From NCBI RefSeq assembly GCF_021398735.1, contig NZ_CP090349.1, positions 3,677,001 to 3,741,000 on the forward strand: a stretch of 64,000 bases of DNA. The letters are read 5' to 3'. The position numbers and the translations under genes are program-made. Below are positions 1 to 64,000 of this stretch, in pieces. Under the pieces are notes generated by a model. That model was not told the origin of the DNA, ran no database searches, and was given only the letters and a program-made list of their open reading frames with translations. The stretch comes from Methylobacterium oryzae. GTDB taxonomy: Bacteria > Pseudomonadota > Alphaproteobacteria > Rhizobiales > Beijerinckiaceae. The stretch's first letter is position 1. Each line of letters opens with the position of its first letter.

Positions 1-1012
1 CTGGAAGGGGCCTGCCGTCGCGTGCGATGTCCGAGCCGAGCAGGAAGCCGCCATTCGCCTCGAAGCCCGCCACGATGGCCGCACCGGAGCGCCGCGCCTG
101 TTCCATGCCGGCGATGACGTAGGGCGAGCCCACTCTCGTGCGCAGGACCTGCCTGAAGCCGCCGGAACGCTCCAGCGCCGAACCGGCCGTCACGGGCACC
201 ACGACCGCGTCGGCCCCGAGGAAGCGTGCCGTAATCAGGCCGAGCACGTCGCCACGCACGATCCGGCCCACCTCATCGGCGATGAGAGGACGGTCGGCGT
301 CGCCATCGGTGGTCACGAGCGCGTCGAAATCGCCCGAGGCCATCGCGTCGCGAATGAACGCGATATCCTCGGGCCGATGTGCCTCGGTGTCGATGGGCAC
401 GAAAGTCTCGGACCGGCCGATCGTCGTGACCTGTGCGCCGAAGCCGGTGAGCAGATCGGCCAGGAGATCGCGGGCGACGGAACTCTGCTGGTAGACCGCG
501 ATGCGCAGGCAAGCCAGCATCTCGGACGGGAATGCGTCGATATAACGGTGCTGGTAGCGGGCCAGGGCGCGGGGTTCGGGTGTGGCAGGGGTCCGTTCCG
601 CCGACACGCCGGCGTGTGCGCCGCGGTCCAGAGCGGCCAAGATTGCCGCCTCGTCCGCCTTCGTGATCTCTCCGTCGGGCCGGTAGAATTTGAGTCCGTT
701 GCGATCCTCCGGGATGTGGCTGCCCGTGATCATGACTGCCCAGGCGCCGCGCCGCATCGCCTCGAGGGCGAGGGCCGGTGTCGGGAGGGCGCCGCATTCG
801 ATCGCCGTGAAGCCCGTTGCCGCAGCGGCATCCGCCACCGTCGCGGCGATGCTCGGGCTACTGTCGCGCAGGTCCCGCCCGATCACGACTGCCCGGGGGG
901 CTTCGCCCGACATGGAGCGGAAGAACGCGCTGGCATAGGCGTAGGCCGGCCCTCCGACGAGGTCCGTCACCAGACCCCTCAAGCCACTCGTACCGAATCT
1001 CAGGCTGCTCAC
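1..1012 (-). CDS. phosphomannomutase / phosphohexomutase (partial, runs off left edge)
   Basis: Interconverts hexose-6-phosphate and hexose-1-phosphate in the cytoplasm, feeding sugar-nucleotide synthesis such as GDP-mannose. The reverse-strand reading shows the family landmarks. An early RFGTSGLRG motif is followed by the phosphoserine loop MITGSHIPEDRNG (the family usually has TASHNP) and then the metal-binding loop TTDGDADRP. The 3' end lies outside the window, so the substrate-specificity and C-terminal domains are not seen. I chose the GTG at 1010-1012, just before the RFGTSG motif; another in-frame GTG lies about 40 bases further upstream. Phosphomannomutase versus phosphoglucomutase cannot be decided from this part. 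The gene diverges from the plus-strand genes to its right. Confidence 0.85.
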   Translation of the reverse strand, partial: MSSLRFGTSGLRGLVTDLVGGPAYAYASAFFRSMSGEAPRAVVIGRDLRDSSPSIAATVADAAAATGFTAIECGALPTPALALEAMRRGAWAVMITGSHIPEDRNGLKFYRPDGEITKADEAAILAALDRGAHAGVSAERTPATPEPRALARYQHRYIDAFPSEMLACLRIAVYQQSSVARDLLADLLTGFGAQVTTIGRSETFVPIDTEAHRPEDIAFIRDAMASGDFDALVTTDGDADRPLIADEVGRIVRGDVLGLITARFLGADAVVVPVTAGSALERSGGFRQVLRTRVGSPYVIAGMEQARRSGAAIVAGFEANGGFLLGSDIARDGRPLP

Positions 1013-1225
1013 GGCGGTTCCGTCAGTGTCGATTGAGTTGGGATCGATCACTGATGCCGCGAAACGCCGTGCATCACAACATCCCGCGACGGGAGCCGGG
1101 CTCGCGCACGGGGTCCTTCACGAAGGCGCCGCACGCGCCTCTGCGCAATACCGTTTACCCTCTCTTAACCATGACTCCAGCATTGAGTCCTACGAGCTCA
1201 CCTCCAAGTTTCGGCTGTGGTCAGG

Positions 1226-1678
1226 ATGCATTCGCAAGGTCTCGATCTCTCGAACGTGGTCAGTTTGACGATTGCCTTGTCGGAGCGTGTCGCCGAAACG
1301 CGGCGACTGGGGCACCTCGTGGCGGTCGATGAGATCGAGGCGATCGGGAACGTGGCCTCCTTTCTGCGCCAGAACCTCGACGAGTGGCCCCCTGAATTAA
1401 GCCGCGCGATCTGCGACGTGATCACAAGCTCGCCGCGCGGGCGAGGCCGTTCGCTGCTGCTTGTCGAGTACATCCAATCCGGTGCCTTCGATCAGCAGCA
1501 ATCGGGGAAGCATACCATGCCGTTCGTGATGGATCTGTACCGTATCGTTCTGGGACGGGACGCGGAGGACGATGCGCTGCGGCATTGGTCTGCTCAGCTG
1601 AATGCGGGAAAGATCTCCCGGAGGCAACTTCTAGGGACCATCATCAGTTCAGAAGAATTCCGTGCGTCGCTGAATTAA
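1226..1678 (+). CDS. DUF4214 domain protein
   Basis: Small protein (about 150 residues) whose C-terminal third, from PFVMDLYRIVLGRDAE to SSEEFRASL, is a typical DUF4214 unit. The DUF4214 family occurs in surface-layer, adhesin-like and glycan-locus proteins, and its molecular role is not settled. The N-terminal half is predicted helical with no domain I recognise. No signal peptide is visible. The start is uncertain: ATG 1226 has AGG immediately adjacent, and GTG 1217 is the alternative. It stands alone between the divergent mutase gene and the heptose block, so a role in this glycan locus is inferred from position only. Confidence 0.75.
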   Translation: MHSQGLDLSNVVSLTIALSERVAETRRLGHLVAVDEIEAIGNVASFLRQNLDEWPPELSRAICDVITSSPRGRGRSLLLVEYIQSGAFDQQQSGKHTMPFVMDLYRIVLGRDAEDDALRHWSAQLNAGKISRRQLLGTIISSEEFRASLN

Positions 1679-1911
1679 TCCAGAGCTGCCTATATTTGTT
1701 GTATGTAGGTCAATACATATGATCAAAATATTCGCGGCAATATGAGACCTTGCGAGGCTGTATTCGACAGAGCGCTAAAATATGTCACCCGCGCACAAGA
1801 ATGTGTTGATAGAGTCGAGATATGGATCGATAGATCGAGCGCTGTCGCCTTTCGCGTGGGGGCTGTGCGTCTGAGATCTGCCTGGGCGGATAGGAGCGGC
1901 GGAATACCTTC
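1679..1911. other. AT-rich gene-free stretch with a small inverted repeat
   Basis: A 233-base gap noticeably richer in A and T than its flanks, upstream of the heptose kinase. TATGTA at 1702-1707 and TACATA at 1714-1719 form a 6-base inverted repeat around a 6-base centre, which could be an operator half-site pair. I see no convincing paired -35 and -10 boxes. The promoter of the heptose block is expected here by position only. Confidence 0.3.
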
Positions 1912-2913
1912 ATGCTGACCGTGACTCGGACGCCGCTTCGAATAAGCTTGTTCGGCGGCGGCACAGATTACCCGGAATATTTTGAGCGGGCGCCCGGAGC
2001 GGTCGTCGGTGCCGCTATTGATAAGTACATCATCATAGCTGCGCTGGATCTGATAGGGTGTCAGGATTATAATTATAGATTAAGCTACTCCCGCGTCGAG
2101 CACTGCGGGCACATCGACGAGATCGAGCATCCGGTGGTGCGAGAGGTGCTCAAATATTTCGACGTCAATCGACGGCTCGATATGAGCATCATCTCCGATT
2201 TGCCTGCGGCAGGTAGCGGTCTCGGTTCGTCCTCAGCGTTCACCGTGGGATTTCTGAGAACGATATACGCGATTCAAAATCAGAAACCTACGAAGATCGA
2301 ACTCGCCAAGAAGGCGATACACGTCGAGCGCGAGATCCTGCGCGAGAACGTCGGCGTGCAGGACCAGCTCCACGCCGCCTTCGGCGGGATCAACCGGTTC
2401 GATTTCAGCGGCTCCGCCATACGGATCTCGCCCGTTCAGATGAGTTCTGCCGCCATTCAGCAACTCAACGCGTCGATGGTGCTGGTCCATACGGGCATCG
2501 CGCGGCGCGCGACGACGACGGTCGCCGCGCAGATCGCCGTGACGCGCGCGCGCGCGATCGACAAGGAATTGTCCGAACTCTACCGCCTCGTCGAGGAATG
2601 CGTCTCTCTGCTCGAAGCGGGGACGAGCGGCTGGCTCGCGCAGCTCGGCGAGATGCTCTCCGCCTCGTGGCTCATCAAGCGGACCCTGTCGCGTGAGGTC
2701 TCGAACGCGGTGCTCGACGATCTGTTCGAAGCGATCACCGCGTCGGGGGCTTACGGGGCGAAGCTATGCGGCGCGGGCGGGGGCGGTTTCTTCCTCGCTC
2801 TGATCGATCCCGATCGGCTTCCGGCCCTGATCGAGCGGGTCGCGCCGCTGTCCGTCGTTCCGATCGGCATCGACGTCGATGGGTCCACCCTGATCTATCG
2901 CCAGACACGCTGA
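1912..2913 (+). CDS. hddA: D-glycero-D-manno-heptose 7-phosphate kinase-like GHMP kinase
   Basis: GHMP-superfamily sugar kinase, 333 residues, the normal length for HddA. It starts with TVTRTPLRISLFGGGTDYPE, the motif of heptose/fucose-type kinases. The ATP-binding loop PAAGSGLGSSSAF is near residue 100 and the C-terminal glycine motif CGAGGGGFF near residue 287. The expected reaction is ATP-dependent phosphorylation at C1, giving the alpha-1,7-bisphosphate. The assignment is strengthened by the genes downstream: GmhA and a fused GmhB/HddC-type enzyme. Together these make the complete GDP-heptose route. A fucokinase-like or other sugar-kinase substrate is the alternative. Confidence 0.82.
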   Translation: MLTVTRTPLRISLFGGGTDYPEYFERAPGAVVGAAIDKYIIIAALDLIGCQDYNYRLSYSRVEHCGHIDEIEHPVVREVLKYFDVNRRLDMSIISDLPAAGSGLGSSSAFTVGFLRTIYAIQNQKPTKIELAKKAIHVEREILRENVGVQDQLHAAFGGINRFDFSGSAIRISPVQMSSAAIQQLNASMVLVHTGIARRATTTVAAQIAVTRARAIDKELSELYRLVEECVSLLEAGTSGWLAQLGEMLSASWLIKRTLSREVSNAVLDDLFEAITASGAYGAKLCGAGGGGFFLALIDPDRLPALIERVAPLSVVPIGIDVDGSTLIYRQTR

Positions 2914-2980
2914 GCGGCGTCCTCACAAGCCGCAGCCCGGCCGCAGCCGAGCCGCGGACCTATCGCGATGAGAGGCAACG

Positions 2981-3913
2981 ATGCGAATTCTGATCACCGG
3001 CGGCGCGGGCTACATCGGGACGATCCTGGTGCCGATGCTTCTGGAGCGCGGGCATCACGTGACGGTGCTCGACACGTTCAAGTCCGGCGCCCCGGACCTG
3101 TTCTCGGCCTGCCAGTACGATACGTTCGAGCCGATCAAGGGTGACGCGCGCGACACGCGCATCCTGGACGAGCTGATCCCGAAGCACGACGTGCTCATCC
3201 CCCTCGCGGCCCTGGTCGGCGCGCCCCTGTGTAAGGAGGACGCGATCGGCGCCACGACGCTCAACCGCGACGCCGTGCTGGCGCTGGCGCAGCGCGCGGG
3301 CGGCGAGCAGAGGATCGTCTACCCGACGACCAACTCGGGCTACGGCGTCGGCGAGGCCGGCAAGTTCTGCACCGAGGACTCGCCCCTGCGGCCGATCTCT
3401 CTCTACGGCACCACCAAGGTGGAGGCCGAGAAGGCCGTGCTGGACAGCGGGCGCGGCGTCAGCCTGCGTCTCGCGACGGTGTTCGGCATGGCGCCGCGCA
3501 TGCGGCTCGACCTCCTCGTCAACGACTTCACCCACCGCGCCGTGACCGACCGGGCGCTCCTGGTCTTCGAGGGCCACTTCAAGCGCAACTACATCCACAT
3601 CCGCGACGTCGCCAAAGGCTTCATCCACGCGATGGACAATTTCGACCGGATGCGCGGCGAGGCGTACAATCTCGGCCTGTCGAGCGCCAACCTGTCGAAG
3701 CTGGAGCTCTGCGAGCGCATCAAGGCGCACGTTCCGAACTTCGTCTACGTCGAGGCCCCGATCGGCGAGGACCCGGACAAGCGCGACTACATCGTGTCCA
3801 ACGAGAAGCTGGAGGCGACCGGCTGGTTCCCCGATTTCGACCTCGACCGGGGCATCAAGGAGCTGATCAAGGGCTTCCGGATGATCCGCAACTCGCGGTT
3901 CGCCAACGTTTGA
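2981..3913 (+). CDS. NAD-dependent sugar epimerase/dehydratase (extended SDR)
   Basis: 310-residue extended short-chain dehydrogenase. The N-terminal nucleotide-binding motif [11 protein letters not shown] starts at residue 3, and the catalytic Tyr/Lys are in [12 protein letters not shown]. Length and motifs fit NDP-sugar 4-epimerases, 4,6-dehydratases and reductases; substrate cannot be read from sequence. It lies between the heptose kinase and the heptose isomerase on the same strand, so it may modify GDP-heptose after synthesis (for example, as a 4,6-dehydratase or epimerase). That role is inferred from context. ATG 2981 is preceded by GAGAGGCAACG, an adequate ribosome-binding site. Confidence 0.85.
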
Positions 3914-3992
3914 TCAGGATGGGCGGCCTGCAGCGAACGCGCCGCCGGTCCGCCCGACACGGCGGCCGACGCGGGAACGGACCGAGGTGATC

Positions 3993-4580
3993 ATGAGCGC
4001 GATCGTCGATTTTCTCACGCGGACCCGTGACACCTTCCAGGCCGCCCTCGACGATTCCCGCTTCCACGCGACCCTCGCCGAGACCGCCGATCTCGTGACC
4101 GCGTCCCTGCGCGGCGGCGGCAAGCTCCTGACGATCGGCAACGGCGGCAGCGCCGCCGACGCGCAGCACATCGCGGGCGAGTTCGTCTCGCGGCTCTACT
4201 ACGACCGGGCGCCGGCCGCGGCCGTGGCGCTGACCACCGACACCTCGGTGATCACCGCGATCGGCAACGATTACGGCTACGAGCACGTGTTCGAGCGGCA
4301 GGTTCTGGCCCTCGGGCGGCCGGGCGATGTCCTGCTCGCGCTCTCCACGTCGGGGCGGTCGCCGAGCGTGCTGAAGGCGATGGACGCGGCCCGCGGCCTG
4401 GGTCTGCGGGTCGTCGCCTTCACGGGCGCGACGGGCGGGGCGATGCCCGAGCGGGCGGATGTCTGCCTGCACGCGCCGTCGGACGCCACGCCGCTGATCC
4501 AGCAGATCCACATCACTGCCGCGCACATCGTCTGCGGCCTCGTCGAGGAAAGCCTGTTCCCGCGCGGGACGGCAGCGTGA
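3993..4580 (+). CDS. gmhA: sedoheptulose-7-phosphate isomerase (phosphoheptose isomerase)
   Basis: SIS-domain isomerase, about 195 residues, typical GmhA length. It converts sedoheptulose 7-phosphate to D-glycero-D-manno-heptose 7-phosphate, the first heptose-specific step. Seen in the sequence: [18 protein letters not shown] (phosphate-binding loop and catalytic Glu region), [15 protein letters not shown] (second sugar-phosphate loop), and a C-terminal [14 protein letters not shown] helix with the conserved His. I prefer ATG 3993, preceded by ACCGAGG, over the in-frame GTG two codons earlier. It ends 10 bases before the fused transferase-phosphatase gene, consistent with an operon. Confidence 0.9.
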
Positions 4581-4590
4581 GGGACGGCCT

Positions 4591-5829
4591 GTGACCGAGC
4601 CAGAGTGGAAGGGTGGAGGCCCCGTCCGGCAAGCCATGATCCTGTGCGGCGGCTTCGGCACGCGCCTCGGCGCGCTGACCTCGGCCATGCCCAAGCCGCT
4701 GCTGCCGGTATCGGGTGAGCCGTTCCTGGACGTGCTGCTGTTCGAACTCGGCCGCCACGGCATCACCGAGATCGTGCTGCTGGCCTCGTTCCACAGCGAG
4801 AAGATCCGCGCCTACGCCGCCGACAACCTGGTCGCGCGACGCTTCGGCATGACGCTGCGGGTCTCGGTCGAGCCGGAGCAGGCCGGGACCGGGGGCGCCG
4901 TCATGCACGCCCTTCCCGAGGCCCACGCGACCTTTCTCCTGCTGAACGGCGACTCGTGGTTCGACGTGAACCTGCTGTCCTTGGCCGCCATGGCGGCGCG
5001 TCACCCCGATGCGGCGATGGTCCTGTCGCTCCGCCGGGTGGCGGACGCCGCGCGCTACGGCGTCGCGCTCCTCGACGGCGTCCGGATCACAGCCTTCCTC
5101 GAGCGGCCGCCTGAGCCGGGACCCGGTCTCGTCAACGCCGGCGTCTATTTGGTGCGCCGCGATGCACTCACCGACCTGCCACCGGCCTGCTCACTGGAAC
5201 GGGACGTCCTGCCCGCGCTGGTCGCCGAGGGCCGCGTGGTCGGCGAGGCCCATGACGGCTACTTCCTCGATATCGGCGTGCCCGAGAGCTACGCCCGGGC
5301 CCAGGAAGAGATCCCGGCCCGTCGGAGGAGACCGGCCGCCTTCCTCGATCGCGACGGCGTTCTCAATCACGACCACGGGCATGTCGGTTCCGTGGACCGG
5401 TTCCAGTGGATGGCGGGCGCGCGCGATGCCGTCCGCGCGCTGAATGATGCCGGCTACTTCGTGTTCGTCGTCACGAACCAGGCGGGGGTCGCCCGTGGCT
5501 TCTACACCGAGGCCGACGTCGCCCGTCTGACCGCCTGGATGCGGGACGACCTGCGCGAGGCCGGCGCGCATATCGATGATCTCCGCTACTGCCCCTATCA
5601 TCCGGACGGGACGGTCGAGGCCTACAGGGCGGTCCACGGATGGCGAAAGCCCGAGCCCGGCATGATCCTCGACCTGATGGCCCATTGGGACATCGACCGT
5701 GTGCGCAGCTTCCTGGTCGGCGATCAGGAAACGGATCTCGCCGCCGGCCGTGCGGCGGGGCTCGCCGTGCATCACTTCAGGTCGCACGACCTGCTTGCCT
5801 TCCTGCGGGAGGTCGCGCTGACGGGGTAG
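4591..5829 (+). CDS. bifunctional heptose-1-phosphate guanylyltransferase / heptose-1,7-bisphosphate phosphatase fusion (HddC-GmhB type)
   Basis: 412 residues, two enzymes in one chain. Residues about 14-240 are a sugar-nucleotide transferase with the NTP-binding signature MILCGGFGTRLG and PKPLLPV, the metal-binding NGDSW, and the family LERPPEP stretch. Residues about 248-405 are a HAD histidinol-phosphatase-type domain. It has FLDRDGVLN (nucleophile D253, acid/base D255), VVTNQAGVARG, and the C-terminal VGDQETDL. In separate-gene pathways these are HddC and GmhB, which remove the 7-phosphate and then activate the heptose-1-phosphate. The gene starts with GTG 11 bases after gmhA stops; ATG 4636 is a later option but would cut close to the nucleotide motif. 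GDP rather than ADP as product is inferred from the alpha-type kinase partner. Confidence 0.85.
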   Translation: MTEPEWKGGGPVRQAMILCGGFGTRLGALTSAMPKPLLPVSGEPFLDVLLFELGRHGITEIVLLASFHSEKIRAYAADNLVARRFGMTLRVSVEPEQAGTGGAVMHALPEAHATFLLLNGDSWFDVNLLSLAAMAARHPDAAMVLSLRRVADAARYGVALLDGVRITAFLERPPEPGPGLVNAGVYLVRRDALTDLPPACSLERDVLPALVAEGRVVGEAHDGYFLDIGVPESYARAQEEIPARRRRPAAFLDRDGVLNHDHGHVGSVDRFQWMAGARDAVRALNDAGYFVFVVTNQAGVARGFYTEADVARLTAWMRDDLREAGAHIDDLRYCPYHPDGTVEAYRAVHGWRKPEPGMILDLMAHWDIDRVRSFLVGDQETDLAAGRAAGLAVHHFRSHDLLAFLREVALTG

Positions 5830-5883
5830 GAAGGGGCCCAGGAGGTGTGGGTCCTCGCCGGGGCGCTTCGCCGTCCGGCACGC

Positions 5884-6033
5884 TCAGTCGTGCGACTGGA
5901 TCGAGAGTTCCGCTTCCGCGGCCTCGCGCATGGCGCGATCCCAGTCGAGCTTGCGCTTGGGCGGAGTCTCGCGCTCCGCGTCCGTCGCTTTCCGATCTCG
6001 CGGAGCGACGATCTTGATGTCGTACTCGGGCAC
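5884..6033 (-). CDS. small hypothetical protein (49 residues)
   Basis: A short open frame starting with GTG and reading VPEYDIKIVAPRDRKA, then a charged Lys/Arg/Glu segment ending SIQSHD. It follows the NUDIX gene on the same strand after about 100 bases. The residue composition is that of a real soluble protein, unlike the Arg/Gly/Ala/Pro-rich shadow frames on the other strand. I recognise no family. The start is supported only by a weak purine run. It may be co-transcribed with the NUDIX hydrolase. Confidence 0.5.
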   Translation of the reverse strand: MPEYDIKIVAPRDRKATDAERETPPKRKLDWDRAMREAAEAELSIQSHD

Positions 6034-6131
6034 GCTTCGATCCGCTCTTTAACCGACGATTAATCGTATTGGCGGAACGCGCGGGTCTTGTCAGCGGTTC
6101 AATGCGTCGATCCACAATCCGGTGACGGCGC

Positions 6132-6677
6132 TCATCCGGTGCCGGACAGGCCGATCAGGATCATGGCGGCGTGCACGGCTCCGACGATGGCGCCCGACTG
6201 GGCGAGCTTTAAGGCCTCGGCCCGCGGTACGCGCACGACGGCGATGTCCTCGCCGGGATCCGGCTGCGCCGGCCCGGCCGCTGTCACGCGCGCGCGGACG
6301 AGATGCATGCGGTTGGCGTAGCGGGCCGGATCCGCATTCAGGGTGACCACGTGCTCGGCATCCGCGAAGATGTAGCCGGTCTCCTCGCGCATCTCGCGCT
6401 CGGCGGCCGCGAGGATATCGGGGTCGGCGGGGTCGATGGCCCCGCCCGGAAGCTCCAGGCTCGGGCCTCCATGAGCGTGGCGGTACTGGCGTACGAGGAT
6501 GACCTGATCGGCCGCGTCGATGCCCAGCACGAGCGCGATGTGCGGCGTCTCGAGCACGTAATAGGGATCGACGATGTGACCCGACGGCGTCACGCAGTCG
6601 TCGGCACGGAGACCGAGCCAGCGATCCTTCATGACGTGGTGGGATTTGCGGACTGTCCAACTCGGTGTCGAGATCAT
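6132..6677 (-). CDS. NUDIX hydrolase (ADP-ribose pyrophosphatase-like)
   Basis: 181-residue NUDIX protein. The NUDIX box is visible as LPGGAIDPADPD followed by AAEREMREETGY, with the REMREETG core that binds Mg2+. The glycine-to-Glu spacing is slightly longer than canonical. Upstream HIALVLGIDAADQVILVRQYRH is typical of the ADP-ribose/nucleotide-sugar pyrophosphatase branch. It likely hydrolyses a nucleotide-sugar diphosphate, perhaps as housecleaning for the surrounding pathway; substrate not determinable. It is divergent from the methyltransferase operon, with about 210 bases between. Confidence 0.85.
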   Translation of the reverse strand: MISTPSWTVRKSHHVMKDRWLGLRADDCVTPSGHIVDPYYVLETPHIALVLGIDAADQVILVRQYRHAHGGPSLELPGGAIDPADPDILAAAEREMREETGYIFADAEHVVTLNADPARYANRMHLVRARVTAAGPAQPDPGEDIAVVRVPRAEALKLAQSGAIVGAVHAAMILIGLSGTG

Positions 6678-6888
6678 TGCTTTCTGCGGACCCGGGGTTT
6701 GTGCTTACGGATATCCCCCACGGTCATTGTGGATCTTCGCCGCTGAAGGACATGCGCGATGGCAAAACTGTCTCGTCTTTCGGCTCTGACTTCGATCGAG
6801 CTGCGACCGCGCGTTGCGCTGCCCTCGCCCAGCCGATAAGCCTCGCGGGGTCGTAGAGCCTCGCGCCGCGGATGTCACAGGTCGTAGG

Positions 6889-8148
6889 ATGACGGGAACG
6901 AAACTCGCCATGGCATGCCGCGTCTGCGACGGACGCGATGTCGAGCTGTTCCTCGACCTGACCGATCAGCCGCACTGCAACCGCCTGATCCCGCCGGACC
7001 TCGCGGACCGCCGCGAGCCGCATTTTCCCCTGCGCGCCGGCTTCTGCCACGACTGCACGCTCGTCCAGATCGATCACACGATCCCGAAGGAGAGCATGTT
7101 CAGCGACTACCCCTACGTCTCGGGCACGACGAAGACGCTGGTGGAGCATTTCCGCCAGACGGCGGCCCGGCTCGTGGAGCGGTACGACCTCGGACCGCAG
7201 GACCTCGTCGTCGACATCGGTAGCAACGACGGCACGTGGCTGCGGCAGTACGAGCCCTTCGGCCTGCGCCGCTGCGGCGTCGAGCCCGCCTCGAACGTGG
7301 TGGAACTGGCCCGCGCCGCCGGCGTGCCGACGCTGAACCGCTTCTTCAACGCGGAGACCGCCGAGATCGTCCGCGCGCAGGACGGGCCGGCGAGCCTGAT
7401 CACCGCCGCCGGCGTCTTCTTCCACCTGGAGGAACTGCACAGCGTCGTGAAAGGCATCGTCACGCTGCTCAAGCCGGACGGCGTCTTCGTCGTGCAGGCG
7501 ATCTACCTGGGCGGCATGATCGAGAACACCGCCTTCGATCAGATCTACCACGAGCACCTGTGCTACTACACGCTCCGCTCGCTGGAGCAGCTGTTCGCGC
7601 GCCACGGCCTGGAGGTCTTCGACGTCAGCGTCGTCCCGGTCCACGGCGGCTCCCTCGAGGCGCATGTCGGCTTCCCCGGCGCCCACCCGGTCAGCGACGC
7701 GGTGAAGCGCATGCGCGCCGACGAGGAGGCCCGCGGCTACGGCAAGTTTGAGACCTATGTCGGCTTCGCCGAGAACGTCCGGCGCCTGCAGGCGGCGCTG
7801 CTCGACCTGCTGGAGCGCATGCACGCCGAGGGGAAGACGGTCCACGCCTACGGTGCCCCGGCCAAGGGCGCGACGCTGCTCAACGCCTTCGGCATCGGCC
7901 CGCGTCTGGTCCAGTACGCGGCCGAGAAGAATCCGCTGAAGTTCGGCCGGCTGATCCCCGGCGCCCGCATCCCGATCGTCGAGGAGGGCAGCGTGCCCGC
8001 GCCCGACGCCTATCTGGTGCTCGCCTGGAACTTCATCGACGAGTTCCTGGCGCGCGAGCGCCGCTACCTCGAGAACGGCGGCGCCTTCATCGTTCCGGTG
8101 CCGGAACTCAAGGTGATCACCGCCGCCGACTTGCCGAAGGCGGTCTGA
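6889..8148 (+). CDS. sugar C-methyltransferase (SAM-dependent, zinc-binding N-terminus)
   Basis: About 420 residues with the three-part architecture of deoxysugar C-methyltransferases (NovU/TylC3 type). The N-terminal zinc module has CRVC near the start and FCHDC about 45 residues later. The central SAM-binding domain has LVVDIGSNDGTWL, and the C-terminal part includes the conserved YHEHLCYYT and YGAPAKGATLLN. Such enzymes methylate C3 or C5 of an NDP-4-keto sugar to make branched sugars. ATG 6889 gives the best start before the zinc site; ATG 6910 is also possible. It heads an operon with two epimerases (gaps of 2 and -14 bases), as expected for a branched deoxysugar pathway. Confidence 0.88.
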   Translation: MTGTKLAMACRVCDGRDVELFLDLTDQPHCNRLIPPDLADRREPHFPLRAGFCHDCTLVQIDHTIPKESMFSDYPYVSGTTKTLVEHFRQTAARLVERYDLGPQDLVVDIGSNDGTWLRQYEPFGLRRCGVEPASNVVELARAAGVPTLNRFFNAETAEIVRAQDGPASLITAAGVFFHLEELHSVVKGIVTLLKPDGVFVVQAIYLGGMIENTAFDQIYHEHLCYYTLRSLEQLFARHGLEVFDVSVVPVHGGSLEAHVGFPGAHPVSDAVKRMRADEEARGYGKFETYVGFAENVRRLQAALLDLLERMHAEGKTVHAYGAPAKGATLLNAFGIGPRLVQYAAEKNPLKFGRLIPGARIPIVEEGSVPAPDAYLVLAWNFIDEFLARERRYLENGGAFIVPVPELKVITAADLPKAV

Positions 8149-8150
8149 GC

Positions 8151-9128
8151 GTGGCTGCCGTCTCCCGATCCTCCTTGCCCGAGACCGTCGTCGTCGTCGG
8201 TGCGACCGGGTTCGTCGGCCGCAACCTCGTCGCGCATCTCGCCGACCGCGTGCCGCGGCTGATCGCGGTCAGCCCCTCCGGCCGCGCGGTGCCGGGGGCG
8301 CATGAGGCCGCGCGCTTCGATGCCCTGGAGGCGCTGTCGGTCCCCGCCGACGCGATCGTCGTCAACGTCGCCGCGCAGCGCTACGACGCCGACAAGTTCG
8401 AGACGGCGCAGAGCGACCTGCTGACCGGCAATGCCGAGATCGCCAACCGCCTCTACCGGTTCTGCCTGACGAAGGGCATCCGCGAGGTGCGCGCGGCCTC
8501 GAGCGTCGCGGTCTACCCGGCGGCCCTCGATCCCCTCGACGACGCGCAGGCTGTCGACCTCAACGCGCCGCCCAACCGGAACGAGGCCTTCTACGCGTGG
8601 TCGAAGCGCTGGTCGGAGGTGATCGCCGACCTCCACGCCGAGCGCTACGGGATCCACACGATCAGCTTCCGCCTGAGCAACCCCTACGGCCCCCACGACT
8701 CGACGGATCCGCGCAAGGCGCACGTCCTGCCGGCCTTCGTGATGCGCGCGCTCGCACCGGGGGAGCGCTTCGAGATCAAGGGCAACCCGCTGGTCGAGCG
8801 CGACTTCATCTACGTCGGCGACGTCGTCGACGTGTTCGCCCGCTCCCTCGAGATGCGGGAGACGAGCGACGCGCTCAACCTCTGCCGCGGCGAGACCATG
8901 ACCCTGCTCGACCTTGCCCGCACCATCCTGGAGGTGGCGGGCGAGAATCGGCCGGTGCACGCCCCCGACACGGCGACCCACGGTGTGCTCGCCCGCCGCT
9001 CGACCAACCAGCGGCTGCGTGAGCGATTCGGGATGTCGAGCTTCACGGGACTCGCGGACGGGCTGCGGCCGACGATCGCGTGGTACCGCGAGGCCTATCG
9101 CGACGGAGCTCAGCATGCCGGGGCCTGA
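8151..9128 (+). CDS. NAD-dependent epimerase/dehydratase (extended SDR)
   Basis: 325-residue extended SDR starting with GTG two bases after the preceding stop. The nucleotide-binding motif VVVVGATGFVGRNL is at the N-terminus, and the catalytic Tyr/Lys are in FYAWSKRWSE. RDFIYVGDVVDVF is the usual substrate-loop region of NDP-sugar epimerases and reductases. It is translationally coupled to the C-methyltransferase and overlaps the next epimerase by 14 bases. It probably reduces or epimerises the C-methylated 4-keto sugar. The exact stereochemistry is unknown. Confidence 0.85.
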   Translation: MAAVSRSSLPETVVVVGATGFVGRNLVAHLADRVPRLIAVSPSGRAVPGAHEAARFDALEALSVPADAIVVNVAAQRYDADKFETAQSDLLTGNAEIANRLYRFCLTKGIREVRAASSVAVYPAALDPLDDAQAVDLNAPPNRNEAFYAWSKRWSEVIADLHAERYGIHTISFRLSNPYGPHDSTDPRKAHVLPAFVMRALAPGERFEIKGNPLVERDFIYVGDVVDVFARSLEMRETSDALNLCRGETMTLLDLARTILEVAGENRPVHAPDTATHGVLARRSTNQRLRERFGMSSFTGLADGLRPTIAWYREAYRDGAQHAGA

Positions 9129-10038
9129 GCGCGACATCGTCATCGGGGCGGACGGCTTCCTCGGGCGCAACCTCGTCCCGCGGCTCCGGGCCGAGGGCCG
9201 CGAGGTCGTCGAGATCGGTCGGGCGGCGGGTGACCTCTCCGAGTGGGCGAATGTCGAGCGGGCGCTGCGCGCGGCGCCGCCGGCCGGCCGGATCTTCCAC
9301 GTGGTGACCCGCCAGCGGACCGGCGCGGTGCAGTACGACATCCAGGGCGAACTCCTGGCAATCAACGCCCGGGTCCACCTAAACGTCCTCGAGGCGTGGC
9401 GCCTGTTCCAGCCGCAGGCCAAGCTCGTCTCCACGGGCTCGTCCTGCACCTATCCGGAATCGCCGGAGCCGCTCCCCGAGGCCCGGTTCGGGCAGGGACC
9501 CACGCACCCCTCGGTGATCGGCTACGGGCTCGCCAAGCAGGTCCTGGCAACAGGCTCGGCGGCCTACGCGCACCAGTACGGCCTGAGCTTCCTGCACTGC
9601 GTGCTGGCGACCCTGTACGGGCCGCACGACAACAAGGCCTCCGACCGCAGCCACTTCGTCGGCGCCCTGCTCGACAGGGCCGTGCGGGAGAAGGCGGCGG
9701 GCGCATTACAATTTGAAGTATGGGGCAACCCGCGGACTGTCCGCGAAATACTCCACGTTGAAGACCAGATAAAAGCGATCCTGGCGGCAGAACGGCAGTT
9801 CAATAATGAAATACTAAACTGCGCCGCGAACAAGCCCATCACTGTTGGAGAGGTAGCACGGACGGCGCTGGCTGCTTTGAAGTGGAAAGTCCCAATAAAG
9901 ACTTCGCTTGATAGTTTCCAGGGGGCGGCCACTAAGGTGATAGATTCATCCCGCTTTTTGAACAAAACGGGATGGCGACCGAAAATCGATCTGAAATCTG
10001 GACTTCGACAACTGTTAGCGAGGGAGTATCAAATATGA
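9115..10038 (+). CDS. NAD-dependent epimerase, GDP-L-fucose-synthase-like SDR; composition switches mid-gene
   Basis: 307 residues from ATG 9115, which lies inside the end of the previous gene. Motifs are IVIGADGFLGRNL at the N-terminus and YGLAKQVLATG for the catalytic Tyr/Lys. Overall layout resembles GDP-fucose synthase/reductase-epimerases. The first two thirds are GC-rich like the upstream genes. From about 9,705 the third-position base choice abruptly becomes AT-rich (codons such as TTA, ATA, AAA) while the frame stays open and protein-like. This suggests that recombination replaced the 3' third. A second short frame starts at its stop codon (ATGA). Confidence 0.83.
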   Translation: MPGPERDIVIGADGFLGRNLVPRLRAEGREVVEIGRAAGDLSEWANVERALRAAPPAGRIFHVVTRQRTGAVQYDIQGELLAINARVHLNVLEAWRLFQPQAKLVSTGSSCTYPESPEPLPEARFGQGPTHPSVIGYGLAKQVLATGSAAYAHQYGLSFLHCVLATLYGPHDNKASDRSHFVGALLDRAVREKAAGALQFEVWGNPRTVREILHVEDQIKAILAAERQFNNEILNCAANKPITVGEVARTALAALKWKVPIKTSLDSFQGAATKVIDSSRFLNKTGWRPKIDLKSGLRQLLAREYQI

Positions 10039-10079
10039 CGGATTATGACCGTTGGGAAAACCCCTATAATAGTAGCTAA
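10035..10079 (+). pseudogene. 14-codon remnant of a coupled downstream gene
   Basis: An ATG overlaps the epimerase stop as ATGA, the usual arrangement for a translationally coupled gene. It reads MTDYDRWENPYNSS and then hits TAA. The Trp/Asn/Pro/Tyr-rich start looks like a protein N-terminus rather than random sequence. Nothing downstream in any frame continues it convincingly. It is most simply the stump of a gene lost when the island formed; chance is the alternative. Confidence 0.35.
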
Positions 10080-10350
10080 TCGAGTTCCAAGAACTAAAAT
10101 AATGAGCTTGATCGTCACCGAAGACTGGTACTATTAAAAGACTTGGCAGCTCCCATCGACGAAAATGTACGCGGACAGCGATCCCGCCTCAACGGACGCG
10201 GTTGCAACAACCCCGGAAAAATGCCACCTCGTCGCACCCGAATCCTATGGCAAAGCGTGGGCGAGGTCAGACGTCCCAATGTCCGCCCATTGAGTTAGTA
10301 TTTACGACTTCACACAGCTTAGTCAATTATCAAGAAGCGCGAGCGAGCAG
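10080..10350. other. gene-free stretch before the island genes
   Basis: Together with the 14-codon stump this is a gap of about 310 bases between an operon end and the methyltransferase gene at 10,351. Composition is mixed: AT-rich at both ends and GC-rich in the middle. I see no complete gene, RNA or clear hairpin. The AT-rich last 60 bases probably hold the promoter of the following gene, but no confident boxes can be named. Confidence 0.4.
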
Positions 10351-11907
10351 ATGCAAGACATCACTATGGTAGAAACGGATTTCGACCGCGACGAGCCTGC
10401 TGCGCTATTCGAATGGACGGTAGTAGAACCGTTGTTTCAATTGCCTCATAGTTTGGTCCCGACAGCTTGGGCCGGTCATATACCATTTTTATTTTCGCTA
10501 ATCAAGATCGACCGTCCAAGGACATTCGTCGAGCTCGGCGTCTTTAATGGCGCTAGCATGATTGCAGCATGCAGTGCGGCCGGGAACTACAATACCGACA
10601 CGGTTTGTTATGGCATTGATACATGGCAGGGGGATGAGCATGCCGGCCTATACGAGGGAGATAAAATCTATGCCGACCTAACAAAGACTTTGGCGGAGAT
10701 TTATCCACCCGCGCGCTTGCTCCGCGGCACCTTTGAAAGCCAATTAGGTCGGTTCAAAGATGGAACAATCGACCTTTTACATATTGACGGGCTGCATACG
10801 TATAGCGCGGTAAAACAAGATTTTGATAGCTGGCTGCCTAAAATGTCAGACCGGGGGATTGTACTATTCCACGACACATGCGTGCGTGAGCGCGAGTTTG
10901 GGGTTTGGAAATTATGGGAAGAATTGAGCGTCCAATATCCCTCAATGGAATTTTATCATAGTTTTGGACTAGGTGTTCTTTTTGTTGGAAATAAACTCAG
11001 TCAAACCACGAAAAGATTGGTTGATTTGTGGACTAATAACGATTCTTTTCGAGAGTTTTTTCGATGCACCTGTGAGCATGTCGGGGCAATACTGCCAAAC
11101 CGAGTGCAGGATCGCGTAAATACCGAATTGTTACATGAAGCCAGGGCGCAGATCGCTCGCGAGCAAGCTCATCAAATATGGCTGAACCGCAACTGGCTGC
11201 ATGCTCAGGAAGAAGCCGAGTGTGAACGGAACAACTCCAAGAAGGAAATTGAACGCATAAATAGTCACGCCTACGACAATCAAATTTCTCTTTGGCGTGA
11301 GATCAGGAAAACACGCCAAGTCAACGCCAGAAGAGCAATTGCTGTCGCAAATAAAAACAGCCCCTTCCTCATAAATCTACCAAGAAGGCGGCAGTCAAAG
11401 CACTCGGATGCCCCCCTTATTGTAAGTCAAACAGGTCTTTTTGACGAAAGTTTTTACAAAAATGAATACTCGGATGTACGCGACAGCGGCGTCAACGCAC
11501 TCGAGCACTTCATTCAACATGGCGTCAGGGAAGGCAGGTGGCCGAACGAATTTTTCGATACAATATGGTACATCTCAGAATACATGAATTATGACAACGT
11601 CGGAATGAATCCATTAATTCATTACTGCAACGAATGGAAGGGAATGAATGTCAATCCGAATCCATACTTCTCAGTGCGTTCGTATCTCGAATGGAATCCT
11701 GACGTCGCAGCCTCGGGTGAAGAGCCGTGCCAACATTTTCTGCGGCTGGGAGGTCGAGAAGGACGCATGACGGATTTCTCGACACCTTTCTATACCATAA
11801 GGCCAGAAGCCTTGGATCAAATGAACAAAGTTGAAGCGCTTCGTCATGCGCTAAAGGTGGACCGAAATATCGATAGGACGATCGAAAATAAGATAAGCAG
11901 GAGCTGA
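10351..11907 (+). CDS. SAM-dependent methyltransferase fused to three FD-FY/NPDV repeats
   Basis: 518 residues in three parts. Residues about 35-230 are a class I methyltransferase of the CmcI/cephalosporin-hydroxylase-like type: TFVELGVFNGASMI for SAM, DLLHIDGLHTY, and GIVLFHDTC. Residues about 260-335 are a charged helical linker likely to form a coiled coil. From about 353 to 500 come three copies of the repeat seen across this window: GLFDESFYKNEYSDV...HFIQHGVREGRWPN, then FFDTIWYISEY...NPLIHYC, then YFSVRSYLEWNPDVAASG. It is AT-rich compared with the flanks and begins the run of island genes. It probably methylates a glycan residue, with the repeats as a targeting or docking part. That last point is inference. 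Confidence 0.85.
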   Translation: MQDITMVETDFDRDEPAALFEWTVVEPLFQLPHSLVPTAWAGHIPFLFSLIKIDRPRTFVELGVFNGASMIAACSAAGNYNTDTVCYGIDTWQGDEHAGLYEGDKIYADLTKTLAEIYPPARLLRGTFESQLGRFKDGTIDLLHIDGLHTYSAVKQDFDSWLPKMSDRGIVLFHDTCVREREFGVWKLWEELSVQYPSMEFYHSFGLGVLFVGNKLSQTTKRLVDLWTNNDSFREFFRCTCEHVGAILPNRVQDRVNTELLHEARAQIAREQAHQIWLNRNWLHAQEEAECERNNSKKEIERINSHAYDNQISLWREIRKTRQVNARRAIAVANKNSPFLINLPRRRQSKHSDAPLIVSQTGLFDESFYKNEYSDVRDSGVNALEHFIQHGVREGRWPNEFFDTIWYISEYMNYDNVGMNPLIHYCNEWKGMNVNPNPYFSVRSYLEWNPDVAASGEEPCQHFLRLGGREGRMTDFSTPFYTIRPEALDQMNKVEALRHALKVDRNIDRTIENKISRS

Positions 11908-11909
11908 CG

Positions 11910-12836
11910 TTGATCGTGCCGAAGCCTTTCCCAAGCGCCAGTAAGGCGCGAAAGCCAAAAGTGGCTTGTCTTGGGCATGACATCTATTTTGAGAATCACT
12001 ACTGCGAAAAGTCGACTGAGAAATACGATGTCGGGTGGTTTTCTTTTGATCACTTTTCCGGTAGTTATTATAAAGAACTCACGAAGTTTCGCCCAGATGT
12101 TACACTCGTATTTAGGCCAGAGCTACATGATGGAGTTGATGTCAAATCAATTCCGGGTCTGAAAATAGGATTCTCCACAGAGCCTATGCCTAAAATAGCT
12201 AACGGAGCTATACAGCGATCGTCAGAAACCGACAGACGGATGCGGATGCTTGAGCACCTTAACTTTCAAGCATTCGACGCGGTATATCATTACGACCAGA
12301 ATAGCTCATCATTCGCCCAAAGCTTGGGCCTGAGATTTTCAGGATTTCATCGAATACCTATCAACACAGATTTATTTCACCCTTTTAATAAGCCACCGGC
12401 GAACTGGGATGTGGTCTTTGTTGGAAAGGCGACCCCAAGAAGAATCGAGATACTCCAAATCTTAAAGAGTTACAATCTAACATTTTTATGGATAGAGCAC
12501 GGCATTTCTGGCAAATCACTAGCAGAGGTGTTTAGACGTTCGAAGTGCATATTAAATATACATGCAGACGATATTACAGCGCTCGAGCCTCGTGTCTATC
12601 TTGCGGCAGCCTGTGGGGTCCCTGTTTTATCTGATCCATACGGCAACGAAACATTCCCGATGGACGACTACGTTCGGGTCATGAACATGACTGATCTATC
12701 CGTGTCGGCAATCCAGTCCACGATTTCAGAGATTGGTGCGGCAACAAAGAATCAGTCGCCGACGCGATTATCACATAAGCTGCGTATGATGAGCACGGAG
12801 CACTTTGTAGGCCGTCTCATCAACAAATTCACTTAA
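11910..12836 (+). CDS. glycosyltransferase, GT4-like C-terminal fold
   Basis: 308 residues. The C-terminal half matches the Glyco_trans_1_2 type: WDVVFVGKATPRRIEIL, then SKCILNIHADDITALEPRVYLAAACGVPVLSDP with the conserved Glu of retaining GT-B enzymes. The final part resembles CgeB-like/spore-maturation glycosyltransferases. The start is TTG at 11910, only 2 bases after the preceding stop, with AGGAG eight bases upstream; no ATG fits better. It is shorter than classical GT4 proteins and lacks a full N-terminal Rossmann domain. Donor and acceptor are unknown. It sits between two methyltransferase genes. Confidence 0.78.
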   Translation: MIVPKPFPSASKARKPKVACLGHDIYFENHYCEKSTEKYDVGWFSFDHFSGSYYKELTKFRPDVTLVFRPELHDGVDVKSIPGLKIGFSTEPMPKIANGAIQRSSETDRRMRMLEHLNFQAFDAVYHYDQNSSSFAQSLGLRFSGFHRIPINTDLFHPFNKPPANWDVVFVGKATPRRIEILQILKSYNLTFLWIEHGISGKSLAEVFRRSKCILNIHADDITALEPRVYLAAACGVPVLSDPYGNETFPMDDYVRVMNMTDLSVSAIQSTISEIGAATKNQSPTRLSHKLRMMSTEHFVGRLINKFT

Positions 12837-12850
12837 GGCGGGGATGCAAC

Positions 12851-14383
12851 ATGCAAAACTCGGATTTATTTTTGCCTTCTTGGTATGAGCGTCGAGTTGC
12901 CGTCGATTATTACGACGACCGGATTGGCGAAAATCTTTTACTTAGACATCAGCCTGAAATCTACGGATTTGCGGAGTATCTCTCACGCAAGGACGGTAGA
13001 TCTACTATAATCGACCTTGGCTGCGGGACAGGTAATAAGATTAAATCCAATGTTTATTCGAAGATTATAGGCGTAGATCAAGGAGTCAATTTGGATGCAT
13101 TCAAAAGGAGACATAAAACTGCAAGGGCCGTCGAAGGCGATTTAGAGGTCTGTGACTTTCCATGGCCGGCTGATTTGGCATGGAATGAAGTGGTCGTTGT
13201 GTGCGCCGATGTTATCGAGCATTTGATCGACCCCACCTGTTTGCTCGCCGAACTTGCGAAGCTGACAAATGCCGGGGCCGTAGTTTTACTTTCCTCCCCT
13301 GATCGCGACAGAGTCTACGGAGGGCAAAATGTGTCTCCCCCTGCAAATCCTTGTCACGTACAGGAATGGACATTAAAAGAACTTTGCCAGCTCATAAAAT
13401 CGAGCGACGTGCCAGTTTCATTTAGTGGCTATACGATTTCTGATAATATGATTAGAAGAAAAGCAACAAGTCTAATCATATCCGACGGTAGAGCGGTGCC
13501 GGAAGCCTTCGGCCCTGAAACTGTAGGCCAGGAACGGCCAGTCGCAATAATTGCGGCTTATAACGACGAGGATGTCATATACCAAGTCTGTCAACACTAT
13601 ATTAAGAATGACGTTGATCTACATCTCATCGATAATTGGTCAGAAGACGACACGTATGTATTGATGAGAAATATACTAAAGCAATATCCCGGCCGAGTGA
13701 AACTAGAACGGTTTCCTGTCGAAGGACCCGCCGAAGAATATCGATGGGTTGAAATCCTTAATCGAAAGGCGGCAATCGCAGCTGCTTATGAGGGGCGCTG
13801 GGTTCTGCATATCGACAGCGATGAAATCCGCGTATCGCCTTGGCACGATCTTTCACTGAGAGCTGCACTCGAATACATCGAAAGTCATGGTTTTAATTGT
13901 ATCGATCACTGTGTGATCAACTTTAAGCCTACTAAGAACGGTTTTGATCAGCACAAAAACTTAAATTTGCATTTCCGTCATTTCGAATTCGGGCGACATC
14001 CTGCGCATTTCCTGCAGCGGCGGGGGTGGATCCAACCTAAAGACATTATAAATTTATCGAATTCCGGCGGGCATTTCGCCGATTTTGATGGAGCAAGACA
14101 ATATCCGTATAGATTCCCTCTCTTTCACTATCCAATCCGATCACAAAAACATGGGGAGCAGAAAATTTTCAGGGATAGGCAGCTCAGGTACTCGCGATCC
14201 GAACAGGCAGAGCGCGGGTGGCACAACCACTACGACTCGATTCTTCGAAGCGAGGTATTTATAGCTCTTCCGGAGCTGCTGGAAAAATTTACCGAAGAAG
14301 GATTTTATGAAAATTTTATCGTTGAGATTTTATCAGACGTTGTTCTGCAGCGTCGAAACGGCTCCCTCGTCGCCGCAGACTGA
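12851..14383 (+). CDS. methyltransferase-glycosyltransferase fusion
   Basis: 510 residues with two catalytic domains. Residues about 45-190 are a class I SAM methyltransferase (TIIDLGCGTGNKI, then VVCADVIEHLIDP, and LLSSPDRDRVYGG). Residues about 225-460 are a GT2-type transferase of the Glyco_tranf_2_4 kind: VAIIAAYNDEDVIYQ, a metal-binding VLHIDSDEIR, and HFRHFEFGRHPAHFL further on. The combination suggests coupled addition and methylation of one sugar. Methyl caps often terminate bacterial polysaccharide chains, so a chain-end role is possible but inferred. AT-rich, like its neighbours. Confidence 0.85.
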   Translation: MQNSDLFLPSWYERRVAVDYYDDRIGENLLLRHQPEIYGFAEYLSRKDGRSTIIDLGCGTGNKIKSNVYSKIIGVDQGVNLDAFKRRHKTARAVEGDLEVCDFPWPADLAWNEVVVVCADVIEHLIDPTCLLAELAKLTNAGAVVLLSSPDRDRVYGGQNVSPPANPCHVQEWTLKELCQLIKSSDVPVSFSGYTISDNMIRRKATSLIISDGRAVPEAFGPETVGQERPVAIIAAYNDEDVIYQVCQHYIKNDVDLHLIDNWSEDDTYVLMRNILKQYPGRVKLERFPVEGPAEEYRWVEILNRKAAIAAAYEGRWVLHIDSDEIRVSPWHDLSLRAALEYIESHGFNCIDHCVINFKPTKNGFDQHKNLNLHFRHFEFGRHPAHFLQRRGWIQPKDIINLSNSGGHFADFDGARQYPYRFPLFHYPIRSQKHGEQKIFRDRQLRYSRSEQAERGWHNHYDSILRSEVFIALPELLEKFTEEGFYENFIVEILSDVVLQRRNGSLVAAD

Positions 14384-14421
14384 TGGAGTGTTCATAATAT
14401 AGCAGGCCGAATTGTACAAAA

Positions 14422-15090
14422 ATGCACCTCCGCGCCTCAATACTAATGTCTTCTTCAAGGGTGTCTGTGCTCAAGATACCAATGATGACCTCCAATGCGA
14501 TACCGCTTGCGATTTACGGCCAGCACACCATTGATCTGATCGCCTGGTTTTATCTGGGCTTTGAGGACGGTTCAAAGACGGGACCAAGTTGTATATTGAT
14601 TTTGACTAGCGACACTGAAGTAGACAGACGAGTTGGATCGAAGCTAATCTTTAAGACGCATATTTGCAATTTCGAAGTTCTCATCGAGGCCAGCATGAAT
14701 GTATTAACGTTTGATGAAGGCAACGCTATTGCCACAGCTTTGATCACGGCCGTTTCGAGATTCAATAGCGATAGCCTTATGCCTATTTTCGCCGAGCTTA
14801 CTTCCTCATTCGACTCGATCATTGGCGACAGTGCGCTGCGCGTCCGCTCAATAATTGCCGGCAATCAATTAACTTTTCTAGATTGGATCAATTTCGTTCC
14901 GCAATTTGTCGTAGCGCGAACGTTGAATGGTTATCAATGTTTTGCAGTCAAGAAAATCACCTTTGAAATGAGAAAAATGATCTCGAACGCCGAAATTCAA
15001 CTGAATATGTCAGATGTCATGCTACATCAAGGTTTTATTGTTGTAGGCGGCGGTACATTTATCGCCGCAATTCCGTTAAGGAGTACGTAA
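14422..15090 (+). CDS. hypothetical island protein
   Basis: 222 residues, no family recognised. It lies 4 bases before a glycosyltransferase gene and shares the AT-rich codon use of the island, which supports it being real. The sequence alternates hydrophobic and polar residues (LILTSDTEVDRRVGSK, ITFEMRKMISNAEIQL) and has no signal peptide or clear membrane span. This pattern suggests a beta-rich fold. It could be a detached carbohydrate-binding module like the C-terminal extension of the next protein. That is speculation; function unknown. Confidence 0.6.
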   Translation: MHLRASILMSSSRVSVLKIPMMTSNAIPLAIYGQHTIDLIAWFYLGFEDGSKTGPSCILILTSDTEVDRRVGSKLIFKTHICNFEVLIEASMNVLTFDEGNAIATALITAVSRFNSDSLMPIFAELTSSFDSIIGDSALRVRSIIAGNQLTFLDWINFVPQFVVARTLNGYQCFAVKKITFEMRKMISNAEIQLNMSDVMLHQGFIVVGGGTFIAAIPLRST

Positions 15091-15094
15091 ATCT

Positions 15095-16993
15095 ATGGAG
15101 ACGTGCGGCCGTCCTGTCGTTTTAGTATTGGCACCTATGCCTGCTGCACCGGTTAACGCCGGAAATCGCCGCCGCCTGCTCGGAATTTGCGAGAGCTTAA
15201 CTCGAGGCGGATATGACGTCGATTTCGCCTACTACGAGCACGAAGACCAAATATACCGAAGATTCGGACAGGAGCCCCCGACCGACGCGATCGAGATGGC
15301 GAAGCTGTTCCGGAAAACTTTTTCTATTCCGTCACCGACACTCATTCATCTGAAGACTTGGTCTGGCGCATTTTCCATTGACGAATGGTGTCCGGACGAG
15401 GTTGTGAATTTTGTAGAATGGTACTTCCGAACGCATCCAAACACTTGTGCTATAATTGTCAACTATGTATTCCTGTCGCGATCACTCGAAGTGGTTCCCG
15501 AGGGGGTGACGCGAGTAATCGACACTCACGATCGCTTTGCTGATCGCAATCGCCAATATTGGCCATTCAAAAGTGAGCCAAATTTTTTCTATACAAGTCG
15601 TCAGTGCGAGGCCGTTGGGCTGTCCCGAGCAGATATCGTTCTCGCAATCCAGTCCGAAGAAGCTGATTATTTTCGTTCGATTTCTGATAGACATGTCGTG
15701 CTCTTACCACCGCGATTTCCGGAAGCCCGTCAATTCCAAGACTGCGAGCAAATCAGAACAATCGGTTTCCTGGGGCACGGCAACGACCCTAATCTATTCT
15801 CGATAAGCAAATTTGCGCATGCGTGGGCAGAAAAGTGGCAAAATGGGTTTCCGCAATTGATCATTGCAGGCGAGATCTGTAAAAGTTTGAATGGTTTTGA
15901 ATCACCTGGTGTACATCTTCTGGGATACGTCGAGGACATAGCTTCATTTTACGATAAAGTTGACGTTGTAGTTGCCCCGATCCTGATGGGAAGTGGCCTT
16001 AAAATGAAGGTAGCTGAGGCTCTCGCCATGGGTCGGCCAGTGATCGGGACTCGGATCGCCTTCGCAGGATTTGACGCAGTCCATTCTGCTCATCGACTCA
16101 ACGGAACGAGTGATGCGGTTGCAGCCGTAAAAGAGTTGTCCCACGACAGTAACAAACTGCGTACGTTAGTAGAAGCAAGTTCGCAGTTGCTATCAAGGTA
16201 TAACGTGATTGCAGCTAAGTGTGAAACTGCGTTTATATCTCTTATGCCACGCGTGCCGTCCCCCAGTTCCTCCGGGACGGATTCCGATCTGGCCCAGTTT
16301 CGTCAAGAATGGTATGACTTGAAATACAGTACCGTCATAGAAGCAGATTCTCTTCGCGCGCGGCAATCTATAGGTAGCGGAAAGGATGTACTTATAGCTA
16401 CTGAGAAAGTTTCATCCGAAGCGGCGCTGATTTCTGGATATCGTCCAAATCGGCGCCGATGGTACGCGGCTTCCCCACGGCGGACATCTGTGCGGGATCG
16501 GGCGGTTCCATCACTCGATATCGCCGGCGGCTCCTCGGTAAATTTTTCTCCAGAATGGGTCCGAGATCGAATTTTGTCACGCCAGGCTCGCGAGGAAATT
16601 ATCGGCTATTTTAGTAATGTTAAGTCAGATTGGCGCTCTCAGGCGCGATTGGTTGGAATTGGCGGCGTTCAGTTTACCGTTCTTGCCCTTGCTCCAAGCT
16701 TCCTAGTGGGACTTCAAAGTCCGACTTCCGCCTTCCTCGTTCGAGCAACCAATTCTGTGCGAGAAATTCGCCTGTCAAATGTTATCTCAACGGCTCGTCC
16801 CCTGCCGGTCGACTATAAGGTAGAGCGGCCAGATCTTCGGTTGATTCCCGTCGGATTGACTTTTTTGACGTCAACTTCAGACACAGCAGGCGATCTTTAT
16901 ATTCCTGACGAGGACCGAGTTCTTGAAGTTGGAGGATCTTCAATAATGTTACTTAGTGACTATCTGATCGGACGACTCACCATTGCCAATTGA
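15095..16993 (+). CDS. GT4-family glycosyltransferase with unknown C-terminal extension
   Basis: 632 residues. Residues 1-370 are a GT-B transferase. It opens with VLVLAPMPAAPVNAGNRRR (donor/acceptor loop), has DTHDRFADRN mid-domain and TIGFLGHGNDPN. The C-terminal nucleotide-binding part reads VVVAPILMGSGLKMKVAEALAMGRPVIGT with the catalytic-type GSGLK/EALA motif. Residues about 385-632 have no recognisable domain and look beta-rich. The extension is unusually long for a GT4 enzyme. It is followed 24 bases later by another glycosyltransferase gene. Sugar specificity unknown. Confidence 0.83.
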   Translation: METCGRPVVLVLAPMPAAPVNAGNRRRLLGICESLTRGGYDVDFAYYEHEDQIYRRFGQEPPTDAIEMAKLFRKTFSIPSPTLIHLKTWSGAFSIDEWCPDEVVNFVEWYFRTHPNTCAIIVNYVFLSRSLEVVPEGVTRVIDTHDRFADRNRQYWPFKSEPNFFYTSRQCEAVGLSRADIVLAIQSEEADYFRSISDRHVVLLPPRFPEARQFQDCEQIRTIGFLGHGNDPNLFSISKFAHAWAEKWQNGFPQLIIAGEICKSLNGFESPGVHLLGYVEDIASFYDKVDVVVAPILMGSGLKMKVAEALAMGRPVIGTRIAFAGFDAVHSAHRLNGTSDAVAAVKELSHDSNKLRTLVEASSQLLSRYNVIAAKCETAFISLMPRVPSPSSSGTDSDLAQFRQEWYDLKYSTVIEADSLRARQSIGSGKDVLIATEKVSSEAALISGYRPNRRRWYAASPRRTSVRDRAVPSLDIAGGSSVNFSPEWVRDRILSRQAREEIIGYFSNVKSDWRSQARLVGIGGVQFTVLALAPSFLVGLQSPTSAFLVRATNSVREIRLSNVISTARPLPVDYKVERPDLRLIPVGLTFLTSTSDTAGDLYIPDEDRVLEVGGSSIMLLSDYLIGRLTIAN

Positions 16994-17017
16994 CGTATCT
17001 TCATCGGTTCGGACATC

Positions 17018-19069
17018 ATGGAAACTCTTCAAACTGTTGATCCTCATTATGGCCGCCTCTCTGCCGTCGTTGATGCACGATTGATAAAAGATGGGCTTTT
17101 GCGGAATCATATTCGCATCGCCTTCGACCGCCCCGCGAATCCGGTTGTTTCAATTATTATAGTATCTTTTAACGCGCCCGATCTGCTTATTCTGACACTT
17201 TACAGGTTGGCTAGCCATTATAAGTTGGCGGGGGCGGTATTTGAGGTCATCATCGTTGATAATGCTTCTGGAAACGAGACAAAGACAATTCTCAATATTC
17301 TTGACGGAGTCGAAATTATATATTGCGAGACTAATATTGGTTTTGGTCCGGCATGTAATTTAGGTGCCAGATCAGCAAATGGGCGCTACCTGCTCTTTCT
17401 CAATCCTGACGTTGAGCTTATCCCGGGCGCTATCGGTGCGCTAATTGAGCCGTTTTCTGATGATACTGTTGGAATCGTGGGTGCTCGTCTTGTATTTCCA
17501 GGAGGCTATCTGCAAGAGTGCGGCGCGTTCTTCCAGGATGACTCACAGCTTACTCATCCCTACGGTCGCGGCAATAAAAACCCTTTTACCGCTGAGGGCG
17601 CTTTCCGAAGAGATGTCGGATATGTGTCTGGAGCAGTAATGGCCGTCGATCGGACGTTATTTAATAGTCTAGGCGGCTTTGATGATTTGTTCGCCCCGGC
17701 GTATTTTGAGGATACCGATCTTTGTGTGCGATGTCATCAATCTGGGCGACGGGTTGTTTATCAACCGAAGGCGACAGCCATCCATTTCGAAAACGCTACT
17801 TCTCCCAGTCGACAGGACGTGGACTCATTAATAGATCGTAACCGGCAAAGATTTTTGGACCGCCATCGATCGTGGCTCTTTCAACGTCATGAGGCGCCTC
17901 CGCTGTTTGCCGACCGGACGTATGACAGCTGGGCTCTCAAAGTCTTGTTTATAGATGATGCAGTACCGCACCTAGATCTTGGTGCTGGTATGCCTCGTTC
18001 CAACCTTATCGTTACACTGATGGCTCAGCTCGGATACCATGTAACGATATATCCAGTTTATCGATCTGATGTTGACACGCTAGATCGATATCGGGACTTG
18101 CCCGATACGATTGAGATTCTTGATTCGGACGGCGAAGCCGGGCTCAGCGCGCTCCTTGATGGCCGTTGCAACCATTATGATGTTGTTTGGGTGAGCCGAC
18201 CACATAATATAAACCTGTTGTGTGAGCTGATTCAAAGCCGTGATATTGATCTTCGGGTATTAGCTCGACGTAGGGTTATATTTGATTCGGAGGCCCTATT
18301 CTGTGTTCGAGACTTCTTGGAATCAACGCTCAAGAGAGGTGTGGGATTCGGTGCAGCTTTTGGTAGGAATGCTGCGGCGGAGATTCGCAATTTTTCCCAG
18401 GCAGATCATGTTATATGTGTCTCCGAAAGTGAGGCGCGTTTGTTGAAAAACTTTGGCTTAAGTAATGTTTCGGTTCTTGGGCATGCATTTGAGCCGCCTC
18501 CCCGTGATATTCCAAACTTCGGGGACCGAGATGGCTTTGCATTTATTGGGTCGTTGTCTGAAACGTCATCTCCAAATACAGACTCGTTGCTTTGGTTTTT
18601 CAAAACTATATGGCCTCATATTCGGAGCCAAGCTGGCGATGTTAAATTTCGAGTTATCGGGGAGGTCTCCTCAGAGGTTTCTGAAATGTTGTCGTATCCG
18701 GGCGTTAGTTTCGAGGGGCGTGTTATGGACCCAGCGCCTCTTTATGATCAGTCGCGCGTTTTCGTAGCGCCTACTCGGTTTGCGGCTGGTGTTCCCCACA
18801 AAGTTCACGGAGCAATAGCGCAAGGATTGCCCTGTATAGTTACCCCGATTCTGGCCGAACAAGTCGGGTGGCCAGATGGGTCTGGTTTCCGCTGCCATGA
18901 TTGGCGAACTCCGGACGATTTTGCTTCTGGATTGCTTCGATTGTACAGCGACGAGTCTATTTGGCGGGCTGTTCAGAAGAAAGGCTTCGAATATATTGCG
19001 CAGGATTGTTCTCTTTCAATATTTAGGACGACACTGCGCTGCCTCTGTGAGGCCTCGGTAGTAGCATGA
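17018..19069 (+). CDS. dual glycosyltransferase: GT2 fused to GT4
   Basis: 683 residues. Residues about 45-280 are a GT2 domain of the rhamnosyltransferase-like group: VVSIIIVSFNAPDLL, VDNASGNET, CNLGARSANGRYLLFLNPDV with the metal-binding region, and AYFEDTDLCVRC. Residues about 305-680 are a GT-B/GT4 domain: VLFIDDAVPHLDLGAGMPRS at its start, ADHVICVSESEA, FAFIGSLSE, and RFAAGVPHKVHGAIAQGLPCIVTP. Two active sites in one chain suggest addition of two successive sugars, as in repeat-unit polymerising enzymes; this is inferred. The stop overlaps the next start (ATGA). Confidence 0.87.
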   Translation: METLQTVDPHYGRLSAVVDARLIKDGLLRNHIRIAFDRPANPVVSIIIVSFNAPDLLILTLYRLASHYKLAGAVFEVIIVDNASGNETKTILNILDGVEIIYCETNIGFGPACNLGARSANGRYLLFLNPDVELIPGAIGALIEPFSDDTVGIVGARLVFPGGYLQECGAFFQDDSQLTHPYGRGNKNPFTAEGAFRRDVGYVSGAVMAVDRTLFNSLGGFDDLFAPAYFEDTDLCVRCHQSGRRVVYQPKATAIHFENATSPSRQDVDSLIDRNRQRFLDRHRSWLFQRHEAPPLFADRTYDSWALKVLFIDDAVPHLDLGAGMPRSNLIVTLMAQLGYHVTIYPVYRSDVDTLDRYRDLPDTIEILDSDGEAGLSALLDGRCNHYDVVWVSRPHNINLLCELIQSRDIDLRVLARRRVIFDSEALFCVRDFLESTLKRGVGFGAAFGRNAAAEIRNFSQADHVICVSESEARLLKNFGLSNVSVLGHAFEPPPRDIPNFGDRDGFAFIGSLSETSSPNTDSLLWFFKTIWPHIRSQAGDVKFRVIGEVSSEVSEMLSYPGVSFEGRVMDPAPLYDQSRVFVAPTRFAAGVPHKVHGAIAQGLPCIVTPILAEQVGWPDGSGFRCHDWRTPDDFASGLLRLYSDESIWRAVQKKGFEYIAQDCSLSIFRTTLRCLCEASVVA

Positions 19070-19983
19070 TTTACGCTTTTTTGCGGCCCTCCGGTGCAGC
19101 GATCGTTTCTACCCTCTATAGGCGAATATTCCTTGGACGCGTTCCTAAGATATTTGACGCTACTTTTTATTTGAAATCAAATCCTGATGTCGCCGCTTCC
19201 GGCTTAGATCCGTACTTCCATTACGTTTATTATGGTTCTTCTCAGGGCCTGGACCCAGCTGAAGATTTCCATACTTTGTTTTATCGAAACCAATCCGGCC
19301 CCACAAAGTTGGATCCCGTTCGACATTATATTCGCTATGGTGTTAAGCTTGGTATTGATCCAAATCCAAACTTTAGCAGTTCGTCTTATCTCGCTCGTTA
19401 CCCTGATGTAGCCGAACGCGCGATAAATCCGCTTCTTCACTACCGTACCAATGGAAAATTGGAGGGTCGGCTAGCTAGTGCGTCTGCTTCGAAAACTGGG
19501 GATATAACGGCTCTTGTTTCGGTGCCGTCGCGGTTTATTTTCCGACTTCCATCAGAGTCGGCTCGCCAATTTACGTTTTCTTTTTTTGCTGCTTCGGAGA
19601 AGGGGCTGAATTATCAGCCCGCAGCGCGTATTTGCTATTTTCTGCAATTGTCGCACAGAGAGATTGAATTGCTTGTCGATGCATTGTCGGTCATTCAAGC
19701 TAATAGTGTTGAGGAGGTTGAGTTCCGGTTCGACTTACGCAACTTATCTCATTCGATCGAGCGTGGTAATCAGGAATTTGTTGCTGACGTGAAGCCTAAA
19801 ATCGATACGGTGCTGATCGTTTTTGAAGGTTGCTATTTTCATGAGCATGGCTCTTGTATGAAGATAAATTTTTTAGAGTCAAGGATTTGGGATCTTCGCG
19901 GCCCGAATGCGCGGGTTGCTGAAGTTTTTTCGGCAGGTTCGGTTCGGGTTGATACCGATAATGCAATAGCGCCGAATGGATAA
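19066..19983 (+). CDS. FD-FY/NPDV repeat protein with unknown C-terminal domain
   Basis: 305 residues. After a short helical start, residues about 28-140 contain three copies of the window's repeat: IFDATFYLKSNPDVAASGLDP, then DFHTLFYRNQSGPTKLDP, then SSSYLARYPDVAERAINP. The remaining 160 residues are beta-rich and unassigned. No catalytic motif is visible. Translation is coupled to the GT2-GT4 gene by a 4-base overlap, implying the two work together. It is the last AT-rich gene before the IS66 remnants about 100 bases on. The 3' end may have been trimmed by that insertion, since no domain boundary is visible at the C-terminus. Confidence 0.75.
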   Translation: MIYAFLRPSGAAIVSTLYRRIFLGRVPKIFDATFYLKSNPDVAASGLDPYFHYVYYGSSQGLDPAEDFHTLFYRNQSGPTKLDPVRHYIRYGVKLGIDPNPNFSSSSYLARYPDVAERAINPLLHYRTNGKLEGRLASASASKTGDITALVSVPSRFIFRLPSESARQFTFSFFAASEKGLNYQPAARICYFLQLSHREIELLVDALSVIQANSVEEVEFRFDLRNLSHSIERGNQEFVADVKPKIDTVLIVFEGCYFHEHGSCMKINFLESRIWDLRGPNARVAEVFSAGSVRVDTDNAIAPNG

Positions 19984-20085
19984 ACGATCTGCTATAGGCT
20001 GATACCCGATTTTTATTTAGTCGTTATGATTTGGAAGCGTTTGAAACCTAGACGGTTGCGGCGCGTCGTCGTTGTTTGGCGTCTG

Positions 20086-21026
20086 TGGCCGACGCACATG
20101 GCTCCAGCAGTAGGCCAGCCGCACCGCGCCGCCCTTGGCCAAGCTCTCGTAGGCCGCGTAGCCGTCGACCTGCAGCACGCCTACAAACCCGCAGAGATGC
20201 GCGATCGGTCTCCGGCTGTGCGGTCGGGCGCGTACACGTAGGCGACGCCGGGCGGATCCGTCCCGCCCCAAGGCCGGTCGTCGCGCGCATACGCCCAGAG
20301 CTGGCCGGTCTTGGTGCGGCCGCGGCCCGGCTCGAGCACCGGTGCCGTGGTCTCGTCGGCAAACAGCTTGCCCGTGCACGAGCGTCTCCAGGAGTCGCTC
20401 GTGCACGGGCCGGAGGAGGAAGGCGGCGTGCCCGACCCAGTCGGCCAGCGTCGAGCGGTCGAGGCTGACGCCCTGGCGGGCAAAGATCTGCGCCTGCCGG
20501 TAGAGCGGCAGGCGGTCGGCGTATTTGGAGACGAGCACCTGCGCGATGAGAGCGTCGGTGGGTAGGCCGCTCTCGATCAGCCGCGCTAGCATGGGTGCTT
20601 GCACAATTGCGTCCCCGCAGGCGCGGCAAGCGTAGCGCGGGCGCCGGATCACCAGCATCCGGAACTGCGCCGGCACCACGTCGAGGCGCTCGGATACATC
20701 CTCGCCGATCCGATGCAGGGCACCCGAGCAGCATGGACAGGCGGTGCTGTCGATATCGACGAGGCACTCGACCCGCGGCAGGTGGGCGGGCAGCGCCCCA
20801 CGGTTCGTGCGCCGCTGACCCTCCGGGCCTCCTTCTTGGCGGGCTCGCTCTCCTCGGCGGCAAAGCCCGCAGCCTCGACCTACTCGGCCTCCTCCAGCCC
20901 GAGCAGGAGTTGATCCTCAGGCAGGCTCTCGGCGCGGCGGCCAAACCGGTGGCGCTGCATCGCCAGGATGATCTGGCGCAACCGCTCGTTCTCGGCGCGC
21001 TCCTCGGCGAGCAGCGCCTTGAGCAT
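20086..21026 (-). pseudogene. IS66-family transposase TnpC, degenerate
   Basis: Reads MLKALLAEERAENERLRQ, then HRFGRRAESLPEDQLLLG, as IS66 transposases do. The frame is broken several times. There is an in-frame TAG after LLLGLEEAE, a lost base near AKKEAR, an extra base near the ETLVHGKLFADETTAP segment, and a further shift before LQVDGYAAYES. Homology stops at YCWSHVRR (about 20,086), so the last third with the final catalytic region is missing. Not functional as it stands. Confidence 0.85.
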
Positions 21027-21133
21027 CTCGGGATCGTCGAACGCGGGCGAAGCAGGCGCGGCCAGGAAGCAGATTAGATCAGATCTGTCAGCGGATTACC
21101 ATCGCGATGAAGCCCGCTAGCCAGCCTTTTTGC

Positions 21134-21443
21134 TCAGCCGGCAACCGCCGGCACGCCCACGGCACGCGCCGTATGGACGCGCTTCCAGTCCAAGCCTTCG
21201 ACGAGCGCCGCGAGCTGCGCCGCGCTCAGCCGGACCACGCCGTCCTCGATCTTCGGCCAACAGAACTGACCCGCCTCCAGACGCTTGGTCGCGAGGACCA
21301 GGCCGCTTCCATCCCAGACCAGGAGCTTCACCCGGTCGGCGCGCTTCGAGCGGAACACGTGACCGTGCCCGAGAACGGATCTCCACCCATCGCGTCCCGG
21401 ACCAGAGCGGCCAGCCCGTCCATGCCCTTGCGGAAGTCCAGAG
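21134..21443 (-). pseudogene. IS66-family TnpB accessory protein, truncated and frameshifted
   Basis: The reverse strand carries DFRKGMDGLAALVRDAMG, a lost base within the SGHVFVFRSKR motif region, and then KLLVWDGSGLVLATKRLE to the normal end GVPAVAG. This is the TnpB (Orf2) family, about 115 residues when intact. Roughly the first 15-20 residues are missing because the sequence switches to the opposite-strand fragment at about 21,443. It lies upstream of the tnpC remnant, as in intact IS66 elements. Confidence 0.8.
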
Positions 21444-21446
21444 GTC

Positions 21447-21866
21447 AGCGACGATCCCGTCCCCTGGCGCCTGCAACTCTGGCTACAGAGCGTGTTCGCC
21501 CTGGCCGAGCGCGTCACGCACTTGGCTGCCGCGACGCTCTCGGCCAAGCGCCGGAGCCTGGATCGGCAACTCGGCGCCATCCTGGCTTCGCCGAGCCGCT
21601 GTGACCTGACCCGCGAGCTCCAGGCCAAGATCAGCCGCGCGCGCGATCAGCTCCTGGTGTTCCTCACCTATCCTGGAAAGGTCGAGCCGACCAATAACGG
21701 CTCCGAGCGGCTGCTGCGTCCGGCCGTCGTGCAGCGGAAGGTGACCAACGGCTACCGCGCCATGTGGGCGGCTGAGGGCGAGGCCTCCATCCGCACCGTC
21801 GTCGATACCGCCCGCCTGACCGGCGCCAATTCATTCGGCACCATCCTCAAAACCATCGGCGCCTGA
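21447..21866 (+). pseudogene. C-terminal fragment of a second IS66-type transposase
   Basis: The open frame reads SDDPVPWRLQLWLQSVFALAERV and then the IS66 C-terminal signature PTNNGSERLLRPAVVQRK and GYRAMWAAEGEASIRTVV, ending at ILKTIGA. Only the last third or so of the protein is present, with no native start. It is in the opposite orientation to the tnpB/tnpC remnants beside it, so it comes from a different copy. Confidence 0.8.
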
Positions 21867-21969
21867 ACCCCGCTATCACAGGCCTGGGCAATTACATCTG
21901 CAAGGCCTGGTCCGCTGAGCCCGGCCGCTTCAGGTCAGACCCACTCTACCAAATGCCGGCACCAAACAT

Positions 21970-22290
21970 CTAGCGCGCGGGCAGTTGCTGCTCCAGATGG
22001 GCGCGGAGCAGGGAATAGTGGCGGACGACCTCGTCGAGGTGGCGGGCCATGGCCGCATCGATCGGTTCCGGCCCGCTCGGACGCAGGTACGTGCCCGCGT
22101 AGAAGGCGGCATGCGCTTTCAGCTTCACGGCGATGAAGTCGAGGTCGGCCGACCACGCGGCTTCCGCCCGGACCCGTTGGAGCCGCTTCGCGATCTCGAG
22201 CCATTGCAGATCGAGATCGATCCCGCTGCCCATCGCCTTGAACAGGTCGAACGTCGAGTCGAGGATCTCGATGGCGGTCTCTGCGGACAT
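21970..22290 (-). CDS. hypothetical protein (106 residues)
   Basis: All-helical acidic protein starting MSAETAIEILDSTFDLFKAMGSG and ending HLEQQLPAR. No family recognised, no signal peptide or membrane span. It follows the FkbM methyltransferase gene after 12 bases on the same strand, so the two are probably co-transcribed. The regular hydrophobic spacing suggests a helical bundle. It sits immediately next to the IS66 debris but appears intact. Confidence 0.65.
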   Translation of the reverse strand: MSAETAIEILDSTFDLFKAMGSGIDLDLQWLEIAKRLQRVRAEAAWSADLDFIAVKLKAHAAFYAGTYLRPSGPEPIDAAMARHLDEVVRHYSLLRAHLEQQLPAR

Positions 22291-22302
22291 GGTCTGAAAC
22301 CG

Positions 22303-23055
22303 TCAGGCCTGTGCCGCCGCGAGATCGGGGCGCACATACCAGTCATCGAACATCGAGAGCTGCTGGAACCGGCGGCGGTATCCCAGGCCCGTCAGGAGAT
22401 CGAAAATCTTCTCCCGCGTGTCGGCGAAATTGTGCTCGACGCTGATCAGCGCGATATCGTGACGCGAGAAATCGAAACTCTGGAGGACATCGAACTCGCC
22501 GCCTTCGACATCGATGCTCATGTAGTCGATGCGCCGGGGCGCGCAGGCTTCGGACAGGAATCGATTCAGGGAGATCGTCTTCACCGGGTACTGGACGCCC
22601 TGCTGGCGGAAACCGGCGTGGAAGTCGCCGTCGGCGAAGTCCTTGATGGCCGACAACTCCCCGATCTCGGTCTCGTTGAAAAGCACCTCGACGCCATCTG
22701 TCCTATAGACGCATTGATCGCTGATGTAGCAGCTGCGATTGTTGTACAGGGCAGCGTGCCACGCGCGCGCGGGCTCCGCGAGGGCGCCCTGCCAGCCGAA
22801 CGTCTTCTCCAGCAGCAGCGTGTTGCTGAGGCTCACGCCGTCGCAGGCGCCGAACTCGACGAAATACCCGTTCCGCTTCTCCTTCAGCTCGTACAGGACC
22901 CAGAGATCCTGAAGGAGCTGGGAATTGGAGAAGAGGGCCATCCTAGTGGCGAACGACAGGAACTCGATCTCCGCGCTGACGATATGGGGCTTCGCAGCCA
23001 GATTGTCCCGCAAATTGGTCAGCGCGTTGAACCCAGTCAGGAGTTCGACCGCCAT
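22303..23055 (-). CDS. FkbM-family SAM-dependent methyltransferase
   Basis: 250 residues. Shows the FkbM pattern: SQLLQDLWVLYELKEKRNGYFVEFGACDGVSLSNT, used for SAM binding, written here in parts as FVEFGACDG and NTLLLEKTFGW. Later come TISLNRFL and the family hallmark DYMSIDVEGGEFDVL. FkbM enzymes O-methylate sugars and antibiotics. Here it probably methylates a glycan residue. It lies between a hypothetical gene downstream and a broken coiled-coil gene upstream on the same strand. Confidence 0.88.
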   Translation of the reverse strand: MAVELLTGFNALTNLRDNLAAKPHIVSAEIEFLSFATRMALFSNSQLLQDLWVLYELKEKRNGYFVEFGACDGVSLSNTLLLEKTFGWQGALAEPARAWHAALYNNRSCYISDQCVYRTDGVEVLFNETEIGELSAIKDFADGDFHAGFRQQGVQYPVKTISLNRFLSEACAPRRIDYMSIDVEGGEFDVLQSFDFSRHDIALISVEHNFADTREKIFDLLTGLGYRRRFQQLSMFDDWYVRPDLAAAQA

Positions 23056-23119
23056 CGCTCTCGGTTCCGCGTCTGTGATGTGAAGAGGAGGATACGGGAA
23101 AGCTGCGCGAAGCCTCGGA

Positions 23120-23455
23120 TCAGCCGCGCTGCCGCTCGGAGGCGCCGCCTTTCAGGATCCGGTTCGACCCGTCGAACAGCACGGCGTGCTGGAGCGCGGC
23201 CGGCCCGTGATCCGGAACGGCGGCGGCGATCCCCCGAACGGCGAACAGGAACTGCTTGCGCCGAAACCCGTAGGGTCTCAGGCTCGTCAGCAATGCGTCG
23301 AAGAGTTTGTTCGTCGCCTCGGCGCGCGCCTCGGCCGCGGCGCGCGCCTGCACCGCTCTGTCGAGTTCGGCCCGCATGACGGCCAGCTGAATGTTCTGCT
23401 GCTGGATCTAGCGGATGTACTTCGTATCAATGTCGTGAACGAGGTTCTTCGTCAT
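23120..23455 (-). pseudogene. small coiled-coil gene interrupted by an amber stop
   Basis: Starting at ATG 23455 the frame reads MTKNLVHDIDTKYIR, meets TAG at 23408-23410, and continues in the same frame as IQQQNIQLAVMRAELDRAVQ and a further 80 residues ending KGGASERQRG. The residues on both sides of the stop look like one continuous helical protein, so a CAG-to-TAG change is likely. An internal ATG (23377) could restart translation, but no ribosome-binding site precedes it. I do not recognise the family. The next genes on either side are FkbM and the ABC permease. Confidence 0.6.
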
Positions 23456-23657
23456 GCGGCGGCCTTGGATCCTGACGCTGGGTGGGGCTGGTGACGCCGG
23501 CGGCGAACGGAGCGGAGCGCTGCGGGGCCCCGTTCCCGCTATGCCCCATGCCGGGCGCGGCGTCATCGGTCGGCCGCCGGCCGGGAGACCCTGCAGGATC
23601 GGCCCCGGGCGCGGACGACCGCCGATCCGATGCGCCGAGACCGCCGGCACGCCGGCC

Positions 23658-24458
23658 TCACATCTGGATCTTGCTGACGACGTGCTTCACGAGGAACAGG
23701 CCGATGCTGGCCGAGGTGAGACCGAACATCAGGACGTAGAGCTGGTCGATCTGCAGTCCCGCGTAGGGGTAATAGGCCGAGCGCACCCATTCCGCCAGCT
23801 GAAGGGCCGGGTTGAATTTCATCCAGTAGTAGATCTTGTCCGGCATATAGCTCGGCAGGAACATCACGCCGCTGGAGATGTAGAGGATGATGCTGAAGAG
23901 CGCGTAGCCGATCAGCCAGCCCGGGAAGAAGCCGATGATCGCGACGTTGATCGTTCCGATGCCGATGCCCAGCACGATCGCCGCCAGATAGCCGCACATC
24001 GCCGTGAACGGGTCGGCCGGGATCGGATTGGTCCCGATGGCCACGAGGACGGAGGAGACCACGAGCAGGGCCAGAAAGCCGGTGACGATCTCGACGAGGA
24101 TGCGGGCCAGGATCACGTCGAACAGTTTCACCTGCGGGTAATAGGTCAGAGGGCGGTTCATGATCACCGCCTTCATGACTTCGCGGGAGATGTACTGAAA
24201 GACCAGAACCGGCACCGCGCCCGTGGCGAAGAAGAGCGGCCGGCTGTCGCCGAGGGGGGCCGCCAGTTTCTGGAAGGTGTAGATCGCGATCAGCACGAAC
24301 ACGTGCACGCAGGGCCAGAGCACGACCACGCCGTAGCCCCAGATCGAGGCACCGAAGCGGGTGCGCATGTCGCGCAGCATCAGCGCGTGCAGCACGTGCA
24401 GGTAGGATTCGACCGGGCCCTTCTGCGATTCGGGCTTCGGGAGGGCGGGCATCGACAT
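23658..24458 (-). CDS. ABC-2 type polysaccharide export permease
   Basis: 266-residue membrane protein of the Wzm/KpsM type. After a soluble start, LMLRDMRTRFGASIWGY is the typical cytoplasmic motif before the first span. About six hydrophobic segments follow, including VLWPCVHVFVLIAIYTF, FLALLVVSSVLVAIG and YLAAIVLGIGIGTINVAII. It ends with FLVKHVVSKIQM. It would move a lipid-linked glycan across the inner membrane together with an ATPase. No ATP-binding partner (Wzt/KpsT) is present in this window. AGAGG precedes the ATG. Confidence 0.87.
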   Translation of the reverse strand: MSMPALPKPESQKGPVESYLHVLHALMLRDMRTRFGASIWGYGVVVLWPCVHVFVLIAIYTFQKLAAPLGDSRPLFFATGAVPVLVFQYISREVMKAVIMNRPLTYYPQVKLFDVILARILVEIVTGFLALLVVSSVLVAIGTNPIPADPFTAMCGYLAAIVLGIGIGTINVAIIGFFPGWLIGYALFSIILYISSGVMFLPSYMPDKIYYWMKFNPALQLAEWVRSAYYPYAGLQIDQLYVLMFGLTSASIGLFLVKHVVSKIQM

Positions 24459-24533
24459 GACCTCTGCGTTGCGGCGCCTGTCTCGACGAGAAAATGGGCC
24501 AAAGTGCGTTGACCCGGCCCACCCCCGGGCGCG

Positions 24534-27500
24534 TCAGACCGCCAGGCCGTAGTAGGCCCGCATGAGGTCGGCGGGGGCGGCGTCCGGGATCGGTTGCGCC
24601 CCCCGCCCGGATTCCGAGACGTCGATCGCCATGAGTCGGTCGTTGCAGGCGGCCGGATCGGTCATGAGCGCGCGGGGCAGGAGATGGCCGTTCGGCACGC
24701 CGCGCAGCCGCTCAGCCGGCGCGCCGAGGTCGAAGGCCGTCACCGGCAGGCCGGTGCGCAGGGCCAGGGTGAGCGCGTACGCGTAGGTCTCGGGCCAGAT
24801 CGACGGCAGCAGCACGAGGTCGGCCGAGACCTGCGTGACGAGATCGAGGGTCTCGTCGTCCTCCCAGTGGCGGCCGGTCTCGGCGATCTGGAGGGCCGCC
24901 CGGGCGACCCGGTCGAGGGTCGGATCGTCGGTGGAGTACCGCCCCGTCTCGGTCACGCCGGCGCGCGCGAGGCCGCCCGTCAGGGCCGGGTCCGAGTGGC
25001 CCACGATCGTGAATGTGAGCGGCAGGTCCCGCTCGCGCGCGTCCGAGGCCAGGGCCTGCAGCAGCAATCCGCCCTCGGGGAGACTGATGCCGCCGAGCAC
25101 GGCGACGCGGCGGATTCGGCCGGGCCGCTGGAGGGCGGTCGAGCGCACCGACCGCTCCGGCTCGACGTGCGGCCGCACCGTGACCGACAGATCCGGGTAC
25201 ACCGTCCGGATCCGGCCCGCCGTGTCGGAGGACGGCGCGAACACCCGCGCGGCGCCCGCCAGGAACGCCCCGAACGCCGCCCGCCGCTCGCCCGGGTCCG
25301 GCTCCTCGAACCCGTCCGCGTCCACCGCCAGGCACGACCGGCACTCCGCCACCGGCGCCAAGCCGCAGTAGCGCCCGTCCGGCTGCACCAGGTGGTTGCG
25401 GTGGCACACCGGCGAGTAGTCGTGCAGCGTCCACGCGTAGGGACGCCCCGCGCCCGCCACCACCTCCATCAGCGCCCGCGCCGCGCCCCAGCGCAGCCCC
25501 GCCAGCGAGTGCACGTGGATCAGAACCGGCGCCAGCTGCCCGACGAAGTCGGCGAGCTCGGCCGCGTCGCGCGGCAGGTACAGGCTGTCGAGGTTGGGCA
25601 GGTACAGGAACTCGGGGCCGCGATACGAGACGTGGACCTCGAGGTTGCGGGTCCGGTCGATCTGCAGCAGCACCACGCTCAGGCCCTCGGCCCGGGCCTG
25701 CGCGACCGTGTCGTCGATGTGCCGCTGGATGCCTCCGCCCCAGCTGTGCGTCACGTAGAGCAGCGCCCGGCCGGCGAAGTGCCGGGCGAGCCGCGCCCGG
25801 TCGAGCCGCGCCCGCCCGCGCCGGCCGGGATCGGCCTGGACGAACTGCCCGACCCGGGCCGGGTAGTCGGGATGCTTGGCGAGCAGCGCCGCCTGGCCCT
25901 GGTCGTACTCGCCGCCCGCGTCGAGGCCGAACGAGATCTGGCCGGCGTGGTGGACGAACACGTCCTCGGCGAGCAGGTTGACGAAGCCGGCCTTGATGGC
26001 GCGCAGGCACCAGTCGTTCTCCTCGCCGTAGCCCTTGCCGAAGGCCTCGGCGTCGAGGTCGCCGACGGCGTCGAGGGCGGCGGCGGTCATGTACATGCAG
26101 AAGCCGACGCCGGTGGGCACGGGCACGGCGCGGCCGCGATTGACCTGCGCGGCGAGGCGGTCGAGGTCGGGCCGGGCGATCTCCAGCGGCATGGTGTTGT
26201 TGGCGTTGAAGCGCGGGTAGGAGCAGATCGTGGCGTTGTTGGACAGGGGCGTGACGCTGCCCACGGGCAGCCCCGCGCCCATTCCCGCCTCTGCGCCTGC
26301 CTCCCCGCCGGACCCGGCCTGAGGTTCGGCGTTGTGTTCGGCGTGGGCGACGAGGCGGTCGAGCCAGTCGCCGAAGACCTGAGCGTCGGAGTTGAGCAGG
26401 ACGACGGCGCGGCCCTGGCGCAGGCCGAGGGCGCGGTTGACCGAGCGGACGAAGCCGAGGTTGTGCTCGTTCTCGACGAGGTGGAACAGGCCGCGGCCGG
26501 CGAGGGCGGCGAGGTCTGCGGACAGCTGCGGGTCGGGGGAGCGGTCGTTGACGGCGAGCAGGGTGAAGGGGGTGGCCTGGGGCGCGGACAGGCAGGCGTG
26601 GAGGGCGCGCAGGGTCTCGCCGCGGCCCTTGTAGACCGGGACGATGACGACGACGCGGGCCTGCGCGATGGGCAGGGCCCGGGGCAGGCGGTCCCACGCG
26701 TCGGCGGGCGGGGCCTCCATGGGCGGGTAGGTGCCGAGATCCTCGGGGCAGCCCATCAGCCCGGCGGCCCGGCCCGCGCGCACGTAGTGCAGGAACGGCG
26801 ACTCCCCCGCGCCCAGGAGATGCCCGTAGGCCCGGCGGTAGAAGCGGGTCGAGAAGGTCTTGCTCGGGTCGCGGTCCTCCTCCTGGCCGTGGGACAGGAA
26901 GTGGATCGCCGGCCCGTTCTCGAAGCCGCCGGTGTCCGGGTAGCGCTTGAGGTACCAGGGCGCGTCGAAGAGCGGCTCGATCAGGCGGGCCTGCTCGAAC
27001 AGGTCGGCGTCCTCCTCGGCCGGCGGCGCGCCGTAGCGCGGATCGAAGGCGTCGCCCGCGAGGTCGTCGCCGCGCAGAAGGGCCCGGGCGAGGTGATGGA
27101 CGAAGGGCGCGAGGCCCGTCGCCTCCGCGGAGGGATGGTGCGCGCGGTAGGCCCAGCCGTTGAAATCGGGCCTGGGATTGCGGCCCTTGCGCCAGCCGGT
27201 GTCGCAGTAGTCGCGCACTGCGTCCTCCGCCTCGGACAGCCCGTAGCGCGCCCGGTAGAAGCCGTGGTCGAAATGCCCCGCCACCAGACGCGCCTGCAGG
27301 TCCAGGAACGCGTCCCGGTCGAGGATCTCCCGCCCGATCGCCCCCAGCCAGGCCGTGTCCTCGACCGGCGCCCGCGCCGGCCGCAGCCCGCAGACCCGCA
27401 GCAGCGCCGCCAGCGTCGAGCGCCCCGGGCCGGGATCGCGCAGCTCCCGCCAGCCCGCCTCGGCGAAGTGCAGGAACGGCTCGCGCCCGCCCACGTCCGG

Positions 27501-28484
27501 ATAGGTCGCCCGGTACCACGCCGCGTCCACCGCCGGCAGGTTCAGCCGGTGCGGCTCCGCGAACGGCTCGGCCCCCGTCAGCCGCGCCTCGGCCACGTAG
27601 CGGAAGAACGGGTCGTCCGCGACCGCCCGGCTGCCGGCCCGCGCCTGCACGTAGCCGGCGGGGTCGAAGTCCGGTCGCGGGCCGATCCGCGCCCGCCAGC
27701 CCTCCGCCACGTAGTGGCGCAGCAGCGCCGCGTCCGGGGCCCCGGCCAGCGCCTCGGCCTGCGGTCCGGGCAGGCGCTGCCGGTAATGGGCGGCGTCGAA
27801 GTAGGGGGCGAGGGTCTCGACCCGCAGCGCGCGCGCGGCGTCCGGGTCGGGGCGGGCCGGTCCGCCGTGGAGGACGTAGTGGACCAGCGGGTTCTGGGTC
27901 GTGAAGGTGATCCCGCGGCTGAGGCAGTAGGCCAGGGTGTCGAATTGCGGCGCCGGCTCGCGGCCCTCGCGCCAGCCGGAGGCCATGTAGTGGTCGACCG
28001 GGTCGACGCCGGCGGCGGCGAGGTCGGGGTTGCCGGCGAGGTAGAAGGCGCCGTCGACGAGGCGGCGGGCGAGGCGGTGGGCCTCGGCCGTGTCGGGCTT
28101 GGGCAGGGCGGCCGCCTCCCCCTCCCCTTCACGTCCGGCGCGGCGGCGCGCGAGGGCGTGCAGGAGCGGGTTGATGCCGGCGCGGGCGAGGTGGGGATGG
28201 GCGGCGAGGTAGGCGGCGGAGTCGAAGTCGGGGCGCGGGTCGCGGCCCGCGCGCCAGCCGTGGACGAGGTAGTCGCGCACCGGGTCGGCCGCGATCCCGT
28301 ACCAGCTCGCGTAGAACGCTTTGTCAAAGTGCAGGGCCAGGACGGCGATCTGCGCGTCCGCTGTGACGAGATCGTCCGCCGCCGGCAGGCCGCGGCGGGC
28401 CGCCAGCCGGATCAGCGGGTTGCCGCTCGCGCGGACCGGGCCGGAGCGCGCCCAGCGATGGTACAGGCCGCGGATCTGCTTCAA
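24534..28484 (-). CDS. giant multidomain glycosyltransferase: about 11 FD-FY/NPDV repeats + GT2 + GT4
   Basis: 1316 residues. Residues about 50-575 hold roughly eleven copies of the window's repeat in long-short alternation (for example HFDKAFYASWYG...DYLVHGWRAGRDPRPDFD, and LVDGAFYLAGNPDLAAAGVDP). Residues about 609-870 are a GT2 domain with VVVIVPVYKGRGETL, VVLLNSDAQVFG, and GYGEENDWCLRA. A Gly/Ala/Glu-rich insert sits at about 717-741. Residues about 903-1310 are a GT4 domain, from RALLYVTHSWGGGIQRH to VLLPSIWPETYAYALTLALRTGLPV (motif region). The start is TTG with no better in-frame option nearby. It lies next to the export permease. Likely a dual-function glycan chain transferase; the repeats may bind glycan or partners. 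Substrate unknown. Confidence 0.88.
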   Translation of the reverse strand: MKQIRGLYHRWARSGPVRASGNPLIRLAARRGLPAADDLVTADAQIAVLALHFDKAFYASWYGIAADPVRDYLVHGWRAGRDPRPDFDSAAYLAAHPHLARAGINPLLHALARRRAGREGEGEAAALPKPDTAEAHRLARRLVDGAFYLAGNPDLAAAGVDPVDHYMASGWREGREPAPQFDTLAYCLSRGITFTTQNPLVHYVLHGGPARPDPDAARALRVETLAPYFDAAHYRQRLPGPQAEALAGAPDAALLRHYVAEGWRARIGPRPDFDPAGYVQARAGSRAVADDPFFRYVAEARLTGAEPFAEPHRLNLPAVDAAWYRATYPDVGGREPFLHFAEAGWRELRDPGPGRSTLAALLRVCGLRPARAPVEDTAWLGAIGREILDRDAFLDLQARLVAGHFDHGFYRARYGLSEAEDAVRDYCDTGWRKGRNPRPDFNGWAYRAHHPSAEATGLAPFVHHLARALLRGDDLAGDAFDPRYGAPPAEEDADLFEQARLIEPLFDAPWYLKRYPDTGGFENGPAIHFLSHGQEEDRDPSKTFSTRFYRRAYGHLLGAGESPFLHYVRAGRAAGLMGCPEDLGTYPPMEAPPADAWDRLPRALPIAQARVVVIVPVYKGRGETLRALHACLSAPQATPFTLLAVNDRSPDPQLSADLAALAGRGLFHLVENEHNLGFVRSVNRALGLRQGRAVVLLNSDAQVFGDWLDRLVAHAEHNAEPQAGSGGEAGAEAGMGAGLPVGSVTPLSNNATICSYPRFNANNTMPLEIARPDLDRLAAQVNRGRAVPVPTGVGFCMYMTAAALDAVGDLDAEAFGKGYGEENDWCLRAIKAGFVNLLAEDVFVHHAGQISFGLDAGGEYDQGQAALLAKHPDYPARVGQFVQADPGRRGRARLDRARLARHFAGRALLYVTHSWGGGIQRHIDDTVAQARAEGLSVVLLQIDRTRNLEVHVSYRGPEFLYLPNLDSLYLPRDAAELADFVGQLAPVLIHVHSLAGLRWGAARALMEVVAGAGRPYAWTLHDYSPVCHRNHLVQPDGRYCGLAPVAECRSCLAVDADGFEEPDPGERRAAFGAFLAGAARVFAPSSDTAGRIRTVYPDLSVTVRPHVEPERSVRSTALQRPGRIRRVAVLGGISLPEGGLLLQALASDARERDLPLTFTIVGHSDPALTGGLARAGVTETGRYSTDDPTLDRVARAALQIAETGRHWEDDETLDLVTQVSADLVLLPSIWPETYAYALTLALRTGLPVTAFDLGAPAERLRGVPNGHLLPRALMTDPAACNDRLMAIDVSESGRGAQPIPDAAPADLMRAYYGLAV

Positions 28485-28723
28485 CGCGCGGCGCCCGTTC
28501 TGTCGCGCGACGGCCGCCGATCGCCGTCGGAGGGCGTCTCGGAATCGGCGCTGGGTTCGAGGCCTGGAGCTCGGGTGAGCATGTGTTCGCGCGGGCTAAA
28601 TCGAAGGCGTCTCGGCGCGCCGGGCAGGGTGCCGCGCCGCCGGCCCATCGCCCTAACGGAACGCGCGCGCGGGGTAAACAACCGCACGCCCTGCCCCACG
28701 TCCCGCGCGACCCGCTGGCGCGG

Positions 28724-29326
28724 TCAGATCAGGTCGGACCGCCACGTCACGTTCTCACGCACGATCCGCGCGGGATTGCCGGCGGCCACGCAGTGGGGCG
28801 GCACCGTCCCGGTGACGACGGCGTGCGCGCCGACGATCGCGTTGTCGCCGATGACCGTGCCCTTGAGCAGGGTGGCCTGATTGGCGATCCAGACGTGGTT
28901 GCCGACCCACACGGGCTTGGCCGGGTTCAGCCGCGCGCCGGTGTCCCGGGTGACGATGGAGTGGAAGTCGCTCGTCGTCATCCAGACGCCCGACGCGATC
29001 GAGCAGTCCGTGCCGATCTCGATCGCCTTTCCCTCGACGGGGTTGAGATGGACGAGCCCGGTGAAGCCGGTCCGGTCGCCGATGCGCAGCACCGAGCCGG
29101 GGCCGATATAGATGTTGGCCATCGACAGCCGCACGTCCTCGCCGACATCGAATCGGCAGTTCGACTCGATGACGATGTGCATGTCCTTGTCGGACACGCA
29201 GCCCCTGCCTATGCGGATGTAGTTGTTGTCGCCGTTGACGTAGATTTTTCCCGCTTGGCTGTGCTGATCCCGCGAATCAATGTCGATGACATTATTCTCC
29301 CCTTTGTCGAAGATATTCAAAGACAT
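28724..29326 (-). CDS. hexapeptide-repeat acyltransferase
   Basis: 200 residues folding as a left-handed beta helix of [LIV]GxxxX hexapeptides. Examples are IRIGRGCVSD, VGEDVRLSMANIYIGPGS, AIEIGTDCSIASG, and the conserved PVWVGNHVWIANQATLLKG near the C-terminus. The sequence ends with the family AGNPARIVRENV. This belongs to the sugar O-acetyltransferase group (maltose/colanic-acid acetyltransferase type). Likely acetylates a sugar hydroxyl using acetyl-CoA. It is first of a minus-strand series, about 240 bases upstream of the giant glycosyltransferase, and divergent from the next gene. Confidence 0.85.
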   Translation of the reverse strand: MSLNIFDKGENNVIDIDSRDQHSQAGKIYVNGDNNYIRIGRGCVSDKDMHIVIESNCRFDVGEDVRLSMANIYIGPGSVLRIGDRTGFTGLVHLNPVEGKAIEIGTDCSIASGVWMTTSDFHSIVTRDTGARLNPAKPVWVGNHVWIANQATLLKGTVIGDNAIVGAHAVVTGTVPPHCVAAGNPARIVRENVTWRSDLI

Positions 29327-29678
29327 AATTCGCTCTGCGGGATCTATGAACGCCCCTGGGTGCGGCGCGGCCGGCGTCCCGGAGCGGACGGCCGCACATC
29401 GAACCCGCGGAGGGAAGCTCGCCTTCTGACATGACGATTACGGTATCGGCGTGCCGAGATCGGGATTCGTCGACATTCGGCGGTTGTGCCGATGCCTCCG
29501 AGCCGGCAGCGGCGTTTCAGGAATGTCTCTAAGCCATCGGGCGCCGTCCTCACAACTCGCGCGGGGATCGGGCGCCCGTGGCCGGGCGCGGTCGGCGCGC
29601 CTCTCCGCGGCTGTTGACGCCGGGAGGCACCTGTGAGGTATGCCGTCAGCCAGCGAAAACATGGGATGAGGCCGTCCG
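29327..29678. other. divergent intergenic region, no gene
   Basis: Gap of about 350 bases between the divergent acetyltransferase and the wHTH-like gene. Promoters for both are expected here. The open frames in it give Arg/Ala/Pro-rich products typical of non-coding GC-rich DNA. I see no RNA gene or strong hairpin. Confidence 0.4.
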
Positions 29679-30197
29679 GTGGCTGAGGACAACACCCTGA
29701 CGAAGGCCCTGGTGGATGTTCGGGCGCGCAGGGCCGCGCTGCAGAGCGACTACGACAGGATCGCGGCCGAGCTGACCAAGCTCCGGGCGGCGGAGGCGGC
29801 GCTGACCTCCATCGTCGAGGGGATCCCGCTGGACGCCTCCGGTCTCCACGCGCCCGAGGGACCGCGGGCCGCCGCGGGGGACCGCGCCGCGCCCGCCTCC
29901 GGCGGACGGCGGGGCGCCCGCGGTCCCCGGGCCAACTCGGCCAAGGGGCGGCTGAAGGCGCTGCTCGGCTCGGCCGGCCCGCAGGGCCTGTCGCACGCCG
30001 AGATCGCGGAGCGGCTGCCCGACGTCGCGCCCAACACCCTCAACACCTATCTCAGCATGCTGGTGACCGGCGGCGAGGCGATCCGGAACGGCGACTTCTT
30101 CACCGCCGCCGCGGCGCCCGACGGGACCGAGGACGGTGACGCCGAGGCCGATCCGGAGGCGGACGAAGAGGTCCGGCACGACGCCGCCGCGGAGTGA
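29679..30197 (+). CDS. coiled-coil and winged-helix-like protein, possible regulator
   Basis: 172 residues from GTG 29679, preceded by a GAGG about ten bases upstream. Residues 1-50 form a heptad-type helix (TKALVDVRARRAALQSDYD, then AAELTKLRAAEAAL). A Gly/Arg/Ala-rich linker follows. Residues about 88-140 look like a winged helix: GRLKALLGSAGPQGLSHAEI, then RLPDVAPNTLNTYLSMLV, then GEAIRNGDFF. The C-terminal tail is very acidic. The arrangement suggests a DNA-binding protein that dimerises by its N-terminus. No known regulator family is recognised, so a role in controlling the neighbouring clusters is only inferred. Confidence 0.65.
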   Translation: MAEDNTLTKALVDVRARRAALQSDYDRIAAELTKLRAAEAALTSIVEGIPLDASGLHAPEGPRAAAGDRAAPASGGRRGARGPRANSAKGRLKALLGSAGPQGLSHAEIAERLPDVAPNTLNTYLSMLVTGGEAIRNGDFFTAAAAPDGTEDGDAEADPEADEEVRHDAAAE

Positions 30198-30258
30198 TCC
30201 CGGCACCCGGCTCGGACAGGGCCGCCCGATACGGTCCCGTGCCCGCCACGCCTCCGGG

Positions 30259-31692
30259 TCAGGCGGCCGCCGACATCCGCCGGATGATCGGCAGCATCAG
30301 CGCGCTCGGCGCGGCGGCCGGCACGGGGAAGATCGTGGCCGTCTGGTCGGTCTTCACCCGGGGCAGCCGCTCGATCACCGTCCGCAGGTTCGGGAGCGTC
30401 CGCGCCAGGGTCGCGGCCAGCGTCTCGCCCGCGATCTTGGCCATGACGTACTCCAGCGTGTCGCGGGGCGCCTCGTCGATGGCGCTGGTCGACGGGTAGA
30501 AGGCCGCCACGGCGTCGCCGCGCTCCAGGCAGAGCTGGCTCAGCTCGTAGAAGGCGGTGTTGTAGACGCGCATCATCTCGTCCAGGCAGGCCGGCTCGAA
30601 GGGCGCGCGCTTCTGGCGGAAGATGCGGGGCGTCGCGAAATGGTAGAGCTGCGACGGGCGCATCGCTAGCGCCGCCAGCTGTGGGGCGGCCGGCTCGGCG
30701 GCGTCGTAGCGGAGGACTTGGCAGCGCCCGCCGGCGTCGCGGATCTCCCGGGCGATCGACTCCGCCTCGTCGGCGCCGGACGCGTAGGTGATGCAGACCG
30801 CCCCGCCCCCGGCGGCGATCAGCTTGGCGGTCGCGGCGCCGAGTCCCCGCGACCCGCCGACGATCAGCGCGGACACCGCCGCGAAGGCGCCGGGCTCCAC
30901 CAGCGCCGCGAGGTCCCGCAGGCTCTCCTGCTCCACCGGCCGCGGGCGGACGAAGCCCTCGACCCGGGCGACGAGGCCGGGGCCGACCGCGTCCAGCGTC
31001 ACCGATTGCAGCATCGGCTGGAACCGCTTCACCGCGTAGCCGAGGCTCGAGCCGGTGCCTCCCTCGGTGACGGTCACGTCGATCTTCGAGAGGATCGAGT
31101 GGAGGCCGGGCACGAACATGCCGACGAGGGTCGAGAGGCCGCCCAGGGCCGCGACCCGGCCGGGGCCGAGGGCGCGGGCGAGGCGCGGCGCCAGCGCGGC
31201 GATCGCCGCCGGGTCCGGCAGCGCGAAGGCCCCGGCGAGACCCGTCAGCGCCGACGGATCGCGGGCGACCGGCTCCGCGGGGATCGCGGTCGGCGCCGCC
31301 TCGACCGGCCGGGCCGGCGCCCGCTCCGCCGCGAAGGTCGCCTGGATCGTCAGGCTGCGGACGCCGTCCACCGCCACGGACAGGCGCAGCTGCCGCGCGT
31401 CCGCCTCGTGGACCGTCAGGACGGTGCGGTCCCCGACCAGCACGAACCGCTCGAACCGCATCTGCAGGGTCGCGAGCCGGTCGAGCGGGTGAGCATCCGC
31501 GCAGGCATCGAGGGCCCAGAGGGCGGCGTGGACGCCGTGAACGGCGCGCTCGCCGGCCAGCGTCCGCCGGGCCATCCGCGCGTCCATGTGCATCGGGTTC
31601 ACGTCGCCGGTCGCCCGCGCGAAGGCGGCCTGATGGGCCTCGGTCCAGGTCCGCGTCGTCGCGGCGGCCTCGTCCGAACCGGATCCGTTCAT
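30259..31692 (-). CDS. MaoC-like (double hot-dog) dehydratase fused to SDR
   Basis: 477 residues. The N-terminal part has the (R)-hydratase signature GDVNPMHMD (D30, H35) and a second hot-dog half around 189-205 (VGMFVPGLHSILSKI). Residues about 275-470 are a short-chain dehydrogenase: GGSRGLG at 279-285 and the catalytic Y415/K419 in LEYVMAKIAGE. The NNAG motif of SDRs is replaced by YHFATP. The fusion suggests handling of a 3-hydroxyacyl or enoyl thioester, dehydration/hydration plus reduction. It is divergent from the FkbH-ACP-KAS III operon and probably contributes to the same acyl group. Confidence 0.8.
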   Translation of the reverse strand: MNGSGSDEAAATTRTWTEAHQAAFARATGDVNPMHMDARMARRTLAGERAVHGVHAALWALDACADAHPLDRLATLQMRFERFVLVGDRTVLTVHEADARQLRLSVAVDGVRSLTIQATFAAERAPARPVEAAPTAIPAEPVARDPSALTGLAGAFALPDPAAIAALAPRLARALGPGRVAALGGLSTLVGMFVPGLHSILSKIDVTVTEGGTGSSLGYAVKRFQPMLQSVTLDAVGPGLVARVEGFVRPRPVEQESLRDLAALVEPGAFAAVSALIVGGSRGLGAATAKLIAAGGGAVCITYASGADEAESIAREIRDAGGRCQVLRYDAAEPAAPQLAALAMRPSQLYHFATPRIFRQKRAPFEPACLDEMMRVYNTAFYELSQLCLERGDAVAAFYPSTSAIDEAPRDTLEYVMAKIAGETLAATLARTLPNLRTVIERLPRVKTDQTATIFPVPAAAPSALMLPIIRRMSAAA

Positions 31693-31871
31693 CGCGCAGC
31701 TCCTCCTCGGCCGGTCCCCGCCCCGGTCGGGCTGACGGGCCGCCGGATGCCCGGCCCCTTGCTTTATGGCACGCGATCTCGCAAGAGGGCGGCGCTCGCA
31801 CGCACGGAAAGGGGCCGGTCGATCGCCGGAGGGCAGGCATCCGCAGGGTGTCGCAGGGACCGGTATCGAGG

Positions 31872-33479
31872 ATGACCACGGCTCGCGCCCTGTCGATCGG
31901 TTTCGTCGGAAACGTCGTCACCAACCCGTTCGGGAAGGTGGCGGGCCGCCTCGCGGATCTCGCCACGGTCTCGTGCGAGCATCTCCCCATCGGACAGATC
32001 GAGCAGGTGCTGGCGGGACCCGCCGCCGCCGACGTCCTGATCGTGCATCTCGACCACCGCTGGTTCTTCGACGTCGCCCCGGACGAGGCGGCCGTCGCCC
32101 GCGCGCGCGGCCTCGCCGAGCTGGTCTCGGCGCGGCTCGCCCGGGCGCCGGGGACGATCATCCTCAACACCGTGCCGTTCGTGCCGGTCTCCTCCGTCGA
32201 GAGCGACCTCCACGACCAGCTGGAGGCGCTGGCGCGGGTGAACGCGGTGCTGTTCGACCTCGCCCGGGCGCAGGAGCGGGTCAGCGTCGTCGACGCCGCC
32301 GGCGCCCTGGCGCTGCTCGGCTTCGCCAACGCCTTCCGCGAGCGCAACCGGTACATGTACCAGATGCCCTACGCCCCGGCCGCCGTGGACGCGCTCAACG
32401 AGCGCTACGCCGACGCCGTCGCGGCGCGGCTGCGGGCGCGGCGCAAGGTGGTGGTGGTCGACGCCGACAACACCCTCTGGGGCGGCGTCGTCGGCGAGGA
32501 CGGGGTGGAGAACCTGGAGGTCGACAGCGACTATCCGGGGATCGTCCACACCCAGCTCCAGCGCCAGCTCCTGCGCCTGAAGGGCCTTGGCATCCTGCTC
32601 TGCACGGTGACGAAGAACAACGAGGAGGATTTCCGCGCGGTCTTCGCCCAGCGCGCGATGCCGCTCCGCCTCGACGATTTCGTGGCCTACCGCAGCAACT
32701 GGACGGAGAAGAGCGAGAACATCCGCGACCTCGCGGCGACCCTGAACCTCGGCCTCGACAGCTTCATCTTCCTCGACGACAACCCGTTCGAGATCGAGGA
32801 GGTCCGCGCCCGGCTCCCCGGGGTCGAGTGCCACCTGTTCGACCGGACGCGCCCCGAGCAGGCGCTCAGCCTGCTCGACGGGATCGCGTCGCTGCGCGCC
32901 CGGAACGTCACCGCCGAGGATCTGGCCAAGACCGAGCAGTACCGCGGCGAGGCCCAGCGCCAGGAACTGCAGCGCTCCGCCGCCTCGATGGACGACTACC
33001 TCGCCTCCCTCGAGATCCGGGTGCACGTCGCCCGCAACAACCCGGGCTCCCTGCGGCGGGTCACCCAGCTGATCAACAAGACCAATCAGTTCAACCTGAC
33101 GACCCGGCGCTACACCGAGGACGAGGTCGCCACCGCCATGCGGGAGGGCGGCGTCTACGCCGCCCGGGTGGTCGACCGGTTCGGCGACATGGGCATCGTC
33201 GGGGTCGCCATCGTCCGGGGCGGCGAGCTCGAGACGTTCCTGATGAGCTGCCGGGCCCTCGGACGCCGCATCGAGGCCCAAATTCTGCGCCACGTCTGCC
33301 AGCAGGAGGGTGATCGGGACCTCAAGGCCCAGTATCGCCCGAGCGCGAAGAACCGGATGGTCGAGACCTTCCTCGACGACAACGGCTTCGAACCCCTCAG
33401 CGCTGGCCCCGAGGGCAAGACGTACCGACTGACACGAGGACCGGATGACACCCCCTACATCCACATCGTCGCGGAGTGA
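31872..33479 (+). CDS. FkbH-like HAD-superfamily protein
   Basis: About 535 residues, the usual FkbH length. The HAD motif VVVVDADNTLWGGVVGE is near residue 193, followed by LCTVTKNNEEDF and FIFLDDNPFE. The C-terminal part carries the family-typical LINKTNQFNLTTRRY and a GNAT-like region. Characterised FkbH enzymes take glycerate from 1,3-bisphosphoglycerate and load it onto an acyl carrier protein. Here a carrier-protein gene overlaps its 3' end by 35 bases, and a second lies two genes on. ATG 31872 is preferred over GTG 31848 because AGGGA lies at a usable distance. Confidence 0.87.
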   Translation: MTTARALSIGFVGNVVTNPFGKVAGRLADLATVSCEHLPIGQIEQVLAGPAAADVLIVHLDHRWFFDVAPDEAAVARARGLAELVSARLARAPGTIILNTVPFVPVSSVESDLHDQLEALARVNAVLFDLARAQERVSVVDAAGALALLGFANAFRERNRYMYQMPYAPAAVDALNERYADAVAARLRARRKVVVVDADNTLWGGVVGEDGVENLEVDSDYPGIVHTQLQRQLLRLKGLGILLCTVTKNNEEDFRAVFAQRAMPLRLDDFVAYRSNWTEKSENIRDLAATLNLGLDSFIFLDDNPFEIEEVRARLPGVECHLFDRTRPEQALSLLDGIASLRARNVTAEDLAKTEQYRGEAQRQELQRSAASMDDYLASLEIRVHVARNNPGSLRRVTQLINKTNQFNLTTRRYTEDEVATAMREGGVYAARVVDRFGDMGIVGVAIVRGGELETFLMSCRALGRRIEAQILRHVCQQEGDRDLKAQYRPSAKNRMVETFLDDNGFEPLSAGPEGKTYRLTRGPDDTPYIHIVAE

Positions 33480-33762
33480 CCGCGGCGCCGTCGAGGCGGC
33501 TGCCCGCGCCACCTTCGCGCGGCTCGTCGAGACCTGGGGGCGCCCGGACCTAGAGAATCTCGGGCCCGAGGACGACGTCTACGAGCGGCTCGATTCCTTC
33601 GCGGTGGTCGAGCTCCTCCTCGAGACAGAGTCCGAGATCGAGCGGACGGTCGGCCGCTACGTGCCGCTCGCCAACGAGAGCATCCTCGACAGCACGAAGT
33701 CGCCGCTCCGCCGCTTCCAGGGCTGGCTCGACTACGTCGCCGAGACGGTCGAGCATGGCTGA
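33445..33762 (+). CDS. acyl carrier protein-like (first of two)
   Basis: 105 residues with a helical carrier-protein fold. The predicted phosphopantetheine serine is S51 in ERLDSFAVVELLLE; canonical ACPs have DSL, here DSF. It has an N-terminal extension of about 15 residues absent in FabD-pathway ACPs. The gene begins inside the FkbH frame with AGGA before the ATG and runs into the KAS III start (8-base overlap). Such tight coupling suggests matched production with both. It probably carries the glyceryl or short acyl unit. Confidence 0.75.
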   Translation: MTPPTSTSSRSDRGAVEAAARATFARLVETWGRPDLENLGPEDDVYERLDSFAVVELLLETESEIERTVGRYVPLANESILDSTKSPLRRFQGWLDYVAETVEHG

Positions 33763-34795
33763 CCTGCGGTTCTCGCGCGCGACCCTCGCGGGGCTCGTCA
33801 CCACGGTCGGCGCGCGCGTCCAGGCCTTCGACGACGAGGCGGCCGCCCTCGGGCTCGCCCCCGAGGAGGCGGAGCGCCTCAAGCGGGCCATGGGCTTCTC
33901 GACCCGCCACGTCGTCGCCGATCCCGGCACCACGACGGCGGATCTCTGCCTCCACTCGGCGCGCCAGCTCCTGCGCGGCCTCGACCTGCAGCCCGACGCC
34001 GTCGACGGGCTGATCCTGGTCACCCAGACGCCGGATTACAGCTCGCCCTCCACGTCGATTGGGATGCAGCACCGACTCGGCATGCGGACCGACACGCTCT
34101 GCTTCGACATCCGTCTCGGCTGCAGTGGCTTCGTCTACGGCCTGTCGGTCGCCTACAGTCTTGTCGAATCCGGCCTCAACCGCGTTCTCCTCTGCGTCGG
34201 CGACGTCGCGAGCCGCATGGTCGCGACCGGGGACCGGTCGATCACGCCGATCATGGGCGATGCCGGCGCCGCGGTGCTGATCGAGCGGCGTGCGAGCGAG
34301 AGCTTCTTCCAGCTCCACAGCGACGGCTCGGGCGAGAAGGCCCTGTTCATCCCGCATAGCGGCCTGCGGGCCGATGCCGAGGATGCGGACAAGCCCGGCA
34401 CCATGCACATGGACGGGGCGCAGGTCTTCAACTTCACCCTCAAGCGCGTCCCGCCGCTGATCGAGGGCATCCTGGCCTTCTCGGACACGCGCGCCGCGGA
34501 CGTCGACTTCCTGGTCCTGCACCAGCCGAACAAGTACATCCTCAAGAACCTCCAGCGCCGCCTGGGGCTCGACGACAGCAAGCTCCCGACCGGCACCCAG
34601 TCGGTCTACGGCAACCAGAACTCGGCCTCGATCCCCGGCACGATCTCGGGCTTCCTCGCGGAGGCCTATGCGGGGCGGCAGGTGCGCTCGCTGCTCGCCG
34701 GCTTCGGGGTCGGCCTGAGCTGGGGAGCCTGCACGATCACCACCGACCGGATCTACGCGCCCCCGGTCATGACCTACGAGGAGACCACCCGATGA
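33755..34795 (+). CDS. 3-oxoacyl-ACP synthase III (KAS III/FabH-like)
   Basis: 346 residues of the thiolase superfamily. The catalytic triad is visible: C123 in IRLGCSGFVYGL, H256 in LVLHQPNKYIL, and N287 in VYGNQNSASIP. GDAGAAVLIE and the C-terminal GFGVGLSWGA are also family-typical. It condenses an acyl-CoA starter with malonyl-ACP, or transfers an acyl group between carriers. Its position between two ACP genes, with a reductase downstream, suggests a dedicated short acyl chain such as a 3-hydroxybutyryl unit rather than bulk fatty-acid synthesis. Overlaps both neighbours by a few bases. Confidence 0.88.
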   Translation: MADLRFSRATLAGLVTTVGARVQAFDDEAAALGLAPEEAERLKRAMGFSTRHVVADPGTTTADLCLHSARQLLRGLDLQPDAVDGLILVTQTPDYSSPSTSIGMQHRLGMRTDTLCFDIRLGCSGFVYGLSVAYSLVESGLNRVLLCVGDVASRMVATGDRSITPIMGDAGAAVLIERRASESFFQLHSDGSGEKALFIPHSGLRADAEDADKPGTMHMDGAQVFNFTLKRVPPLIEGILAFSDTRAADVDFLVLHQPNKYILKNLQRRLGLDDSKLPTGTQSVYGNQNSASIPGTISGFLAEAYAGRQVRSLLAGFGVGLSWGACTITTDRIYAPPVMTYEETTR

Positions 34796-35019
34796 CCGAG
34801 GGCGCATTCCTGGACGAGCTCGGCACGATCCTCGATCAGCCAGGGCCGCTCACCCGCGGGCAGAGCCTCGGGGCGATCGAGACCTTCGACTCGCTGGGCA
34901 TCCTCAACATCATGGCGCTCTACGACACGCTGGGGCTCGAGGTGGATCCGCAGCGGATCGCCGGGGCGGCGACCACCGACGACCTGATCGCGCTGGCCGG
35001 CGCGAAGCTGCAGGCCTGA
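34792..35019 (+). CDS. acyl carrier protein-like (second of two)
   Basis: 75 residues, normal ACP size. The predicted phosphopantetheine serine is S34 in ETFDSLGILNIMA. Helix pattern fits, ending DDLIALAGAKLQA. It begins in the stop region of the KAS III gene (ATGA overlap) and is followed 4 bases later by an SDR reductase. It is distinct from the first carrier protein in this operon, suggesting two different acyl intermediates or partners. Confidence 0.8.
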   Translation: MTEGAFLDELGTILDQPGPLTRGQSLGAIETFDSLGILNIMALYDTLGLEVDPQRIAGAATTDDLIALAGAKLQA

Positions 35020-35023
35020 GCCG

Positions 35024-35761
35024 ATGTCGGAGCCGATCGCGGAGTCGGGTGGGCACGTCCTGGTCGTCGGGGCCAGCAGCGGCATCGGCCGCGCCGTCGC
35101 CGAGCGCCTCCGCGCGGGCGGGGCGCGGATCACCGCCCTGGCCCGGCGGGTGGACCGGCTCGCGGAGCTGGAGGCGCTCGGCTGCGCCGCGGTCGCGGCC
35201 GACGTCACCGACCTCTCGGCGATCGGCGGCGTGATGCAGGGGGCGGTGGCCGAGCGCGGCCTCCTGACCGGGCTCGTGTACTGCGCGGGCGTCCAGGTCA
35301 TCAAGCCGATGCGCAGCCTCGGCGTGGAGGAGGTCGAGCGCCTCTACCGCACCAACCTCGTCGCGCCGACCCTGTTCGCCGCCGCCTTCGGCAGCGCCCG
35401 CGTCTCGACCCGGGACGCGGTGTTCTGCGCGGTCTCGTCCATCGCGGCGCAGCGGCCCGAGCCGGCGATCGTGCCCTACGCCGCCTCCAAGGCGGGCCTC
35501 GACGCCCTGATCAAGGGCCTCGCCCGGGAACTCGCCCCCCGGCGCGCCGTCGGCGTCGCCCCCGGCTGGCTCGACACCGAGATGACCCAGGCCCATGCCC
35601 GCCTGTACGGCGCGGAGTTCAAGGAGGCGCTGGAGAAGCGCAGCCCCGCGGGCGCCGCGACCGTCGAATCCGTGGTCGACGCCATCGCGTTCCTGATGTC
35701 GTCCCAGGCCCGGCACGTCACCGGCGAGATCCTGCGGGTCGACGGCGGGGCCGTGCTGTGA
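35024..35761 (+). CDS. SDR-family 3-oxoacyl reductase-like (FabG type)
   Basis: 245 residues, classical SDR. Nucleotide-binding GASSGIG at residues 16-22, YCAGVQV as the NNAG-equivalent, SSIAAQ with the catalytic Ser, and YAASKAG with Tyr/Lys. The C-terminus HVTGEILRVDGGAV is typical of FabG. With KAS III and ACP upstream it would reduce a 3-oxoacyl-ACP to 3-hydroxyacyl-ACP. The stop overlaps the next start by 4 bases. Confidence 0.87.
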   Translation: MSEPIAESGGHVLVVGASSGIGRAVAERLRAGGARITALARRVDRLAELEALGCAAVAADVTDLSAIGGVMQGAVAERGLLTGLVYCAGVQVIKPMRSLGVEEVERLYRTNLVAPTLFAAAFGSARVSTRDAVFCAVSSIAAQRPEPAIVPYAASKAGLDALIKGLARELAPRRAVGVAPGWLDTEMTQAHARLYGAEFKEALEKRSPAGAATVESVVDAIAFLMSSQARHVTGEILRVDGGAVL

Positions 35762-36408
35762 CCGGGACGGCGCAGCGGCTCGCGCTGATCGGCGGCGGCG
35801 GCTTCTCCAAGGAGATCGCAGAGATCGCCCGTGCCCTCGGCCACACGGTCGAGGATACCTATTCCACCGCTCCGGAGGTCCAGGTCGGCCGTTACCGCGG
35901 CTATCTCGACGCGCTGCTCGCCGACCGGGCGGAGTATGACGGCGTCGTCCTGGCGGTCGGCGGCGTGAGCCGGCGCGCGATCCGGGCGCGGGCCGAGCTG
36001 ATCGCGTGGCTCGACCGGCACGCCCTCCCCTGCCCCGCCCTCGTCTCGCCCCGCGCGATCGTGAGCCCGGACGTCGCGGTCGGCGTCGGCGCCTTCGTGG
36101 CGCACGGGGTGATCGTCAACGCCGATGCCCGGCTCGGGCGCTTCTGCGTGCTGAACTCGGCGGCCATCGTCGGCCACGACACGGTCGTCGGCGACAATAC
36201 CACGATTTCGCCGGGCGCTTTCGTCGGCGGCCGCTGCACGATCGGCGCCGACAGCCTCGTCGGGCCGCTCGCCAAGGTTCTTCAGGGCCTCACCCTGGGT
36301 CAGAGCGTCACGGTCGGCATGGGTTGCAACGTCCTGCGCGCCCTGCCCGACAACGCCACGATCTGGCCCCGGGCGGACATCGTCGCCCCGGCGCCGAAAC
36401 CGGCCTAA
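35758..36408 (+). CDS. NeuD/PglD-type sugar N- or O-acyltransferase
   Basis: 216 residues. The N-terminal Rossmann-like part (LALIGGGGFSKEIAEIARALGH) and a C-terminal left-handed beta helix (SPDVAVGVGAFVAHGVIVN, GDNTTISPGAFVGG, TIGADSLVGPLA) are the PglD/NeuD arrangement. PglD enzymes acetylate the C4 amino group of UDP-aminosugars made by a PLP aminotransferase. Such an aminotransferase follows 99 bases downstream. Because an ACP pathway is upstream, the acyl donor may be acyl-ACP rather than acetyl-CoA; that is inference. GTG start coupled to the SDR stop. Confidence 0.85.
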   Translation: MTGTAQRLALIGGGGFSKEIAEIARALGHTVEDTYSTAPEVQVGRYRGYLDALLADRAEYDGVVLAVGGVSRRAIRARAELIAWLDRHALPCPALVSPRAIVSPDVAVGVGAFVAHGVIVNADARLGRFCVLNSAAIVGHDTVVGDNTTISPGAFVGGRCTIGADSLVGPLAKVLQGLTLGQSVTVGMGCNVLRALPDNATIWPRADIVAPAPKPA

Positions 36409-36507
36409 TCGGCCTCAGCTCCGCCCGATTGCTGCGTCAGTTCAGTCTTTCCAAGTTCGATGTGTCCAGATGGTCGGCCTCGCGTCCGAACATCGCGAGG
36501 AGGTTCC

Positions 36508-37674
36508 ATGAGCGCTGAGCCGCGATCGTTCGAGCAGCCGATCTACGTGACCCGTCCGATGCTGCCCGAACTCGCGGTCTTCACGAAGCATCTGGAGGCG
36601 ATCTGGCAGTGTGCCGTTCTCTCGAACGGCGGGCCGCAGCACGTGGAGCTGGAGAAGCGGCTCCACGCGCACCTGGGCGACGGTCACATCGCGCTGTTCA
36701 ACAACGGCACCAACGCCTTGATGACGGCGGTCAAGGCCCTCGACCTCTCGGGCGAGGTCATCACCACCCCCTTCACGTTCGCGGCGACGCCGCACGTGCT
36801 CGCCTGGCACGGCATCCGGCCGGTCTTCGCCGACATCGAGGAGCATTCGATGACTCTCGATCCGGCCCGGATCGAGGCGGCGATCACGGAGCGCACCACC
36901 GGCATCCTCGCGGTTCACGTCTACGGCAATCCGTGCGACGTCGAGGCGATCGAGCGGATCGCGCGCAAGCATCGCCTCAAGGTGCTGTACGACGGCGCCC
37001 ACGCCTTCGGGACGCGGGTCAACGGCCGGCCCGTCGCGAGCTACGGCGACGCGACCATGTTCAGCTTCCACGCCACGAAGCTCTTCCACACCGCGGAGGG
37101 CGGGGCCGTGGTCACGAACGACGGCGACGTGAAGCGGCGGATGGAGCTGCTCAAGAATTTCGGGATCGCCGACGAGGTGACCGTCAAGGCTGTCGGCATC
37201 AACAGCAAGATGAACGAGATCCAGGCCGCCATGGGTCTGTGCCTGGTCGATGCGGTCGCGGCCGAGAAGGCGAAGCGGTTGGACCTCGCGCATGTGTACC
37301 GGGATCACCTCGGCGGTGTGCCCGGCATCACCGTCTCACGACCGCTGCACCTCGATACCGACAGCCTGCAATATTACTGCCTTCGGATCGACCGGGCCGT
37401 CGCCGGCGTGAGCCGTGACGAGGTCTACGACCGACTCAAACACTACAATGTCTTCGCGCGTCGCTATTTCTATCCGCTATGCAGCCAGTACGAGCCGTAC
37501 CGCCACTTTCCGGATAGTGCGATCGACAATTTGCCGGTCGCCAACAGAGTCGGCGACCAAGTCCTCTGCCTGCCCTTCTACGGCGAGCTCGGGACCGCCA
37601 ACGCGGAGCGGATCTGCCAGATCCTCCGTCACATCGTGATGGCCGGGGCCGTCGGCGCCGTGCACGCAGCCTGA
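36508..37674 (+). CDS. DegT/DnrJ/EryC1-family sugar aminotransferase
   Basis: 388 residues from ATG 36508, preceded by GAGGAGG. PLP enzyme acting on NDP-keto-sugars. D162 in YDGAHAFG binds the pyridine nitrogen, and K191 in SFHATKLFHTAEGGA forms the Schiff base. FNNGTNALM near residue 65 is the phosphate-binding loop. It transfers an amino group to a 4-keto or 3-keto NDP-6-deoxysugar, giving the amine that the upstream PglD-like enzyme can acylate. VioA/DesI-like 4-amination is likely but not proven. Confidence 0.88.
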   Translation: MSAEPRSFEQPIYVTRPMLPELAVFTKHLEAIWQCAVLSNGGPQHVELEKRLHAHLGDGHIALFNNGTNALMTAVKALDLSGEVITTPFTFAATPHVLAWHGIRPVFADIEEHSMTLDPARIEAAITERTTGILAVHVYGNPCDVEAIERIARKHRLKVLYDGAHAFGTRVNGRPVASYGDATMFSFHATKLFHTAEGGAVVTNDGDVKRRMELLKNFGIADEVTVKAVGINSKMNEIQAAMGLCLVDAVAAEKAKRLDLAHVYRDHLGGVPGITVSRPLHLDTDSLQYYCLRIDRAVAGVSRDEVYDRLKHYNVFARRYFYPLCSQYEPYRHFPDSAIDNLPVANRVGDQVLCLPFYGELGTANAERICQILRHIVMAGAVGAVHAA

Positions 37675-37746
37675 GATCGGCCGGCGTCCGGACAATGAGT
37701 GTTTCTGGATCCGGCCCTTGAGCGCCCGATGCCCGGAGGGGTTGGT

Positions 37747-39300
37747 ATGAGTGCCGTCCTCATCTCCAGTTTGCGCGCACGCGTCAGCCTGTTTCTCGCG
37801 CGGAAGCTGGTCGATGCCGAGTATTATCTCAACCGCTATCCTGACGTCCGCGCGGCCGGTGTCGACCCGGTCCGACACTTCGCCGAATGCGGTTATGCCG
37901 TGCCCATCCGCGCGGCGAACCCGTCCATGGAGCGGGCCATCATCAGGCTCTCACCCTTCCTGGCGCTGGCGGTCGTGCTCCTGCCGATCCGGCGCGACGA
38001 CTGGGTCCAATGTTTCGTCGCCCATTATCAAGAGCTCTGGTGCGGCGACCTGGGTTTGGAATTCCGCTTCGCCCGCTGGGTTGCGCGTCTCCTGGCGGCC
38101 CGGGCCACGGGTTCCGGGCCCGACGCTGCGAGTCTGGAGCGGATCGTCGGCACCACGCTCCCGATCGCCCGGATCGGCGACGAGCATCCCTGGCTCACTC
38201 TGCGGAAGATGGACCCGCCAGAGACGCACCGATTCAGCTCCCCCCGGGTGTGGGAAGGGCGCGGCGCGCTCGTCGCGCGCGAGGTCACGCTACCCCCGCT
38301 CTGGTGCGCGACCGTCCAGAACGCCAGCGTCTTCGGAGCCATGCAGGTCGCGGCGAGCGGCCACTTCGTGAGCTACGAGCCCGCCGCCGATCCGAGTCTG
38401 TCCTTCGCGGCCGGCCAGTTCCGGCACGTCATCGCCTGCTACGCGCCGCAGGACAACAAGATCGTGGCGCGCCTGCCCGACGCCGCGACGACCCGCCTCG
38501 ACGAGGCGATCCTGCTGGGCGGCCGGTGCAGCAACAACCATTTCCATTTCCTCATCGAGTATCTCTCCCGAGGCTATCTGATCGATCGCCTGGATATCCC
38601 CGACGAGATTCCGCTGGTCATCTCGGACAATCTGTTTCCATCGCAGATGGAGGCCCTAAGATTATTCTTTCCGAGTCGGAAGTTCGTCGGGGTGTCCAGC
38701 CAGCAGCGGCTCGACATCGGGCGGCTCCACATTCCGTCTGTCATGACGTATCTCCCGGACGCGCTTGAGGTCACCGACTGGAAGAAGGAAGGACTCCGCC
38801 TCGCGAGCCTGGAATGGCTGCGGAGCCGTGCCTACGAGGCCCTGAGCTCCGAAGACGACGTACCGTCCCGACCGTCCCGGGTCTTTCTAGCCCGGCGGCG
38901 CGGCAGGAACATCGTGAACGCCGACGAGGTCGAGGCTGTCTTCGCGCGGCACGGCTTCTCGATCGTGGATCCGAGCGCTCTGTCCTTCATCGAGCAGGTG
39001 AGACTGTTCGCGTCCGCAACCCATGTCGCCGGTCCTCTGGGCGCAGCGTTCTCGAACACGATCTTCTGCAGGCCCGGGACATCCGTGCTGGGTCTCGGAT
39101 CACGCTACGCCGTCACCTCGTCGCTGTTCCAAAATCTAGCGGAATTGATGGGCTGTAACTGCATCCACCTCTTGAGCGACAAGAGAAAGCGTGACTTTAT
39201 TCGCCTGAGTGCGAACAAGATCTCGCTCCGACAAGGAAGCTATGCCATCAACACGCGGCGCCTCGACGGCTTACTGAAGACGTGGCTCAAGGCGGCCTAG
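37747..39300 (+). CDS. GT61-type glycosyltransferase with N-terminal FD-FY/NPDV repeat
   Basis: About 517 residues. Residues about 18-60 hold one repeat (LVDAEYYLNRYPDVRAAGVDP, then VRHFAECGY). The C-terminal two thirds are a GT61/DUF563 domain: RCSNNHFHFLIEYLSRGYL with the family His/Asn-rich motif, VFLARRRGRNIVNADEVE, and PLGAAFSNTIFC near the end. ATG 37747 has GGAGGGG upstream and places the repeat near the N-terminus; an earlier ATG at 37699 is less likely. It is a close paralogue of the protein at 40,195-41,718, alike along the full length. Donor sugar unknown (GT61 members include xylosyl- and GlcNAc-transferases). Confidence 0.83.
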   Translation: MSAVLISSLRARVSLFLARKLVDAEYYLNRYPDVRAAGVDPVRHFAECGYAVPIRAANPSMERAIIRLSPFLALAVVLLPIRRDDWVQCFVAHYQELWCGDLGLEFRFARWVARLLAARATGSGPDAASLERIVGTTLPIARIGDEHPWLTLRKMDPPETHRFSSPRVWEGRGALVAREVTLPPLWCATVQNASVFGAMQVAASGHFVSYEPAADPSLSFAAGQFRHVIACYAPQDNKIVARLPDAATTRLDEAILLGGRCSNNHFHFLIEYLSRGYLIDRLDIPDEIPLVISDNLFPSQMEALRLFFPSRKFVGVSSQQRLDIGRLHIPSVMTYLPDALEVTDWKKEGLRLASLEWLRSRAYEALSSEDDVPSRPSRVFLARRRGRNIVNADEVEAVFARHGFSIVDPSALSFIEQVRLFASATHVAGPLGAAFSNTIFCRPGTSVLGLGSRYAVTSSLFQNLAELMGCNCIHLLSDKRKRDFIRLSANKISLRQGSYAINTRRLDGLLKTWLKAA

Positions 39301-39515
39301 GGCGCCCGGTCTTTGCGGAGGCCCGGCGGTAGTCCAGGCCGTTCTGTGCTGGGATGCGTGACCCTCGTCCGCGTCTGACCGACTGACTGACGCCGCGTCG
39401 GCTCCGCTGCAGGCCGTCCTCGGAGCGTCGCGTGACAACGGTCTCCTCGCATGGCAGGACTTGCCGAGATCCGTGAGTTCGTCGCGTTCCAGCCACAGAA
39501 ACGTATACACCCCGT

Positions 39516-40109
39516 ATGCACATGCCCATCGACCGGATTCGTGAAACGCGTCCGCTGGACAGCCGAAGGCGCTCGCATCTGCGGCTGGCTGAGCCGAGCG
39601 ACGCGGCTCTGATCTACCGTTTGCGCTCCGACAACCGTCTCAGCCGTTTCCTCAACGCGCCACCCACCACGGTCGAAGAGCAGGCGGCGTGGCTCACACG
39701 ATACAAGAGCGACGAGACCGCAGGTAGACAGTACTATTTCATCATCGTTTCCGATGGTCAGGATCGCGGCACGGTCCGGATGTACGATTTTCGGATCATC
39801 AACGGATTGAAATCGTTCTGTTGGGGCAGCTGGATCATCGCGCCTCCTCCCGTCGTCGGCCTCGCAGGTTACTCCGCGCTCGCGATCTACGAACTGGGAT
39901 TTGAGCACCTCGGATTCGAGCATTGTCATTTCGACGTGCGTCGTGAAAATGAGAGCGTGATCAATTTCCACCTCCGTTCAGGCGCGAAAATCGTCGACGA
40001 GGGCGAGCAAGATTATTTTTTTCACTTCAGTCGCGAAGCTTATGACGCGTTCAGGGCGGCGCATGTGTCGATCCTTGAGCGCCACTCCGCTTTGTTGCAG
40101 GCCTCCTGA
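39516..40109 (+). CDS. GNAT-family N-acetyltransferase
   Basis: 197 residues (ATG 39516, or two codons later at 39522). GNAT fold landmarks: HLRLAEPSDAALIYRLR at the start, YYFIIVSDGQDRGTVRMYDF for the central strands, AGYSALAIYELGFEHLGF for the CoA-binding region, and RRENESVINFHLRSGAK, the typical RimJ/PseH-like C-terminal motif. Probably N-acetylates an aminosugar precursor, as PseH does in pseudaminic acid synthesis, but the exact substrate is not shown. It lies between the two paralogous GT61 genes. Confidence 0.8.
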   Translation: MHMPIDRIRETRPLDSRRRSHLRLAEPSDAALIYRLRSDNRLSRFLNAPPTTVEEQAAWLTRYKSDETAGRQYYFIIVSDGQDRGTVRMYDFRIINGLKSFCWGSWIIAPPPVVGLAGYSALAIYELGFEHLGFEHCHFDVRRENESVINFHLRSGAKIVDEGEQDYFFHFSREAYDAFRAAHVSILERHSALLQAS

Positions 40110-40194
40110 TCGGAGCGGTGACGAGCGACGGTGCTGGGCACCCGATCTCGGCTGCACGATGCGCCGTTCGACGTCGAGGATAGAAATCTCAGCG

Positions 40195-41718
40195 ATGTTG
40201 GAGTGGTTTGCCTTACGGGTCGCGCGCCGGATCGTCGACAGTGACTACTATCTGACGCGAAATGCCGATGTGGCGGCGGCGGGCGTCGATCCGGTCGCCC
40301 ATTTCGCCCGACACTGGTCCGCGGCGCCGTTGCGCGCGCCCAACGCGCGCATGGAGGCGCGGATCTACGCGTGGTCGCCCGTGCTCGTCGCCGTTCTGGC
40401 GATGCTCGGGCAGAGCCGCCAGGACATCACGGACTGCTTCCGCTACCGCATCAACCAACTCGCGACCCAGCGCGGCTTCGGCCTGCAGCTTCGGCTCGCC
40501 CTCGCGCTCGCGCGCTTCCTCGCCGTACGGTCCGCATCGCCCGCACGTCCGAGCGGCGGAGCGGACACCGGTCTCGGTTCAATCTACCCGGTGGTGCGGA
40601 TCGGGCAGGATGCGGTGCCCTGGATCGACTGCCGCGGCATCGCGGAAGCCGGCATATTCGACTTCGCGGATCCAGAGATCGCCCTATCCGCGCAGCCGCC
40701 GACCGCCCGTCGACTGCGCAGGCCGGAACTCTGGTGCGCGACGATCCGGGACGCGTCGATCTTCGGCTTCGCTCAGGTCGTCTCCCATTCCGCCTTCGTG
40801 GTCTACGAGCCGGAGGCGGACCCGGCGTTCCGCTACACGAGCCGCCAGTGCGAGTTCGTCATCACCTGTTTCGGCCCCAAGGGCGACCGGGTCCTGGCCC
40901 GCGTCCCGCAGGAGGCCGATCGGGCGATCGATGCGGGCATCCTTCTGATCGGGCGATGCGGTGCGAACTATTTCCACTTCCTGATCGAGTACGCCACGAA
41001 GGGCTACATCGTCGACAACGCGTCGATACCGCAGGATGTGCCGCTCATCCTGAGCGACGATCTGTTTCCGCAGGAAATGGACGCCCTGAAGCTGCTCTTC
41101 CCGGGGCGCCCATTCACGGTCCGGAAGCACGGTCAGCGGCTGGACGTGAAGACGCTCTACGTTCCGTCCTTGATGACCTTCATTCCGGACACGCCCGATG
41201 TCGAGTTCTGGACGGTCGCCGCTGTCAATCACGCGAGCCTTTCCTGGCTGCGCGGGCGGGTGCTTGAGGCCGTGCCTGCGCCCCGTACCGCGCCGGACCG
41301 GAAGCTCTATCTCGGTCGATCCGCGGGGCGTAACATCATGAACGCCGCCGAGGTGGAGGCAGTGTTTCGCCGGCACGGCTTCGAGATCGTGAACCCGGGG
41401 CAGCTCAGCTTCGCGGAACAGGTCGAGGCTTTCAGGACTGCGCGCTGCATCGCCGGGCCGATCGGCGCCGCCTTCGCCAATCTGGTTTTCGCATCCCCGG
41501 CCACCCTCGTCCTGGGACTCGTGTCGCCGTTCGCCGTGCAGTTCTCGACGTTCGCGAGTCTCGCGACGTTTGCCGGGTGTCGTTACTTGGCCGTCCCCGG
41601 TGAGCACGGGGCCTATCGCCCCGGCGCCGAGACGCGGCGCCGCTCGCTCGAGCTGACGCACGGCAATTACCGCATCGATCTCGATTACCTTGATACGGTG
41701 CTGCGGACCTATGTCTGA
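40195..41718 (+). CDS. GT61-type glycosyltransferase with N-terminal FD-FY/NPDV repeat (paralogue)
   Basis: About 507 residues from ATG 40195. The N-terminal repeat reads IVDSDYYLTRNADVAAAGVDP. The GT61 domain has RCGANYFHFLIEYATKGYI, LYLGRSAGRNIMNAAEVE, and GPIGAAFANLVFA. Matched stretches with the protein at 37,747 (for example LWCATIRDASIFG against LWCATVQNASVFG) show a duplication. Other starts exist: ATG 40159 has no better ribosome-binding site, and 40042 overlaps the upstream GNAT gene. Sugar specificity unknown. Confidence 0.83.
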   Translation: MLEWFALRVARRIVDSDYYLTRNADVAAAGVDPVAHFARHWSAAPLRAPNARMEARIYAWSPVLVAVLAMLGQSRQDITDCFRYRINQLATQRGFGLQLRLALALARFLAVRSASPARPSGGADTGLGSIYPVVRIGQDAVPWIDCRGIAEAGIFDFADPEIALSAQPPTARRLRRPELWCATIRDASIFGFAQVVSHSAFVVYEPEADPAFRYTSRQCEFVITCFGPKGDRVLARVPQEADRAIDAGILLIGRCGANYFHFLIEYATKGYIVDNASIPQDVPLILSDDLFPQEMDALKLLFPGRPFTVRKHGQRLDVKTLYVPSLMTFIPDTPDVEFWTVAAVNHASLSWLRGRVLEAVPAPRTAPDRKLYLGRSAGRNIMNAAEVEAVFRRHGFEIVNPGQLSFAEQVEAFRTARCIAGPIGAAFANLVFASPATLVLGLVSPFAVQFSTFASLATFAGCRYLAVPGEHGAYRPGAETRRRSLELTHGNYRIDLDYLDTVLRTYV

Positions 41719-41771
41719 AACCTGGCTGTTCCGGTGCACGTCGTCGCGATCTGATCGACAGGGATGACAGC

Positions 41772-42722
41772 ATGAAGACGCCATGGACCGATCTTGGCCT
41801 GCGGTTCGCCGCGCCGGGCTCGGGTCTGCTCCGGACGCACGCCATGCTGCCCACGCCGATCGTGCTGGCGGACCGCGTCCGGGTATACTTCTCGTCCTGC
41901 GATGCCGATCTGCGCGGGCGCATCTTCTGCGTCGACCTGAGTTTGGACCATCCGCACCCGGTCATCCATTTCGATCCCACCCCCGTTCTCGATCTTGGAG
42001 CCGCGGGGTGTTTCGACGCCGACGGCGTCAATCCCTGTCATCTTGAACGCGTCGATGATGTTTGGCGGCTGTATTACGTCGGCTGGCAGAGACTGTCGGA
42101 GGACGTTCCATACACCCTCCTGGCCGGGCTCGCGGTGAGCGAAGATCGCGGCAAAACCTTCAGGCGGTGGAAGACGGAGCCCGTCCTTCCGGCGACGCCC
42201 GATGAGGGCTACTTCCGGACCGCTCCGTTTGTCCGGCGGGTGGGTGACGGTTTCCAGATCCTCTATATCGGCGGCAACCGCTTCGTCCGGAGTCCCTCCG
42301 GGAAGATGCTCCCGCGATACGGCATCCGCCGGTCGAGATCCGCGGACGGAATCCACTGGTCGGCCTCGGCGGAGGATGTGCTGCTGCCGGATGAGGCGCG
42401 CGGCGAGATCGGCTTCGGCCGGCCGCGCGTCGAGACGCTCCCCGGGCAGGACCCTGTCCTGATGGTCTCGGTTCGGACCGAACAGACCTACAGGCTGATG
42501 ACGTGCCCGTGGGACGAAGGCTCGGTCGATCCGTCCGGCCTCGTCCCGGTCATCGACACCGCAGTAGAGGCATGGGCGTCCGAGATGACGTGCTTCGGCG
42601 CGACCTGCCAAGTCGGAGAGCGGACGCTGCTCGTCTACAACGGCAACGGCTTCGGACGAACCGGGTTTGGTCTGGCCTACCGGGATCTGACCGCGGCCGG
42701 TGACAGGTTCCGAACAGTGTGA
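41772..42722 (+). CDS. five-bladed beta-propeller glycosidase/transferase-like protein
   Basis: 316 residues with blade-like repeats typical of GH43/GH32/GH68-related folds. Examples are VYFSSCDADLRGRIF, CHLERVDDVWRLYYVGWQR, FVRRVGDGFQILYIGGNR, and RRSRSADGIHWSA. Bacterial glycan loci often carry such proteins and few are characterised; some are suspected sugar-phosphate transferases rather than hydrolases. No signal peptide is visible, so a cytoplasmic role is likely. I cannot point to a catalytic triad with confidence. It is last of the plus-strand run before a convergent junction. Confidence 0.7.
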   Translation: MKTPWTDLGLRFAAPGSGLLRTHAMLPTPIVLADRVRVYFSSCDADLRGRIFCVDLSLDHPHPVIHFDPTPVLDLGAAGCFDADGVNPCHLERVDDVWRLYYVGWQRLSEDVPYTLLAGLAVSEDRGKTFRRWKTEPVLPATPDEGYFRTAPFVRRVGDGFQILYIGGNRFVRSPSGKMLPRYGIRRSRSADGIHWSASAEDVLLPDEARGEIGFGRPRVETLPGQDPVLMVSVRTEQTYRLMTCPWDEGSVDPSGLVPVIDTAVEAWASEMTCFGATCQVGERTLLVYNGNGFGRTGFGLAYRDLTAAGDRFRTV

Positions 42723-42801
42723 GACCGGCCGCGCCGGGACAGGCGCTGCCGCGACCTGATCGACAGCGGCTCCGGGAGCCGTGCGAGGGATCGACCCGGA
42801 C

Positions 42802-42858
42802 GGCCGGCCCGTGCGCGTCGGCGGGGCGATCACCGCCTCCGCGGGGCTCGGGCCGGCC
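42802..42858. terminator. inverted repeat at a convergent junction
   Basis: GGCCGGCCCG at 42,802-42,811 and its exact complement at 42,849-42,858 form a 10-base stem around 37 bases that contain a shorter GGCGG/CCGCC pair. It sits between the convergent genes ending at 42,722 and 42,882. There is no T-run, so it is at best a weak or Rho-assisted bidirectional terminator. Confidence 0.35.
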
Positions 42859-42881
42859 AAGACCTCGGACAGGCCGCGCCG

Positions 42882-43817
42882 CTACAATGCGATTGCGTAG
42901 GTGTCCTGCATCACGGCACTGCCGCCGAACTCCTCCTTCTGGGTCAGAAGGCCCTGATTGAGGACGCGGCCGCCTTCCTCGGTCGAGATGCCGAAGTCGA
43001 AATAGCGCTTCGTCGGCTGATAGGTCGTGATGAGGGTGCTGAAGAGGAGATCCAGAGCGCCCACGTCGCGTCCCTGCCTGTTGGAGGCGATGTATTGGGC
43101 ATGCGCGACGTCCTGTGTCTCGAAGATCACGACGCCGGCCACCGTCGCACCCGCCTGCTCAGCCGTGAAGAGCTTGATGTTCTCTGGAAAGCGGGCGGCC
43201 AGCATCTCGATTTCCGAGAGGGTATGAACCGGCGCGACCCCGTGGCGCTCCTGGAGCGTCTGCGCGAGGATGTCCCAGAACTCTGGCCAGCGGCTGTCGG
43301 TGCGGACGGTGAGACCGGATTTCTGCGCCTTGCCGACACCGCGGCGGCGGCGGGACGAGAGTTCACCGGGCAGCCGGTAGTCGATCGTGGTGGTGACATC
43401 TCTCCGGATCAGCTGGGCACCGACGCGAAACAAGCAGTAGAGATCAGCCTCCGCGGGCCGGCGATGATAGATGGTCGGCACCGGCTTGTAGATCAGCTTC
43501 CGTGCGCCGGTCTCTCTGTAATGATTGAGGCAATCTTCGAACAGGGTCAGAGTCGCGTCCGTCGACAGGCGGCCGGTCAGGAGGCCGCCGAATGTCAGCC
43601 CCTGATGGGAGTAGATCGTATCGCCGTCGATGTTCGCGGGAAGCGCTGCCAGCAGCGTGCCGTCTCGGGTGATGAGCAGCGAGGCATCCGTGAAGCGGTC
43701 GGCATGGTAATCCATGAAGCCGCGGTCGAACAGGAAGTGTCCGTTCAGCGCTGTCCGATTGTGTGCATTCCAGGCCGAAATTTCATCCTGGGTGAACCGC
43801 CGGATCGACACGGTCAT
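42882..43817 (-). CDS. FemAB/GNAT-like acyltransferase
   Basis: 311 residues of the Acetyltransf_6 (FemAB-related) type. Seen: SIRRFTQDEISAWNAHN at the N-terminus, YSHQGLTFGGLL, the basic RRRRGVGKAQKSGL stretch, and VAGVVIFETQDVAHAQYIASN with DVGALDLLF in the CoA-binding half. The C-terminus is YFDFGISTEEGG. Family members move aminoacyl or acyl groups to cell-wall or glycan amines. In this locus it may acylate an aminosugar. It ends the minus-strand series and lies 2 bases from the PglD-like gene. Confidence 0.78.
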   Translation of the reverse strand: MTVSIRRFTQDEISAWNAHNRTALNGHFLFDRGFMDYHADRFTDASLLITRDGTLLAALPANIDGDTIYSHQGLTFGGLLTGRLSTDATLTLFEDCLNHYRETGARKLIYKPVPTIYHRRPAEADLYCLFRVGAQLIRRDVTTTIDYRLPGELSSRRRRGVGKAQKSGLTVRTDSRWPEFWDILAQTLQERHGVAPVHTLSEIEMLAARFPENIKLFTAEQAGATVAGVVIFETQDVAHAQYIASNRQGRDVGALDLLFSTLITTYQPTKRYFDFGISTEEGGRVLNQGLLTQKEEFGGSAVMQDTYAIAL

Positions 43818-43819
43818 CG

Positions 43820-44485
43820 CTAGCGCGCTCGGCAGAAGCGCGTGGCGGAAATCTTGCGCGGCTCCGCCGGATTGCCCTGGTAGATCTTATCCGGTTCCGT
43901 GGATTGCGCGAGGCTCGAGGCCATGCTGATGAAATTGTCGGGCGCGATCGTGACGCCGTGCCCAATGGCGGCATTGACGCCGAGGAAACTGTAGGTCCCG
44001 ATCCGACAGAACCCGGATATGACGACGTGAGAACTCACGAAGACATGATCCTCGATGACCGAGCGATGGCCGATATGGTTGCCGCTCCAAAGCGTGACGT
44101 TGTTGCCGATCTCAACGAAAGGTTGGATGACGTTGTGCTCCAGGATGAAGCAGTTCTCGCCGATCGTGACATTGTGCCAGACGAAGGCTTTCGTGCTGAC
44201 GTACGACGTCAACCTGTAGCCCATGGCCTTGACCTGCGCGCAGAGATCAGCCCGAACCCGATTCAACTTCGAATCGCCTATGGCGACGAAGGCGTCGTAC
44301 GCGTCCGGCGGATAGGCTTGCTGAACCTGGGCAAGTGGAACCACGGGCAGATCGTGATGGTGCGCTTGCGTGATGTACTCCTCCCCGATCGAGAAGGCTT
44401 TCACCTCATGGCCGCTGTCATGAGTAAAGTATTCATAGGCCATGCTGGCGATTTCGCCGTTCCCGAATATGATCAGCGGTTTCAT
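43820..44485 (-). CDS. sugar O/N-acyltransferase, NeuD/PglD-like
   Basis: 221 residues with the Rossmann plus beta-helix layout: LIIFGNGEIASMAYEYF at the start, AFVAIGDSKLNRVRADL, and hexapeptides such as VTIGENCFILEHNVIQP, IGNNVTLWSGNHIGH, and GHGVTIAPDNFIS. It ends YQGNPAEPRKIS. It probably acetylates an aminosugar made by the FdtA/FdtB-like pair downstream on the same strand. Gaps of 2 and 3 bases to its neighbours indicate one operon. Confidence 0.85.
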   Translation of the reverse strand: MKPLIIFGNGEIASMAYEYFTHDSGHEVKAFSIGEEYITQAHHHDLPVVPLAQVQQAYPPDAYDAFVAIGDSKLNRVRADLCAQVKAMGYRLTSYVSTKAFVWHNVTIGENCFILEHNVIQPFVEIGNNVTLWSGNHIGHRSVIEDHVFVSSHVVISGFCRIGTYSFLGVNAAIGHGVTIAPDNFISMASSLAQSTEPDKIYQGNPAEPRKISATRFCRAR

Positions 44486-44488
44486 CGA

Positions 44489-45322
44489 TCAAGCCTTCAT
44501 GATGAGAAGATCTTCGCGCCGGTTGGCCATGGGAAGGTCCGGCGCCTGAGGCATGAGGTAGGCATCCGCGCCTGCGGCCTGCGCCCGCTGGATGAGTCCC
44601 ATGAGCACGGCGTCGTCGATCTTGCCGGGATTCGGCTCGTTGTACTGGACGTCCGGCTCGGTCTCGGTCCGGGTGAAGGCCTTATGGAAACGTCGACCCG
44701 TCTCGCTCGCGAAGAAGCGGCGGCGCTTCGAGATGTTCGGGATATCGCCGATCAGGGCACGGCCGCCATCGGCGAGGAGCTCGACGATGCTGTCGAGGAA
44801 GGTAAAGGGGTTACCCTCCACGTACACGTAGTGGAAGACGCTGTAGCAGAGGACGACATCGGCTCGGCCGACGGTATCTCGGATCGAATCCCGGATGGCC
44901 GGGAACGCGCCGGGGATCTTCACGGTCACGTCGGCGACATCGGGCAACTGCGCGAGCATCTCCGCGCTGTCCACGAGGAACAGGCGATGATTCCGCTCGC
45001 GACACAGGTCGATGAGCCGATGCGGCAGCCCGGCACATCCGGGGCCGATATCCACGATCGTTGCGTTCGTCCCGAGCAGCGCCGGAAGCTTGGCGGCGAT
45101 ATCGCGAAGGATCGCCTCCTCGAAACCGTTGCGGTACGTCTCCGGGAAGCCGATCCGCTCGTTGGCGGTGAGGTGCGGATTCTGCGCGAGGGCGCGAAAC
45201 CCCTCGAACGTGAGATCGACCTTGGCCAGATCAACGTCGCGCTCGGTCCGGAGGCGCTCCAAGGAGCCCGATTGGCTCGCGGAAGGATCATCGCCGGCAG
45301 CGTTCAAGGAAGACGATGACAC
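44489..45322 (-). CDS. class I SAM-dependent methyltransferase
   Basis: 277 residues starting with GTG 45322, chosen because AAGGAGA lies seven bases upstream; a longer frame reaches 45,532 but begins with non-protein-like Arg/Ala sequence. SAM-binding motif ATIVDIGPGCAGLPHRL, then VVLCYSVFHYVYV and LLADGGRALIGDIP. It ends MANRREDLLIMKA. Likely a sugar or lipid-linked glycan methyltransferase. Coupled to the PglD-like gene 3 bases downstream. Confidence 0.82.
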   Translation of the reverse strand: MSSSSLNAAGDDPSASQSGSLERLRTERDVDLAKVDLTFEGFRALAQNPHLTANERIGFPETYRNGFEEAILRDIAAKLPALLGTNATIVDIGPGCAGLPHRLIDLCRERNHRLFLVDSAEMLAQLPDVADVTVKIPGAFPAIRDSIRDTVGRADVVLCYSVFHYVYVEGNPFTFLDSIVELLADGGRALIGDIPNISKRRRFFASETGRRFHKAFTRTETEPDVQYNEPNPGKIDDAVLMGLIQRAQAAGADAYLMPQAPDLPMANRREDLLIMKA

Positions 45323-45476
45323 GGGCAGTCTCCTTTTGCGTTTGAGATTGGCGCGCGGAGCCTGTGAGGTTCCGGCTCGCCGCGCTTCGGTTGCCCAGAT
45401 GTGAGCGGCGGTCGGCCTAGCCGTGGACTTCAGGATCGCTGACGGAGCCGGGCCCGGCAGTCCGGTGCGACGAACC

Positions 45477-46598
45477 TCACGCCGGACCAGTGCGATAGTC
45501 CGGGTTCGCGGCCGTTTGGCAAGCGCGCACAACGTGCCGGATTTCCTCGTCCTGGAGATGGGGACCGATCGGCAGGCTCAGGATCTCTCGGCCGAGCGTG
45601 CGGCCCAGATGGCTTTCCCCGGAGATCGGTGTCTCCGCGTAGGCTTCGGCGTCTGCTGGTGCGATCGGGTAGTGAATCTGGGTGCCGACGCCCGCATGGT
45701 CGAGCGCCGCCGCCAACGCGTCGCGCTGCGCGGACCGGACGACGAACAGGTGCCAGACGGGATCCGCGCGCGGATCGACCTGCGGTCGGACGAGATCGCT
45801 CTGGGCGAGGCCGGCCAGGTAGGCGGCCGCGACCGAGCGGCGACGGGTGTTCCAGTCGTCGAGGTGGCGCAGCTTGATGCGAAGGAGCGCGGCCTGCAGC
45901 TCGTCGAGCCGCGAATTCACGCCCTGCTGCCGATGCACATACTTCTCGCGCGACCCGTAATTGGCAAGTTCGCGGATCCGGCGCGCGACCGCGGTGTCGG
46001 ACGTGGTCACGGCCCCGCCATCGCCAAGTGCGCCCAGGTTCTTGCCCGGATAGAAGCTGAACGCGGCGGCATCGCCGAGGCTGCCGGTTCGCCGGCCGGC
46101 GAAGGTCGCGCCGTGAGCCTGCGCGGCATCCTCGATGCAGACGAGACTGTGTCGGCGCGCCAGGGCGCGGAACGCCTCCATGTCGGCGGGCTGGCCGTAG
46201 AGGTGGACCGGCATGATGGCCTTCGTCCGGCTGGTCACGGCCCGCGCGGCTCCGGCCGGGTCCATGTTGTAGGTCGACGGATCGGGATCGACGGAGACCG
46301 GCTTCGCGCCGACTTGGCTCACCGCCAGCCAGGTCGCGATGAATGTGTTCGAGGGTACGAGAACCTCGTCGCCGGGGCCGACCCCGTAGGCGCGCAGAAT
46401 CAGTATCAGGGCGTCGAGACCGTTGGCGACGCCGACCGCGTGCTCGGCTTCGCAATACGCGGCAAACTCGGATTCGAAGGCTTCGACCTCCTCACCCAGG
46501 ACGTACCGGGATCGGTCGAGGACGCGGTGCCATGCGGCGTCGAGTTCGGCGCGGATGGTGTCGTGGGTGCGGCCGAGATCGAGAAACGGAACCTTCAT
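45477..46598 (-). CDS. FdtB-like DegT-family aminotransferase
   Basis: 373 residues. PLP features: D157 in [11 protein letters not shown] and K186 in [16 protein letters not shown]. The [10 protein letters not shown] wording is typical of QdtB/FdtB-type 3-aminotransferases. These transaminate dTDP-3-keto-6-deoxy-hexoses made by the FdtA/QdtA isomerase, whose homologue lies directly upstream (12-base gap). The product would be dTDP-3-amino-3,6-dideoxy-hexose, precursor of Fuc3NAc or Qui3NAc. Confidence 0.87.
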
Positions 46599-46610
46599 CG
46601 CGGGCCTCCT

Positions 46611-47024
46611 CTACCGGCGTCCCACGGCGCGCAGGAACGTGTCGTAATCCCTGTAATAGTCGCTCTCCTCGTAATGCTGCGAGGCGAGGGAGAGACACAC
46701 CGCTCCACCTGAGAACTCGTCGATATCCCGCCACACCATTCTCGGGACATAGAGGCCGATGTTGGGCCGATTAAGGAGAAAGGTCTGGCGGTTTTGGCCG
46801 TCATTCAGGTGAACTTTGAAGCTGCCGGAGATCGCGATCAGGACCTGCTGCAGTTCCTTGTGGCTGTGCCCCGCGCGGACGGCACCGTGCGAAACATCGT
46901 AGATGAAATAGATGCGCCGGATGGCGAAGGGCACGTCCTTCTCGGCCTCAACAGGGGTCAGAGCTCCCCTGTGATCGAGGATGTGGCGAAACTCGATCAG
47001 GTGTGGCTGAGTCATCGTTTCCAT
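46611..47024 (-). CDS. FdtA/QdtA-like dTDP-4-keto-6-deoxyglucose 3,4-ketoisomerase
   Basis: 137 residues from ATG 47024 (a second ATG follows three codons later), the standard length. Cupin fold of the WxcM-like C-terminal family: DHRGALTPVEAEKDVPF, RIYFIYDV, RAGHSHKELQQVLIAISG, LNRPNIGLYVPRMVWRDI, and YYRDYDTFL. The HSH histidines are the catalytic type. It shifts the keto group from C4 to C3, preparing the substrate for the FdtB-like enzyme next to it. The enzymes making dTDP-4-keto-6-deoxyglucose (RmlA/RmlB) are not in this window. Confidence 0.87.
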   Translation of the reverse strand: METMTQPHLIEFRHILDHRGALTPVEAEKDVPFAIRRIYFIYDVSHGAVRAGHSHKELQQVLIAISGSFKVHLNDGQNRQTFLLNRPNIGLYVPRMVWRDIDEFSGGAVCLSLASQHYEESDYYRDYDTFLRAVGRR

Positions 47025-47205
47025 GCCGAAATCCCGGCTCCCTGACGTCGGCTCATGATCGCAGCACGACCCTGGACCGCGATCGAGGGCCCCTCCGCGT
47101 TCGGTGCGCGGTCCGATGTCGCGAAGCCCTCTAAGCGCAAGTTGGCCGATCCGCAATGCCCGTTTCTACCTAAGCGAGCTTTGCGAAATAAGTGCGACTA
47201 CAGGT

Positions 47206-49062
47206 TTATTGTCCGCCGGGCTGCCGCGCGAAGGGCAGAGCGCCGAGTAACCGTCCGACGATCGATCGCGCAACGTGTGGCTGTAGAGGCGGTGGGACCG
47301 ATGTCGGTCGCTGCAGATGTTCCAGAGCCGCAACCACCGCGCTCGGCGCGACGCGGTAGCTGGCGTGGAAGGCGTGACCGTCCTCGTTCGTGGTCGCGCC
47401 GCGCAGGAACGTGATCTGCGCGCCGCCGGCCTCGATGAAACTCGTATAGCCCCGGAAATTGAAGCTCAGGTTGGCGTGGATCAGGCCGAGGATCCGGCAT
47501 TCCGGGCGGCAGAACAGCCCGTTGGTGAGCGCCGAACTTGACGAACCGACGATGATGTCGGCGGCGTGGAACGCGTCGACCTGTTCGAGGAACGTCATCG
47601 TCTCCGGGGTGATGACCTCGAAACCGTGCGACCGGAGCGCCTCGGCGATCTCGACCTCGTTGACGAGCTGGCGCTGCGCGAAGGCCTTGCGCGAGATGAA
47701 CAGTCGGCGGCCGGTGCGGCCGCTCAGCGCCCCGCGCGCGCGGGCGCTGTCGAGGATGCGGGTGCGCAGATCCACCAGGATGTCGGAGGGCCAGATCGTG
47801 TCGTAGACCCGCTGTCCCGGCCGCATCTCGAACGGGAAGAAGGCGGGCACCGGCGCGAGGCCGAGCCGGCCGAACGCCACCGGCCGGGGCGGCAGCTTGA
47901 TGATCGGGCGGTCGCGCGTGTCGACGAGCCGGACCACCTCCTCGTGCGTCGCCGGCATGTGGTCGTCGATGCAAAGCGGGATGCCGTCCGGGCAGCGCGG
48001 GTCGTTGTACGCCAGCATGCGCGGCACGAACTCGCAGAACCAGTGGCCGTAATTCCGGCTCTGGAGCCCGAACATCGACAGGCCGACCTCGATCGATAGG
48101 CTGTCCTCCGGCACCTCGACGAGGGCCCGCCTCTCCCCGAAGGCCGCCATCACGATCTGGTCCGGGTTGACCCCGTCCTGGAGCAGCACGTCCCGCCGGC
48201 GGGGATGGGCGGCGAGGTCGTAGATCAGGTGGCCGTCCTTCACGACGAGGTTGCTGCGCGGGAAGGCGCGGCAGCCGTCGACGAACGCGAGGTACTGGCT
48301 CGGCGCCTCCAGGTCCCCCGGCTCCGAGGTGAGGGGCGGCGGCGGTTCGGTGAACTTGAGCTCCGGTGCCAGGATCGGCCTGGGCGGCCGAAGCTCGGCG
48401 TAGTCGATGCCCGGCCGGCCGGCCAGGGACGCGGCGGCGACCATGTTGTAGCCGGCCAGGGGGCCGGCGCCGATCAGCCGGCGGGTCGTCTCGTGCAGGG
48501 CGACGGCCTCGTCGAAGGCACCGGCCGCGATCAGCGCGTCGAGCTGGAGCCGGCGCAGGTTCTTGATCTTCTTGGCGAGTGGGTCCCCGTCCCGCGAGAC
48601 GAGGCCGGGGGCGCCGCCGTTGAGGTCCAGGGCGAGGCGGTAGCACTGGACGCTCGCCTCGGCCTCGCCGCGCAGCTCCAGCAGCCACGCCCGGTCGATC
48701 AGGTCCTCCATGAGCCGCGGTCGTAGCCGGTTCGCGTCCGCGGCGCGCAGCCGCGCGACGACCGGATCCGCCTCGGCGAAGCGTCCGCGGGCGCAGAGGT
48801 CGCGCAGGCGCGCCTCCGCGGCGGCCAGGGTCCAGCGGCCGCCGTCGCGGCCCGCCAGGGCGGCCGCGAGGTCGTAGGCCTGGGCCGCGAGATCGGGCGC
48901 GCCGCCCCCGTCCAGCCGGAACGCCAGGGCGTCGAGATGGCGGATCATCGCGCCGGGACTGATTCCCGCCGCCTCGGGGTCGGCAGCGAGCGCGCCGAGC
49001 CGCGCGATCAGGTCGCCCGGGCCGCCGCGATGATCTCTGATCAGGTCCAGGAAGTGTGACAT
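47206..49062 (-). CDS. GT61-type glycosyltransferase with N-terminal helical repeats
   Basis: 618 residues. Residues 1-210 are helical TPR-like segments (LAAAEARLRDLCARGRFAEAD and similar). Residues about 270-590 are a GT61/DUF563 domain: SRNYGHWFCEFVPRML with the family YGHW/F motif, RRLFISRKAFAQRQLVNE, and IIVGSSSSALTNGLFC. It lacks the FD-FY repeat found in the other two GT61 proteins of the window. Starts at ATG 49062. Convergent with nothing nearby; the region upstream is a divergent promoter area shared with the hypothetical gene at 49,292. Confidence 0.83.
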   Translation of the reverse strand: MSHFLDLIRDHRGGPGDLIARLGALAADPEAAGISPGAMIRHLDALAFRLDGGGAPDLAAQAYDLAAALAGRDGGRWTLAAAEARLRDLCARGRFAEADPVVARLRAADANRLRPRLMEDLIDRAWLLELRGEAEASVQCYRLALDLNGGAPGLVSRDGDPLAKKIKNLRRLQLDALIAAGAFDEAVALHETTRRLIGAGPLAGYNMVAAASLAGRPGIDYAELRPPRPILAPELKFTEPPPPLTSEPGDLEAPSQYLAFVDGCRAFPRSNLVVKDGHLIYDLAAHPRRRDVLLQDGVNPDQIVMAAFGERRALVEVPEDSLSIEVGLSMFGLQSRNYGHWFCEFVPRMLAYNDPRCPDGIPLCIDDHMPATHEEVVRLVDTRDRPIIKLPPRPVAFGRLGLAPVPAFFPFEMRPGQRVYDTIWPSDILVDLRTRILDSARARGALSGRTGRRLFISRKAFAQRQLVNEVEIAEALRSHGFEVITPETMTFLEQVDAFHAADIIVGSSSSALTNGLFCRPECRILGLIHANLSFNFRGYTSFIEAGGAQITFLRGATTNEDGHAFHASYRVAPSAVVAALEHLQRPTSVPPPLQPHVARSIVGRLLGALPFARQPGGQ

Positions 49063-49291
49063 GTTCCGCGCGCTCGACCGGCCCGTTCCCGGCCTCGACG
49101 TGGTGCCAACCTCGGACGGCCGCCGGCAGGAGCGGGGCCGCGCATCGGGCGTCGTGGCAGGAGCCCACCCTTAGCGTCCCGCCGCGGAACTGGTAAATCC
49201 CCGCGCCGAACCGGTCGGCCGGGGCGTCGGGCACTGGCCGGGGCCCGCGGCGATGGGTCGGTGCGCGGGCGCGAGAGAGGACAGCCTTCGG

Positions 49292-50053
49292 ATGCCGGAA
49301 TCGGGGAGCCTTGAGATCGATCGTGACCGGATCGCGGCGGTCCGGACGCTGGCGGCCGGCCGGCAGGCGGGGCGCGACGGGGCGCTGTGCGCCATGGAAG
49401 CGGTCGCCCATCTCGCCGGCGAGCCGCTCTCGGACCGGCCGGCCTGCGCGTCGCCCGTGATCGCCGCCTTCGTCCGCACCTGGAGCGACGGCCTCCCCCA
49501 GGAGGTGCGGGACGGCCTCATCCTCCCGCTGCTTCCCCGCGTCGTCGGGACGCGCGGCCCGGAATCCGTCGAGCGACGCCGGGCCGGGATGGTGGCCGAC
49601 TGGCTCGTCCGCGTTCACCTGCCGGCGTGGTTCCACCTCGCCAAGCTGAATGTCGAGGCCGACGTGCTGGCCGGCCTGCCCGAGATCCGCGATCTCGGCG
49701 ACCTCGCCGGGCTGTGCGACGATCTCCGACGCGCCCGCAAGCGGGCGGCGATCGCCAACCTCACCCTGCGCCAGACCGGCCCCTATGTGCGGGCGGCGGC
49801 CTGGGACGCCGCTCAGCGGGCGGCCTGGACGGCGATCCGCGACGATCTGGAGGCGGCCGGCGGGCCGATCCTCGCCGCCGCCTGGGACGCCGCCTACGCG
49901 GCGGCCTACGCGGCGGCCCGCGCCTCCGGCAAGGCGCCCCTGGAGCCGACCCGGCGCGCCCTGGAGCACACGGCCCGGACGCTGCTCGAGCGCCTGATCG
50001 CGGCGGGCGAGGCCGGGTCCGAAGGGGCCCTCCCCGTCGATCCGCGGCCATGA
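49292..50053 (+). CDS. hypothetical helical protein
   Basis: 253 residues from ATG 49292, preceded by GAGAGGA. No family recognised. Predicted all-alpha, with Ala-rich helices near the C-terminus (AAAWDAAYAAAYAAARA) that repeat a W/Y-D-A-A pattern. No signal peptide. Its stop overlaps the epimerase start (ATGA), so translation is coupled to a sugar epimerase. That suggests a supporting role in the glycan pathway, but nothing in the sequence names it. Confidence 0.65.
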   Translation: MPESGSLEIDRDRIAAVRTLAAGRQAGRDGALCAMEAVAHLAGEPLSDRPACASPVIAAFVRTWSDGLPQEVRDGLILPLLPRVVGTRGPESVERRRAGMVADWLVRVHLPAWFHLAKLNVEADVLAGLPEIRDLGDLAGLCDDLRRARKRAAIANLTLRQTGPYVRAAAWDAAQRAAWTAIRDDLEAAGGPILAAAWDAAYAAAYAAARASGKAPLEPTRRALEHTARTLLERLIAAGEAGSEGALPVDPRP

Positions 50054-51054
50054 GCGGCGACGCCGCCGGCGGACCGCCGGCAGGGCTCGCGGGCGCCCGC
50101 TGCCTCGTGCTGGGCGGCGGCGGGTTCCTCGGGCTGAACCTGTGCAACCGCCTCGCGGCGGCGGGGGCCGAGGTCACGTGCTTCAGCCGCAGCCACCCGC
50201 AGGCCGAGGTCCTGGACCGGCGCGTCGCCCGGGTGTCTGGCCAGTTCTCCGACCGCCTCGCCCTCGCCAACGCGGTGGAGCGCCAGGACGTCGTCTTCCA
50301 CCTGATCGCCGGCTCGATTCCCGAGAGCTCCAACCGCGACCCGTCGGCGGAACTCTCGGCCGCGCCGATCGCCACTTTGCATCTCCTGGAGATCTGCCGC
50401 TCGGCGCGGATCGGCAAGCTCGTGTTCGCGTCCTCCGGCGGCGCGATCTACGGGATCCCGGGCGCCATCCCGATCCCCGAGCGGGCGCCGACCGACCCGA
50501 TCTCGGCCTACGGCATCAGCAAGCTGATGATCGAGAAGTCGCTGTACCTCTACCGGCACCTGCACGGGATCGACTACCAGATCCTGCGGATCGCCAACCC
50601 GTACGGACGCTTCCAGCTCGGCACCAAGCACCAGGGCCTGATCGGCAGCTACATCCACCGCGTCCTCACCGACCAGCCGCTGGAGGTCTGGGGGACCGGC
50701 GCGGTGGTGCGCGACTTCCTCCACATCGACGACGTGAGCGACGCCTTCCTGGGGGCCGTGGCCTATCGGGGGCCGCACAAGGTGCTGAATGTCGGCAGCG
50801 GCCGGGGCCTGAGCGTCAACCAGGTCATCGCCGAGCTGAGGGCGGCCTTCGGGCGGGACCACCTCCCCTGTGTGCACCGGCCGAGCCGCGCCGCCGACGT
50901 GCCGGCCAACGTGCTCGACACCGCGCTGATTCGCTCGGAATTCGGCTGGCAGCCGCGCGTCCCTCTGCAGGCGGGCCTCACCGGCACCATCGCGTGGATG
51001 CGCGCCCATCTGGCGCCGTCGCTGGTGGCGGCCGCGCCCTCCGGCGCCGGCTGA
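50050..51054 (+). CDS. NAD-dependent sugar epimerase (extended SDR)
   Basis: 334 residues. Nucleotide-binding motif CLVLGGGGFLGLNL after a short extension, FASSGGAIYG mid-domain, and catalytic Tyr/Lys in SAYGISKLMIEK. RDFLHIDDVSDAFLG and the C-terminal GWQPRVPLQAGLTG are typical of UDP-sugar 4-epimerases and decarboxylase-like SDRs. It probably epimerises a UDP-sugar used by this locus. Start is coupled to the upstream gene stop; the DedA gene follows after 80 bases. Confidence 0.85.
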   Translation: MSGDAAGGPPAGLAGARCLVLGGGGFLGLNLCNRLAAAGAEVTCFSRSHPQAEVLDRRVARVSGQFSDRLALANAVERQDVVFHLIAGSIPESSNRDPSAELSAAPIATLHLLEICRSARIGKLVFASSGGAIYGIPGAIPIPERAPTDPISAYGISKLMIEKSLYLYRHLHGIDYQILRIANPYGRFQLGTKHQGLIGSYIHRVLTDQPLEVWGTGAVVRDFLHIDDVSDAFLGAVAYRGPHKVLNVGSGRGLSVNQVIAELRAAFGRDHLPCVHRPSRAADVPANVLDTALIRSEFGWQPRVPLQAGLTGTIAWMRAHLAPSLVAAAPSGAG

Positions 51055-51133
51055 CCGGCCGGATCTTCAATCCGCCCCGGAGCGGCCACGTTTGTCGGCG
51101 AAAGCGCGCGGCATCGATCCGCGAGGAGACCCC

Positions 51134-52195
51134 ATGTCCTTCCTGCACGATCTGCCGATCGCCGACCTGATCGCGCATTACGGATACCTGGCGATCTTCG
51201 TCATCATCACCCTGGAGAGCGCCGGGCTGCCCCTACCCGGCGAGACGGTGCTGCTGACCTCGGCGGCCTACGCGGGCAGTACCGGCAACATCAACATCGC
51301 CGTCGTCGTGGCGATCGCCGCGACCGCCGCCATCCTGGGCGACAATGCCGGCTACTGGGTCGGCCGCCGCTGGGGCCTGCCCCTGCTCCTGCGCAAGGGG
51401 CACCTGATCGGGCTCGACCACGGCCGGCTCAAGCTCGGCCAGTACCTGTTCCGCCGGCACGGCGGGAAGATCGTGTTCTTCGGTCGCTTCACCGCGATGC
51501 TCCGGGCCTACGCGGCCGTCCTGGCCGGCGTGAACAAGCTCGACGCGCGCCGCTTCATGGCCTTCAACGCCCTCGGCGGCGTGGCCTGGGCCTCGATCAT
51601 GGGGTTCGGCGCCTACCTGTGCGGCCGGTCGATCGAGAACGTGATGGGGCCGGTCGGCCTCGGGCTGCTGGCCTTCGTCCTCCTCGGCGCCGTCGCGCTG
51701 TGGCTGTTCATGCGCCGGCACGAGGCGCGCCTGATGGTCGCCGCCGAGGCCGCGATCCCCGGCCCGCTCGGCGGGGGATTGGGCGAGGCGCGGCCGCGGG
51801 CCGGGCCGGTCCCGGGGCACGGCGGCGTGGACCCGAGCAGCCCCGTCCAGGCGGATTTCCGGAATCAGATCGAGGCGCTCCTCGCGCAGCGGGAGCGCGG
51901 GGCGGCGCAGGCCTCCGCGCGCGCGGCCGTCCGGACCCGGCGCGCGCCCTGGCCCCTGTGGTTCAAGATCCCGGTGCTCCTCGTCGCCGCCGGCGCCGGC
52001 ATGGCGGTGCTCTCCTGGCACGACGGCGTCACCGGCGGCCTCTACGGACGGCTCATCGGGCATATCGGGATCCTCGGGGTCGCCCTGATCCTCGTCGTCC
52101 CCGCCCTCCTCCTTCTGGTGGTCGGCCGGCGGCTCCCGCGTCCGGAGGACGAGCCCGACGCGGAGTCCGAGGAGACCGTCGGGCTGGCGGCCTGA
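51134..52195 (+). CDS. DedA-family membrane protein with C-terminal extension
   Basis: 353 residues from ATG 51134 (GAGGAG upstream). Residues 1-200 are a DedA domain: ESAGLPLPGETVLLTSAAY, GDNAGYWVGRRWG, and FGRFTAMLRAYAAVLAGV. DedA proteins flip or recycle lipid carriers such as undecaprenyl phosphate, which fits a glycan-assembly locus. A polar linker follows, then an extra hydrophobic pair at about residues 280-340 (FKIPVLLVAAGAGMAVL and ILGVALILVVPALLLLVV) that ordinary DedA proteins lack. Inner-membrane location expected. Confidence 0.85.
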   Translation: MSFLHDLPIADLIAHYGYLAIFVIITLESAGLPLPGETVLLTSAAYAGSTGNINIAVVVAIAATAAILGDNAGYWVGRRWGLPLLLRKGHLIGLDHGRLKLGQYLFRRHGGKIVFFGRFTAMLRAYAAVLAGVNKLDARRFMAFNALGGVAWASIMGFGAYLCGRSIENVMGPVGLGLLAFVLLGAVALWLFMRRHEARLMVAAEAAIPGPLGGGLGEARPRAGPVPGHGGVDPSSPVQADFRNQIEALLAQRERGAAQASARAAVRTRRAPWPLWFKIPVLLVAAGAGMAVLSWHDGVTGGLYGRLIGHIGILGVALILVVPALLLLVVGRRLPRPEDEPDAESEETVGLAA

Positions 52196-52368
52196 CCGGT
52201 CGGCCGGTCGGCGCCGCGCTCCGGGAGCAGGGTTGACCGGTCCCGGAGCCGATCGTACAGCCGGCCTCGACCCGACAGGGGCGTCCCGTCGCGCCGGCCT
52301 CCGGCCGGTCCCGCCGGCGGCCGCGTGCCCGAGACCCGTCGGGCCCCGCGACTGAGACGGAGCCGACC

Positions 52369-52785
52369 TTGGGCGAGGACGTAGAGGCGCTGCGGGCGGA
52401 ACTCGCCGAGACCCAGGCGCGGCTCAAGGAAGCGCAGGGCGAGCTGGCCCGGCTGGTGCGCCTCGCCGAGGCGGATCTCCAGCGCCGGCGTCCCGGCGAG
52501 CAGTCGAGCGTCGTCGCCTCGTCGGTGCGCCGCCCCGCCGCCAAGGAGGTCGCGGCCCGGATCGCCCGCTTCGCCCACCTCTACCGGGAAGCCGCCGAGG
52601 CCACTCCGGACCGCGCCCCGGTCGTCCCCGAGCAGACGATGCTCGCCTGGCTCGAGACATCCGGCCTGTTCGACCGCCAGTTCTACCTCGCGTGCAACGA
52701 CGACGTCGCCAATGCCGGGGCCGATCCGATGATGCACTACTACAATCATGGGTCGGAGGAGGCGCGCCTGCCCTCGACGCTGTGA
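52369..52785 (+). CDS. small coiled-coil protein ending in one FD-FY/NPDV repeat
   Basis: 138 residues. Residues 1-45 are a strong heptad helix (VEALRAELAETQARLKEAQ). Residues about 97-138 are a single copy of the window's repeat: GLFDRQFYLACNDDVANAGADP, then MMHYYNHGSEEARLP, ending at the protein terminus. It has no catalytic domain, so it looks like a stand-alone adaptor built from a dimerisation helix and the shared repeat. TTG 52369 is the furthest start; a GTG inside the coil is the alternative. The next gene also begins with this repeat. Confidence 0.65.
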   Translation: MGEDVEALRAELAETQARLKEAQGELARLVRLAEADLQRRRPGEQSSVVASSVRRPAAKEVAARIARFAHLYREAAEATPDRAPVVPEQTMLAWLETSGLFDRQFYLACNDDVANAGADPMMHYYNHGSEEARLPSTL

Positions 52786-52915
52786 GGCCGATCGGCGGCG
52801 CGGGCGCGGCGGGTTGACGGATCTCGGAAGTCTTTGCCAGCTCTGCAATCGATCGTGCCAAGTATAAAGTCAGAAGCAAAGCCGATAGACTTCGCAATCG
52901 TCTCTATCGGTCGCG

Positions 52916-52944
52916 TTGACCCTCCCCCTGCCGTGATCTAGGGA
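52916..52944 (+). promoter_or_regulatory. possible sigma-70-type promoter
   Basis: TTGACC at 52,916-52,921 and TAGGGA at 52,939-52,944 with a 17-base spacer. The -35 box is good and the -10 box is weak. It would give a leader of about 30 bases before the GT2 protein start at 52,980. The neighbourhood is locally AT-richer than its flanks. Confidence 0.3.
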
Positions 52945-52979
52945 GCGGCCGGACGGGGCGCGTGCGAGGGATCAGACCG

Positions 52980-55385
52980 ATGCAGGACGGTGCAGGCGCG
53001 AGCGCGCCGGGCTCGACCACGGCTTCGCCCGCGCTCGAGCCGTGGCAGGACGACTTCGCCACGATCTACGCCAGCGGCCTGTTCGATCATATCGGCTACG
53101 CGACGCGCTATCCCGATGTCGGCCTGACCGACCTGTCACCCCTGGAGCACTACGTGAAGTACGGCGCCCGGCTCGGGCGCCGGCCCCGGGCCGATTTCAC
53201 CGCGCCGCCGGACGAGACCTTCGACGGCAGCTTCGTCAATCCCTTCGCGGCCTGGCTCCGCGCGCGGGCCGAGACCGAGCCGGCGCCGGCCTGGAACCGG
53301 CCGGTCGTCTCGGTCCTGTGCATCAGCTACAACCAAGCGGCCTTCATCCGGCAGACCCTGGAGAGCATCCTCGGCCAAGCCACCGACTTCCCCTTCGAGC
53401 TGCTGGTCGGCGACGACCGCTCCACGGACGGGACCGCCGAGATCATCGCCGAGTACGCCGCGCGCCACCCCAACCTCGTGGCGGTCCTGCGCAGCGAGAA
53501 TCTCGGGCCGAACCGGAACTTCGCCGACCTCACGGCACGCGCCCGCGGCGAGTTCGTGGCGATCTGCGAGGGTGACGATTACTGGACCGACCCGCGCAAA
53601 CTCCAGCGGCAGGTCGACTTCCTGCGGGCGCGCCCGGAATTCACCCTCTGCTTCCACCGGGTGCGCGTCGTCTACGAGGACATGCCGGGGGTCGACGAGC
53701 TGTACCCGAAGCAGTGCAGCCCGCAGCCGTCGCTGTCGGACCTCGTGGCGCACAACTTCGTCCAGACCAACAGCGTGCTCTACCGCTGGCGCTACCACGG
53801 CGAGGAGGCGTTCGTGTTCGACGAGGGCATCGCCCCCGGCGACTGGTACGTCCACCTGATGCACGCCGAGGTCGGGCGCGTCGGCTTCCTGCCGGAGGTG
53901 ATGGCGGTCTACCGAAAGCACGCCGCCGGGATGTGGGCGACCTACGCCACCGAACTCGCCCGCCACAAGAAGCTCGGCAACTCCGAGATCGCGTTCTTCC
54001 GCAAGCTGCGCGGCCATTTCGGCGGCCGCTACGCGGCGGGCTACGAGGCCGCGCAGAAGTCGATCTTCCGGCGGCTGGCCGAGGCCTATCTCGACGAGGA
54101 GGACGTGCCGAGCCTCGGGCGCCTGATCGAGGCCAACCCCGACATCGCCCGGGACGCCTTGAGCGACATGGGTCTCGACGCGCCGGATGACCTTTCAGGA
54201 GAGCCGGAGGCCCTGCGCGCGTGGCTGCTGGAGCAACTCACTGTCAGCGTCATCGTCACGGCCTACAACCACGCCGCCGATATCGGCCGCTGCCTCGACG
54301 CGGTGCTGGGCCAGCGTGGCCTGTTCCGGATGCAGGTCGTGATCGGCGACGACCAGTCCACCGACGGCACTGCCGCGATCGTCGAGCGCTACCGGGCACG
54401 CGACCCGGAGCGGATCTCGGTGCGGCCCCGGCCGCAGAACCTCGGCATGCTGCGCAACATGCAGGACTGCCTCGCCGCCTGCACGGGCCGGTACATCGCC
54501 TTCTGCGAGGCGGACGATTACTGGCTGTCGGACCGCAAGATCGCTATGCAGATGCGGATGCTGCGCAACGACCGCAAGCTGGGCATGTGCTTTAACTGGG
54601 TGCTGCTCCACTACCCGGCGACCGGCTCCTACGTCCCGCACGACGAGCAGGGCCGCTATCCCACCGGCCCGATCAGCTTCCCGGTCCTGGCCAACTCGCC
54701 GCTCACCGCCAACTTCTCCTGCTGTTTCTACCGCGCCGAGGCTCTGCGCCGGGTTCCGGAGGCCTACTACGCGAACGCCTCGGCGGCCGACTGGCTGATG
54801 AACCTCTACGTCGCCGACAAGGGCCGGATCGCGTTCCTGCGGGAGCTGCTCTCGGTCTACACGGTCCAGGAGAAGGGCCAATGGTCGGGCCTGCCGGAGG
54901 ACATCAAGAACGCCCGGATCGCCCAGTACCAGAAGGAGTTCGCCGGCATCTTCGGGGAGGGGCGCGGCTTCGAGAAGTACGAGGTGGGCTGCACGGTCGC
55001 CGAACTCGACGGCGAGCTGCCGGATTCCTTCGCCCGCGCGAACCTGGAGGTCCCCCAGGACCGGGTCTGGGCCGAGATCCAGGACGGGCAGGTGGTGCTG
55101 GCGGGCTGGGTCGTCTCGGCGAGCCGCGCCAAGGCGACGCTGATCGTGGCGGCCGACGGCGAGGTCCAGCGCATCCCCGCGGACGTTCACCGGCCGGATG
55201 TGATCGCCGCGGTGCTGGGCGACATGCCCACCACGATGGAGGAGGCCCGCTGCGGCTTCCGCTTCACCCTCCCCTACGCGCTCCACCTCGAGGTGCTGCT
55301 CTCCATCGAGGTCGAGCACGAGGTCGTGCCCTGGCTCTCGGTGATCTTCACCCACCGGGTGAAGCGGGGGCCCCAGCAGGGCTGA
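52980..55385 (+). CDS. tandem GT2 glycosyltransferase with N-terminal FD-FY/NPDV repeat
   Basis: 801 residues from ATG 52980 (GAGGGA eight bases upstream). Residues about 33-72 are one repeat (GLFDHIGYATRYPDVGLTDLSP). Two GT2 domains follow, both of the type with GDD...STDGT. The first spans about 108-310 (VVSVLCISYNQAAFIRQTL, LLVGDDRSTDG, CEGDDYWTDPRKL). The second spans about 421-660 (VSVIVTAYNHAADIG, VVIGDDQSTDG, CEADDYWLSDRKI). The near-identical motif order suggests internal duplication. Residues about 690-801 are a small unassigned beta-rich domain. It probably adds one or two sugars per cycle; specificity unknown. Confidence 0.87.
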   Translation: MQDGAGASAPGSTTASPALEPWQDDFATIYASGLFDHIGYATRYPDVGLTDLSPLEHYVKYGARLGRRPRADFTAPPDETFDGSFVNPFAAWLRARAETEPAPAWNRPVVSVLCISYNQAAFIRQTLESILGQATDFPFELLVGDDRSTDGTAEIIAEYAARHPNLVAVLRSENLGPNRNFADLTARARGEFVAICEGDDYWTDPRKLQRQVDFLRARPEFTLCFHRVRVVYEDMPGVDELYPKQCSPQPSLSDLVAHNFVQTNSVLYRWRYHGEEAFVFDEGIAPGDWYVHLMHAEVGRVGFLPEVMAVYRKHAAGMWATYATELARHKKLGNSEIAFFRKLRGHFGGRYAAGYEAAQKSIFRRLAEAYLDEEDVPSLGRLIEANPDIARDALSDMGLDAPDDLSGEPEALRAWLLEQLTVSVIVTAYNHAADIGRCLDAVLGQRGLFRMQVVIGDDQSTDGTAAIVERYRARDPERISVRPRPQNLGMLRNMQDCLAACTGRYIAFCEADDYWLSDRKIAMQMRMLRNDRKLGMCFNWVLLHYPATGSYVPHDEQGRYPTGPISFPVLANSPLTANFSCCFYRAEALRRVPEAYYANASAADWLMNLYVADKGRIAFLRELLSVYTVQEKGQWSGLPEDIKNARIAQYQKEFAGIFGEGRGFEKYEVGCTVAELDGELPDSFARANLEVPQDRVWAEIQDGQVVLAGWVVSASRAKATLIVAADGEVQRIPADVHRPDVIAAVLGDMPTTMEEARCGFRFTLPYALHLEVLLSIEVEHEVVPWLSVIFTHRVKRGPQQG

Positions 55386-55433
55386 CTTTCGGCATTGGAC
55401 GGGGCGAAGCGACTCCGTGCAGCGCGACGTACC

Positions 55434-55455
55434 CCCTCTCCCGAACGGGAGAGGG
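55434..55455. terminator. perfect hairpin between convergent genes
   Basis: CCCTCTCCCG and CGGGAGAGGG are exact complements separated by two A residues, giving an 8-10 base stem. It sits between the convergent genes ending at 55,385 and 55,509. The CCCTCTCCCG...CGGGAGAGGG wording is of a kind often seen as a dispersed intergenic element in GC-rich proteobacteria. Likely a bidirectional terminator; no T-run follows. Confidence 0.5.
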
Positions 55456-55508
55456 AACCCGCGCCAATCGCGGCGCCGCGACCCCGGTGCGACGCCCTTG
55501 GCTGGGCT

Positions 55509-57167
55509 CTATCGCCGCCGACCGCCGAGGAGGTGCCGTAGACGCGCCAGTGGCGTGCGGGCGCGGGCCCGGTCCAGGGCGCCGCGGATCTCCGCGGCCA
55601 GCCGGGTCGCGACGATCTCGCGGGCGGGATCGTCGTAGTGGACGATGTCGTAGAAGGTCCCCTCCTCCCGGTCGCGGAAGATGCCGCTGAGGTCGAGGGC
55701 CGTGAAGGTGCGCCGGTACGGGCGCCGCGCCGCGAGCTGCGCGGTGAACGCCTCCAGCTTGGCGTATTGCCGGTCGAGATAGGCCAGGAACGCCCCCGAG
55801 GCGACGCCGCTTTCCACCTCGGTGAGGTGGCTTTTGCGCAGGATCGTCGGCTGCAGCACGCTGACGATCGGCACCCGGTGGTCGTGGGACAGCTTGGTCA
55901 GCCGGTGCGCCGCCAGCGCGTAGTGGTGGATGATCGCCTCCTCCCAGCCCGGGCTCTGCCAGCCCACCTCCGCGCGCAGCCGCTTCAGCTCCTCGTAGAT
56001 CAGCGTGATGAGCGCCTCGTAGGACAGGCCGTCCTCGCGGGACCGGGGATCGTGCGTGTCGAAGAAGTGGTCGTAAAGCCGCTGGGTGATGAAGGCGTTG
56101 TAGGGGTGGCCCGGCCGGGGATCGTAGGTCCAGGGCTGGAACAGGTCGGTGCTGCCGCTGAGCACGAGGATCGCGTCGGGGCTATAGGTTACCAGACGCG
56201 ACCAGATCAGGTGGGTCATCTGCGTGAGGCAGCTCGACATCACCCCGAAATTGTAGACCTTCGCGCTGTCGAGGCCGTCCGCCCGCAGGATCCGCTCGAT
56301 GCGGCCCGGCAGGGTGTTGGCGATGTCGCCGCCGTCGATCGTGGTCGAGTCGCCGACGACCAGAATCCGGGTCTCGCCCTCCGGCTTGCGCGCGACGATC
56401 GGGACGGCGTTCAGGAAGCCGTCCGCGTCGAACGGGACGCCGTAATGGCTCGCCCCCGGCTTGCCGGCGAACTGGATGAACGGGCTCGGATAACGGGTGT
56501 TCGAGTCGAGATAGCCGAAATGGTGCAGGAACTTGCGCCGCCGCGCGGCGTCCTCGCTCTCCGGTGGGGCCCAGATCTGCTCGACGCCCGGGGCGGTCAG
56601 AGCCGCCATCATCGCGCCCCTGAGCGCCGCGTAGCCGGCGGCGTTCAGCCGGACGCCGTCGTCGCTGAGAGCGGGCCTGAGCGCGCCCGTCCCGGTCGCC
56701 AGGACGGTGTCGTAATCGATGAACTCCGCGCCGTATGCCTGCACGTGATCGCGCAGCCACGCGTTGACCTGCCCGATGAGCGGGACGGGTAAGCCGGCCG
56801 CGGCCGGCGCGGCCGGATCCACCGGCGGTATCGAGCCGACCCAGGTCCGCACGTAGAGGTCGCGCGCGTCCCGCAGCATCGCGGCGAAGTCGGACACGAT
56901 GCTGTCCAGCGACGGCGCGGCCTTGCCGCTGAGGATGTCGTCGCGGCCGCCGATGAGGTGCAGGCCGCGGGCTCCGTAGAGGGCTATGTCGGAGCGAAGC
57001 CGGCGTCCCATGTCCCGGGTCGACTGCCCGGCAATTCCGCGCGCGACCGTCTGGGGGCCGGAGAAGAGCGGCGGTGTCTCGGCCACCAGCTCCGCCGTGA
57101 CCGAATCGCCGAAGAAGAGGATCGGCCCGAACGGGAACAGCGGCTTGTCCTGCATCGGCGTGCTCAT
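55509..57167 (-). CDS. tandem SGNH/GDSL-hydrolase-like protein
   Basis: 552 residues with two SGNH domains. The first has the nucleophile block ILFFGDSVTAEL (S22). Its GxND block is replaced by GGRDD (73-77), and the DxxH block reads DDGVRLNAAGY with Arg in place of the catalytic His. It is therefore probably inactive. The second has VVGDSTTIDGGD (S274), VLSGSTDLF, and a C-terminal FYDIVHYDDPA that keeps Asp and His. Glycan-locus SGNH proteins often add or remove O-acetyl groups. No signal peptide is seen. Its start lies 22 bases from the next gene on the same strand. Confidence 0.8.
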   Translation of the reverse strand: MSTPMQDKPLFPFGPILFFGDSVTAELVAETPPLFSGPQTVARGIAGQSTRDMGRRLRSDIALYGARGLHLIGGRDDILSGKAAPSLDSIVSDFAAMLRDARDLYVRTWVGSIPPVDPAAPAAAGLPVPLIGQVNAWLRDHVQAYGAEFIDYDTVLATGTGALRPALSDDGVRLNAAGYAALRGAMMAALTAPGVEQIWAPPESEDAARRRKFLHHFGYLDSNTRYPSPFIQFAGKPGASHYGVPFDADGFLNAVPIVARKPEGETRILVVGDSTTIDGGDIANTLPGRIERILRADGLDSAKVYNFGVMSSCLTQMTHLIWSRLVTYSPDAILVLSGSTDLFQPWTYDPRPGHPYNAFITQRLYDHFFDTHDPRSREDGLSYEALITLIYEELKRLRAEVGWQSPGWEEAIIHHYALAAHRLTKLSHDHRVPIVSVLQPTILRKSHLTEVESGVASGAFLAYLDRQYAKLEAFTAQLAARRPYRRTFTALDLSGIFRDREEGTFYDIVHYDDPAREIVATRLAAEIRGALDRARARTPLARLRHLLGGRRR

Positions 57168-57189
57168 GCCGTCGCGATCCGGGGCGGCG

Positions 57190-58434
57190 TCAGCGCGCCG
57201 CGAAGATCTCGATCCCGTCGAGATGCAGGTGCTGCTCCTCGTCGAGATCGATCTTGAGGTAGCGGAACCGCGCGTTGTCGAACCGCAGGTGGAGGGGCAG
57301 GCCGGGATGGCAGTGGGCGTCCACGGCGTCGAAGACGAGGCGGAAGTCGCCCTCGGTCTCCCCCAGCCAGACCCGCATCAGCTGCGCCCGCTCGCTGAGC
57401 TGCCCCCAGCGATTGTAGATCCGGATCTCCGAGACCCGCTCGACCGCGCCGAGATCGAGGACGAACCAGGGGTTCCGGTCGAGCCCGGTGTGGAAGAAGA
57501 AGGACGGGTCGCCGGTGGTGCGCGCGCCGTAGGTGCCGGTCGTGCCCGACCAGGGCGAGGCGGAGCTCGCCGTCCAGGTCTTGCCCAGCGCGATGTTCTC
57601 GGAGGGGCGCATCGCCACCAGCGTGTCCATCTCCAGCTCGTCGATCAGCGTCCGGATCTGCTTGGACGGCTGCCGCAGCGGCGGGATTTCCAGCTCGAGC
57701 TTGTAGATCAGGTTCGACAGGATGCTCTGGTCGAAGCGGTGGTCGATGAAGCCCTCGAGATCCGGCAGGCCCATCTGGTTCGGGATGTCGGTGACGACCC
57801 GCGGATCGCCGGCGTAGCGCAGCCACTCGGCCACGAGCCGGCGGGTGGCGGGGCTGACCATGAAGGCGATCCAGGAGGCCTGGATCTGGTCGGCGTCCCA
57901 GTAGCGCGCCGCGTCGCAGTCCATCAGCACGAAGCAGTCGCGCTTGGTCCAGGCCCGCTGCGGCTTGCCGTGCAGCACGCCCACCGCGACCCGGCGCTCC
58001 GAGCCGTCGAGCCAGGTGAGCAGCGGCGCCACCGGCGGCAGCGGGTCGTCGCCGACCGCCTGCATGCCGGTGTCGCTGAAGACGATGAAGTCGCCGTCGC
58101 GGCGCTTCTCCAGCGCCTCGGCGATGATGTAGGGCTTCCAGGCCCAGTTGCCGGCGCCCCGGGACCGGTCGAGGATCTCCCGGTGCGCGCGGTAGAACGG
58201 CGTCTCGCGCAGCCGGTCGGGGGACCAGCTCTCGATCGTGTCGAAATCGCCCGTGGCGGCGGCCGAGGCCACCAGCCGGCGCTGGCTCTCGACGTAGTGG
58301 TACTTGGCGGCGAAGCTGACCAGGGTGGTGTGGCGCGGCCGGAGCCGGCGCCGCAGCCGCATCAGCACCTCGGCCCGGTGCATGTCGAAGGCGTTGACGC
58401 GCAGGGCCTCCGGGGATGGGTCAGCGCTGGCCAA
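57190..58434 (-). CDS. glycosyltransferase-like protein with C-terminal discoidin (F5/8-type) domain
   Basis: 414 residues. TTG 58434 is the start, supported by GGAGG six bases upstream. Residues about 35-270 look like a GT-A-type domain. Seen are FAAKYHYVESQRRL, WAWKPYIIAEALEKR, DFIVFSDTGMQAV (DTG in place of a DxD), and QSILSNLIYKLELE. Residues about 283-414 are a galactose-binding F5/8 C-type fold (NIALGKTWTASSASPW, WFVLDLGAVERVSEIRIYNRW, RYLKIDLDEEQHLHLDGIEIF). The second domain probably binds a sugar. The catalytic identity of the first is uncertain. Confidence 0.72.
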   Translation of the reverse strand: MASADPSPEALRVNAFDMHRAEVLMRLRRRLRPRHTTLVSFAAKYHYVESQRRLVASAAATGDFDTIESWSPDRLRETPFYRAHREILDRSRGAGNWAWKPYIIAEALEKRRDGDFIVFSDTGMQAVGDDPLPPVAPLLTWLDGSERRVAVGVLHGKPQRAWTKRDCFVLMDCDAARYWDADQIQASWIAFMVSPATRRLVAEWLRYAGDPRVVTDIPNQMGLPDLEGFIDHRFDQSILSNLIYKLELEIPPLRQPSKQIRTLIDELEMDTLVAMRPSENIALGKTWTASSASPWSGTTGTYGARTTGDPSFFFHTGLDRNPWFVLDLGAVERVSEIRIYNRWGQLSERAQLMRVWLGETEGDFRLVFDAVDAHCHPGLPLHLRFDNARFRYLKIDLDEEQHLHLDGIEIFAAR

Positions 58435-58512
58435 GTCTGTCCTCCGGCGGTGGCTCGAGGGCTTGTCACCGGTTTTGCCGGCTTCGGCAAGGCGGCCGCG
58501 GCGGGGCCGGGT

Positions 58513-59856
58513 TCAGGCGTCGTCGAACGCGAGCTTCTCGGCCGGATACGCGAGCATCAGCGCGCGGCGCTCGGGCGAGTTGTCCCACTCGCCGACCTTC
58601 GTGTAGTCGCCGGCGACGTCCAGCACCTCGACGACCCGCCCGATGGTCGGGATGCTCTTGAAATGCTGCGGCCAGCCGGAGGCGAAGTAGAAGACCTCCT
58701 CGACGTGCTCGGAGAGCTGGCAGACCCCCGGCCCGAATGTGCCGAGCCCGAAGACGAGGTAGCGCCCGTTCATCAGCGCCGCGACGTCGTCGATGAGGGT
58801 GCCGCTCTGGGTCGTCAGCGGCACGCCGATCTCGGCGATCCACGCTTCCAGCACCGGGATCACCGGGTTCAGCCGGTTCTCGAACACCATCTTGATCCGG
58901 GCGATGCGGCTCTCCGCCAGGAGCCGCCGGATCACCATCTGGTAGAAGGCGAGCGGCGGCTGCGGGTAGGTCGGCGCCACCCAGGTGCTGAAGATGTCCC
59001 CCGAGCGGATGTGGATCAGCAGCTCGTCGTCGGGCTTGGCGGGGATCTCCGCCGGCAGCCGGTTGAACAGCGGTCGGATGCAGGTCCGCACGATGTCCCG
59101 GGTCTCGTCGGGGCCGAGGGTGCCGGCGAGCTGCTGGATCCCGAGGTCGAAATACATCCCCGACAGGAAGGCGCCCGCCTCCGGCAGCGGCTCCGAGCCG
59201 GGGATGAAGGTGAGGCCTCCGCAGGTCAGCGGGCCGGTCAGGCCGATCACCTCGCTCCGGTCGGCGGCCGGGAGTTTGATGTATTTCAGGTTCAGGTTGC
59301 GGGCGATGCCGATGGCGAGCAGCAGCTGGATCAGGCAGTTGCCGAAGGCGCCGCACTCGTAGAGCGCGAGCCCGACCAGGGCGCGGGAGCGCGGCCGCTC
59401 GGCGCTGACGAGGCGGTAGGAGACGTAAACGTTCGCGCCGGGCCGCTCGTCGGCCATGTCGAAGGGCACGTCGAGCACGCGCCGCAGGGCGATGAGGTCG
59501 AAATCCGCCCGGTCGCACAGCACCCGCACTGCAGGCGGCTCGCCTCCGGCGGGCTCGTCCGGGATGACGCGGACGTGGCGTGCCCAGGCACCCTCCCCGG
59601 GCACCAGCACCAGGGCCTCGGCCCCGCCCCGGGCCGCGTCGAGGTCGGCCGCGCGCCAGGCCTGCCCGTCGTCGGAGAGGGCGAGGCGCGGCGGCGCCGC
59701 GCAGGCCGCCGCGAGCTCGACCCGGCGGACCGGGCAGCGGAAGCCGAGATCGACCTGGAAGCTCGGGGGGCCCGCCGGGCGGTCGGTCTCGCCGGCCGCG
59801 GGTGCCGCGCCGAGCCAGGGCCGGCCGAACGCCGCATCGATCAGGTCGCCGTTCAT
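58513..59856 (-). CDS. GT11/fucosyltransferase-like protein with N-terminal discoidin-like domain
   Basis: 447 residues. Residues 1-115 resemble a galactose-binding sandwich (SFQVDLGFRCPVRRVELAA, then RHVRVIPDEPAGG). Residues about 150-430 resemble GT11-type and related fucosyltransferases: YECGAFGNCLIQLLLAIGIAR early and LLIHIRSGDIFSTW with the HxRxGD donor-binding motif. GRYLVFGLGTFGPG is near the end. The donor may be GDP-fucose or another GDP-sugar. It follows argC on the same strand after 138 bases and is the first gene of the glycan locus on this side. Confidence 0.72.
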   Translation of the reverse strand: MNGDLIDAAFGRPWLGAAPAAGETDRPAGPPSFQVDLGFRCPVRRVELAAACAAPPRLALSDDGQAWRAADLDAARGGAEALVLVPGEGAWARHVRVIPDEPAGGEPPAVRVLCDRADFDLIALRRVLDVPFDMADERPGANVYVSYRLVSAERPRSRALVGLALYECGAFGNCLIQLLLAIGIARNLNLKYIKLPAADRSEVIGLTGPLTCGGLTFIPGSEPLPEAGAFLSGMYFDLGIQQLAGTLGPDETRDIVRTCIRPLFNRLPAEIPAKPDDELLIHIRSGDIFSTWVAPTYPQPPLAFYQMVIRRLLAESRIARIKMVFENRLNPVIPVLEAWIAEIGVPLTTQSGTLIDDVAALMNGRYLVFGLGTFGPGVCQLSEHVEEVFYFASGWPQHFKSIPTIGRVVEVLDVAGDYTKVGEWDNSPERRALMLAYPAEKLAFDDA

Positions 59857-59994
59857 CGCGTCTCGCGCTGCGCAGGGAGCGGTCCGGGGCCCGCGCCCCG
59901 AGCCCCTCTCTTCGCCGTCCGACCCCCCTCTGTCGAGGCGGGCGTGAGGGTCCCGCCGCCGCGTCCTGCGGTGACGGGCGCGGCGCCCGTGCGG

Positions 59995-60945
59995 CTAGCC
60001 GTCGAGCCCGAGCATCAGCCCGAGATTCTGCACGGCCGCCCCGGAGGCACCCTTGCCGAGATTGTCGAGGCGCGCGACCAGCACCGCCTGCCCGTGCTCG
60101 GCCGAGCCGAACACCCGCAGCTCCAGCCGGTCGGTGTCGTTGAGGTCCTCCGGCTCGATCTTCTCGCGGTGCGCGCCGGTGGCGGCGCCCGGCACGACCT
60201 GCACCAGGGGCTGGCCGGCGTACCAGTCGCGCAGGGCCGCCTCGAGGTCGGAGGCCGTGGGCCGGCCCGGCAGCGTCTCGAGGTGGAGCGGCACGCTCAC
60301 CAGCATCCCCTGCCGGAAATTGCCCACCGACGGCACGAAGATCGGCCGCCGGGTCAGCCCGCTGTAGCGCTGCAATTCCGGCAGGTGCTTGTGGGCGAAG
60401 CCGAGGCCGTAGAGCTGGAACGGCGGCGCCGCGCCCTGCTCGTAGGCCTCGATCATGCTCTTGCCGCCGCCGCTGTAGCCGCTGACCGCGTTGACGCTGA
60501 TCGGGTGGTCGGCCGGGATCAGGCCGCCCTCCACCAGCGGGCGCAGGAGCGCGACGCCGCCGGTCGGGTAGCAGCCCGGATTGGCGACCCGCCGGGCGCG
60601 GGCCACCGCCGCGCCCTGCTCCCGGGTCAGCTCCGGGAAGCCGTAGGTCCAGCCCTCCGCGACCCGGTGGGCGGTGCTGGCGTCGAGGACGCGGGGGCCG
60701 CCGCCGGGCAGGCTGTCGGCCAGCGCCACGGTCTCCTTGGCGGCCGCGTCCGGCAGGCAGAGCACGACGAGGTCGACCTCGGCGAGGAGCGCGCGCTTCG
60801 CCGCCGGGTCCTTGCGGTGCTCGGGCGCGATGCTGCGCAGGGCGACCCGCCCGTCGCGCTCCAGGCGCTCGCGGATGCCGAGACCGGTCGTGCCGGCCTC
60901 GCCGTCGATGAACACGGTGGGCTTCGTCGCGCCTGCGCCAGACAT
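59995..60945 (-). CDS. argC: N-acetyl-gamma-glutamyl-phosphate reductase (type 2)
   Basis: 316 residues. Arginine biosynthesis: NADPH-dependent reduction of N-acetylglutamyl phosphate to the semialdehyde. Signature [11 protein letters not shown] with catalytic C125. The N-terminal [14 protein letters not shown] and the short length are typical of the ArgC type 2 group. [15 protein letters not shown] and [13 protein letters not shown] are conserved. It lies downstream of rplM-rpsI in the same direction, with a terminator between, an order common in Rhizobiales. This is core genome and marks the end of the glycan locus. Confidence 0.95.
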
Positions 60946-61052
60946 CGCTCGTCTCGCTCTCTCGAATATGCCTTGCCGCCCGAGTCGGGCACCGCGGCCG
61001 GGGATCAGGTGCGCGCGGTGCTGCAGCCTGTCAACGACCGTGCCGCGGCCTG

Positions 61053-61087
61053 AAAACGCGAAAGGGCGGCTCCCGCAGGAACCGCCC
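61053..61087 (-). terminator. Rho-independent terminator after rpsI
   Basis: On the minus strand GGGCGGTTCC, a TGCG loop, and GGAGCCGCCC form a 10-base stem with one G-T pair, followed by TTTCGCGTTTT. It begins about 28 bases after the rpsI stop codon. Good match to an intrinsic terminator for the rplM-rpsI operon. Confidence 0.8.
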
Positions 61088-61114
61088 TCTCCGTGACACC
61101 GGTGTGACCGGGTA

Positions 61115-61600
61115 TCAGCGCTTCGAGAACTGGAAGCTGCGGCGGGCCTTCTTGCGGCCGTACTTCTTACGCTCGACCACGCGGGCGTCGCGGGTGAGGA
61201 AGCCCTCGCGCTTCAGCGGGGCGCGCAGCTCCGGCTCGTAGTAGGTCAGGGCCTTCGACAGGCCGTGGCGCACCGCGCCGGCCTGGCCGGAGAGGCCGCC
61301 GCCCGCCACCGTGACGGTGATGTCGTACTGGTCGACGCGGCCGGCGATCTCCAGCGGCTGGCGCAGGATCATGCGCAGCACCGGGCGGGCGAAGTAGGTC
61401 TCCACCGGGCGCTTGTTGATCGTGACCGTGCCGTTGCCGGGCTTGATCCAGACGCGGGCGACCGCGTCCTTGCGCTTGCCGGTGGCGTAGGCGCGGCCCT
61501 GCGCGTCCAGCTTCTGGACGTGGACGGGGGCCTCGTTGGCGGGGTCGACCGCGCCGGTGTTCGACCGGTTGAGGTCGGCGAGGGACTGCAGGGTCGCCAT
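61115..61600 (-). CDS. rpsI: 30S ribosomal protein S9
   Basis: 161 residues from ATG 61600. Component of the small ribosomal subunit whose C-terminal tail reaches the P-site tRNA. Conserved: [55 protein letters not shown], and the basic end [17 protein letters not shown]. An N-terminal extension of about 35 residues is normal for alphaproteobacteria. It starts 2 bases after the rplM stop codon, so the two are co-transcribed. Confidence 0.97.
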
Positions 61601-61602
61601 GA

Positions 61603-62064
61603 TCAAGCGCTCACGTTCTTGCGGTTGAGGGCGCCGACGTCGAGCGCCTGCGGCTGCTGGGCCTCATGCGGGTGCTCGGTGCCCTTGTAGACGCGGAGAT
61701 TGCCGAGGATCTGGCGGAAGAGCGGGCCGCGGGGCAGCATGCGCTCGACCGCCTTCTCCACCACGCGCTCGGGGAACCGGCCCTCGAGGATGAACTTGGC
61801 AGTCCGCTCCTTGATGCCGCCCGGGTAGCCGGTGTGGTAGAAATAGCTCTTCTGATTGTACTTGCGCCCGGTGAACTTCACCTTCTCGGCGTTGATGACG
61901 ATGACGTTGTCGCCGCAATCGACGTGGGGCGTGTAGGCGGCCTTGTGCTTGCCGCGCAGGCGCATCGCCACGATCGACGCGAGGCGGCCGACGACGAGGC
62001 CCTCCGCGTCGATCACGATCCACTTCTTGTCGACCTCGGCGGGCTTCAGCGAGGTGGTCTTCAT
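61603..62064 (-). CDS. rplM: 50S ribosomal protein L13
   Basis: 153 residues from ATG 62064, the normal alphaproteobacterial length. An open frame continues upstream to 62,205 but reads through leader DNA and is not part of the protein. Conserved: [54 protein letters not shown], and [19 protein letters not shown]. First gene of the rplM-rpsI operon. The leader upstream contains a promoter-like pair and a terminator-like hairpin. Confidence 0.97.
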
Positions 62065-62132
62065 AGCCAAATCCCAGGGGTTCCGACGGACCGGACCCCG
62101 ACGCGTCGGGATCCGCGGACATCGGGGTGCCG

Positions 62133-62167
62133 AAAAACGAGCCGCCGCGTGGGGCACACGCGGCGGC
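62133..62167 (-). terminator. strong terminator-like hairpin in the rplM leader
   Basis: On the minus strand GCCGCCGCGTG, loop TGCCC, CACGCGGCGGC is a perfect 11-base stem followed by TCGTTTTT. It lies about 70-100 bases before the rplM start and just downstream of a promoter-like pair. It may end transcripts from the CoA-binding gene, or act as an attenuator of the ribosomal operon. Confidence 0.7.
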
Positions 62168-62176
62168 GGTGCCGGG

Positions 62177-62205
62177 TGCATAGACGGCCCCAGACGCTGG
62201 GTCAA
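62177..62205 (-). promoter_or_regulatory. promoter-like pair for rplM-rpsI
   Basis: Minus strand TTGACC (62,205-62,200), 17-base spacer, TATGCA (62,182-62,177). Both boxes match a sigma-70-type promoter well. Transcription would start near 62,170, immediately ahead of the hairpin at 62,167-62,141, so the hairpin would be at the very 5' end of the transcript. Confidence 0.55.
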
Positions 62206-62274
62206 CAGGGAAGTTTAAGATCCCGGAAAAGCTATTTTGTTCAGTAGGTTGGCGGTTAAGGTATCAGAGTACCG

Positions 62275-62892
62275 CTACCCGTCGGAGCGCCGGCCCCGCT
62301 CCGCGATGGTCAGCTTCTGGACGCCCCTGGCCGCCAGGACCGGCTTCCGGGCGCTGAGGATCCGGGAGTTCACGCCGGTCCAGCCGATCTCGCCGGAGAG
62401 CCGGCCGTACTCGATCTTGGGGCAGCGGTTCATGATCACCGTCACTCCGCGCGCCTCGGCCCGGGCAGCGGCCGCGTCGTCGCGCACGCCGAGCTGCATC
62501 CAGATCATCTTCGGCGGCGGCGTCAGCGCCAGCGCCTCGTCGACCAGCGGTCCCGCGGCGGCGGAGTTGCGGAAGATCTCGACCATGTCGATCGGCTGGT
62601 CGCCCAGCCCGGCCTGGACCTCGGCCAGGGAGGCGGCCACCCGGCGCCCGAGCAGGTCCTGTCCGGCGAGACCGGGATTGACCGGCGTCACCGCGTAGCC
62701 CCGGTCGAGCAGGTATTTCAGGACGATCCAGCTCGGGCGCGCCGGGTTCGCCGAGGCCCCCACCAGCGCGATCGTGCGCGTGCCGTTCAGGATCGTGCGG
62801 ATCTGCGCGTCCGGGTAGCGGGCGTGCCGCTCCGCGAGCGCCGCCGCCTCGCTGGGCGCGGGCGGCCGGTTGTCGTGGCCCGTCTCGTCCAT
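62275..62892 (-). CDS. CoA-binding domain protein (YccU-like)
   Basis: 205 residues. Rossmann-type CoA-binding domain: TIALVGASANPARPSWIVL, RGYAVTPVNPGLAG, VDMVEIFRNSAAAG-like strand (IDMVEIFRNS), and PKMIWMQLGVRDD with VIMNRCPKIEY near the end. The family resembles the N-terminal part of succinyl-CoA synthetase alpha and has no firm function. Commonly found beside rplM in related genomes as far as I recall. No link to the glycan locus is evident. Confidence 0.88.
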   Translation of the reverse strand: MDETGHDNRPPAPSEAAALAERHARYPDAQIRTILNGTRTIALVGASANPARPSWIVLKYLLDRGYAVTPVNPGLAGQDLLGRRVAASLAEVQAGLGDQPIDMVEIFRNSAAAGPLVDEALALTPPPKMIWMQLGVRDDAAAARAEARGVTVIMNRCPKIEYGRLSGEIGWTGVNSRILSARKPVLAARGVQKLTIAERGRRSDG

Positions 62893-62928
62893 AGCGTGTT
62901 CCCTCGTCGTCCGGATGATCGCGGGTCG

Positions 62929-63000
62929 CGTCGCGGTTCCTGCCGCGTTCCGTGCCGCGCTTCTTGCCGCGTTTATGGCCGCGCGTCTCGCCGCGGTCCC
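62929..63000. repeat. imperfect 12-base tandem repeat
   Basis: Five to six head-to-tail units of 12 bases, each built on TGCCGCG followed by a variable TTC-rich part (units begin at 62,929, 62,941, 62,953, 62,965, 62,977 and 62,989). It lies in the gap between the CoA-binding gene and the dehydrogenase. No coding frame is convincing. Confidence 0.55.
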
Positions 63001-63019
63001 GGCCTCGGCGCGGCCGCCA

Positions 63020-64000
<981 letters not shown>

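Follow-up and report, generated by a model that had tools for sequence, protein, structure and literature searches.

O-polysaccharides are produced by multiprotein complexes, and the part of PMC11231755 drawn on here describes several chain-ending proteins from such systems: the C-terminal region at the end of the WbdD ruler bears a polymerase-recruitment site, the O4 terminator sets a TPR-like bundle next to a coiled coil, and the kinase of the O7 terminator was itself unannotated. The window analysed here, 64,000 nucleotides of Methylobacterium oryzae contig NZ_CP090349.1, encodes a methyltransferase that, judged from its sequence, may be laid out like a WbdD-type terminator, with an N-terminal PF13578 catalytic domain and with repeats where the recruitment region lies. 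Its repeat unit, about 36 residues in length, occurs in 20 copies across seven proteins of the window. The relevant features are as follows.

10351..11907, + strand: SAM methyltransferase (PF13578, by Pfam scan) with a charged linker and 3 C-terminal units
11440..11772, + strand: the 3 units of the methyltransferase, at 11440-11547, 11554-11661 and 11668-11772 (profile searches)
19066..19983, + strand: protein without a Pfam match, 3 units and then a C-terminal beta-rich domain
19153..19476, + strand: the 3 units of the protein at 19,066, the second one shortened (profile searches)
23658..24458, - strand: ABC-2 permease immediately downstream of the giant glycosyltransferase, 75 bp gap
24534..28484, - strand: giant protein, 10 N-terminal units followed by GT2 and then GT4 domains
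26748..28328, - strand: the 10-unit array of the giant glycosyltransferase (profile searches)
28724..29326, - strand: hexapeptide O-acetyltransferase upstream of the giant glycosyltransferase; closest solved relative, polysialic acid O-acetyltransferase
37699..39300, + strand: GT61 protein, one N-terminal unit at 37810-37914, EGR end lost
40042..41718, + strand: GT61 protein, one N-terminal unit at 40234-40338, EGR end lost
52369..52785, + strand: small protein, coiled-coil-like N-terminus (by eye) and one unit at 52669-52776
52962..55385, + strand: tandem GT2 protein, one N-terminal unit at 53082-53189

The first-pass annotation had described one module shared by seven unrelated proteins, with about 21 copies in all and about 11 in the giant glycosyltransferase. 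Profile searches confirm a single common module and correct these counts to 20 and 10, with three copies each in the methyltransferase and the protein at 19,066 and one each in the two GT61 proteins, the small protein and the tandem GT2. All seven carrier ORFs stand, but the two GT61 proteins are homologous, leaving six protein types rather than seven. A six-frame translation of the window searched with a local profile gave 20 matches at E <1, every one inside the seven ORFs, and a whole-genome profile search again gave 20 matches in the same ORFs, 19 of them in its alignment. For the giant glycosyltransferase array, the whole-genome search matched nine units nearly full length and one partially; the window search matched four of the ten only partially. 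When each protein was left out in turn, a profile from the other six recovered it at E values from 1e-35 to 6e-9, against 0.96 to 5.2 for the best non-member, although the two GT61 proteins, being homologous, each aided the other's recovery. This is a cleaner control than the shuffle test, in which the real copies had themselves trained the profile: the best domain across 20 shuffles reached 9 bits, and the real copies comprised 18 at 22-59 bits and two partial ones at 7 and 12. A third GT61 protein (47,209-49,062, minus strand) had no repeat match in the six-frame window search.

Seven of the ten repeat ORFs found in the genome fall within the window, a count that leaves aside two other weak matches, each a single one (E 0.22 and 0.81); with genes treated as independent, none of 200,000 random placements put seven of ten within 46 kb. 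The AT-rich island reported to border GC-rich DNA was also recovered, with GC of 0.45-0.50 at 10-20 kb and 0.63-0.75 elsewhere.

No Pfam or NCBIfam model covers the repeat unit in the scanned proteins, and in the seven window proteins Pfam shows neither TPR nor Sel1 at E values up to 1, and no PF00353 calcium-binding nonapeptides. AlphaFold2 predicted all-helical units with short helices in both window proteins folded, three per unit in the best model; for this predicted fold no PDB fold was conspicuous. The conserved core comprises FD, PDV, NP, HY and EGR, and across the loci compared its F, Y, H, G and P are near-strict and E-G-R is mostly kept.

The repeat is present in 38 of 41 Methylobacterium genomes and, among 299 genomes sampled from the phylum, in 31, of which five are Methylobacterium; repeat-bearing loci come from many phyla. 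Pfam tallies, made on 111 of the 114 repeat ORFs after three fragments of 74-81 aa had been set aside, gave GT2 in 40, WbsX in 13 and RgpF in 11, besides methyltransferases, sulfotransferases and TagB-type enzymes. Carriers are mostly glycan enzymes, a strong bias, and repeat proteins were found adjoining polysaccharide export genes and each other. The proposed enrichment in glycan loci is strong outside the genus: GT2 made up 17 of 130 neighbours there and no more than 1 of 130 control ORFs, the controls coming from Methylobacterium only and being unmatched by phylum. Inside Methylobacterium it was not seen, with GT2 in at most 2 of 88 neighbours of repeat-glycosyltransferase genes. All neighbour sets exclude ORFs above 900 aa. 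The three given here represent 130 of 238 enzyme-type neighbours (two ORFs per side), 130 of 185 controls, and 88 of 110 in-genus neighbours (three ORFs per side, neighbours of five secreted-type loci dropped).

Two plasmid loci join the repeat to ABC export. In E. coli (L203) the order is export protein, ABC permease and ATPase, methyltransferase, GT2; the methyltransferase, of 912 aa, has a coiled-coil-like stretch at 621-798 and two C-terminal units, and the GT2 beside it has one N-terminal unit. The window methyltransferase shares 47% identity with this enzyme over 210 aa. In Azospirillum (L205) an ABC ATPase with Wzt_C, a methyltransferase with nine unit matches and an ABC permease occur together. 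Both loci have ABC-2 permeases by Pfam as well as the partner ATPase (KpsT/Wzt); in the M. oryzae genome the sole location of Wzt_C is C1:738,792. Pfam matches of the window methyltransferase, and likewise those of the two plasmid loci, include no kinase family. Some chain terminators have no kinase.

An ABC-2 export permease is also found in the window locus, at 23,658-24,458 minus. Its PF01061 match is weak and below the family cut-off (E 2.2e-4); it matches PDB 8tsh_C, 'Transport permease protein', at E 6.4e-22, which we take to be KpsM-like, and the window permease is presumably so too. In six of twelve hand-picked genomes the same permease shares contig and strand with a giant-glycosyltransferase unit and lies within about 4 kb of it, four of the twelve being not assessable; in the other two, G010 and G022, it does not adjoin the giant-glycosyltransferase matches among those listed.

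Of 59 genomes, 13 encode the small protein with its single unit and 14 the single-unit tandem GT2, and in all 13 genomes with the small protein the two lie 50-200 bp apart. The start codon of the window copy is uncertain, several homologues starting a few residues upstream. Under a crude rule of our own, rather than a published predictor, coiled-coil-like stretches occur in 23 of 147 repeat ORFs and 7 of 348 others. None of the seven window proteins passes this rule, the methyltransferase linker included; the small protein alone comes near, under a variant of the rule. The same rule detects no coiled coil in the Azospirillum methyltransferase.

Exported metalloproteases, subtilases and RTX proteins carry the same unit as well, usually close to the C-terminus, with core residues identical to those of enzyme-type units, and these secreted carriers often adjoin type I secretion genes. 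PF00353 occurs in 11 of 111 other carriers. Since exported proteases and RTX proteins carry it, the unit is not glycan-specific, and the first-pass interpretation is supported in part: the helical prediction, the predominance of glycan enzymes among carriers and the adjacency of repeat genes to export genes and to each other speak for it, whereas exclusivity to glycan assembly is not supported.

We tentatively favour, with confidence a little short of even, a reading of the unit as a small helical module that serves recruitment (docking) in ABC-transporter-dependent polysaccharide assembly. Each bearing at least one unit, the glycosyltransferases, the enzymes that tailor or end the chain (methyl- and sulfotransferases) and the small coiled-coil proteins would be gathered through these units, either unit to unit or through a shared partner; by analogy, in the terminator-like series of methyltransferase, coiled coil and repeat, the repeat would occupy the position of the WbdD polymerase-recruitment region. 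We infer docking, and with it the choice of binding partners and a part in chain termination, from the partner domains, the two plasmid loci, the window permease, the small-protein/GT2 pair and the coiled-coil excess. Against docking stand the want of in-genus GT2 enrichment, the separate permease in G010 and G022, the failure of the window proteins and of the Azospirillum methyltransferase under the coiled-coil rule, and a similarity among units of one locus that is weakly above chance (28 of 1000 permutations); moreover, a cytosolic role leaves the units of exported proteases and RTX proteins unexplained. Because a glycan ligand exists inside and outside the cell, both carrier classes are covered at once by the main rival, possible if on the unlikely side, in which the unit is an all-helical carbohydrate-binding module. 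Cytosolic units would hold the growing or finished chain for glycosyltransferases and tailoring enzymes, units of secreted proteins would anchor them to surface polysaccharide, and arrays or coiled-coil oligomers would strengthen weak single sites. The identical core in both classes, the conserved aromatic and charged residues, and arrays reaching 16 contiguous units, or 21 in a single ORF, fit such weak multivalent binding. The conserved residues may, however, be purely structural, the unit also sits on NRPS-like enzymes, and the whole-genome profile search of this genome found enzyme-type copies and no RTX-type copy. Furthermore, the 25 of 115 families listed for secreted-carrier neighbours include components of type I secretion and not one glycosyltransferase. 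Rather unlikely is the fuller proposal of an all-helical glycan-recognition module that serves as one address code on either side of the envelope, inside gathering polymerases, coiled-coil rulers and tailoring enzymes on the chain as it grows, and outside anchoring RTX proteins and proteases exported by type I secretion to that same polysaccharide in its finished form.

A generic helical spacer or rod, shuffled among unrelated proteins and with no ligand of its own, would suit the many partner domains, the range of 1-21 units per ORF and the N- or C-terminal placement, but we hold it improbable given the near-strict core, the bias towards glycan enzymes, and the single-unit copies of the conserved gene pair, which are unlikely to serve as a rod. 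Least probable to us is one fold with two uses, docking in cytosolic assembly and, in the secreted class, part of the C-terminal region that serves export or folding in type I secretion. This would agree with the position of the last unit, which in 21 of 22 secreted proteins stops 3-19 residues short of the C-terminus (the 22 were picked by eye, and three L089 ORFs were excluded, among them one whose array is N-terminal), with ABC_membrane (8) and HlyD_3 (6) among 114 secreted-carrier neighbours (the whole set of 114, taken at two ORFs per side for 40 and three for 74), and with L071, in which the repeats follow a serralysin profile match ending at position 370 of 462. It is opposed by N-terminal arrays in the secreted-class carriers L089:10010 and L200 (the latter cut by a contig edge) and by the 88 residues that L090 keeps beyond its last unit.

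A repeat covered by no Pfam or NCBIfam model in these scans connects enzymes that are usually annotated singly. If docking is right, it offers a direct way into what keeps exporters, polymerases and chain-ending enzymes in one assembly and what sets chain length, and sequence searches could then pick out members of such complexes that lack annotation. If instead the unit binds glycan, it would be a new kind of binding module, and may explain the retention of some secreted proteins at the cell surface.

Among known systems, TPR and Sel1 repeats are likewise tandem helical units, of 34-38 residues, but the present unit has three short helices in the best model and its own conserved core. Carbohydrate-binding modules of CAZymes and Wzt_C resemble it as non-catalytic modules on varied glycan enzymes; it differs in being a tandem repeat, predicted all-helical, with putative glycan binding. 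RTX proteins and serralysins with an additional C-terminal region, such as Caulobacter Sap in the part of PMC3034196 drawn on here, share with our secreted carriers a protease or RTX body plus an extra region, and type I secretion genes lie near several of ours, but in ours that region consists of the glycan-enzyme repeat. The WbdD-type polymerase-terminator systems of E. coli O9a and Klebsiella O3, O4 and O7 are resembled by L203, where one protein joins a methyltransferase, a coiled-coil-like stretch and a putative C-terminal binding region, with a glycosyltransferase encoded alongside and an ABC exporter in the locus; the window has a permease. The window methyltransferase differs in being of the PF13578 family, with a linker that is short and no kinase among its Pfam matches, and our repeat is common to many other enzymes and to secreted proteins.

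Twenty matches to a local profile of the repeat all fall inside the seven ORFs that the first-pass annotation had named as sharing it, and a genome-wide search likewise returned 20, in the same ORFs. Each protein is recovered by a profile built from the copies without it (E 1e-35 to 6e-9); non-members reach E 0.96 to 5.2 at best. Some details changed: the giant glycosyltransferase (GT) does carry a repeat array, but one of 10 units rather than about 11, on the minus strand, and the two GT61 proteins, described as unrelated, do contain the unit, lacking its EGR end, but are homologous to each other. The local profile found no repeat in the third GT61 of the window (47,209-49,062).

Genes of the window discussed here
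10,351: methyltransferase carrying the unit
19,066: protein carrying the unit
20,017-20,679, minus: fragment resembling an IS66-type transposase, lying between AT-rich island and GC-rich part
21,492-21,866, plus: second such fragment
22,303-23,055, minus: FkbM-like methyltransferase as judged by eye, part of one same-strand run with the permease; no PDB match for its product at E <= 0.01
23,658-24,458, minus: ABC-2 permease
24,534-28,484, minus: giant GT
28,724-29,326, minus: O-acetyltransferase-like gene, preceding the giant GT
33,755-37,674: row, by eye, of KAS III-like, short-chain dehydrogenase, acetyltransferase and DegT aminotransferase genes, which we take to resemble amino-sugar acylation pathways
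52,369: small protein, one unit
52,962: tandem GT2, one unit

The consensus is FDxx(W/F/Y)YLxx(N/Y)PDVAxAG(I/V)(N/D)PLxHYxxxGxxEGR(D/N)P, and no Pfam or NCBIfam model covers the unit in the proteins scanned. AlphaFold2 models the 19,066 protein with a mean pLDDT of 88 (ten-residue means 89-97 across residues 21-140); in its complete units the stretches FDxxFYL, PDVAAS and DPxxHYxxxG are predicted as short helices. Across the N-terminal 600 residues of the giant GT the prediction is likewise almost all-helical (mean pLDDT 81.5). No fold stood out when these larger models, in which the repeat was folded as a part rather than alone, were compared with the PDB. The 19,066 protein also has a conserved beta-rich C-terminal domain (residues about 150-305, about 30 homologues), with neither a Pfam match nor a clear fold match.

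The unit occurs in 38 of 41 Methylobacterium genomes, this one included, and in at least 31 of 299 genomes of the phylum (five of the 31 being Methylobacterium), a minimum because no more than 25 candidates per genome were scored. One collection scan yielded 79 loci, many from MAGs, with 513 units in 114 ORFs; their titles name Alpha- and Gammaproteobacteria, Cyanobacteria, Acidobacteria, Bacteroidales, Verrucomicrobia, Chloroflexi, Desulfobacterales, Campylobacterales, Actinobacteria and others. Among the 111 repeat ORFs scanned against Pfam, partner families include GT2 (PF00535; 40), Glycos_transf_1 (29), WbsX (13), RgpF (11), RTX nonapeptides (11), Peptidase_M10 (at least six) and Peptidase_S8 (at least three). 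Carriers on annotated plasmids are consistent with this: glycosyltransferases, GH99-like proteins, methyltransferases, one sulfotransferase, M10 peptidases and calcium-binding proteins. Phage records gave a single repeat-like match (MT836085.1, 10,648-11,244, 28.5% identity; recorded as coming from human fecal samples). Two NRPS-like proteins, P0061, picked up using the giant-GT repeat region, and L189:605-5086, have AMP-binding, PP-binding and thioesterase domains, the latter with two units near its C-terminus. An SGNH hydrolase-like ORF (by eye; L038:7948-9171, about C1:1,757,000) has two C-terminal units and lies near a flagellin-like ORF, possibly linking it to flagellin modification.

Repeat carriers fall into two classes, glycan enzymes and exported proteins, which share the same unit core. 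The enrichment in glycan loci anticipated by the first-pass annotation appears in the loci of the collection scan, where 130 neighbours of the first class include 17 GT2, 10 epimerases and nine RmlD, against at most one GT2 among 130 random ORFs of Methylobacterium, a single-genus control not matched by phylum; it is not seen within Methylobacterium (GT2 at most two of 88 neighbours), which counts against simple linkage. The second class comprises metalloproteases and subtilases, along with short RTX proteins and very long ORFs that carry three and six C-terminal units, respectively. The final unit stops 3-19 residues short of the C-terminus in 21 of 22 such proteins, chosen by eye, and type I secretion parts are found among their neighbours. 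In the fetched loci of the phylum sample, this class was recognised in one genome, G316.

Methyltransferases with units are recurrent. That of the window shares 47% identity across 210 aa with one in a polysaccharide locus on an E. coli plasmid, which has a coiled-coil-like stretch (621-798) and two terminal units and adjoins a GT2 with one unit; an ABC exporter is present. On an Azospirillum plasmid, a methyltransferase with nine unit matches, placed between its methyltransferase part and a C-terminal GT-like part, adjoins a permease and an ABC ATPase with Wzt_C; it has no coiled coil by a crude rule of our own. By that rule, coiled-coil-like stretches occur in 23 of 147 repeat ORFs vs 7 of 348 others, and in none of the window repeat proteins, the small protein at 52,369 reaching 0.36-0.41 (limit 0.35) when the rule is run on a different residue set. 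A number of proteobacterial genera have small proteins that combine such a stretch, by eye, with one or more units (L096, L099, L101, L128, L193 and L198; the rule flags two of the six). Single-unit small proteins of the 52,369 type occur in 13 of 59 genomes, every time 50-200 bp from a single-unit tandem GT2 (itself in 14 of 59), although these genomes are related and the events not independent; in G013 and G017 the small protein sits between two GT2 copies.

The ABC-2 permease lies 75 bp downstream of the giant GT; its PDB match reads "transport permease", and the matching series is, we presume, KpsM. Among 12 genomes of our choosing, six (G000, G002, G007, G021, G026 and G031) have this permease no more than about 4 kb from a giant-GT unit, with contig and strand shared; in G010 and G022 it is not beside the giant-GT matches listed, and G013, G017, G037 and G038 could not be judged. 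A second giant repeat GT, closely similar by eye, is encoded in the same genome (L036:7887-11822, plus; G000 C1, about 3,229-3,233 kb). The recurrence of small coiled-coil-like proteins, the small-protein/GT2 pair, the repeat methyltransferases and the giant GT with its permease suggests parts of one machine.

We tentatively favour a reading in which the unit would be a docking module of a glycan-assembly complex, because of the place that the repeat takes in the methyltransferase-coiled coil-repeat proteins. A putative helical glycan-binding module seems rather unlikely overall, yet it would account for the secreted class better than docking does, because glycan is present on both sides of the envelope. 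It is improbable that the unit is a spacer, and we give two separate uses of it the smallest chance.

For the docking reading, the nearest comparison is with Klebsiella O-polysaccharides, which, in the excerpted text of PMC11231755, are made by multiprotein complexes; the same excerpts describe a coiled-coil ruler on a terminator, a polymerase-recruitment site in the C-terminal region of WbdD, and, in the O4 terminator, a TPR-like bundle adjoining the coiled coil. The repeat of the methyltransferase-coiled coil-repeat proteins stands at the place matching the WbdD recruitment region. Helical repeats and coiled-coil terminators are already known. The listings of our literature search showed no description of one uncatalogued unit common to all these parts and to secreted proteins.
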